Assembly (NCBI GenBank): GCA_017448345.1
Contig: JAFSLP010000031.1
Span: 1 to 33,799 of the forward strand
Length of the DNA: 33,799 bases
DNA from: Paludibacteraceae bacterium
GTDB taxonomy: Bacteria; Bacteroidota; Bacteroidia; Bacteroidales; Paludibacteraceae
Direction: 5' to 3'
A model generated the notes under the pieces. It was not told where the DNA came from. It made no database searches and saw only the letters and a list, made by a program, of their open reading frames with translations. Positions within the stretch are counted from its first letter, which is position 1. Each line of letters starts with the position of its first letter. The position numbers were made by a program, and so were the translations under genes. Shown here in pieces: positions 1-33,799 of the stretch.

Positions 1-50
1 AAAGCAAAAAAGAAAAGAACCAAAAGAAAAAAAGAAAAAGAAAAGGCCAT

Positions 51-93
51 GCCAAGCCAAGCCATAAAGAGTATAATAAAGGCAAGGCTTGGC
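51..93 (-). terminator. Probable rho-independent terminator of the leftward folK operon
   Basis: Inverted repeat GCCAAGCC (51-58) with GGCTTGGC (86-93), extended inward by GCC/GGC (61-63 and 81-83) across a symmetric AA/AA internal loop. On the minus strand the stem is followed by a long T-rich run (complement of 1-46), as expected for intrinsic termination of leftward transcription. It lies about 290 bp beyond the folK stop, so the leftward operon would have a long 3' untranslated region. Confidence 0.55.
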
Positions 94-382
94 AAAAATA
101 AGTTAAAAATTTTCAACCTATGATTTCCTTTTATTGCATTTGGTCGCTGCTGAATCCTTAAGGCGAGTACAAAAGGCGTCGCAGGGGGGCAAAAAATTAT
201 AGGGATTGATGGCTTATGATTGAATGTTGATTGGAAGATGGTCCCGTGATGCTCCCGTTGATGATACACCGTACGAATCACACAACCATCACGCGACCAT
301 CTTCCGATAACAAAACAGGAACAAACCCGAAACAAAACAAGAATAAAAACGGAACAAAACAACAGCAGCACTTAACATCCTG
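94..382. other. Gene-free left flank
   Basis: No convincing coding sequence on either strand. Short rightward ORFs here have low-complexity translations and no family resemblance. The stretch contains the 11-bp tandem repeat and inverted arm at 237-305 and an A-rich, AACAAAAC-like imperfect repeat at about 306-370. Confidence 0.6.
237..305. repeat. 11-bp tandem repeat with inverted partner (long hairpin)
   Basis: Two in-register 11-bp units, GATGGTCCCGT (237-247) and GATGCTCCCGT (248-258). The arm 233-251 is complementary to 287-305 over 19 positions with one mismatch, so the region can fold as a hairpin with a 35-nt loop. The same 19-bp sequence recurs exactly, inverted, at 33582-33600. Confidence 0.7.
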
Positions 383-820
383 TCATAGCATAATCTCTGC
401 CAGCGGAATGCGGACGAAGTCACGCTGCTGCCAGAGAGGGTGGGGAAGAACCAAACTATTTACCATCTGGTCATTTACCATTTGGACATGTATCTCCTTC
501 CCACAGTTGTCATAAGCGCGGATGAGGTCGATATCAATAGGTCGGTCATGGTATTGTCCGTCCGTGGATTTCTTGGTCCGTCCAAGGCTGCGTTCGATGG
601 CTTGTGTGGCAATGAGCACCTCCATGGGCATGAGTGTCGTCTCTACGGCACAGCAGAGGTTGCAGAACGCATTGGGAGAGTCGAACCCCCACGGCTCTGA
701 ATAAAAGAAAGACGAGCAGCGGAGGATGGTGCCTACTTGCTGACCGATACGCTTGAGCGCTTCGTGAATCGTCTGTTCGCGTGCGCCGAGGTTACTGCCC
801 AGAGAGAGGTAATAGGTCAT
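383..820 (-). CDS. folK: 2-amino-4-hydroxy-6-hydroxymethyldihydropteridine diphosphokinase (FolK)
   Basis: Cytosolic HPPK transfers pyrophosphate from ATP to 6-hydroxymethyl-7,8-dihydropterin in folate synthesis. The protein has 145 residues, slightly under the usual 150-180. The N-terminal YYLSLGSNLG motif, the SxxY/SEPWG segment, the Mg-binding RPIDIDL stretch (two aspartates) and the C-terminal PHP...R.FV..PLAEI block are all present. The start codon lies inside the 3' end of cvpA (29-bp overlap), so translation is probably coupled. Odd: between the Mg-binding strand and the PHP motif, a 15-bp DNA repeat (458-487) encodes QMVND/QMVNS, a low-complexity insertion in a loop that normally tolerates length variation. 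Last gene before the leftward terminator. Confidence 0.93.
   Translation of the reverse strand: MTYYLSLGSNLGAREQTIHEALKRIGQQVGTILRCSSFFYSEPWGFDSPNAFCNLCCAVETTLMPMEVLIATQAIERSLGRTKKSTDGQYHDRPIDIDLIRAYDNCGKEIHVQMVNDQMVNSLVLPHPLWQQRDFVRIPLAEIML
458..487. repeat. 15-bp tandem repeat inside folK
   Basis: Two in-register copies of ATTTACCATYTGGWC. Because 15 is a multiple of three, the repeat adds whole codons (QMVND-type units) to FolK. The core ATTTACCAT is shared with the array at 818-859. Confidence 0.8.
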
Positions 821-1322
821 TTACCATTTTCTCATTTACTATTTTTTCATTTATCATGATACTTTCGATGAGCTTGACCATCTGCGGATACACAACCGAG
901 GTCTGCACCACGGGCGCATCACTCAGCCAATGGAAGGACTCGTCCGTCTTGTGCATCACAAAGACCGCCACAAGCACCAGCAGTCCGTATTTAGCCAGTC
1001 CGAAGAGTCCTCCTGCCAGTCTGTTCGCCCATCCTAAATGGATGGCGCGCATCAGTTTGTTCAGAAGTCTTGCCGCGACAGACAGTACTATGGCAATGGC
1101 AAGGAAGAGCAGGGTATAAGCCACCGCATCGCACACGCCTTGAGGCCATGCGAACTGATTTAGAAACCATGCTGAGAAAGACGGCGCCCACAGCCTTGCC
1201 CCTATGACTCCGAGAATCACCACCACAATGGCGATGATCTCGGAGACAAATCCGCGCATCAAGCCTCTGACGAGACCGACTACGAGCGGAAGGAGCAAGA
1301 GTATGTCAAGCCAATTGGTCAT
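792..1322 (-). CDS. CvpA family inner-membrane protein
   Basis: 176 residues with four hydrophobic segments (roughly residues 5-22, 28-45, 62-85 and 100-122), the usual CvpA layout. The N-terminal LDILLLLPLVVGLVRGLMRG and later ARLLNKLMRAIHLGWANRLAGG segments match the family, which in proteobacteria is linked to colicin V production and envelope stress tolerance; its molecular activity is not settled. The last ~25 residues are a repeat-encoded tail rich in N, E, K, M and V (DNA repeat 818-859), absent from typical CvpA. Its start is 9 bp after the DUF5689 gene stop and its end overlaps folK by 29 bp, so it sits inside the leftward operon. Confidence 0.85.
   Translation of the reverse strand: MTNWLDILLLLPLVVGLVRGLMRGFVSEIIAIVVVILGVIGARLWAPSFSAWFLNQFAWPQGVCDAVAYTLLFLAIAIVLSVAARLLNKLMRAIHLGWANRLAGGLFGLAKYGLLVLVAVFVMHKTDESFHWLSDAPVVQTSVVYPQMVKLIESIMINEKIVNEKMVNDLLPLSGQ
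818..859. repeat. 15-bp tandem repeat spanning the cvpA/folK overlap
   Basis: About 2.8 copies of TCATTTACYATTTTY in register. It encodes the MINEKIVNEKMVND-like tail of CvpA in one frame and contains the folK start codon (818-820) in another. The unit shares ATTTACCAT with the folK-internal array at 458-487. Confidence 0.8.
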
Positions 1323-1331
1323 AGGAGGCTA

Positions 1332-2591
1332 TTACTCTTGTGCGTTTTGTTCCTCTTGAAGTGCTTTATATTCCTTGGGGTCGAACTCCTCCGGCTCCCA
1401 CGGGTCGTCATGGTCGTTAGCCATGACGATATCAGCTATGCCGATACCGGGAATGCCTCGCGGCGTGATAGACCATTCGTATCCCTGCAGGTTCTTGAGC
1501 GTACCGGCTTTGGTGCCGATGGCGTTATCCTCATACCATCCGAGGATACCGGTGACGGAGCCTGTGTATTGCGCACATCCGCTCACGCCGGTCTTGTCGG
1601 CACCCGGGATGAAGTAATAGGCGAACTTGCAGTACTCGGAGTTCGACACACAGATGGTCTGCGTACCGTCCTCAATCAGGCGGTTCTGCGGATAGCCGAC
1701 ATTATTGGTGGTAGGCGCAAAGACATTCGCCTTGCTGTCCTTCCGCTCCGGGTCGTCGTACTCGCAGGTGAGCACTTCGCCTTGACTGTAGTATTTGCCG
1801 TTGAAATGCACGTTGATGATACGTACGAGTCTTCCGTCTGCTTTGCGCACCTTGTCCATGCCTGCCGCATCTACGGTGGGTTTGCGGTCAATCTTCTGGA
1901 ACAACTGCGCTAATGTCAGTTCGTCATAGACAAGCTTGGACTGGTCGGGCTCGCCAATCATATGTGTTGCAGCGCGGAAACGTGCCGAAGGAATACGACC
2001 CGGGCACCAGCCTACTTTCTCGCTGGCGGTCAGAGCATAGATGTTGTTGTTGTAGGTCGGCACGCAGAGTTGCGGTTGGTTGGCATATCTGCCTACAGCC
2101 AGTCCGTTACAACGAATCATAATCTCCTGACCGATCTGGTACATACCACCGCTTGAACCGAGGTCCACGGAGATACGCAGGTTCTGCTGGTCAATCTCTT
2201 CACCGGTAGCCCAGTCTGTGACCTGCTGGATGACAAGCGCCTTGTAGAAATTACCGCCGAAATCATCGGTGGTGACGCGTCCGCGGATATAGATACCTCT
2301 ACCGTTAGCGGGCAGCGTGTCCAGCGAATAGAGATAGATGCCGTTGCCGTTGGTGGAACGCGAACGGTACATCGTCGAGTCGCTATGGAAATTACCCTCC
2401 TCGGTCATAAATTTGTCGAGGAAATCATTGAGGTTATAGAGGTCATAGCCCTCGGGATTCTCTGCCTGTAACTGCTGTTCAAGCGAACCGCCGAACACCT
2501 CTTCCTCCGTCAGGGCTTTAGGCTCGCAGGCTGCCAGAAGAAGCATAGCCGGGCAAAGTACAAAGTACAATAGATATTTGTTCGTCTTCAT
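1332..2591 (-). CDS. DUF5689 domain surface lipoprotein, partner of the TonB receptor
   Basis: 419 residues. A lipoprotein signal peptide ends in the lipobox LLLAAC (Cys22), so it should be lipidated and exported to the outer membrane, probably surface exposed. The body is rich in beta structure and contains the pattern seen in DUF5689 proteins of Bacteroidetes (RGRVTTDDFGGNFYKALVIQ, then two OB-like segments). It starts 5 bp after the receptor gene stop, so the two are almost certainly co-translated. In this phylum such pairs usually bind and import a ligand; the ligand here cannot be told. No SusD-type gene is present, and this protein may fill that role. Confidence 0.82.
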   Translation of the reverse strand: MKTNKYLLYFVLCPAMLLLAACEPKALTEEEVFGGSLEQQLQAENPEGYDLYNLNDFLDKFMTEEGNFHSDSTMYRSRSTNGNGIYLYSLDTLPANGRGIYIRGRVTTDDFGGNFYKALVIQQVTDWATGEEIDQQNLRISVDLGSSGGMYQIGQEIMIRCNGLAVGRYANQPQLCVPTYNNNIYALTASEKVGWCPGRIPSARFRAATHMIGEPDQSKLVYDELTLAQLFQKIDRKPTVDAAGMDKVRKADGRLVRIINVHFNGKYYSQGEVLTCEYDDPERKDSKANVFAPTTNNVGYPQNRLIEDGTQTICVSNSEYCKFAYYFIPGADKTGVSGCAQYTGSVTGILGWYEDNAIGTKAGTLKNLQGYEWSITPRGIPGIGIADIVMANDHDDPWEPEEFDPKEYKALQEEQNAQE

Positions 2592-2596
2592 AATTC

Positions 2597-5500
2597 TTAG
2601 AATTTATAGGTTACAGACAGGAAAAAATTAACACCCCATGCATAGTAATACTTGGACGGGTATTTCCATGCGTTGGCGGAGATGACAGAGTTGCGGTAGT
2701 CCTCCTCGCCCTGACGGACGCTGCGTGGCAGACGCGCCTGTTGGTAGCCGCCGGTCTTGAAATGCGTATTGTTGGTCAGGTTGGTGACGCTGAGGTTGAT
2801 GGATACCGACTGGCGGTTCTTGAGGTAAATCAGTTTGCCCACCGACGCATCGATGAGGAAACGGTTGAGCGGGTTGGTAGCCGCTAACTGCTCCTGCATT
2901 GTCATGATGTTATACGGGTAACGGAGGACAGGCACGCCGTTGGCATCCAGCACGGCATTGTCATATACCGCTTTGCCGTTATCGTCGAAGGAAACGCTGA
3001 GTGCCTTGCCGTCCGTAGTCTCTATGGCATTGGCATAACTGTCGCCAAACCATCCGTTAACAGCAGTTCCGTCTTTGCGCAGACCGCTGTACAGACCTTG
3101 CATGCGACGGCTTGGAGCCACCGAGAGGTAGTTCCAGTCATGGTAGCTGACAGTGATGTCTGCAAACCACATCTTCGGGTGGAAGAACGAGAGTTTGAGG
3201 CTGGCGTTGACCTGAGGACCGGTGGAGAGTCTGAGTCCTTTCAGATAGACATAGTCGGTGGTCTCGAAGACGAGTTCGCCGGTAGCCGTGTTCTTGGTCA
3301 TCGGCATACCGTTCTCTGCCGAGCTGACAGCCAGAGCATCGCTGGTGTAGCGGTAATCGCCTACGGATGCTACTCCGGTGAGGGTGAAGTACGTGCCCAG
3401 CTTGACAGCAGCGGCTGCCTCGACACCCATATAACGCTTGTCAATGCCGGTCATCGCCTGATTGACGAAAGTACGTGCCTCGTCGTCATAGTAGCCGTTC
3501 AGCTCCGTGCCGTTCCAGCTCTGGGTGAAGAATCCGGTCACACGACCGCGAATGATGGGGTAGTTGAACTCATAGGTCAAATCCGCCGAAGCCACTTTCT
3601 CGCTGGCAGCATAGAACTGGGCGAGGTTCTTGGCGTTGTCATGCGTGTAGATATTCTCCACCACGCGGTCGTGTACGCGTTGCGAAATATATGCATCACG
3701 TGCGTACGGGGAACGGGTCTCTGCCAAAGCGTTCAGTTTAAGTCGGTTACGGCCGTTAATCTTGTAGTTTACACCGAACTTGAAAGCCGGGTCGAAGAAA
3801 TGGTGTGCGTTGCCGGTGAAACGGCTGCCGTATTTCAGCATACCTTCCGCTTCTGCGGCTTTGATTGTCTCATAGGCGGCATTGCCGTAGTATTTCCATG
3901 CGTCTGCACCGGTGCGCTCTTCCGCCACTTTGGTCAGATACCAAGCACGTCCGTTGAGCATGTTGGTCGAGCGTTGCATGGAGCTGTAGTCAAGCGCCAA
4001 AGCATAGTAGAGGTCCACCTCGTTGAAACTCCATTCGTTCTGGAACCATGCCTTGAGGTTGCCCATGTTGATGCGGTAGTCATACCCGAACCGTCTGCCG
4101 TTGTCCCGGATGATGTCGTTATAGCCGGTGCGGATATCGTTCATGCGGACCAGTTGGATGTCCTCCTGCGTGAAACCGCCGTTGGTGGCAAGCTCCTTGA
4201 TATCACGGTCTGCAAACGGGTCGATGTCAATCCATTGGTTGGCACCTAACAGGTCGTCAATCGTCTTATAATGAATACCTTGCGAGAACTTGCCCTCTAC
4301 GCCGAGCGTCATCTTCAGGTGGTTGAACTGCGTGTTCACATAGTTGAACGAAGCGTTGGCTTCCTGAATGTCATTATGCCGGCGCTCCAGCACGTACCGT
4401 GCCGAACCGTTCGGGTCGTTGTGGTTCTGGGCATAGTTGGCAGCGTAGATGTTCTCCCAGTCAATCTGGGTGGTCTTGTTGTCGCGTGCCTTCCAGAGGT
4501 CCACCAGCGTGTTATACTGGTCCTTATCCACCGACGGTCCTACCAGATTACCGTCATTACCGGTGAATCCTTCGCCGTACGGACGGCCGTTGAGGTCCTG
4601 ACCGACGAACAGACCCCATGGATAATGTTGACCCTCTGCATCATAGAGTTGCGAAGCCGAGTTCTCGTTGTTGGGGTTGGCTATCTGTCCGTCCCACAGG
4701 AACGATGGCAGGTTACGATAGTAATCCGGACGGGGATCCGGTGCGTTGTAGAAGTTGAGAGCGGAGTTGGAATACCATGAGTAGTGGTAACCTGCCGCCG
4801 CTTTCAGACGTTGCTGTTCGTCAATCTTGAACTCATATGCCGCAATGACTGTCGGGTCGTAGGACTTGACGATACGTGAGTTGCGCACCTTGCCGTTCTG
4901 GTAACCCCAGTAAGGGTTGTAGTTGTTCGAACCGGTCAGGTCATACACCTCCTGCGTCACGGCTGCATTCTGTCCGCGCTCCGTGGGCGCACCGAAGGTG
5001 ATGAGTTTGAGGCGGGCGTTGTCCCACACTTTCTCTGCCGTCAGGAAATAACCTAACGAGTAGTATTTGATACCCTCACCGATGATACCTTTGTTGTCCA
5101 CATATGGCGAGAAACGGTAAGCCAGCTGTGCCGTCACAGCCCATCCGTTTGCCATCACTCCGCTGGAGTAGGTGGCGTTCACACGGGCTTTGTAATTACG
5201 GTTAGTACCCGCAGCGCCTACTTTCCAGCCTTGGGCATACCGGCTGGCACCCATCAGATAGTTGGTCGATTGACCCAGTCCGCCAAAGGTGAAGTTGGTC
5301 GCCTCCATCGGGTTCAGCACCTCTTTGTAACGGCTGGCATCATTCAGACCACCCATCGCAGAGTAGTTGAACTGACCGCGTTCTGCCGAGCTGAAGTTCA
5401 GCCCCTCAATGTAATAATTCTCGCGGTTGGACTGATAACCGCGGTTACGGTAACGCGCTGTGGACCAAGCGAATGAGGTGTTTGAGTTAAACACATCCGT

Positions 5501-5914
5501 TGAAGCCGACGAGGAGGAAGCCTGTGACTGTGAACGGCCTTCATCATCCGTCATCTCCTCTTCTGTCAGGTTCAGCAGAATCTCGTCCTGTGCCTGTGTC
5601 ACCACGTCCTGCTGAAGACCGATAGGTTCCAGCTGGTTGACTTCATTGGCTTTGATATTAATCAATTCCAGCGCAGCCAGATAGCCGTCTGCTTCCACCA
5701 GCATTTCCTCGTCCATTGCCTCCAGATAGAGCAGAGAGAACTCTCCGGCTGCATTGGTCGTTGTGGAAATGTTCTGGTTGGCAAGTGAAATCTTCGCTCC
5801 GACAACAGGACTCTGCGTCGCCACGTCGATAACCCGCCCTTTGAGTGATGTCTGTGCCACGGCAGCCATAGTGACAACCAGCGCAGCCATCATTGATAAG
5901 AGTTTGTGTCTCAT
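2597..5914 (-). CDS. TonB-dependent outer-membrane receptor with CarboxypepD_reg-like N-terminus
   Basis: 1105 residues. Signal peptide at about 1-20 (ends VAQ), a carboxypeptidase-regulatory-like beta domain at about 22-105 (SLKGRVIDVATQSPVVGAKI start), an acidic linker with a serine run (about 115-140), then a plug-like part and a large beta-barrel ending in VTYKF, the terminal aromatic typical of outer-membrane barrels. It should import a ligand using TonB energy. The plug region is atypical: I do not find the standard plug sequence run, and the match rests on the N-terminal domain, size and barrel. Partner lipoprotein follows after 5 bp. Upstream lies a 7-bp repeat array (5953-5976) rather than a recognisable promoter, so it may be read through from asnS. 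Confidence 0.87.
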   Translation of the reverse strand: MRHKLLSMMAALVVTMAAVAQTSLKGRVIDVATQSPVVGAKISLANQNISTTTNAAGEFSLLYLEAMDEEMLVEADGYLAALELINIKANEVNQLEPIGLQQDVVTQAQDEILLNLTEEEMTDDEGRSQSQASSSSASTDVFNSNTSFAWSTARYRNRGYQSNRENYYIEGLNFSSAERGQFNYSAMGGLNDASRYKEVLNPMEATNFTFGGLGQSTNYLMGASRYAQGWKVGAAGTNRNYKARVNATYSSGVMANGWAVTAQLAYRFSPYVDNKGIIGEGIKYYSLGYFLTAEKVWDNARLKLITFGAPTERGQNAAVTQEVYDLTGSNNYNPYWGYQNGKVRNSRIVKSYDPTVIAAYEFKIDEQQRLKAAAGYHYSWYSNSALNFYNAPDPRPDYYRNLPSFLWDGQIANPNNENSASQLYDAEGQHYPWGLFVGQDLNGRPYGEGFTGNDGNLVGPSVDKDQYNTLVDLWKARDNKTTQIDWENIYAANYAQNHNDPNGSARYVLERRHNDIQEANASFNYVNTQFNHLKMTLGVEGKFSQGIHYKTIDDLLGANQWIDIDPFADRDIKELATNGGFTQEDIQLVRMNDIRTGYNDIIRDNGRRFGYDYRINMGNLKAWFQNEWSFNEVDLYYALALDYSSMQRSTNMLNGRAWYLTKVAEERTGADAWKYYGNAAYETIKAAEAEGMLKYGSRFTGNAHHFFDPAFKFGVNYKINGRNRLKLNALAETRSPYARDAYISQRVHDRVVENIYTHDNAKNLAQFYAASEKVASADLTYEFNYPIIRGRVTGFFTQSWNGTELNGYYDDEARTFVNQAMTGIDKRYMGVEAAAAVKLGTYFTLTGVASVGDYRYTSDALAVSSAENGMPMTKNTATGELVFETTDYVYLKGLRLSTGPQVNASLKLSFFHPKMWFADITVSYHDWNYLSVAPSRRMQGLYSGLRKDGTAVNGWFGDSYANAIETTDGKALSVSFDDNGKAVYDNAVLDANGVPVLRYPYNIMTMQEQLAATNPLNRFLIDASVGKLIYLKNRQSVSINLSVTNLTNNTHFKTGGYQQARLPRSVRQGEEDYRNSVISANAWKYPSKYYYAWGVNFFLSVTYKF

Positions 5915-5952
5915 AATGATTGTTTGTTAGTGTTTTTTATGGTTTTCTTTAT

Positions 5953-5976
5953 CTATCAACTTTCAACTATCAACTA
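5953..5976. repeat. 7-bp repeat array at the asnS stop codon
   Basis: Three full in-register units of CTATCAA/CTTTCAA followed by CTA. The last three bases (5974-5976) are the asnS stop codon TAG read on the minus strand. Same unit as the array at 7391-7425. Confidence 0.85.
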
Positions 5977-7371
5977 AAACTCGGCACTCTTCGGAGTACG
6001 CGGGAAGGGGATTACGTCCCGGATGTTCTGCATACCCGTGACGAACAGCATCAGCCGTTCGAAGCCCAGACCGAAGCCCGCGTGCGGCGCTGCGCCGAAA
6101 CGGCGGGTGTCGAGATACCACCACATATCTTTCATCGGTATATGGCGTCGTTCTATCTCGTCGTTCAGTTTCTCCAGACTCTCCTCACGTACCGATCCGC
6201 CGATGATCTCGCCTATCTGCGGGAATAGCACATCGGTGCCTTGAACGGTCTTTCCATCCTCGTTTATCTTCATATAGAATGCCTTTATCTCCTTCGGATA
6301 GTCTGTCATGATGACCGGTTTGCGGAAATGCTCCTCCACCAGATACCGCTCATGCTCCGAACTCAAATCGTCACCCCAGTTGCACGGGAACTCGAACTTG
6401 CGACCGTTCTTGATGACTTCCTGCAGAATGCGAATGCCCTCGGTATATTCCAGACGAACGAATTCGGTGTTCGCTACGGAACGCAGACGCTCTATCAGAC
6501 CTTTGTCCACAAACTGGTTGAGGAACTCCAAATCGTCCATGCAATGCTCTAATGCCCAGCGTACGCAGTATTTGATGAAGTCTTCCTCAAGGTCCATCAG
6601 TTCCTGTTTCTGGATAAACGCCACTTCCGGCTCAATCATCCAGAACTCTGCCAAGTGCCGCGGTGTGTTGCTGTTCTCGGCGCGGAAGGTGGGACCGAAG
6701 GTGTATATCTTGCCTAAAGCCATGGCTCCTAACTCGCCTTCCAGCTGTCCGCTGACCGTCAGAGCTGCCATCTTGCCGAAGAAATCATCGCTGTAGTCTA
6801 TCTGACCGTCATCGGTTTTCTTGAGGTTGTAGAGGTTCTTGGTTGTCACTTGGAACATCTGACCCGCGCCCTCGCAGTCGCTGGCGGTGATGAGCGGTGT
6901 GTGGAAATAGAAATAGCCGTGCTCGTGGAAATAGGTGTGAATAGCCATCGCCATGTTATGACGGATACGGAAGACGGCGCCGAACGTGTTCGTACGGGGA
7001 CGCAGGTGCGCCACGGTGCGGAGAAACTCCATGCTCAGACCTTTCTTCTGCAGAGGATATTTCTCAGGGTCGGCGGTGCCGTACACCTCCAACTCTGTCA
7101 GTTGGATCTCTACGTTCTGTCCGGCTCCCTGACTCTCCACGAGGATACCTGTCGCCGAGATACATGAGCCGGTGGTGACGGGTTTGAGACGCTCCTCATC
7201 GAACTTGGCAAGGTCAACCACTATCTGGATGTTCTTGATGGTGGAGCCGTCGTTGAGGGCAATGAAAGATACATTCTTGTTACCCCTGCGGCTGCGAACC
7301 CATCCGCGGACATTGATGGTTTGACCGAAATCTGTACGCTTGAGTGCGTCTATGATTACTGTTCTTTGCAT
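5974..7371 (-). CDS. asnS: Asparagine--tRNA ligase
   Basis: Class IIb aminoacyl-tRNA synthetase that charges tRNA-Asn. An N-terminal OB-fold anticodon-binding domain ([23 protein letters not shown]) precedes the catalytic core with motif 2 ([18 protein letters not shown]) and motif 3 ([10 protein letters not shown]). The open frame extends upstream to 7404, but I place the start at 7371 ([10 protein letters not shown]), giving 465 residues, close to the E. coli enzyme (466). The extra 11 codons would be translated from a 7-bp repeat array and an A/T run. The upstream gap to dnaB (50 bp) is filled by that array; no separate promoter is seen. Stop codon is supplied by the next array. Confidence 0.96.
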
Positions 7372-7390
7372 ATTTTTTATATTTTTTTTT

Positions 7391-7425
7391 CTTTCAACTT
7401 TCAACTTTCAACTATCAACTATCAA
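7391..7425. repeat. 7-bp repeat array at the dnaB stop codon
   Basis: Five perfect in-register heptads: three CTTTCAA then two CTATCAA. The dnaB stop codon (TGA, minus strand, 7422-7424) lies in the final unit. In the mRNA sense the units read TTGATAG/TTGAAAG, which carry stop codons that rotate through all three frames. Confidence 0.9.
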
Positions 7426-9005
7426 AAGGGCGGTGCCATGCTTTCGCCTAATCCGTTCATGGCGGCTCCGTCTGGACTCATCTGCTGGCTGAACGAAACT
7501 GCGCCCATCGAGTTGTTCATGCTCGATTGTATCGCCACGCTCTCTGTGCCCGTAGGAGGCATCGGACCGCCCAACTCATCCGGATCCACGGCTTCGTCTT
7601 CGTTCTGGAACTTGGCGTACTTGCCACGGAAACGGAGCCATATACTATCGGTAGCACCATTACGGTGTTTGGCTACGATAATCTGCGCCAAACCGCGCAG
7701 ATCCTTGCCCGTCTTGTCATCGTTGTACAGGTGATAATACTCCGGACGGTGGATGAAACAAACCATATCGGCGTCCTGTTCGATGGCTCCGGACTCACGC
7801 AAATCGCTCAATTGCGGCGTCTTGCCTTCCACGCCCTGACGTGCTTCTACGCCACGGTTCAACTGTGAGAGGGCGATGATAGGTATGTCCAACTCTTTGG
7901 CAAGTGCCTTGAGGTTACGGGAGATGATTGACACCTCCTGCTCGCGGCTGCCGAATGACGAACCCTGCGCATTCATCAGCTGCAGGTAGTCGATGATGAT
8001 GACTTTGATGCCGTATTCGTGCACCAGCTTGCGTGCTTTGGAGCGCAGCTCGAAGATAGACAGAGAAGGGGTGTCATCCATATACAGCGGCTTGCCCTTC
8101 ATGATGTTAATCTTCGTATTCAGCCTGCGGGTCTCTTCTTTGCTCATCTTGCCGGTCTTGATGCGGTCGCCTTCTATCTCGCACACATTCATGATGAGAC
8201 GGTTGACGAGCTGCACGTTCGACATCTCCAGCGAGAACAATGCCACCGGTATCCGGCAATCGACAGCCATATATTTTGCCATCGACAGCACAAAAGCCGT
8301 CTTTCCCATCGCCGGACGGGCGGCAATGATAATCAGGTCAGGAGACTGCCAGCCGGATGTGATTTTGTCCAGCGCATGGAACCCGGACGGGATACCGCTG
8401 ATGTTTCCGGTGTTCTTGGCGGCATTCTCCATACGTTTGAATGCCTCCTCTATCACCGGGTCTATCTGTGTCACGTCGCGTTTCTGGCTGCGCTGGGTTA
8501 TCTCGAAGATACCGGCTTCCGCTTCCTGCATCAGCTCGTCGATATCCTGAGTCTCGTCAAAGGCTTTCTCTTCGATATCCGCCGCCATCGCGATGAGGTC
8601 ACGGGCGGTAGCTTTCTTGGCTATGATTTGCGCATGATAGCGCAGGTGGGCCGTAGAAGCCACACGGCGTGTCAGGTCGGCAAGATAAACGGCTCCGCCG
8701 GCTTTGTCCAGCGTGCCCATCGTGCGTAATTTCTCACCCACAGAGAGGATGTCTATCGGCTCGTCTTTGCTTGCCAACGCACGGATTGCCTCATAGACCA
8801 TCCGGTTCTGGTCTTTATAGAACACCTCAGGACGCAGCAAATCCGCCACACTTCCGTAGGCGTCTTTCTCTATCATCAGTGCGCCGAGAACCGAGTCCTC
8901 CAGCTCTTGCGCCTGCGGAGGAAGCTTGCCTGTCTCGTTGGCGCCTACCTTGATGATGGTGGTCTGAGGGGTGCGTTTGCGGTTATTCCTGCTTGAGTCT
9001 GCCAT
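7422..9005 (-). CDS. dnaB: Replicative DNA helicase DnaB
   Basis: 527 residues, a little longer than E. coli DnaB (471). N-terminal DnaB domain at about 30-130 (LPPQAQELEDSVLGALMIEK), linker, then the RecA-type motor with Walker A ARPAMGKTAF near residue 231, Walker B-like VIIIDYLQLM, and the later SREQEVSIISRNLKALAKEL block with arginine-finger region. It unwinds DNA at the fork as a hexamer. The C-terminal ~45 residues after the core are a low-complexity tail rich in S, M, N, P. Its first 23 bp overlap the end of meaB, suggesting translational coupling. Confidence 0.97.
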   Translation of the reverse strand: MADSSRNNRKRTPQTTIIKVGANETGKLPPQAQELEDSVLGALMIEKDAYGSVADLLRPEVFYKDQNRMVYEAIRALASKDEPIDILSVGEKLRTMGTLDKAGGAVYLADLTRRVASTAHLRYHAQIIAKKATARDLIAMAADIEEKAFDETQDIDELMQEAEAGIFEITQRSQKRDVTQIDPVIEEAFKRMENAAKNTGNISGIPSGFHALDKITSGWQSPDLIIIAARPAMGKTAFVLSMAKYMAVDCRIPVALFSLEMSNVQLVNRLIMNVCEIEGDRIKTGKMSKEETRRLNTKINIMKGKPLYMDDTPSLSIFELRSKARKLVHEYGIKVIIIDYLQLMNAQGSSFGSREQEVSIISRNLKALAKELDIPIIALSQLNRGVEARQGVEGKTPQLSDLRESGAIEQDADMVCFIHRPEYYHLYNDDKTGKDLRGLAQIIVAKHRNGATDSIWLRFRGKYAKFQNEDEAVDPDELGGPMPPTGTESVAIQSSMNNSMGAVSFSQQMSPDGAAMNGLGESMAPPF

Positions 9006-10080
9006 ATGCGGTGATTAAGTTGTGTGCAGCGATGAAACTGCTTATTTCGTTATTGAGCACTTGTCGTTCTGCTACTTCGATGCGGTGCTCCATCTGTTCG
9101 TTTTTGTAGAATCCGTCCAGCAGCGCTTGGTTGATGGTCTCGTACATCCAATATTTGGCTTGTTCGGTCCGGTGGGCGTCGAAATAGCCGTTCTTTTTCG
9201 TGAAGGCGATGTATTCTTCTATGTTTTTCCAGACATCCATCACGCCTGTGTGGTCTATCGAGGAGCAGCAGATGGTATCGGGTTTCCATCCGGACTCGGA
9301 AGGAGGAAAGAGCATCAGTGCGTTCTTGAAACTCACTCGCGCTGCGCGCGCACGGTCAATATTATTACCGTCGCATTTGTTGATGGCGATACCGTCAGCC
9401 ATCTCCATGATTCCGCGTTTGATGCCTTGCAGCTCATCGCCGGTGCCGGTCACCTGTAGCAGCAGAAAATAGTCCACCATCGAGTGCGCTGCCGTCTCTG
9501 ACTGACCCACACCCACGGTCTCCAACAGGATGGTGTCAAACCCTGCCGCCTCGCATAACACGATGGTCTCACGGGTCTTGCGAGCCACACCGCCAAGCGA
9601 ACCGGCTGACGGGCTGGGACGGATGAACGCATTCGATTTGACGGACAGCTCGTTCATACGCGTCTTGTCGCCGAGGATGGAACCTTTGCTCCGTTCGCTG
9701 GAGGGGTCGATGGCGAGGACTGCCAGTTTTTTGCCGTGCTCGCATAACTCGCTGCCTAACGCCTCGATGAAGGTTGACTTGCCTGCGCCCGGCACACCGG
9801 TAATACCTACGCGTATGGAGTTGCCAGCGTACGGAAGGCACAGCTCAATCACTTTCTGGGCGATGGCTTGGTCCGCGAGCAGGTTGCTCTCCACTAATGT
9901 CACCGCCTGACTCAGTATAGTCATGTCGCCGCGGCGGATACCCTCGAAATATTCTTCGGGGCTCAATACCGTCTTCTTCCGGCGGAAAGTGGAGTAGGGG
10001 TTGACGGACGGCAGGTTTTGTACGCCCGCGTTGACCGTCAATCCCTTGTATTCTGCGCTATTTTCCGGATGTTCTATCAT
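8983..10080 (-). CDS. meaB: MeaB/ArgK family G3E P-loop GTPase (methylmalonyl-CoA mutase chaperone)
   Basis: 365 residues, slightly over the usual ~330. Walker A GVPGAGKSTF at about residue 97, an ETVGVGQSE switch/Walker B region, and NKCD (G4 base specificity) near residue 236 identify the MeaB group, which guards adenosylcobalamin loading and inactivation of methylmalonyl-CoA mutase. The mutase genes (mutA/mutB) are not in this window, so the partner is inferred from the family and from the propionate pathway common in Bacteroidales. The start overlaps the end of the DUF1573 gene by 4 bp (ATGA-type), and the end overlaps dnaB by 23 bp. Confidence 0.93.
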   Translation of the reverse strand: MIEHPENSAEYKGLTVNAGVQNLPSVNPYSTFRRKKTVLSPEEYFEGIRRGDMTILSQAVTLVESNLLADQAIAQKVIELCLPYAGNSIRVGITGVPGAGKSTFIEALGSELCEHGKKLAVLAIDPSSERSKGSILGDKTRMNELSVKSNAFIRPSPSAGSLGGVARKTRETIVLCEAAGFDTILLETVGVGQSETAAHSMVDYFLLLQVTGTGDELQGIKRGIMEMADGIAINKCDGNNIDRARAARVSFKNALMLFPPSESGWKPDTICCSSIDHTGVMDVWKNIEEYIAFTKKNGYFDAHRTEQAKYWMYETINQALLDGFYKNEQMEHRIEVAERQVLNNEISSFIAAHNLITAYGRLKQE

Positions 10081-11156
10081 TCAACGGTGAAATTGACCTT
10101 TATTTTCTTGATAGAGTTGGCGTAGTCATTGCTGATTACCACTACCTCACGGCTGTAAGTGCCGGGTTTCATGCCCTTGGTGTTCACCTCTACGGCCAGC
10201 ATGCCTTTCTTACCGGACTTGACGGGTTTGAGGGCTTTGAAACTCAGGTTCTCCTCTGTGCTATAGACGCGGCGGATCTCCAACGGGTTGACGCCGATGT
10301 TCTTCACCTCAATCTTGCCTTTCAGCGTTTTGCCTGCGGCTGCTTTGCCCAACTCTGCACTTGCCGGAACCTCGATGATAGGAGCTTGTTGCTTGTCCTC
10401 AACGCTCAGAGCCGAGAAATCTTCGACGATATTGGCTTTGATGGTCAGCTTGTGTGCCTCGTCCTGCACATTCTTGCCGTCCACTACTACGTATGCGGCT
10501 GCCTCTACCGGACCATACACGTTGCTTTCCTTTGTGTCTACTACGAACACGAACTTGCCGGTCTCATTCGGCTTGAGTTCGGCGAGGGTCACTTGGCTGA
10601 ACAGATAGCAGTCGGCGGTACTGGTGGCGAGTTCCACTTTGTGGTTCTCCTGTTTGAGGTTGGCGTATTCCAGTTCGCCGGTCTTGCTCTCGCCTTTCTT
10701 GATGGTACCGAGGTCGATGGCTTTGCTCTTCATGTTCAGCTCCCCTACCGCTACGGTGTATTTGTTGGCAGGCTTGGCTTGCTTGGGAATAACCTCGCCC
10801 TTGATATACACTTTCTTGGTCGGCTCGGTGGCGTTGGAGGTGATGGTCACAGTCTTTTGGAAACGACCCGGACGGCCGTTGGGGTTGTATGTCACGGTGA
10901 TACTTCCGGTCTTGCCCGGTTCTACCGGTTCTTTGGTCCATGTAGGGGTGGTGCAACCGCAACTCGCGCGTACGTTGCTCAGGACAAGTGGAGACATTCC
11001 TTCGTTTTTGAATTCAAATACTACGGACACACGGCCGTCGGCTTCGTTGATTTTGCCGAAATCATGCTCGGTCTTCTCGAATGTGATAACCGGTTGTTGA
11101 CCCATCATGGCTACTGCTACAAGAGCCATGCAGAGAGTGCTGAAAATCTTTTTCAT
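10077..11156 (-). CDS. DUF1573 domain exported protein
   Basis: 359 residues with an N-terminal signal peptide (about 1-19, ending MMGQQ). Residues 22-125 carry the DUF1573 signature: FEKTEHDFGKI, then FKNEGMSPLVLSNVRASCGC and a WTKEPVEPGKTGSITV strand. The CGCT cysteine pair is typical. The rest is made of further Ig-like/ASPM-SPD-2-Hydin-like beta domains (about 140-240 and 265-357, the last with NIGVNPLEIRRV). These proteins are common in Bacteroidetes and their role is unknown; a periplasmic or surface scaffold is a guess. The 72-bp gap from relA contains a 7-bp repeat array (11208-11235). Confidence 0.85.
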   Translation of the reverse strand: MKKIFSTLCMALVAVAMMGQQPVITFEKTEHDFGKINEADGRVSVVFEFKNEGMSPLVLSNVRASCGCTTPTWTKEPVEPGKTGSITVTYNPNGRPGRFQKTVTITSNATEPTKKVYIKGEVIPKQAKPANKYTVAVGELNMKSKAIDLGTIKKGESKTGELEYANLKQENHKVELATSTADCYLFSQVTLAELKPNETGKFVFVVDTKESNVYGPVEAAAYVVVDGKNVQDEAHKLTIKANIVEDFSALSVEDKQQAPIIEVPASAELGKAAAGKTLKGKIEVKNIGVNPLEIRRVYSTEENLSFKALKPVKSGKKGMLAVEVNTKGMKPGTYSREVVVISNDYANSIKKIKVNFTVE

Positions 11157-11207
11157 AATGTTCTTTTATTTGTTTTGATATGATTTTTTGATATGCTTTG
11201 ATAGATA

Positions 11208-11235
11208 TTAATTATTAATTTTTAATTATTAATTA
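11208..11235. repeat. 7-bp repeat array at the relA/spoT stop codon
   Basis: Four in-register units TTAATTA (one TTAATTT). The relA/spoT stop codon TAA (minus strand, 11229-11231) opens the last unit, and every unit supplies TAA-type stops as the frame rotates. Confidence 0.85.
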
Positions 11236-13481
11236 CTGTCCACTCTTCTGACATCTTTGATGTCGTCTATCTTCTTGATGGCTTTGAGCAACTCCTCTAA
11301 TTCGGTGCGGTCATAAACGTAAATTTCCATGGTGCCTTTGAAGATACCGTCTTCGCTGGTCACGTTCACGCTGCGCATGTTGATGTGAAACTCCGTCGTG
11401 ATGGCTTGCAGCACTTGGATGAACACACCGAATTTGTCTATGCCCTTGAACTCGATGGTCTCTACAAAGGACTGCACGCGATGGGTGTTCCATGTTGCGG
11501 AATAGATGCGTTTGCCGTAGCTTGTCTTCAGCAGGTTCGCCTCTGGGCAGTCTATCTTGTGGATGTGCATCTTGCCTTCCTCGTCCAAGTAACCTAACAC
11601 TTCGTCACCCGGTATCGGGTGGCAACATTGGCTCAGCAGGTAGTCTTTTCCGAGATTCTCGTCGGTCAGCACGATGGCGTGAGGACCTTTCTTGGGCTTG
11701 ACAATCTCCTTCTTTTCGGACGGCTGAAGGCTGATTGCGGACGGCTCCTTCTTTCCGATAAACGGTATGTACGACCGCCAGCCGCGTTTCGGCAGCACTA
11801 TCTCGTGCAGGTTGTCCAGTCGCAGAACGCCTTGCCCTATCTGCAAGTACAGCTCGTTGGGCGTGCTCAGCTTGTAATAACTCAATAATCGTGCCAGAAC
11901 CAAGTCACGCTTGCCCGACAAGTCGGAATCCATGTTGATGGCATCGGTCAGCAGTCGCTCGCCGTGTCTGATATACCGTCTCTCCTCGCGCCGGAAATAC
12001 AGGTTCAGACCGTTCTTGGCTTTGGCGGTCGTCACCATCTCCAGCCACTCGCGCTGGGGATGCTGGCTGTTGGATGTCAGCACTTCTATCTGGTCGCCGC
12101 CTTTCAGTTGGTAGGATAGCGGCACAAGCGTATGGTTCACTTTCGCGCCTATGCAGTGTTCGCCGAGCTCCGAGTGGAGCATGAATGCGAAATCGAGGGC
12201 GGTCGAACCTAACGGCATTGTTTTTATCTCGCCTTTCGGAGTGAATACGAACACCTCTTGCGCGAACAGGTTCAGTTTGAATGTACCGAGGAACTCCATC
12301 GCATCTTTCTCCGGATGCGCAAGGATGTCTTTGATCTCGCGGAGCCACTTGTCCAGTTCGCTGTCGTCCGATTCGCCCGTCTTGTATTTCCAGTGAGCCG
12401 CATAACCGCGTTCCGCTATCTCATGCATGCGGTCCGTGCGTATCTGTACCTCCACCCATTGACCGTTGGCGGCCATCACCGTCACATGGAGTGCCTCGTA
12501 GCCGTTGGATTTCGGCGTGGAAATCCAGTCACGGATGCGCTCAGGATGAGGACGGTAAATCTCTGTGATGGCGGAGTAAATCATCCAGCACTGGTCTTTC
12601 TCGCTCATCGACTCGTTCGGCGTGAAGATGATACGCACGGCTAACAGGTCATACACATCCTCGAACGCGCATTGTTGCCGCACCATCTTCTTCCATATCG
12701 AATAGACGGACTTGATGCGTGCTTTGAGTTCGAACTTGTACCCCATGCTTGTCAGCCGCTCGCGGATAGGTTCCGCAAACTGCTCGTAGTTCGCCATCTG
12801 GCTGGTCTTTACCGCCTCTAACTTGTCGTGTATCTCCTGCCACGTGTCGGGGTGTTCGTATTTGAAACTCAGGTCCTCCAACTCCGTCTTGATGGGGAAC
12901 AGACCCAGCCTGTGAGCCAGAGGCGCGTAGATATATTGGGTCTCGCCGGCTATCTTGTATTGCTTGTCTTTGGGCTGGGCGCCTAATGTACGCATGTTAT
13001 GCAGACGGTCCGCTATCTTGATCAGCACCACGCGGATGTCGTCGCTGATGGTCAGCAGCAGCTTGCGGAAGTTCTCTGCCTGCTCCGATGCTTGGTCACC
13101 GAACACGCCGCCGCTAATCTTGGTCAGACCGCCCACTATCTGGGCTATCTTGTCGCCGAACAGACCGGCTATGTCCTCTACTGTGTAATCGGTGTCCTCC
13201 ACCACGTCGTGCAGCAGCGCCGAGCATATGCTTGTGCTGCCCAGACCTATCTCGCGCACACAGATGCGTGCCACGGCTATCGGATGCATGATATACGGTT
13301 CGCCGCTCAGCCTGCGCACGCCGTAATGTGCCTTGTGCGCAAAATTGAACGCATGCGTTATCAGTTCCACTTTCTGACGGTGCGGAGTATGGGCATAATC
13401 ATCCAGCAGAGCTTCAAACTCGCGCTGAATCATTTGCTCTTCTTCCTGTGTAAATTCGCTTTTCTGCATAGACGTACTCAA
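11229..13481 (-). CDS. Bifunctional (p)ppGpp synthetase/hydrolase, RelA/SpoT (Rel) family
   Basis: 750 residues, full-length long RSH protein. Order: HD hydrolase domain (about 40-190, with MHPIAVA and HDVVEDT at 91-97, so the hydrolase looks active), synthetase domain (about 240-370, with RIKSVYSIWKKM and STPKSNGYEALHVTV), TGS domain (about 400-465, VFTPKGEIKTMPLGSTALDFAF), a helical/zinc-finger-like part with the CCHPIPGD motif, and a C-terminal ACT domain (about 670-745). It makes and breaks the alarmone (p)ppGpp in starvation. A clear promoter sits 9 bp upstream of the start codon, giving a nearly leaderless mRNA; translation could instead start at Met5 (13469). Confidence 0.95.
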   Translation of the reverse strand: MSTSMQKSEFTQEEEQMIQREFEALLDDYAHTPHRQKVELITHAFNFAHKAHYGVRRLSGEPYIMHPIAVARICVREIGLGSTSICSALLHDVVEDTDYTVEDIAGLFGDKIAQIVGGLTKISGGVFGDQASEQAENFRKLLLTISDDIRVVLIKIADRLHNMRTLGAQPKDKQYKIAGETQYIYAPLAHRLGLFPIKTELEDLSFKYEHPDTWQEIHDKLEAVKTSQMANYEQFAEPIRERLTSMGYKFELKARIKSVYSIWKKMVRQQCAFEDVYDLLAVRIIFTPNESMSEKDQCWMIYSAITEIYRPHPERIRDWISTPKSNGYEALHVTVMAANGQWVEVQIRTDRMHEIAERGYAAHWKYKTGESDDSELDKWLREIKDILAHPEKDAMEFLGTFKLNLFAQEVFVFTPKGEIKTMPLGSTALDFAFMLHSELGEHCIGAKVNHTLVPLSYQLKGGDQIEVLTSNSQHPQREWLEMVTTAKAKNGLNLYFRREERRYIRHGERLLTDAINMDSDLSGKRDLVLARLLSYYKLSTPNELYLQIGQGVLRLDNLHEIVLPKRGWRSYIPFIGKKEPSAISLQPSEKKEIVKPKKGPHAIVLTDENLGKDYLLSQCCHPIPGDEVLGYLDEEGKMHIHKIDCPEANLLKTSYGKRIYSATWNTHRVQSFVETIEFKGIDKFGVFIQVLQAITTEFHINMRSVNVTSEDGIFKGTMEIYVYDRTELEELLKAIKKIDDIKDVRRVDSN

Positions 13482-13489
13482 TCGACCTG

Positions 13490-13521
13490 CAAAATTACAA
13501 AAAAAAAATCATATACGCAAG
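13490..13521 (-). promoter_or_regulatory. relA/spoT promoter (Bacteroidetes type)
   Basis: Minus strand: CTTG at 13518-13521 (-33 box, 3 of 4), 20-bp spacer, TAATTTTG at 13490-13497 (-7 box, matches TAnnTTTG). The spacer is T-rich and carries CGTATATG just after the -33 box. The start codon is only about 9 bp beyond the -7 box, so the 5' leader must be extremely short. Confidence 0.7.
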
Positions 13522-13587
13522 TGCGCACGTACAAAAAATAAAAAAAAGTGTCTTTTGGCATGAAAATTGACGCAAAATAATAAAAGC

Positions 13588-13619
13588 TATGGTCATATGA
13601 AAAATTTTTATTACCTTTG
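13588..13619 (+). promoter_or_regulatory. Promoter of the structured RNA / amidase leader
   Basis: TATG (13588-13591, 3 of 4 to TTTG), 20-bp spacer containing CATATG, then TACCTTTG (13612-13619), a perfect TAnnTTTG -7 box. Transcription should begin near 13626-13630, exactly where the strong RNA fold begins. Confidence 0.75.
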
Positions 13620-13628
13620 CAAACAAAA

Positions 13629-13785
13629 GGGCACTTCTATAAATTGCTTTGTTTTGATTTAGAGGTTTGTCTTGGGTAGATTGTTGTCTTTCTTGAAGGA
13701 GCGATGCGGGCATCGTGACTGAATGAAAGTCAGCAAGATACCAAGAAAAAGCCTAAAGCGAAATAAAAGTGCCTGATTTATTTAT
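13629..13785 (+). ncRNA. Candidate structured non-coding RNA, 6S-RNA-like fold
   Basis: The region directly downstream of a strong promoter folds into one long irregular hairpin. Closing stem GGCACTT (13630-13636) with AAGTGCC (13767-13773); second stem TTGCTTT (13644-13650) with AAAGCGA (13755-13761, one G-U); third stem AGGTTT (13663-13668) with GCCT-side 13749-13754, continuing as TCTTGG with CCAAGA; then TCTTG (13691-13695) with CAAGA (13734-13738), and two apical hairpins (CGATG/CATCG, TGACT/AGTCA). Length about 145-155 nt, with no ORF. Long bulged rods of this size are typical of 6S RNA, but I cannot confirm homology. A long leader of the amidase gene is the alternative. Confidence 0.5.
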
Positions 13786-13800
13786 TGAATATTAATTTAT

Positions 13801-13834
13801 GGCATACTATAAATGTGGAATTTATAGAAATGCC
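13801..13834 (+). promoter_or_regulatory. Strong hairpin just upstream of the amidase start codon
   Basis: GGCAT (13801-13805) pairs with ATGCC (13830-13834), and CTATAAAT (13807-13814) pairs with ATTTATAG (13820-13827), giving a 13-bp stem with a 1x2 internal loop and a 5-nt loop. It ends 16 nt before the chosen start codon. There is no following T run, so it is not a standard terminator. It may mark the RNA's 3' boundary, protect a processed end, or control amidase translation. Confidence 0.5.
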
Positions 13835-13850
13835 CTGTATTTGCCTTATT

Positions 13851-15023
13851 ATGCGAAAATCTCTGTTTCTTATACTCGCGGTGTGTCTCTCTATGAATGT
13901 CATGGCAGAGAACGCTTATACCCTTGTCCTCGACCCCGGACACGGCGGAAAAGATGCAGGAGCCGTAGGGCGGTTCTCTAAAGAGAAAGACCTCAACCTC
14001 AAGCTCGCCCTCAAGGTCGGCAAACTCATCAACGAGCAATACCCCGATGTCAAGGTGGTCTATACGCGTTCCACCGATGTCTTCATTCCCTTGCAGCAGC
14101 GGGCGGACATAGCCAATAAGAGCAATGCCGACCTCTTCATGTCCATCCATGCCAACTCGGCGGAGTCCAGAGCGGCGAAGGGGGTAGAGACCTTCATCCT
14201 CGGTACCGAGAAGATGGAGCAGAACCTTGATGTCGCCATGCGGGAGAACGCCGTGATGAAACTCGAGGCGGACTATAAGACTACCTATCAGGGTTTTGAC
14301 CCCAACTCCATCGACTCGTATATCATGTTCGAACTGATGCAGAACAGCCATATGGACCAGTCCCTCCAGTTCGCTACACAGGTGCAGGACCGTTTCGTCG
14401 GGCAGCTCAACCGCTCTGACAGGGGAGTGCGGCAAGCCGCCTTCTGGGTGCTGCTTAAAACAGCGTGTCCGTCTGTTCTTTTTGAAATGGGATTCATCTC
14501 CAACCCCGATGAAGAGAAATTTCTCAATCAGGATGCCTCGATGAACAAGATGGCACAGACCCTCGTTGATGCCTTCGGGGCTTATACGCACAAGCAGAAA
14601 GCACGCCTTGAAACCACCAAAACAGAGCCTCAAAACAATGATAAGTCAGCGGTAAAAGACGAAAACGAGACGAAAACGAGTCGAAAACGAGACGAAAACG
14701 ACCCGGACATCCAAGCACCCGCAAAAGAGACCAAAGAGCCTGCAAAAGAGACCATTAGCCCGTCGGAAAAGGAAACCAAGGCACCGGTTGAAATGCAGAA
14801 CGCGGAGAAGAAACTCTACTATGCCGTGCAGATCTGTGCCTCAAGAGAACCCCTTGAACCTGATGATCCGCGGCTTCGAGGCATCGAATACGGCTGCATC
14901 AAGGTCGGCGAGTGGTACAAATACTATACCGCTGCACATACCGACAGAGCGCATGTCGCCTCATCACAGCAGCAACTCAAACCCCGCTACCCTGACTGCT
15001 GGATTATCAAGTTTGAGAAATAA
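13851..15023 (+). CDS. N-acetylmuramoyl-L-alanine amidase (Amidase_3) with C-terminal SPOR-like domain
   Basis: Cuts the amide bond between MurNAc and the peptide stem during daughter-cell separation. I choose the ATG at 13851 (390 residues) because it gives a clean signal peptide (1-19, MRKSLFLILAV...MA); the frame is open to 13785 but those codons cross a strong hairpin. Zinc ligands of Amidase_3 are visible: H31 (DPGHGG), E45, H100 (SIHANS), with the catalytic Glu near 212 (LFEMGFISN). A charged linker (about 245-320) contains an 11-bp DNA repeat, and the last ~70 residues (YYAVQICAS...WIIKFEK) resemble a peptidoglycan-binding SPOR domain. Followed by an MCE gene, a pairing common in Bacteroidetes. 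Confidence 0.93.
   Translation: MRKSLFLILAVCLSMNVMAENAYTLVLDPGHGGKDAGAVGRFSKEKDLNLKLALKVGKLINEQYPDVKVVYTRSTDVFIPLQQRADIANKSNADLFMSIHANSAESRAAKGVETFILGTEKMEQNLDVAMRENAVMKLEADYKTTYQGFDPNSIDSYIMFELMQNSHMDQSLQFATQVQDRFVGQLNRSDRGVRQAAFWVLLKTACPSVLFEMGFISNPDEEKFLNQDASMNKMAQTLVDAFGAYTHKQKARLETTKTEPQNNDKSAVKDENETKTSRKRDENDPDIQAPAKETKEPAKETISPSEKETKAPVEMQNAEKKLYYAVQICASREPLEPDDPRLRGIEYGCIKVGEWYKYYTAAHTDRAHVASSQQQLKPRYPDCWIIKFEK
14658..14701. repeat. 11-bp tandem repeat in the amidase linker
   Basis: Four in-register units of GACGAAAACGA (third unit GTCGAAAACGA). As 11 is not a multiple of three, each unit is read in a different frame, giving a mixed D/E/K/T/R linker. Placed between the catalytic and SPOR-like domains, where length change should be tolerated. 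Confidence 0.9.
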
Positions 15024-15085
15024 TGTATAATTCGTAATATTAATCTGTAATTCGTAATTTATAATTCGTAATTCGTAATTTTTAA
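15024..15085. repeat. 7-bp repeat array between the amidase stop and the MCE gene
   Basis: Begins at the base after the amidase stop codon. Five in-register heptads at 15051-15085, mainly TTCGTAA (also TTTATAA, TTTTTAA), with looser copies at 15024-15050. It fills nearly the whole gap to the MCE start codon at 15092. Confidence 0.88.
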
Positions 15086-15091
15086 TTCCCC

Positions 15092-16042
15092 ATGAACTAT
15101 TCCCGCGAAATAAAAGTTGGTGTACTGGCAGCCGTCTGCCTGTTCCTTCTCTTCTTCGGTTTTAATTTTCTGAAAGGGGTGAACATCTTCTCGCCCACCA
15201 ATTCCTTTCATGGCACGTTTACGGACCTGCACGGACTGGAAGAGCAGGCGCAGGTCATCATCCGGGGGCACAAAGTCGGACAAGTGGACCGTATATCGTA
15301 TGACTTCACGCGTGACAGCGCCTTCACGGTAGATATCTCCATCAAGAGAGACATCGTCCTTCCGCAAGGCACACAGATGGCGCTCATTGCCGACGGGCTC
15401 CTCGGTGGTATGGCTATCGAGCTTCAACTGCCCTCTAACAGCGGAAACGGTCTAACAGCGGAGCGGTCTAACAGTGAAAACGGTCTTTTTGGCGAAGCCG
15501 GTCTCATAGCCAAAGGCTCTTTCCTGCCTACCACCTACGTGCCGGGACTGATGGAATCCGTGCAGGGCGAACTCCTTGCCAAGATAGGCGCCGCCGTTGA
15601 GGATGTGGACTCGCTCGTCGCGGAGCTGCACGGTCAGTTGGAGGGTGACCACCTGCAATCGGCACTTACCAATGTGGACCGCATCTCCGGCGACCTCACT
15701 ACCGTCTCACACGACCTCAAACGGCTCATGAACAACCAAGTGCCACGCATCGTCAACAATGCCGACACGGCTGTCGCCAACCTCAATACCGTCCTCGCAG
15801 ATATCAAAGAGGCGGACCTCAAATCCACTGTCGCACGGGTGGACAAAGCGGTAGAGAATGTCAACGGACTCGTCTCCGATGTCCGCTCGCCAAACGGCAC
15901 TATCGGGCAGCTCATCTACAGCAAATCGCTCTACGATCATGTGGACGCAACGGTCATCTCCGCCGACTCGCTTCTCGTGGACCTCAAGGCGCACCCGAAG
16001 CGCTACGTACACTTCTCTATCTTCGGGAAGAAAGATAAATAA
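15092..16042 (+). CDS. MCE/MlaD family phospholipid-transport substrate-binding protein
   Basis: 316 residues. N-terminal membrane anchor (about 8-30), then one MCE domain (about 38-115: GLEEQAQVIIRGHKVGQVDRI and a DGLLGGMAIELQL end), then a helical, coiled-coil-like tail (about 150-290). MCE proteins of the Mla type form hexameric rings that move phospholipids between the two membranes. The permease and ATPase (MlaE, MlaF) are not adjacent here. A 16/17-bp repeat (15434-15483) inserts an S/N/G/E-rich loop just after the MCE domain. Probably co-transcribed with the amidase; a terminator follows at 16117. Confidence 0.9.
   Translation: MNYSREIKVGVLAAVCLFLLFFGFNFLKGVNIFSPTNSFHGTFTDLHGLEEQAQVIIRGHKVGQVDRISYDFTRDSAFTVDISIKRDIVLPQGTQMALIADGLLGGMAIELQLPSNSGNGLTAERSNSENGLFGEAGLIAKGSFLPTTYVPGLMESVQGELLAKIGAAVEDVDSLVAELHGQLEGDHLQSALTNVDRISGDLTTVSHDLKRLMNNQVPRIVNNADTAVANLNTVLADIKEADLKSTVARVDKAVENVNGLVSDVRSPNGTIGQLIYSKSLYDHVDATVISADSLLVDLKAHPKRYVHFSIFGKKDK
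15434..15483. repeat. 17-bp tandem repeat inside the MCE gene
   Basis: Three copies of TCTAACAGCGGAAACGG with small differences (17, 16 and 17 bp). It encodes the SNSGNGL...SNSENGL insertion following the MCE domain. Confidence 0.85.
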
Positions 16043-16116
16043 TATTGTTAATATTTCTCAGGAAACATATGTTCCACAATTTGTAGTTTTTCTAAATTGC
16101 AATAATTTTTACCAAA

Positions 16117-16157
16117 GCGTAACGCATTGAAAAAGTCGTGCGTTACGCATTTTTTTT
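16117..16157 (+). terminator. Rho-independent terminator after the amidase-MCE operon
   Basis: Perfect 10-bp stem GCGTAACGCA (16117-16126) with TGCGTTACGC (16139-16148), 12-nt loop, followed by A and eight T residues. It lies 74 bp after the MCE stop codon and isolates dnaA transcription. Confidence 0.85.
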
Positions 16158-16216
16158 GAATAAAATTATCTGCCTTTCTTGCAAATTTAAAAGACCCTAT
16201 AAATCAATAAGTTATG

Positions 16217-16263
16217 TGTTGATAACTTGCCTAAATGGCTGACTTTCAATTGCTTGTGCATAA
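16217..16263 (-). promoter_or_regulatory. Two DnaA-box-like sites upstream of dnaA
   Basis: On the minus strand, TTATGCACA (16255-16263) matches the relaxed DnaA box TTATNCACA, and TTATCAACA (16217-16225) differs by one base. They lie 56-100 bp upstream of the dnaA promoter, consistent with autoregulation. Two sites alone do not prove a replication origin, and no AT-rich 13-mer cluster is obvious beside them. Confidence 0.4.
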
Positions 16264-16318
16264 CAACCTAAAAATGCGTCACTTACATCTATGTGCAAAT
16301 CTTTGCTTGGGACGGATA

Positions 16319-16350
16319 TTTGCCTATTCGAAAAAAAAGCAGTACCTTTG
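16319..16350 (+). promoter_or_regulatory. dnaA promoter
   Basis: TTTG (16319-16322), 20-bp spacer, TACCTTTG (16343-16350): full match to the Bacteroidetes -33/-7 consensus. Predicted start near 16357, leaving a leader of about 45 nt before the dnaA start codon. Confidence 0.85.
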
Positions 16351-16402
16351 CACTCGGTTTCGCTAATAGAAGCGATTCTTTTTTTGACACCTTATATAAT
16401 AT

Positions 16403-17770
16403 ATGACGCAAACTCTTCAACAACAATGGGCGCAATGCCAGACTATTCTGGCTGACAATCTCACCGCCAGTGCTTACCAGACATGGTTCGCACCCATTGT
16501 ACCGTTGCAGTTTGCGGAAGGGGTCTTGGTTCTGCAGGTCAAATCACAGTTCGTAGCGGAATATATTGAGGAGAACTATATCCCTCTTCTCTCTGCCGCT
16601 ATCCTGCGCGTCTTCGGGCAGGGCACGCGTCTCGAATACAGAGTTCTCATCGACTCCGCATCCGGTGCGGGGACTATGCTGCCTTCTGCAGGACCTGCCA
16701 CACAAGGCAGACAGATGGTCGCCGGTCAGCGCCCTATGGGCAATTTTGACTCGCAGCTGAACACGCTATATACCTTTGACTCTTTCGTTGCCGGAGAACC
16801 CAACAAACTGGCGCGTACGGCGGGTATCACTATCGCCAAGCAGCCCGGTTCTACGGCTTTCAACCCGCTTTTTATATACGGCGGAAGCGGAGTGGGGAAG
16901 ACGCACCTCGCCAATGCTATCGGAAACCAAGCACGGCTCATCAACCCGCAGCTCCGCGTGCTCTATGTCAGCGCGAACACTTTCAAACTCCAATACCAAG
17001 ATGCCACCAAGACAAACCGCATCCCGGATTTCCTGAATTTCTATCAGTCGGTGGATGTGCTTATCGTGGATGACATCCAGTATTTTGCGGGGCTCAAAGG
17101 CACGCAGGACACGTTCTTTCATATCTTCAACCATCTCCAGCAGTTGCGCAAACAGCTTATCTTCACTTGCGACCGTGCTCCGGTGGAACTCAAGGATATC
17201 GAGGAACGCCTGCTTACACGTTTCAAGTATGGTCTGGCGGCGGAGATAACACGCCCGGACTATGAGTTGCGCAAGAATATCCTGCTTAACAAGATGCGCC
17301 GCGACGGCATTGCTCTGACGGATGAGGTCGTTGATTTCATTGCGCAGAATGTGAAGGACTCGGTGCGTGACTTGGAAGGGGTCTTGGCGTCTCTTCTCGC
17401 CCATTCGACGCTTACTGACAAAGAGATTGACCTTGCCCTCACGGAGAAAGTGGTGAGCCATATCGTGGCTATACAGCCGCATAAGACGACTGTCGGTGAT
17501 GTCATCGGTGCCGTGGCGAACCATTTCAACCTGCCCGAGCGGGCACTCCTTGCGCAGAACCGTTCCAAAGATATCGCACAGGCGCGTCATGTCGCTTTCT
17601 ATCTCAGCAAACAGCTCACCGGTTGCTCCCTCACGGAAATCGGTTTCAAGATAGGACGGCGGACACATGCTACGGTGCTGCATTCTGTCGCACTCGTCAA
17701 AGAGCAGCTGGAGTTTGACCCTGTCCTCCGCCAGCATGTCGCGCAGATTGAATCCGCCCTCAATGCCTGA
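16403..17770 (+). CDS. dnaA: Chromosomal replication initiator protein DnaA
   Basis: 455 residues. Domain I at about 1-85 (QQWAQCQTILADNLTASAYQTW), variable linker, AAA+ domain with Walker A GGSGVGKT (160-167) and Walker B VLIVDDI (about 219-225), and a C-terminal helix-turn-helix domain IV (about 365-450, ARHVAFYLSKQLTGCSLTEIG). It melts the origin and loads DnaB. The DnaA signature reads GRRTHATVLH where many bacteria have GGRDHTTVLH, so the acidic residue that contacts bases in E. coli (Asp433) is Thr here; His is kept. Own promoter upstream; convergent with groEL downstream. Confidence 0.97.
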   Translation: MTQTLQQQWAQCQTILADNLTASAYQTWFAPIVPLQFAEGVLVLQVKSQFVAEYIEENYIPLLSAAILRVFGQGTRLEYRVLIDSASGAGTMLPSAGPATQGRQMVAGQRPMGNFDSQLNTLYTFDSFVAGEPNKLARTAGITIAKQPGSTAFNPLFIYGGSGVGKTHLANAIGNQARLINPQLRVLYVSANTFKLQYQDATKTNRIPDFLNFYQSVDVLIVDDIQYFAGLKGTQDTFFHIFNHLQQLRKQLIFTCDRAPVELKDIEERLLTRFKYGLAAEITRPDYELRKNILLNKMRRDGIALTDEVVDFIAQNVKDSVRDLEGVLASLLAHSTLTDKEIDLALTEKVVSHIVAIQPHKTTVGDVIGAVANHFNLPERALLAQNRSKDIAQARHVAFYLSKQLTGCSLTEIGFKIGRRTHATVLHSVALVKEQLEFDPVLRQHVAQIESALNA

Positions 17771-17790
17771 TATACACATGCTTATAAACA

Positions 17791-17821
17791 AAGAAACGAC
17801 ATCCGCCGGATGTCGTTTCTT
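17791..17821. terminator. Bidirectional terminator between dnaA and groEL
   Basis: Perfect 31-bp palindrome with 15-bp arms (AAGAAACGACATCCG and its complement), usable in both directions: A-run on the left and T-run on the right. It lies 21 bp past the dnaA stop. Confidence 0.85.
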
Positions 17822-17828
17822 CTATTGC

Positions 17829-17848
17829 AACCGCCATGCATGGCGGTT
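17829..17848 (-). terminator. Palindrome immediately after the groEL stop
   Basis: Perfect 20-bp palindrome (AACCGCCATG arm) 3 bp beyond the groEL stop codon on the minus strand. Together with 17791-17821 it makes two hairpins in the groEL 3' end. Lacks its own T run, so it may stabilise the mRNA or pause polymerase ahead of the second hairpin. Confidence 0.6.
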
Positions 17849-17850
17849 CT

Positions 17851-19541
<1,691 letters not shown>

Positions 19542-19544
19542 GCG

Positions 19545-19820
19545 TCAGCATATTTTCGCCAGCACGTCGCTCTGACGCATAATCAGGAACTTCTCGCCGT
19601 CCAGTTCCAGTTCCGTACCTGCATATTTGCCGTACAGCACTTGGTCACCTGCTTTGAGTACCATTTTCTCGTCTTTGGTGCCTTCGCCTACTGCCAGCAC
19701 CTCGCCGCGTAATGGTTTCTCTTTTGCGCTGTCAGGGATGATGATGCCTCCGACAGTCTTTTCTTCTGCAGCTGCGGGCTTAACCAGCACGCGGTCTGCC
19801 AATGGTTGAATCTTGCTCAT
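19545..19820 (-). CDS. groES: 10-kDa co-chaperonin GroES
   Basis: 91 residues. The [20 protein letters not shown] opening, the mobile-loop region and the [14 protein letters not shown] block are typical. GroES forms the lid of the GroEL cage. First gene of the groES-groEL operon. Upstream I find no TAnnTTTG promoter and no CIRCE element; instead there is a -24/-12-like element (19885-19902). Confidence 0.97.
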
Positions 19821-19884
19821 AGTATATTTTGTTTTAAAATAGTTCTTGATTTCTTACAGCCCGAAGGGCGGTCACATTCTATAT

Positions 19885-19927
19885 CTCAATTCCCGTGCCA
19901 AAGCCCCTTCGTCTGCCAAAATGTCAG
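19885..19927 (-). promoter_or_regulatory. Possible sigma-54-type (-24/-12) promoter and inverted repeat upstream of groES
   Basis: Minus strand: TTTGGCACGGGAATTGAG. TGGCAC-N5-TTG matches the -24 box fully and the -12 box except that GC is GA. About 10 bp farther upstream is CTGACA-TTT-TGGCAG (19913-19927), an inverted repeat with one mismatch. The leader would be about 55 nt and includes a small GCCC-TTC-GGGC hairpin (19859-19869). Confidence 0.4.
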
Positions 19928-19929
19928 TC

Positions 19930-20106
19930 TTACCAGAACCGCCGTCCTTCCTCGCTGTATGCATAACCGGCTTGTTGCATTTGCTGTCTCAGTTCTGCCT
20001 CGTTGATATCAAGGTCTTCGCATAGTTCCGCCAGCGAACCATATTCATCCCGCAGTTTCATGTTGAAGAGACTGACCATCATTTCCGGATTAGTGGGTAT
20101 ATTCAT
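19930..20106 (-). CDS. DUF4250 small protein
   Basis: 58 residues, reading MNIPTNPEMMVSLFNMKLRD at the start, followed by a short helical region with LCEDLDINEAELRQQM and a YYSEE-like end. The MN(I/L)P-N-P-M-L-S-N-KLRD opening matches DUF4250, a small family of unknown function found in Firmicutes and Bacteroidetes. The frame is open upstream to 20307, but 20106 is preferred because the family begins there and a promoter -7 box lies at 20129-20136. Possible role unknown; the helix-turn-helix look of the middle is only an impression. Confidence 0.85.
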   Translation of the reverse strand: MNIPTNPEMMVSLFNMKLRDEYGSLAELCEDLDINEAELRQQMQQAGYAYSEEGRRFW

Positions 20107-20128
20107 TTCTGTTCCTGTTTTTACGCCG

Positions 20129-20160
20129 CAAAGGTACGACTTTTTTCTGACATATGCAAG
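20129..20160 (-). promoter_or_regulatory. Promoter of the DUF4250 gene
   Basis: Minus strand: CTTG (20157-20160), 20-bp spacer beginning CATATG, TACCTTTG (20129-20136). Divergent from and nearly a mirror copy of the glycosyltransferase promoter. Confidence 0.8.
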
Positions 20161-20186
20161 AAAATGAGACTTTTTCTTCCCCTGCG

Positions 20187-20218
20187 CTTGCATATGTCGA
20201 TTTTTTGTTGTACCTTTG
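20187..20218 (+). promoter_or_regulatory. Promoter of the glycosyltransferase operon
   Basis: CTTG (20187-20190), 20-bp spacer beginning CATATG, TACCTTTG (20211-20218). The start codon follows at 20254, giving a leader of about 30 nt. Confidence 0.82.
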
Positions 20219-20253
20219 CACCCAAAATAGAAAATCGCTAATTCGAAAATCAT

Positions 20254-21225
20254 ATGGATATATCCATCATCGTACCTTTGTATAACGAGGAGGAGTCGCT
20301 GCCGCACCTCTATGACTGGATTGTTCGCGTCATGGAGGAGAACAAGTTCTCCTATGAGCTCATCTTCGTCAATGACGGCAGCACCGATAACTCATGGCAG
20401 GTCATCGAGCAGCTGAAAGCCGGAAACGACAAGCGGAAGAACGCTGCTGGGCAGGTGCACGGCATCTGTTTCCGCCGTAATTACGGCAAGAGTGCTGCGC
20501 TCTATTGCGGATTTAAGGCGGCGCAGGGGAATGTCGTCATCACCATGGATGCCGACCTGCAGGACAGTCCCGATGAGATTCCGGAACTCTACCGCATGAT
20601 TACAGAAGACGGTTATGACCTCGTCAGCGGATGGAAACAGAAACGCTATGACAACGCCCTGACAAAGAACCTGCCTTCCAAACTCTTCAACGCTACGGCG
20701 CGCAAAGTGACGGGCATCAAACTGCACGACATGAACTGCGGACTCAAAGCATACCGCTGCGAGGTGGTGAAAAACATTGAGGTCTTCAGCGAGATGCACC
20801 GTTATATACCCTATCTCGCCAAGAACGCAGGCTTTACCAGAATCGGCGAGAAAGTGGTGCAGCACCGCAAACGCGAGTTCGGTACTTCCAAGTTCGGACT
20901 CGACCGTTTCGTCAACGGCTATCTCGACCTGCTCACTCTCTGGTTCCTCAATAAGTTCGGCAAGCAGCCCATGCACTTCTTCGGTTTGGTGGGCAGCCTG
21001 ATGTTCTTCATCGGTTTTATTGCGGTGATTGTCGTGGGCGGGATGAAATGGTACGCGCTCGCGCATGGCGTGAGAGCGATGCTCGTGGGCGTGAATCCGT
21101 ATTTCCATATCGCTATCCTGATGATGATTCTGGGATGCATGCTCTTCCTTGCAGGATTCCTTGCTGAGCTTGTCATACGAAACAGCCCCTCGAGAAACGA
21201 CTACCTTATCAAAAAAGAAATCTGA
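20254..21225 (+). CDS. Family 2 glycosyltransferase with C-terminal membrane helices (DPM1/GtrB-like)
   Basis: 323 residues. GT-A fold with IIVPLYNEEESLP start, VNDGSTD, and the metal-binding DAD (MDADLQDSPDE, about 99-109). Two transmembrane segments at about 237-262 and 283-312 place it at the inner membrane. Relatives transfer a sugar from a nucleotide or build polyprenyl-phosphate sugars for surface glycans; the exact acceptor cannot be told. Nothing in the neighbours defines a glycan locus. Followed after 14 bp by an unknown gene, likely co-transcribed. Confidence 0.9.
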   Translation: MDISIIVPLYNEEESLPHLYDWIVRVMEENKFSYELIFVNDGSTDNSWQVIEQLKAGNDKRKNAAGQVHGICFRRNYGKSAALYCGFKAAQGNVVITMDADLQDSPDEIPELYRMITEDGYDLVSGWKQKRYDNALTKNLPSKLFNATARKVTGIKLHDMNCGLKAYRCEVVKNIEVFSEMHRYIPYLAKNAGFTRIGEKVVQHRKREFGTSKFGLDRFVNGYLDLLTLWFLNKFGKQPMHFFGLVGSLMFFIGFIAVIVVGGMKWYALAHGVRAMLVGVNPYFHIAILMMILGCMLFLAGFLAELVIRNSPSRNDYLIKKEI

Positions 21226-21239
21226 CCCCTATTGGTGAC

Positions 21240-22457
21240 ATGCAGACTCTTGATGATCAGATAAATACGATTGAACGCGCCTTGGGAGAACGCATGATTG
21301 AGCATGCGTTGGTCATCGTTCGTTCGTGGCTCAACGAACTGGGCGAAAACAACCCCTATGAACAAGCGGCGGAAAGGATTCGCAAGACCTACGAAGAGCT
21401 CTTTGCGGAATGGTTGAGCGTGGGGACTGAAGATACGGACATCCGTCTCAACCGCCTCACCGGAGAGACCTACCAGCTCGTGGATGCTGTCTATGCCGCC
21501 CTGCGTGTCAAACGCGGGATGTCGCCGGATATGCACGGTTTCAATCCGGACCAGCCGCAGTCGGTGATGCACTATTTCGCCAACTGTGTACTCTTCCGGG
21601 ACAAAGACTTCGAATGGCTCAGGGACATATGCAATGACGAGGCACGCTCGGCTACTGCGCTCATGGCGGTCGGTGCTTTGGCGAAGAACATGCGCGAGTG
21701 TTTCAATATCGACGCTTTCCTCACCCTCATTGAAGGTATGAATGCCGCCAATGACATGGTCGCGGATCAGTGCATGGCTTCGGTCTTCATGCTCCTCATC
21801 CATTACGACATCCGTATCGATTTCTTCGAACAGCTCCAAGAGGCGTTCCTCGAGGCGTTCACGGCGCAGGAGGACGAAGGGGACCATGCTTTCGAAGTGC
21901 TCTGTGCTATCATCTCCTCGACCCGTCGCCCGGACGGTGAACAGGCAGGCAAGGTCACCTTTAACCAGCTGCCCGAAGAACTGCAGGAACTCATTGAGAA
22001 AACCGGCATGAAAGGGCAGATGAGTACGATTACGGCGTGGCTTCCGGAGTCGGAGCAGGAGTACGTGCAGGGCTTGGTGGAACTGTTGCCGGATACGTGG
22101 CTGTATGAAATCATAGTGGACGAGAATCCGGTACGTGCCTCTTTCATAGCGCAGCTCTATCTCTCTATCGGACGGATGGACCTGCTCTGGGATAATCTCG
22201 ACGTGGCGGAGCGATGGCTCGTCAAACAGTTGCGCGGAGGCTCTGCTGGTCCGATGGATTATATCAATTATGCCCACTGCCTGCTGCTTCGGGGGGACCG
22301 GATGATGGCGTATGAATACTACCGTCAGGCGCGCCAGTTGTGCAAGGGACCGAAGGAGTTCTTCAATCTCTTCCGTCCGGACAGGCGTGCGCTGGTCGAT
22401 CACGGCATTCCCGTCGAGCAGATCTACCTCCTCGAAGACCGTCTCATCAACCAATAA
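21240..22457 (+). CDS. Conserved-looking hypothetical protein, all-helical
   Basis: 405 residues, no signal peptide and no membrane segment, so cytosolic. The sequence looks almost wholly alpha-helical, acidic, and rich in E, L, A and M. The C-terminal part (about 295-385, with AQLYLSIGRMDLLWDNLDVAE and NYAHCLLLRGDRMMAYEYYRQA) looks like TPR-type helical pairs. I do not recognise a family or catalytic motif. It sits 14 bp behind the glycosyltransferase. Codon use and base composition match the neighbours, so it is likely native. A scaffold or adaptor is a guess. Confidence 0.8.
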   Translation: MQTLDDQINTIERALGERMIEHALVIVRSWLNELGENNPYEQAAERIRKTYEELFAEWLSVGTEDTDIRLNRLTGETYQLVDAVYAALRVKRGMSPDMHGFNPDQPQSVMHYFANCVLFRDKDFEWLRDICNDEARSATALMAVGALAKNMRECFNIDAFLTLIEGMNAANDMVADQCMASVFMLLIHYDIRIDFFEQLQEAFLEAFTAQEDEGDHAFEVLCAIISSTRRPDGEQAGKVTFNQLPEELQELIEKTGMKGQMSTITAWLPESEQEYVQGLVELLPDTWLYEIIVDENPVRASFIAQLYLSIGRMDLLWDNLDVAERWLVKQLRGGSAGPMDYINYAHCLLLRGDRMMAYEYYRQARQLCKGPKEFFNLFRPDRRALVDHGIPVEQIYLLEDRLINQ

Positions 22458-22491
22458 TGTGGTGTCTTTTTATGGATGTTTGGCGGCAAAA

Positions 22492-22535
22492 AGCGCGTTA
22501 TTAGCGCGTTATTAGCGGGTTATTAGCGCGTTATT
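22492..22535. repeat. 11-bp tandem repeat downstream of the 405-residue gene
   Basis: Four in-register units of AGCGCGTTATT (third unit AGCGGGTTATT). Same unit length as the arrays at 237-258 and 14658-14701 but unrelated in sequence. Sits in the gap between two convergent genes. A short TTCCCC/GGGGAA hairpin at 22571-22588 follows. Confidence 0.9.
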
Positions 22536-22630
22536 TCTGGCACGTTATACTACTTTGGACTCACTTTTTCTTCCCCCTTCATGGGGAACCGAGGGTGCTT
22601 GGTCTAATCTATGGAAAGGGGCTTTGGCTC

Positions 22631-24004
22631 TTAGAACGCTACGCCGATGCCTGCGTCGATGAACTCGGCGCGGACGCCGTGTGTCTTCAGACCCAACTGA
22701 ACAAACAGATGGTCCAGCACATGATACTTGAGCACGAACTGCATGTAGCACCATCCGTCCTGATAATTGCTGGCATCCGCGAAGTCATAGCGATAGAAAA
22801 TACCGCGGTTGAGCGGCGTACCGGCTTCGTCCATCTCTTTCGCGCCTTGACCTGTATCCCATGTTTTTTTGCCGGTAAACGGCTCCAGGTTCTTCACCGG
22901 GTCGAACACATAGAACCCGACATGGATACCGGCGGTCAGATTGCCGATGATGAACTCCGGCTGCACGCTGATACCCACGCGGAAACAGTTCTTCACGTTG
23001 CTCTCCTTCAGATACGTCTTGCCGAAATACGTGACAGGCGCATCCGGGAATGCCGCTTTGGCTTCAGGTATGCTGTTGCTCACGCAGGCATAATAGCCGT
23101 CATAGAAAGCATCCACACCGGCACCCACGCGGAAGATGGATAGCGGTACCCAATATGCGGCGGCTTTCACGGTGGCGATGCCGAAGAACAACTGACCGTT
23201 GCGGTTGTCGGCATAGTAGTTCTGTTTTGCGCCGCCTGTTGCACTAATCTCCACAGCCCATGGTTTGTCCACGCCGTCATACAGCTTTCTCGGCACATCC
23301 GGCTTCGGAGCTTGGTATGTACGCGTCGTATCCGCCAACTCCTTCGTACTTCGTACATCTTTCCTTCGTACATTAGCTTGGTATCTCACCCCTAACTCGC
23401 CGCCGAACATGTTATATCCGGCATTCGGGTGCATGAACGAACCGTTGCTGATATGCCGCCAGCCGCCGTTTAGTGTGATGGTCCAGCCGTTTTTGATAGG
23501 GAAATCCATGTATAACTCTAATGCCAGATACGCATTGAGAATGGAACCGATGGACCAGTTGGCGCCTTCATGGTCATGGTATGGATGAGTGCCTTCGTAG
23601 GTGTTGGAATAGCGTTTGGTCACTGCCGCCAGACCTACCGTCGGACGAAGACCGATGCCGAAATGCTTGCCGTTGTAGAATGGCTGGTTCATGTATCCGA
23701 AAGCCGTGAAGGCGGAACCGAGTTTGCTGTCATTGCCGAGGTTGAGATAGCCGGCGCCCACACCGATGGACGCGTTGTTCCATTGTTGCAGGCAATGCCA
23801 TCTGCCCGTCGGCAGAAACTCTACCGAGAAACTGCCGCCCAAGACAGGTCTGCCGCCTAACCACGGATCCACTTTGCCGTCTTTCATCATCATGGTACTT
23901 GTGCCGCTCAGACGGTAGGCTAACTCGTAATGAGGCATGGCAAACGCCTCCGCTATGCTGAAACAGAGACAAAATAATATTATTTTGTAGCGGTAATTTT
24001 GCAT
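22631..24004 (-). CDS. PagL-like outer-membrane protein (acyloxyacyl hydrolase family)
   Basis: 457 residues, signal peptide about 1-22 (ends AFA). The N-terminal half is a beta-barrel with the RHISNG...PNAG motif (H184, S186, N187), the His-Ser arrangement used by lipid A 3-O-deacylase PagL, so it may remove an acyl chain from lipid A. The protein is far longer than PagL (150-190 residues): residues about 230-457 form another barrel-like part ending in AGIGVAF. A 7-bp DNA repeat (23342-23370) encodes about residues 212-221, between the two halves. Divergent from murC with overlapping promoters. The hydrolase activity is inferred from family motifs. Confidence 0.72.
   Translation of the reverse strand: MQNYRYKIILFCLCFSIAEAFAMPHYELAYRLSGTSTMMMKDGKVDPWLGGRPVLGGSFSVEFLPTGRWHCLQQWNNASIGVGAGYLNLGNDSKLGSAFTAFGYMNQPFYNGKHFGIGLRPTVGLAAVTKRYSNTYEGTHPYHDHEGANWSIGSILNAYLALELYMDFPIKNGWTITLNGGWRHISNGSFMHPNAGYNMFGGELGVRYQANVRRKDVRSTKELADTTRTYQAPKPDVPRKLYDGVDKPWAVEISATGGAKQNYYADNRNGQLFFGIATVKAAAYWVPLSIFRVGAGVDAFYDGYYACVSNSIPEAKAAFPDAPVTYFGKTYLKESNVKNCFRVGISVQPEFIIGNLTAGIHVGFYVFDPVKNLEPFTGKKTWDTGQGAKEMDEAGTPLNRGIFYRYDFADASNYQDGWCYMQFVLKYHVLDHLFVQLGLKTHGVRAEFIDAGIGVAF
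23342..23370. repeat. 7-bp repeat inside the PagL-like gene
   Basis: Three copies of CTTCGTA: two adjacent (23342-23355) and a third at 23364-23370, separated by CATCTTTC. Located at the joint between the two halves of the protein. Confidence 0.7.
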
Positions 24005-24035
24005 GGCAAATGCTTATTTTGATTTTTTTCGGCTA

Positions 24036-24067
24036 CAAAATTACGAAATTATTTTGATATATGCAAA
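24036..24067 (-). promoter_or_regulatory. Promoter of the PagL-like gene
   Basis: Minus strand: TTTG (24064-24067), 20-bp spacer beginning CATAT, TAATTTTG (24036-24043). It overlaps the divergent murC promoter, so the two polymerase sites must compete. Confidence 0.75.
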
Positions 24068-24083
24068 TTTTTTTGTACCTTTG
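24053..24083 (+). promoter_or_regulatory. murC promoter
   Basis: TTTG (24053-24056), 19-bp spacer, TACCTTTG (24076-24083). The predicted start is about 20 nt upstream of the murC start codon. Likely drives the murC-ftsQ-ftsA-ftsZ cluster. Confidence 0.85.
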
Positions 24084-24108
24084 CACGCAATTTTCGGGAT
24101 AACTGCAA

Positions 24109-25554
24109 ATGATTAAGTCCAGCGATATACAGCATGTTTTTTTTCTCGGTATAGGCGGTATCGGGATGAGTGCCTTGGCGCGTTATTTCAAGCATCAGGG
24201 GTACATTGTTGCGGGCTACGACCGCACACCGTCGCCGCTGACCCGTGAGTTGGAGCAGGAGGGTATCTTTGTCACCTATGACGACGACCCTGCAATTTTC
24301 AATTCTCCATCCTCCATCCTCCATTCTCCATTCTCAATTCTCAATTCTCATCATACCTTGGTGGTGCGCACGCCCGCTGTGCCGGAGGATAATGCGATAT
24401 ACTCTTTCTTGCGCGGAAACGGGTTCGACATCCGCAAACGCGCAGAAGTTCTCGGACTCGTTACAAGGCAGATGAAGGCGCTTTGTGTGGCGGGGACGCA
24501 TGGCAAGACTACTACCAGCACCATGCTTGCACATCTCCTCTATCAGTCGGAGATAGGCACGAATGCCTTCTTGGGAGGTATCAGCATGAATTATGGCACC
24601 AACGTACTGCTCTGCAAGGATAGCGGTTATGTGGTCGTGGAGGCGGATGAGTACGACCGCTCTTTCCATCACCTGAGACCTTATATGTCTGTGGTGACAG
24701 CGGTGGACCCTGACCATTTGGATATCTATGGCACCCCGGAAGCCTATCGGGAAGCTTTCGCTTATTATACCGGGCTTATCACAAATACGCTGGTCATGAA
24801 GCACGGCATAGCCCTGCAGCCACGCCTGCAACCCGGTGTCAAATGCTACACCTATGGTGTAAGAAATGACCAAACGCCCAATGACCAAGCGGTAAATACC
24901 CCTGATTTTTACGCTGATGCTATCCGTGTGAAGAATGGTCAGATATATTTCGATTTCCATACGCCTGTCACCACGTTGCAGGACTTGCGTCTGGGTGTGC
25001 CCGTGTGGGTGAATATAGAGAATGCTGTGGCAGCGATGGCTGTGGCGTGGCTCAACGGAGTTACGGAGGAAGAACTGAGAAACGGTATAGCCTCTTTCAA
25101 GGGCGTGCAGCGCCGTTTTAACATCCATGTCAACACACCCCGTCTGGCGTATGTCGATGACTATGCGCATCATCCGGAAGAGATTGCTACATCCATTGAT
25201 TCCATCCGCCGTCTGTTCCCAAACCGGCATTTCATCGGCGTCTTCCAGCCGCACCTCTATACGCGGACACGCGATTTTGCCGATGAGTTCGCACGCGTGC
25301 TCGGAACAATGGACGAAGTGGTTCTGCTGCCGATCTATCCGGCACGCGAGGAACCGATAGAAGGAGTAAGTAGCGGGATGCTGCTGCAGAAAATCACCAA
25401 CCCGGACAAGAGTATCGTGCAGAAAACGGAACTGACGGACTTCTTGAAAAAGCGCTTGGCGGAACACCCGGAACCGGTGGTTATACTTACTGTGGGAGCC
25501 GGAGACATTGACCGTCTGGTGCCGCAATTGGAGAAAGAACTGGGTAATGAGTAG
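24109..25554 (+). CDS. murC: UDP-N-acetylmuramate--L-alanine ligase MurC
   Basis: 481 residues. Adds L-Ala to UDP-MurNAc, the first peptide step of peptidoglycan synthesis. N-terminal Rossmann domain (FFLGIGGIGMSALARYF), ATP-binding P-loop AGTHGKTTT near residue 130, central VEADEYDRSF, and the C-terminal HHPEEI and QPHLYTR blocks are intact. Two repeat-encoded insertions: residues about 63-81 (7-bp array, 24296-24351) and about 253-263 (15-bp repeat, 24865-24893). Both are in loops and leave the catalytic motifs untouched. Overlaps the ftsQ start by 8 bp. Confidence 0.97.
   Translation: MIKSSDIQHVFFLGIGGIGMSALARYFKHQGYIVAGYDRTPSPLTRELEQEGIFVTYDDDPAIFNSPSSILHSPFSILNSHHTLVVRTPAVPEDNAIYSFLRGNGFDIRKRAEVLGLVTRQMKALCVAGTHGKTTTSTMLAHLLYQSEIGTNAFLGGISMNYGTNVLLCKDSGYVVVEADEYDRSFHHLRPYMSVVTAVDPDHLDIYGTPEAYREAFAYYTGLITNTLVMKHGIALQPRLQPGVKCYTYGVRNDQTPNDQAVNTPDFYADAIRVKNGQIYFDFHTPVTTLQDLRLGVPVWVNIENAVAAMAVAWLNGVTEEELRNGIASFKGVQRRFNIHVNTPRLAYVDDYAHHPEEIATSIDSIRRLFPNRHFIGVFQPHLYTRTRDFADEFARVLGTMDEVVLLPIYPAREEPIEGVSSGMLLQKITNPDKSIVQKTELTDFLKKRLAEHPEPVVILTVGAGDIDRLVPQLEKELGNE
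24296..24351. repeat. In-frame 7-bp repeat array inside murC
   Basis: Eight in-register heptads of the form TTCTCMA/TCCTCCA, starting TTTTCAA and ending TTCTCAT. It encodes the FNSPSSILHSPFSILNSH loop. In the coding direction the units contain no stop codons in any frame, while the opposite strand would give TGA. Confidence 0.93.
24865..24893. repeat. 15-bp repeat inside murC
   Basis: Nearly two copies of AATGACCAAACGCCC, encoding NDQTP/NDQAV. The core AATGACCA also appears on the coding strand of the folK/cvpA arrays (458-487, 818-859). Confidence 0.75.
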
Positions 25555-26290
25555 AACAGCGCACATAGTTTGGACGTGCATCGGGCTTGGGCTGATGGCA
25601 TCTCTCCTGCTGGCTGCAGTCGTATGGGGGTACCGTATGACACCGTCTTCGCAGTCATGTACGGCTGTCGAATATATCATTTCCGACAGAAGCGAACGCC
25701 TCTACCTCACCACAAGCGAACTGGACAGGATGTTGCTCTCGGCGGATTTGTACCCCGTGGGCAAGACGGTGGATTCCCTTTCGCTCCACCGGATAGAGAA
25801 GGCGGTGCGCAGCCATCCTATGGTACGCACGGCGGAGTGTTATCTCACCCCGCGCAATGAGGTCAGAGTGCGTCTCACCCAGCGTATCCCGCTTGTGCGC
25901 GTGCAGTCACAGACCGACACCTATCTCATTGACACGGACAGACGGGTGATGCAGGCGCGTGCTGCCGTCAAGGACAGAGTGCTCCCCGTCACCGGTAATG
26001 TGGGGCAGCAGACGGCTTCCAAACAGATGGCGGATTTTGCAGAATGGCTGCAAGACAACTCCTATTGGCAGGAGCGGATTCATCATCTCTATGTCCACTC
26101 GCCGCAGAAAGTCTATGTCTGCCTCAATGACTCCGCACGGACCCGCGTTGTTCTCGGCACAATGGATGACTATGATACCAAACTGGCTAAACTGCGCACC
26201 TTCCTTGACAACAAGGAATCGCTCCCGCAGGATATACAATATACCGAACTCGACATCCGTTTTCACGGACAGGTCATCGGACGGAAATAA
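25547..26290 (+). CDS. ftsQ: Cell-division protein FtsQ
   Basis: 247 residues with the start at 25547 (MSRTAHIVW). A short cytoplasmic N-terminus is followed by one transmembrane helix (about 6-26), a POTRA-type domain (about 42-115, ending VRVRLTQRIPLVRVQ) and the FtsQ beta domain. FtsQ bridges early and late divisome proteins. The frame is open to 25508, but this start overlaps the murC stop by 8 bp, a typical coupled arrangement. Identity rests on position between murC and ftsA and on topology, as FtsQ sequence is poorly conserved. Confidence 0.88.
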   Translation: MSRTAHIVWTCIGLGLMASLLLAAVVWGYRMTPSSQSCTAVEYIISDRSERLYLTTSELDRMLLSADLYPVGKTVDSLSLHRIEKAVRSHPMVRTAECYLTPRNEVRVRLTQRIPLVRVQSQTDTYLIDTDRRVMQARAAVKDRVLPVTGNVGQQTASKQMADFAEWLQDNSYWQERIHHLYVHSPQKVYVCLNDSARTRVVLGTMDDYDTKLAKLRTFLDNKESLPQDIQYTELDIRFHGQVIGRK

Positions 26291-26311
26291 CCAACCTTAA
26301 CTATAGATAGT

Positions 26312-27595
26312 ATGGCAAGAAAACAAACACAGACAGCAGACTCGCTTCCCTTGGTGGCAATAGACTTGGGCAGCGACAGCGTCCGCGCAATGGCGGCACA
26401 GCGCATTGCGCCGGATTTGTTCCGCGTCCTCGGCGTGGAAGAACGGCCGCAGAAACTTGGGAATCTCTGCGTGGAGCAGGGTATCATCACACAGTCCAGC
26501 AATGCCGGGTACGTCATTGCCGAAGTGCTCAAACTGCTCGCTAACCGCATCGGCGAAAACGAACTGCCTACGGCGTTCGTCTCCGTCGGAGGACAATCGA
26601 TGCAGATAGTGGCGGTGCACTCACGGCGTGATCAGGCACGCAAGAAAGAGGTCAGTCAGGAACTGCTTGACGAGATGGAACAGGAGTGCAAGGAGAAGAT
26701 TGAGCTCCGCAACCCCGATGTCGCCGTCTTGGGACTGGTGCCCAGTTTCTTCAAACTGGATGGAGTGGAGCAGGACGAGATACCTTCCTCTGAACAGAGG
26801 GCTGCACTCGTTGAAGCGCATTATATCGCGTTCTACGGACGCAAAGTGATTGACACCCAGCTGCAGAAGTCCTTCTCGCAGGCTGGGCGCAGTATAGAGC
26901 ATGTGTTTGTCCGTCCCGAGGCATTGCTCTCCGCCTTTGCTACTTGCGATGGCACACCGGTGCTGATGAACGGTTGCGCCGTGTTGGACTTCGGTGCCCA
27001 GACAACCAGCCTCACCGCCTATAAGGGCGGACAGTACCTCCTTAACAAAGTGGTGCCGAAAGGCGGCTATCATATCACACGGATGCTGGAGCAGCAAGGC
27101 TTGAGTTTCGCTACGGCGGAAGTGCTTAAATGCAGCTATGGTTTCGCCTCGCCGGCTTATATTGACAAGAACGTGCGCCTGCGCGTGCCGGCGTCTCCGG
27201 AAATAGGCGGAGACATGATTATTGCCTCGCAGGAACTGGCGGAAGCTATTGAACTCAAACTGCAGGAGATTCTCTCGCCGCTCTTGGAGGAACTGAAGAA
27301 AGTGGAGAACCGTATCACCACGTTGTACATCACCGGAGGCGGAAGTATGTTGCAAGGCATGGCGGAGTATATCCAGAGCCTGACGCCGGTACGGGTGCAA
27401 TATGGCGCGCATAACCTCCTCCTCCATCGCGATACAGACGAGAAATACCTCTCGCCGCAATATACCTCGCTGGTGGGAACCATACTTCTCGGGCAGGACT
27501 ACCGCGATAACCACAAGAACCAGCCGGTGCGCAAACCCGGTTTCTTCGACCGCTTCAAAGAAAGCACACTGGATATGTTCATCGACCAACAATAA
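26312..27595 (+). CDS. ftsA: Cell-division protein FtsA
   Basis: 427 residues. Actin-like ATPase that tethers FtsZ to the membrane. The VAIDLGSDSVRAM phosphate-1 motif opens the fold, the ITGGGSMLQGMAEYI adenosine motif is near residue 345, and the C-terminal residues KPGFFDRFKESTLDMFID form a likely amphipathic membrane-binding helix. Located between ftsQ (21 bp) and ftsZ (32 bp). Confidence 0.95.
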   Translation: MARKQTQTADSLPLVAIDLGSDSVRAMAAQRIAPDLFRVLGVEERPQKLGNLCVEQGIITQSSNAGYVIAEVLKLLANRIGENELPTAFVSVGGQSMQIVAVHSRRDQARKKEVSQELLDEMEQECKEKIELRNPDVAVLGLVPSFFKLDGVEQDEIPSSEQRAALVEAHYIAFYGRKVIDTQLQKSFSQAGRSIEHVFVRPEALLSAFATCDGTPVLMNGCAVLDFGAQTTSLTAYKGGQYLLNKVVPKGGYHITRMLEQQGLSFATAEVLKCSYGFASPAYIDKNVRLRVPASPEIGGDMIIASQELAEAIELKLQEILSPLLEELKKVENRITTLYITGGGSMLQGMAEYIQSLTPVRVQYGAHNLLLHRDTDEKYLSPQYTSLVGTILLGQDYRDNHKNQPVRKPGFFDRFKESTLDMFIDQQ

Positions 27596-27622
27596 AAATC
27601 GTAAATTTGTAAACCGTAAATA
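27596..27622. repeat. 7/8-bp repeat between ftsA and ftsZ
   Basis: Three imperfect units (TCGTAAA, TTTGTAAA, CCGTAAA) directly after the ftsA stop codon and running to just before the ftsZ start. Same style as the TTCGTAA array at 15024-15085. Confidence 0.65.
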
Positions 27623-27627
27623 ACAAG

Positions 27628-28878
27628 ATGGAAGACAACTTGATTACACTGCCTTTGGAAGGCTTGACAGAAGATAGTATCATCAAAGTCATCGGAGTAG
27701 GTGGCGGCGGTTGCAATGCCGTCAATTATATGCACCGTCAGGGACTGAAGGATGTCTCGTTCCTCGTCTGCAACACAGACCGTCAGGTGCTCATCAAATC
27801 GTCAGTGCCGAGCAAACTGCAACTCGGTCCCGGCTTGGGTGCCGGCGGCGACCCTGAGACAGCCCGTCAGTATGCAGAGGAGAGCCGTGACCATATCCGC
27901 GAGGCACTTAATGACGGCACGCAGATGCTGTTCATCACAGCCGGTATGGGCGGCGGAACAGGCACCGGTGCCTCCGCTGTTGTGGCGGAAGTGGCGCAGG
28001 AAATGGGAATACTCACTGTGGGTATCGTCACCATACCTTTCGCCTTTGAAGGCAAGAAGAAGATAGAGAAAGCGATGACCGGTGTGGCACGGCTGGCAAA
28101 ACATGTGGATACACTCCTCATCATCAACAACGAGAAACTGAAACAGATTTATCCGGAGTTGAACCTGCTCAACGCCTTCTCCAAATCCGATGACGTGGTG
28201 GCAAACGCCGCCCGCGCCATAGCGGAGATTATCACCGTGCCCGGATATATCAACACCGACTTTGCCGATGTGCGCAACACCCTCAAGAAAGGCGGCGTGG
28301 CGATTATGAATATTGGTCGAGCCTCCGGAGAGAAGCGAATAACCAACGCCATTAACGACGCCCTCAATTCGCCCCTCGTGAACACCAACGATGTGCACGG
28401 CGCTGAGCGGATCCTCCTTCAGTTCTATTGCTCCACTGAGCATGCAATAGTGATGGAGGAGATAGACCAGATTAACGATTTCGTGCAGGAGGTGGGCGAT
28501 GATATCGAGGTGCAATGGGGTGCTTCCATTGACGAGTCTCTCGGTGAAGAAGTGCGCGTGACGGTTATTGCTACGGGATACAAAGTGGACGGGCTGCCAT
28601 CCGAAGAGGAAGAGGAAGGTAAAAAGACCATAGCAGAAGCTATTGATGCCAATTATCCTCCTCAGACGCCGAAACCGCTGGAGGACGAGAAAGCGACACT
28701 CATCGACCTCAGCGAGACACTTTTTTCTGACGGAACGGCAACCCAACCGCACCAGCCGAGAGAGCACGCGGCTTCTACCTCGGCGGAAGAAGTGGTCATT
28801 ACTGTGGAAGAGGAGCCCAGGGAGCAGCCGGAGGAGAAACCTGCACACCGTCCGTTCGGATGGATCCGCCGCAAATAA
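27628..28878 (+). CDS. ftsZ: Cell-division GTPase FtsZ
   Basis: 416 residues. Forms the cytokinetic ring. Nucleotide loop VGGGGCNAV at 25-32, tubulin signature GGGTGTGA at 108-115, T7 region (NTDFADVRN). A spacer of about 70 residues leads to the conserved C-terminal peptide (HRPFGWIRRK), the FtsA-binding site. Last gene of the division cluster; in many Bacteroidales a yqeY-like gene follows in the same direction, while here it is 1.8 kb away on the other strand. Confidence 0.98.
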   Translation: MEDNLITLPLEGLTEDSIIKVIGVGGGGCNAVNYMHRQGLKDVSFLVCNTDRQVLIKSSVPSKLQLGPGLGAGGDPETARQYAEESRDHIREALNDGTQMLFITAGMGGGTGTGASAVVAEVAQEMGILTVGIVTIPFAFEGKKKIEKAMTGVARLAKHVDTLLIINNEKLKQIYPELNLLNAFSKSDDVVANAARAIAEIITVPGYINTDFADVRNTLKKGGVAIMNIGRASGEKRITNAINDALNSPLVNTNDVHGAERILLQFYCSTEHAIVMEEIDQINDFVQEVGDDIEVQWGASIDESLGEEVRVTVIATGYKVDGLPSEEEEEGKKTIAEAIDANYPPQTPKPLEDEKATLIDLSETLFSDGTATQPHQPREHAASTSAEEVVITVEEEPREQPEEKPAHRPFGWIRRK

Positions 28879-28912
28879 ATGAACCTTAAATGAACAAATA
28901 ACAGATATACAT

Positions 28913-29881
28913 ATGGAAAATCAACAAATGGCAAATCGTGAGATGAATTTCTTCGACCTCTGTGTAGCATGTGCACGCGCTGTCGGTCGTGGTTGTGTAG
29001 CCCTCTGGCACCTGTTTGCGCATATGTTGCGCCTTACTTACCGTTATTGGTGGCTGGTACTCACCCTTGTGGTTGTGGCTGTTGCCGGTTCGTGGTATTA
29101 CACACGGGTGGAGAATACCATCTACAAAGTCAATGCTGTGGCGTTGCTCAATGGTCCTACAATCCAGCAGTTCGAGCAGGCGTACACGCCGCTGCGCGCA
29201 GGTATTCCTGTGGAGCCGGACCAGCCCCTGAACCGGTATATGACCGACAGAGAAGCCACCTGTTTTACCACCTTCCGTGTGGTGGATTGTCTTCATGACG
29301 GTATAGCAGACATGGTGGATTTCAAGCGTAAGTCTTCTCCTACTGATACCCTCAAAGTGCAGATGCACGACCGGCTCTGTCTCCAGTTCCGCATCAAAAA
29401 GCGCGACTTCGACAAACTGCCTTCTATAGAGCAGGCTGTGCTTGATTATCTCAACAGTGATGAGGCGATGCAGCAGTCCTATGCTGCCTATCTGCCCAAC
29501 CTGAAGAACGAAGTGGCGTTCAACCATGAGCAGGCGCAGAAACTCGACAGCCTGACAAGCGCCTATTATTTCAACACGCCCACGCAGGCACAGCCGATGG
29601 CGTACAGCGGCAACGGAGTCAATTTCTACGGCGACCGCAGGGTCCGTCTGTTCTTGAATGAGATATACCAGCAGCACGCACGTTTGCAGCGCGACGATTA
29701 CCGCTTGCAGTTAGCTTCCGCACCTGTGGTCTTGGAGAACCATTTCTCGGCAGACCCCAAACCGGTCAACGGACGCGGAAAATGTGTGGCACTCTGTCTG
29801 TTGCTCGGTTGGGCTGCGGCTTGCGCCCTTGCTGAACTGATAGACAAACGCAAAGCCATATTGGCTTGGCTGAAAGCGTAA
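28913..29881 (+). CDS. Wzz-like two-transmembrane chain-length regulator
   Basis: 322 residues. Cytoplasmic N-terminus, transmembrane helix at about 46-62, a periplasmic part of about 220 residues rich in helix (EQAQKLDSLTSAYYF), and a second transmembrane helix at about 288-306. This topology is that of Wzz/PCP proteins, which set polysaccharide chain length. Conserved Wzz sequence motifs are weak, so this is a topology-based call. No polysaccharide gene cluster surrounds it; it follows ftsZ by 34 bp, a gap with the repeat AAATGAAC. Translation might start at Met6 or Met11 instead. Confidence 0.7.
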   Translation: MENQQMANREMNFFDLCVACARAVGRGCVALWHLFAHMLRLTYRYWWLVLTLVVVAVAGSWYYTRVENTIYKVNAVALLNGPTIQQFEQAYTPLRAGIPVEPDQPLNRYMTDREATCFTTFRVVDCLHDGIADMVDFKRKSSPTDTLKVQMHDRLCLQFRIKKRDFDKLPSIEQAVLDYLNSDEAMQQSYAAYLPNLKNEVAFNHEQAQKLDSLTSAYYFNTPTQAQPMAYSGNGVNFYGDRRVRLFLNEIYQQHARLQRDDYRLQLASAPVVLENHFSADPKPVNGRGKCVALCLLLGWAAACALAELIDKRKAILAWLKA

Positions 29882-29900
29882 CAGGGTAGAATAAAATAAG

Positions 29901-29934
29901 AAAAACGCGTGAGGGTTAAGCCTTCACGCGTTTT
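29901..29934. terminator. Bidirectional terminator between the Wzz-like and dedA genes
   Basis: AAAACGCGTGA (29902-29912) pairs with TCACGCGTTTT (29924-29934) over 11 bp, with an A-rich left and T-rich right flank. The right arm is part of the dedA coding sequence: its last codons form the hairpin. Confidence 0.8.
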
Positions 29935-30677
29935 ATTATCCATTTGATTAGGTAGTAGAGAACCACTACCCCGAGCAGGACGAGTATCGCCACACTGAGT
30001 TCGTGGCTGTATTGGTTTATCAGGTCCGCCTGTCCGTGCGCCACGTAGCCGAGTACGGCGAGAATGGCGTTCCATATACCTGCGCCGAGAAAGGTATAGA
30101 AAAGGAACCATCCGAAATGCATCTTGCTCAGTCCAGCCGGGATAGAGATGAGTTGGCGGATGCCCGGTATAAAGCGTCCGACAAAAGTGCTGACCTTGCC
30201 GTGGTCGTTGAAATAGGCTTCGGCTTTCTCCACTTTCTCGCGGCTCAAGAGGCACAGGTGACCAAACTTGCTGTCCGCAAAGGCATAGATGATGGCGCGT
30301 CCGAGCCACATGGACAGCAGGTAGTTGATAATCGCGCCTAATAGAGCGCCTATCGTGCCGAAAAGGACGATTAGCGAGACATTGACAATATAGCTGTCCG
30401 TAACGCAAATCGCACTGTTCGGGTCCTCCGCCACATAAGCCGCAGGCGGGATGACCACTTCGCTCGGGAACGGAATGAACGAACTCTCAATGGTCATCAG
30501 TGCCACGATAGAGCCGTAGTTCATGTGGGCGGAGTACCAGTCGGTGACGGCTGTGATCCAAGATTTGGAACTCTTTCCCGTCTCCTCTGAAGGTTTGGGT
30601 GAGGTCTCTTGGGCAAAAACATTGGTAGCGGACAAACTGCCCGCTACCAATATCAGTATCAAGATAAAGCGTTTCAT
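29916..30677 (-). CDS. DedA family membrane protein
   Basis: 253 residues. N-terminal hydrophobic signal-like segment (about 1-22, ends VFA), then a SNARE-associated/VTT domain: ESSFIPFPSEVVIPPAAY re-entrant motif (about 64-81), membrane helices at about 102-125, and the FVGRFIPGIRQLISIPAG motif near 165-182, with the last helix at about 226-247. DedA proteins help recycle lipid carriers and keep the proton-motive force. The preceding yqeY gene overlaps its start by 4 bp. Confidence 0.92.
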   Translation of the reverse strand: MKRFILILILVAGSLSATNVFAQETSPKPSEETGKSSKSWITAVTDWYSAHMNYGSIVALMTIESSFIPFPSEVVIPPAAYVAEDPNSAICVTDSYIVNVSLIVLFGTIGALLGAIINYLLSMWLGRAIIYAFADSKFGHLCLLSREKVEKAEAYFNDHGKVSTFVGRFIPGIRQLISIPAGLSKMHFGWFLFYTFLGAGIWNAILAVLGYVAHGQADLINQYSHELSVAILVLLGVVVLYYLIKWIIKRVKA

Positions 30678-31126
30678 TGGGCTAATAGCTCACGTACTTT
30701 GAGGTTAATAGCCTTGCCCTCCGCCTTGCCGGCGAGTTGCTTGGTAGCCACGCCCATGACTTTGCCCATGTCCTGCGGAGAGGTGGCACCCAATTGGGCG
30801 ATGATCTCTTTGAGTGCAGCGGTCAGCTCTTCCTCGCTCAGCATAGCCGGCAGGTAGCGCTCGATAATCTTGCATTGTGCCAACTCGTCTTCCGCCAGTT
30901 CGGGACGGTTTGCGTCAATATACATCTGCGCTGATTCCTTGCGTTGCTTCACCATCTTCTGAAGGATCTGCAGTGCTTTGTCGTCATGCAGTTCGCCGTC
31001 TCCGCCTTTAGCGGTCTTGGCTTCCAGAAACTCTTTCTTGATTCCGCGCAGCGCGTCCAGCGCCACTTTATCTTTCGCGAGCATCGCTTTCTTGATGTCC
31101 TCGCTTACTTGGTCAAATAAACTCAT
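30674..31126 (-). CDS. GatB/YqeY domain protein
   Basis: 150 residues, standard length. The KKAMLAKDKVALDALRGIKKE opening, central QILQKMVKQRKESAQMY, and the C-terminal MGKVMGVATKQLAGKAEGK segment match the YqeY family, related to the tail of GatB; it probably binds tRNA, but the role is not settled. Coupled to dedA by a 4-bp overlap. Leader holds a repeat array shared with nhaD (31141-31168). Confidence 0.92.
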   Translation of the reverse strand: MSLFDQVSEDIKKAMLAKDKVALDALRGIKKEFLEAKTAKGGDGELHDDKALQILQKMVKQRKESAQMYIDANRPELAEDELAQCKIIERYLPAMLSEEELTAALKEIIAQLGATSPQDMGKVMGVATKQLAGKAEGKAINLKVRELLAQ

Positions 31127-31140
31127 ATGATTTTATTTTT

Positions 31141-31168
31141 AGTCAAAAGTTAAAAGTCGAAAGCATAG
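31141..31168. repeat. 7-bp repeat array in the yqeY leader
   Basis: Four in-register heptads of AGTCNAA type (e.g. AGTCAAA, AGTCGAA). About 24 bp are near-identical to 32580-32604 in the nhaD leader, so both start codons are preceded by the same sequence. Confidence 0.85.
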
Positions 31169-31183
31169 TTTTAACTAATCGGG

Positions 31184-31218
31184 CTTTTGACTTTTTGCTT
31201 TCGACTTTCGACTATTTA
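31184..31218. repeat. 7-bp repeat array at the nhaD stop codon
   Basis: Five in-register heptads (CTTTTGA, CTTTCGA type) ending exactly before the nhaD stop triplet at 31219-31221. They are the inverted complement of the units at 31141-31168, so the two arrays can fold into a hairpin that may end nhaD transcription. Confidence 0.88.
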
Positions 31219-32565
31219 TTAAATAAACAGTAATTGTACAATTATATATACCGGTAACAAGATTATCAAACTGAACTTGATCATGTAGCCGAAGAAGGAC
31301 GGCATCTTGATTCCGCTTTCCTCTGCGATGGCTTTTACCATGAAGTTAGGTCCGTTGCCGATATAGGTCAGTGAGCCGAACATCACAGCCGCGATGGAGA
31401 TGGCTTTGAGCAGTATCTCCGGAATACCGGCTACGAAAGGCGTACCTTCGAATATGCCTGTTACGACACCGGCTTCAGCGGCAGCAAGCGACTCCGGCAG
31501 ACCGGAAGCTACGCCGTGGAAGGCAACCGCAGTAGGTGTGTTATCGAGGAACGCGGAGAGCGCACCGGTCGAGTAATAGAACTGCCATGCGTGGGTGAAA
31601 CCAAGGTCGGCTGCGTGTGCCTTCAGATAGGCGAGGGCAGGGGTCATCGTCGTGAAGATACCGAGGAACAGAACCGCTACCTCTACTATCGGCGTCCAGC
31701 TGAACTTGTTGTCGTCATAACGCACCTCTTTCTTGGTGGTGTAGAGCGAGAGACCTGTGAGCGACAGCAGCACTATCTCACGCAGGTATTTGAGCCACAG
31801 CGGAGCGTCCGCTTCACCCATCTGCTTGATGGTTCCTTCGTTCACAAAAGCCACTGCCAGCACTACGCCCAACAGATAAACGAAATTGATAGTTCCTTTC
31901 ATCACCAACGGCGTAGCTTCACGCGAGTCAGCGGAGAGAGAGGTCCAGTGCTCTTTTTTGTAATAATAGGTGTCCATCGCGAAATAGATGCCGAGCAGCA
32001 GAATTCCCGTTACTGCCCATTCGGGCGCAAGGTGCATGAACCATGAGAAATGTGCGCCGCGAAGGAAGAGCATGAACAAGGGTGGGTCTCCCAGCGGAGT
32101 CAGCAGACCGCCGCAGTTGGCTACCAGCGCGATGAAGAAAAGAATCGTGTGAACCTTGTAGTCACGCTGTTTGTTGGTCTCAATCAGCGGACGGATAAGC
32201 AGCATAGCAGCGCCCGTCGTTCCCATGATAGAGGCTAAGATCCAGCCCAAACCCAAGAAACCGGTGTTGACCCAAGGCTTGGCTTTCAGGTCACCCGAGA
32301 AATGAATACCGCCGGTGATGACAAACAGCGCCAGCAGAAGGATGATGAACGGCACGTAGTCGAAAAAGAGCTGGTGCTCTAACTCGTGCATCATTCCGCC
32401 CATAATCAGGCATACCGCAACGGGCACACCCAGAAAAAGCGAAACAATCAGTTTGTTGGTGTTCTTCTCCCACCAGTGTTCTGCTACCAGCGGACCGATA
32501 GCAATCATCAGAAGCATGAGCCCGAACGGAATCAGCGACCATGCCGAATGTACGAATTGTTCCAT
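31219..32565 (-). CDS. nhaD: NhaD-type sodium:proton antiporter
   Basis: 448 residues, about 11-12 transmembrane helices. Belongs to the ArsB/NhaD (IT) superfamily. The GGLLTPLGDPPLFM motif (about 154-167), AFLDNTPTAVAFHGVA (about 336-351) and GNGPNFMVKAIAEESG (about 402-417) are the substrate-path segments of NhaD. It expels Na+ in exchange for H+. Own promoter at 32653-32684; flanked on both sides by related repeat arrays. Confidence 0.93.
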   Translation of the reverse strand: MEQFVHSAWSLIPFGLMLLMIAIGPLVAEHWWEKNTNKLIVSLFLGVPVAVCLIMGGMMHELEHQLFFDYVPFIILLLALFVITGGIHFSGDLKAKPWVNTGFLGLGWILASIMGTTGAAMLLIRPLIETNKQRDYKVHTILFFIALVANCGGLLTPLGDPPLFMLFLRGAHFSWFMHLAPEWAVTGILLLGIYFAMDTYYYKKEHWTSLSADSREATPLVMKGTINFVYLLGVVLAVAFVNEGTIKQMGEADAPLWLKYLREIVLLSLTGLSLYTTKKEVRYDDNKFSWTPIVEVAVLFLGIFTTMTPALAYLKAHAADLGFTHAWQFYYSTGALSAFLDNTPTAVAFHGVASGLPESLAAAEAGVVTGIFEGTPFVAGIPEILLKAISIAAVMFGSLTYIGNGPNFMVKAIAEESGIKMPSFFGYMIKFSLIILLPVYIIVQLLFI

Positions 32566-32580
32566 AGTATATTATTTTTT

Positions 32581-32622
32581 AGTCAAAAGTCATAAGTCGA
32601 AAGTCGAAAGCCCAAAGTCACT
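32581..32622. repeat. 7-bp repeat array in the nhaD leader
   Basis: Five in-register heptads of AGTCNAA/AGCCCAA followed by AGTCACT. Lies between the nhaD promoter and start codon, so it is part of the 5' leader. Near-identical to 31141-31168. Confidence 0.88.
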
Positions 32623-32652
32623 TGTGCAGCTGTTTTCTTCCGAAAGCGAGTG

Positions 32653-32684
32653 CAAAGTTACAACAAAAATTGCACATATGCAAA
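32653..32684 (-). promoter_or_regulatory. nhaD promoter
   Basis: Minus strand: TTTG (32681-32684), 20-bp spacer beginning CATATG, TAACTTTG (32653-32660). Leader of about 80 nt. The -33 box lies inside the left arm of the inverted repeat 32675-32829. Confidence 0.85.
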
Positions 32685-32829
32685 CATTCGGACATTTTTT
32701 GTCAAATAAAATAGGATTTTATCTGTTTTGTACTGATAGATAGCGGCTATGCTCGCATAAGACGATATTTATCGGGACAAAACAGAGAAGCCGTTAGGCT
32801 TGGCAAAAATGTCCGAATGCTTGCATATG
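32675..32829. repeat. Long inverted repeat with internal hairpins upstream of nhaD
   Basis: Arms of 25 bp (32675-32699 and 32805-32829) match in 24 positions. Inside, CTGTTTTGT (32723-32731) pairs with ACAAAACAG (32777-32785); ATAAAAT/ATTTTAT (32706-32722) and AAGCC/GGCTT (32788-32801) form side hairpins; TATG-CTCG-CATA caps the centre. It could be a MITE-like element, a cruciform operator or part of a structured RNA. No clear target-site duplication. Confidence 0.65.
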
Positions 32830-32843
32830 CTCGGTAGGATGCG

Positions 32844-32901
32844 GCCGTAACTACGAAGGGGACCCCTTTTGGGGAGGAGGTCGAAGTTACTGCTTTTTTT
32901 T
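32844..32901 (+). terminator. Orphan rightward rho-independent terminator
   Basis: GTAACTACGA (32847-32856) pairs with TCGAAGTTAC (32881-32890, one mismatch), extended by GC/GC outside, with an inner CCCC-TTTT-GGGG hairpin, and is followed by TGC and eight T. No rightward gene ends here, so it implies a non-coding transcript from about 32700-32890, or a relic. Confidence 0.6.
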
Positions 32902-33135
32902 GATATTTGCAAGAGGAAGAAGATTTTTTCTACTATTATCGGCAATTTGTAGCACTCTTTGTGTCATTTCGTTCAGCCTCTGTTTTGCTGTCATTTAGCA
33001 CTCATTCTCATTCGCAACTCGTTCGCATCCTGTACGTCATAATAGGGTGTCTGTATTTTTTTATCTGTTTGAAATATCGTGCACAAAAAGTAATTTTATC
33101 TAGCTGTTTCTTCCCTTAATTAGAGATTTATTTAC
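32902..33135. other. Gene-free AT-rich stretch
   Basis: I find no convincing gene. A rightward ORF at 32907-33119 has a low-complexity translation rich in F, S and Y and no family resemblance. No clear repeats or promoters of the TAnnTTTG type. Confidence 0.5.
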
Positions 33136-33364
33136 TTAAAGCCATTGTGAGGCGGGAAGGATATTGATTGTTTGCCCATCTTGCAATATCGTTTCTAACT
33201 GAGAGAATGTAATTATGGTCAGATTGTTGCAGTGAAATTTCTTTGCCCCCTGTAGCAGACTGTTAATGTTGTTCCTCTGCACGTTTGCACAGTCCTGTTA
33301 TTTCCTCATTAAGGAACTCTTGCTGCAATTCTGCCACTATGGGCAATAACTCTTGTGTTGTCAT
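33136..33364 (-). pseudogene. Small ORF broken by one frameshift
   Basis: Minus strand: an ATG at 33364 preceded by an AAGGA-like site starts MTTQELLPIVAELQQEFLNE and ends after 33 codons at 33263. A second frame continues with protein-like sequence (NINSLLQGAKKFHCNNLTII) to a stop at 33136-33138. Joining them near 33275-33300 gives about 75 residues. A plausible promoter (TTTG-N19-TCTCTTTG) lies upstream. I do not recognise the product. It could be a decayed gene, a sequencing error, or a short true ORF with chance similarity in the next frame. Confidence 0.4.
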
Positions 33365-33713
33365 TTCCTTCAATTATTGATTTGCGGCTGCAAAGAGAAT
33401 ACAATTTCGGGAAATTACAAAATATTTTCCATTTTATTTCGATATTTTACACATTTTTGCTTATTTTACTTCGATAAATTACATAATCAAGGAGGGCATC
33501 AGTTCGATTTTTTGCAATTATTAGAGATTTTCTTCCCTCAATGAAAGCAATTAGTCTCCGTTTACGGTTCACTATCGTGACCATCACGGGACCATCTTCC
33601 GAGATAAACCCAAGAACAATTAAATGCCAGCCCTGCCTTGCCTTAAAAATATATAATTAACCTGTTGGCGGAATTAAAAAAGTGTTCTTTGATTAAATTT
33701 TTTAACAAAAAAA
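33365..33713. other. Gene-free AT-rich right flank
   Basis: No gene seen. It includes the inverted copy of the left-flank repeat (33571-33600) and a region with TGCCTTGCC that resembles the GGCAAGGC of the left flank. A rightward ORF at 33353-33544 has a low-complexity translation and is not supported. Confidence 0.5.
33571..33600. repeat. Inverted copy of the left-flank 11-bp repeat
   Basis: On the minus strand, two in-register 11-bp units, GATGGTCCCGT and GATGGTCACGA. 33582-33600 is an exact reverse complement of 233-251. Confidence 0.75.
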
Positions 33714-33745
33714 GTTGCACAATTCGCTGATTTTTAGTAACTTTG
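33714..33745 (+). promoter_or_regulatory. Promoter of a gene leaving the right edge
   Basis: GTTG (33714-33717, 3 of 4), 20-bp spacer, TAACTTTG (33738-33745). An ATG follows at 33790. Confidence 0.72.
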
Positions 33746-33789
33746 TAGTGTCTTAATCAACAAAGTTAAACAACTAAAACATCATCGTC

Positions 33790-33799
33790 ATGCGCAACT
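33790..33799 (+). CDS. Start of a truncated gene (first three codons)
   Basis: Only ATG CGC AAC T is inside the window, preceded by a good promoter with a leader of about 38 nt and A-rich sequence typical of initiation in this phylum. The product cannot be judged. Confidence 0.4.

Follow-up and report, generated by a model that had tools for sequence, protein, structure and literature searches.

The heptanucleotide repeats of Calothrix PCC 7601 are known by the name of STRR. They have been described along with GGGAATC/GGGGAYT repeats in Xanthomonas and Nostoc (Rehm 2015, PMC4692102), and in the parts of that paper which deal with them the repeats are intergenic, with the gene pair kept and the length and sequence varying among related organisms, as is also the case for the arrays of heptads reported here. 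The GGGAATC-type heptads are G-rich and form quadruplexes, whereas the heptad units listed here are A/T-rich and have no G tracts (runs of three or more G). Direct repeats of another heptamer, TAACTGA, are found in marine Beggiatoaceae, cyanobacteria and five Bacteroidetes (MacGregor 2015, PMC4679880). The relevant sections of that paper describe seven-base tandem units that are mostly intergenic, often right upstream of start codons and patchy over phyla, which the arrays here resemble, yet one word dominates there and related heptamers are rarely repeated, whereas here there are 31 distinct consensus units in a single genome, the commonest accounting for 19 of 119 arrays. Unlike the TAACTGA repeats as those sections present them, the arrays here also have word lists that differ between species and occur as in-frame inserts in proteins. 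In locus L144 the units are ACTGATA, a rotation of TAACTGA.

The small dispersed repeats of Nostoc punctiforme are alike in being very small, dispersed and associated with heptad arrays. They are said to have been described by Elhai in 2008 and reportedly are 21-27 nt long, often lie within heptameric repeats and share a hairpin, whereas no hairpin was seen by eye in a single AGTCRAA cassette. Rickettsia palindromic elements are, in the account given in PMC10969869, repeated DNA lying in-frame in unrelated protein genes so that a recurrent peptide results, and this is also seen here, but those elements are about 150 bp and palindromic whereas the arrays here are direct strings of heptads of about 30 nt. 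As regards the terminal inverted repeats or hairpin of MITEs and REPINs (for REPINs see PMC3116915, the relevant part of which names the small dispersed Nostoc repeats in passing), single cassettes here are direct repeats and one inverted pair in the stretch studied folds.

By their unit length of seven, their excess over chance and their concentration between genes, the arrays are intergenic heptanucleotide tandem repeats. The first-pass annotation knew of no named family for them, but bacterial heptanucleotide repeats are already in print; the Bacteroidales word lists differ from the published kinds, and no paper on these lists was found in the open-licence PMC literature.

Arrays in the window and across the genome

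The window, 33,799 nt from a Paludibacteraceae bacterium (JAFSLP010000031.1), is contig C19 of a 120-contig genome bin of 2.5 Mb that is 81% complete with 1.65% contamination. Its Pfam matches are to AsnRS-like, DnaB, MeaB, RelA/SpoT, amidase, MlaD, DnaA, Mur-ligase, FtsA and FtsZ proteins. The relatives whose RelA is 82-88% identical were submitted as MAGs of Paludibacteraceae or uncultured Bacteroidales and come mostly from ruminant guts, and every genome compared is a MAG. Across 75 related loci the best matches to the window AsnRS (5974-7372) have a median identity of 56%, compared with 82% for RelA and 86% for DnaB, and going by these identities AsnRS may be a replacement through horizontal transfer.

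Arrays were scored as segments that match themselves at a lag of seven, with block-Markov shuffles as background. The window has 7 period-7 arrays at score 10, against a mean of 0.05 and a maximum of 1 in 300 shuffles, and TRF recovers most of the listed heptad places (Table 1). Of the ten places in the first-pass annotation, those at 23342 and 27596 are not above chance, nor is 31141-31168 taken alone, because in 50 shuffled windows the best 20-position stretch by lag-7 identity has a mean of 13.6 matches and a maximum of 16. As minus-strand RNA the two inverted AGTCRAA-type arrays at 31141-31168 and 31184-31218 form a hairpin of -22.5 kcal/mol, which sits between gene 31219-32565 and a YqeY-like gene.

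Table 1. Heptad arrays and weaker heptad stretches of the window, with matches at lag 7 and gene context.
Position	Strand	Feature	Lag-7 matches	Context
2554..2570		Array, one of the 7 passing score 10		Absent from the first-pass annotation
5953..5976	-	AGTTGAD-family array (CTATCAA/CTTTCAA on +)	15/17, strong	Overlaps asnS stop codon; 22-38 bp to start of gene 2597-5914
7391..7425	-	AGTTGAD-family array, five units	27/28, strong	Between dnaB (7422-9005 -) and asnS (start ~7371 -), overlapping dnaB stop codon; junction carries other heptads in other species
11206..11235	.	AATTATT-family array (TRF)	19/21 over 11208-11235, strong	Between relA (11229-13481 -) and gene 10077-11156 -, overlapping relA stop codon; similar stretches elsewhere in the genome
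15024..15088	-	AATTACR-family array (TAATTCG on +)	36/55 over 15024-15085, interrupted	Fills gap between amidase gene 13785-15023 + and mlaD gene 15092-16042 +
23342..23356	.	Two CTTCGTA units, weak	14/22 over 23342-23370, not above shuffles	Inside gene 22631-24004 -
24293..24351	.	CAATTCT/CCATCCT/CCATTCT heptads	43/49 over 24296-24351, strong	In-frame inside Mur-ligase gene 24109-25554 +
27596..27622	.	Loose AAATCGT-like heptads, absent from TRF list	11/20, weak, not above chance	Between ftsA and ftsZ
31141..31168	+	AGTCRAA-related heptads	14/21, interrupted, not above chance alone	Inverted partner of 31184..31218
31184..31218	-	AGTCRAA cassette, four units ending AG	20/28, interrupted	Abuts stop of gene 31219-32565 -
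32581..32622	+	AGTCRAA array	26/35, interrupted	Upstream of gene 31219-32565 -

The arrays extend well beyond the window, as had been supposed of them. In a survey of 61 pieces of the genome (863,063 bases, the window counted in) there are 81 period-7 arrays at score 14, compared with 0, 0 and 0 in three shuffles, and at a score of at least 12 there are 119 in 74 clusters. Among other periods at score 14, period 14 gives 33 arrays, which are mostly harmonic, period 15 gives 21, and periods 4-6, 8-10, 12 and 13 give 0 to 12. The consensus YTNNYAA proposed from the window covers the 31 distinct consensus units only loosely.

A second class of tandem array has a period of 11, with 44 in the 863 kb at score 14 and units such as TATACCCTTGC and ATAATCACCCA; these are found in the window at 14657-14701 and 22492-22535 and at many places in L009-L068, mostly intergenic and rarely near stop codons. 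The period-15 arrays consist of alternating 7- and 8-base units (AAATGGT with AAATGACC), as at L042 2880-2947, L061 4571-4660 and others. The commonest unmasked 11-mer, GTACCTTTGCA, occurs in 65 of 480 intergenic stretches in L009-L068 and resembles the Bacteroidota -7 promoter element.

Placement was judged against 565 genes called with a codon model. The 119 arrays fall into 57 in co-directional gaps, 13 in divergent gaps, 2 in convergent gaps, 29 inside genes and 18 beside the end of a piece, which in arrays per kb is 0.043 for coding sequence and 0.67, 0.82 and 0.20 for co-directional, divergent and convergent gaps. In 53 loci around relA from near relatives, one per genome, the respective values are 0.037, 0.98, 0.32 and 1.34. 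That arrays sit at gene junctions is therefore borne out by co-directional gaps being about 16 times denser in them than coding sequence, but not for every place, with 24293-24351 lying in the Mur-ligase gene and 23342-23356 also within a gene; the other strong arrays of the window are between genes.

Many arrays start on a stop codon (81 gene ends listed), and in co-directional gaps of up to 400 bp the numbers at the stop are 16 of 42 where 10.7 are expected (P 0.025) and 32 of 54 where 24.3 are expected (P 0.007). Since arrays placed at random in the gap would be at the stop nearly as often, the excess being modest, stop codons were rejected as specific seeds of arrays. The sense strand is purine-rich in 29 of 42 and 32 of 54 arrays; array-free gaps are purine-rich in 81 of 190, against 29 that are pyrimidine-rich, and in 83 of 192, against 21. 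A strand-specific RNA role was rejected because the orientation of the arrays matches the composition of array-free gaps.

Related junctions and genome-specific words

Eight orthologous junctions were compared in 46-76 genomes each, with five duplicate loci removed by eye, and arrays are present in 9/65, 25/66, 1/70, 5/75, 16/76, 6/46, 12/51 and 2/48 genomes. The 25 arrays at the asnS-dnaB junction use 19 consensus units between them, which supports the observation made on the window that the period stays the same with a different unit, and agrees with its suggestion of a local change in length. The median gap here is 38 bp with an array and 29 bp without, and between the amidase gene and mlaD 53 bp and 24 bp. 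A unit is common to 32 of 548 pairs of genomes when the same junction is compared, and to 35 of 2261 across different junctions. From the counts at the eight junctions the position of an array therefore recurs, with a word that is usually different.

This turnover bears on the proposal that the arrays are sites for a DNA- or RNA-binding regulator of loose specificity, selected upstream of start codons. The arrays do crowd short co-directional gaps, often ending near the next start, and a translational role is proposed for TAACTGA repeats in the part of PMC4679880 concerned with them. However, an array position is gained or lost between species (1-25 genomes per junction have it), the unit differs even between sister species, as in pfp below, 29 of 119 arrays are inside genes, the purine bias is that of array-free gaps and the placement at stops is only modestly above random. 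The binding protein put forward in the first-pass annotation is thus very doubtful.

When clusters at least 1.5 kb apart are paired within this genome, 343 of 2701 pairs have a common unit; pairing its clusters with those of other genomes gives 13 of 1702 for G002, 14 of 740 for G021 and 115 of 6438 for 51 near loci. Sharing within other genomes is 10 of 253 in G002 and 4 of 45 in G021; within the 51 near loci the excess is not significant (5/70 vs 121/3671, with 177 of 2000 permutations). Exact matches to three AGTCRAA units, which overlap and so are not counts of places, number 112 here and 30-69 in nine other genomes; at least one is found in 44 of 81 genomes and none in the remaining 37, with 0-2 in the reversed-pattern control. 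On the pfp tree they are patchy, with 42 in G022 beside 0 in G021 and 48 in G015 beside 6 in G046. Other words have lists of their own: AATTACG three times over gives 99 matches here, 66 in G090 and 33 in G050, and is present in 11 of 81 genomes and absent from 70, and AYTGAAT three times over occurs in 27 of 81 genomes with 0 here. The AGTCRAA word also occurs in a cyanobacterium: on the Anabaena cylindrica plasmid pANACY.02 (L365) AGTCAAA stands five times in tandem, in a gap for which no gene is listed.

Array ends and inserts in proteins

When arrays were extended with tolerance so as to count the phase of their ends, 20 of 27 AGTCRAA arrays begin without a partial unit, 21 end exactly in AG after the last unit and 12 have four units; of 37 AGTTGAD arrays 25 have the AG end and 16 four units. 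On an assumed background of 0.18 the excess of AG ends has a binomial probability of 2e-11 for AGTCRAA and 5e-11 for AGTTGAD, whilst the 27 AATTACR arrays showed no fixed end phase. The commonest cassette length is 30-31 nt, as direct repeats. In L019 and L021 blocks of 17, 24 or 31 nt make up the long AGTTGAD tracts, with 66-nt blocks as well in L019. In G045, sampled through 18 arrays from the 30 of 36 matches retrieved as loci, all 18 are followed by AG and 13 of these then by C, 13 are preceded by T, and the identical unit order GAGG is found in 9, at different places; the sole other array of this composition is GGAG. Among the arrays examined in this genome all four of GAGG composition are GAGG, with the overall order test not significant. 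Unit order within this genome's arrays is not common beyond chance (11 cluster pairs share it, where shuffling gives 9.5 on average and 64 of 200 shuffles are as high), and an argument for copying from identical order here was rejected on this count.

Two kinds of sequence are found next to TTAATTA heptads. CGCCTAACGRGATATTAATT precedes them at 16 places in the genome (for example L266 and L267) with up to two mismatches, the reversed control giving 0. In addition two repeated sequences abut TTAATTA-type stretches at contig ends, one set being L259, L262, L033, L041 and L059 and the other L007, L031 and L060, and these look like the ends of mobile elements.

Fixed ends, a modal four units, sites in both coding and non-coding sequence and the repeated flank just described could all be expected of a dedicated, very small mobile element with a specific enzyme, such as a transposase or reverse transcriptase, comparable to REPINs, Rickettsia palindromic elements or Nostoc repeats. 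This is improbable, as no terminal inverted repeats were seen, nor any target duplication (empty sites being too diverged for comparison), and the enzyme would have to accept many different words. Of 10 AGTCRAA-rich genomes 3 have RVT_1 genes, as do 18 of the 71 others (Fisher P 0.71), so that a reverse transcriptase was rejected as the driver, and phage were rejected as carriers because viral contigs gave 0 exact matches to the canonical 30-mer.

The fixed end phase of the AGTCRAA and AGTTGAD families is the least explained point, and is the basis of a more adventurous reading, that arrays are laid down at breaks or gaps by a template-directed, telomerase-like activity which adds heptads, starting on an AG in the target and stopping at a fixed template boundary. 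This is highly improbable, as are its further parts, that the template word differs by species and that the one variable position per unit is template wobble. If it were true, a swap of template would explain the swapping of units in place.

Since 7 = 1 modulo 3, a heptad array encodes one cyclic heptapeptide whichever of the three frames is read. VESQKSKVES is the exact reading of six of the 29 arrays inside called genes, with several others giving variants of it, and 13 of 14 AGTCRAA arrays within genes are in the sense orientation. Eight of the 29 array-bearing genes had a relative that spans the array, and six were compared by codon. Four of these are longer in this genome by 10, 8, 7-9 and 12 codons, the last in comparison with remote homologues, one is equal in length to its relative (L033) and one has a longer relative (L014). 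The Mur-ligase gene, by inference murC, has a loop at its array that is 7-9 residues longer than in four relatives. The gene at 16045-17664 + of L018, which we take to be pfp, was aligned in 30 of the 58 genomes with a match, and 27 of the 30 species have a short heptad-free loop. The other three have inserts of equal length, 15 nt longer than most, made of AGTCRAA heptads in G000 and G057 and of AAGTACC in G018, and they group as a single clade when a tree is built from the pfp alignment with its insert columns included.

Origin of the arrays

The simplest account is that of replication slippage, in which every array begins as a chance near-duplication and expands where it stands, the 7-nt preference being linked to the polymerase and selection sparing coding sequence, an idea of Mrazek et al. 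2007 in the description that PMC4679880 gives of it. Units change gradually within some arrays (24293-24351), some array-free species have a near-seed, for example L159 at the asnS stop, and the stop codon is itself often part of the array. Local slippage explains growth, shrinkage and drift, but it alone does not suffice for foreign words in genes, genome-specific lists and fixed ends. Nor does it fit the four-unit strings that recur unchanged at separate places of G045, or the in-frame inserts in genes whose relatives are without them, of which pfp points to arrival at a site without a seed. As the whole explanation slippage is therefore unlikely.

It is rather better than an even chance (about 0.55) that heptad insertions of about 30 nt have spread by copying, are tolerated mainly in short gaps and then drift or swap their unit, the arrays being one visible class of short heptad-repeat insertions, mostly of about four heptads, throughout one Bacteroidales genus. 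The first-pass annotation thought copying hard to reconcile with units of the same length and different sequence; the genome-specific words, the four-heptad string in half of the G045 arrays and the in-frame inserts without counterpart in relatives instead favour it. The arrays, far above chance, lie mostly between genes and occasionally in-frame within proteins, and each genome, as is seen for several words, has multiplied a small set of heptads of its own until they match tens or hundreds of times. A new array would then arise when part of an existing one is copied to a gap or to a protein loop that tolerates it; template switching or gene conversion, with two or three shared bases as the primer, are possible routes, and the abundant words would accordingly be the most frequent donors. 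The array could subsequently gain or lose whole heptads, its unit may drift and another word may overwrite it, changes that are seen in part, and with such drift and overwriting position and period would outlast sequence. No function would be needed, with most arrays persisting where a change of 7n bases breaks nothing. Copied array pieces explain the greater part of the observations, although the copying step itself is one that we infer, and no donor-recipient pair, target-site duplication or enzyme was identified for it. Counting against copying are the unit order in this genome, which is no more alike than in shuffles, the non-significant sharing within the near loci, the AATTACR arrays with their variable end phase, and the two genes (L033 and L014) whose relative is equally long or longer.

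Earlier reports of heptanucleotide repeats, from several phyla, came with no mechanism. With its tens of sister species, its orthologous junctions and the inserts read in-frame in proteins, the present material makes a natural experiment in which slippage, copying and regulation are separable by comparison, and the arrays show a source of small in-frame insertions in proteins.
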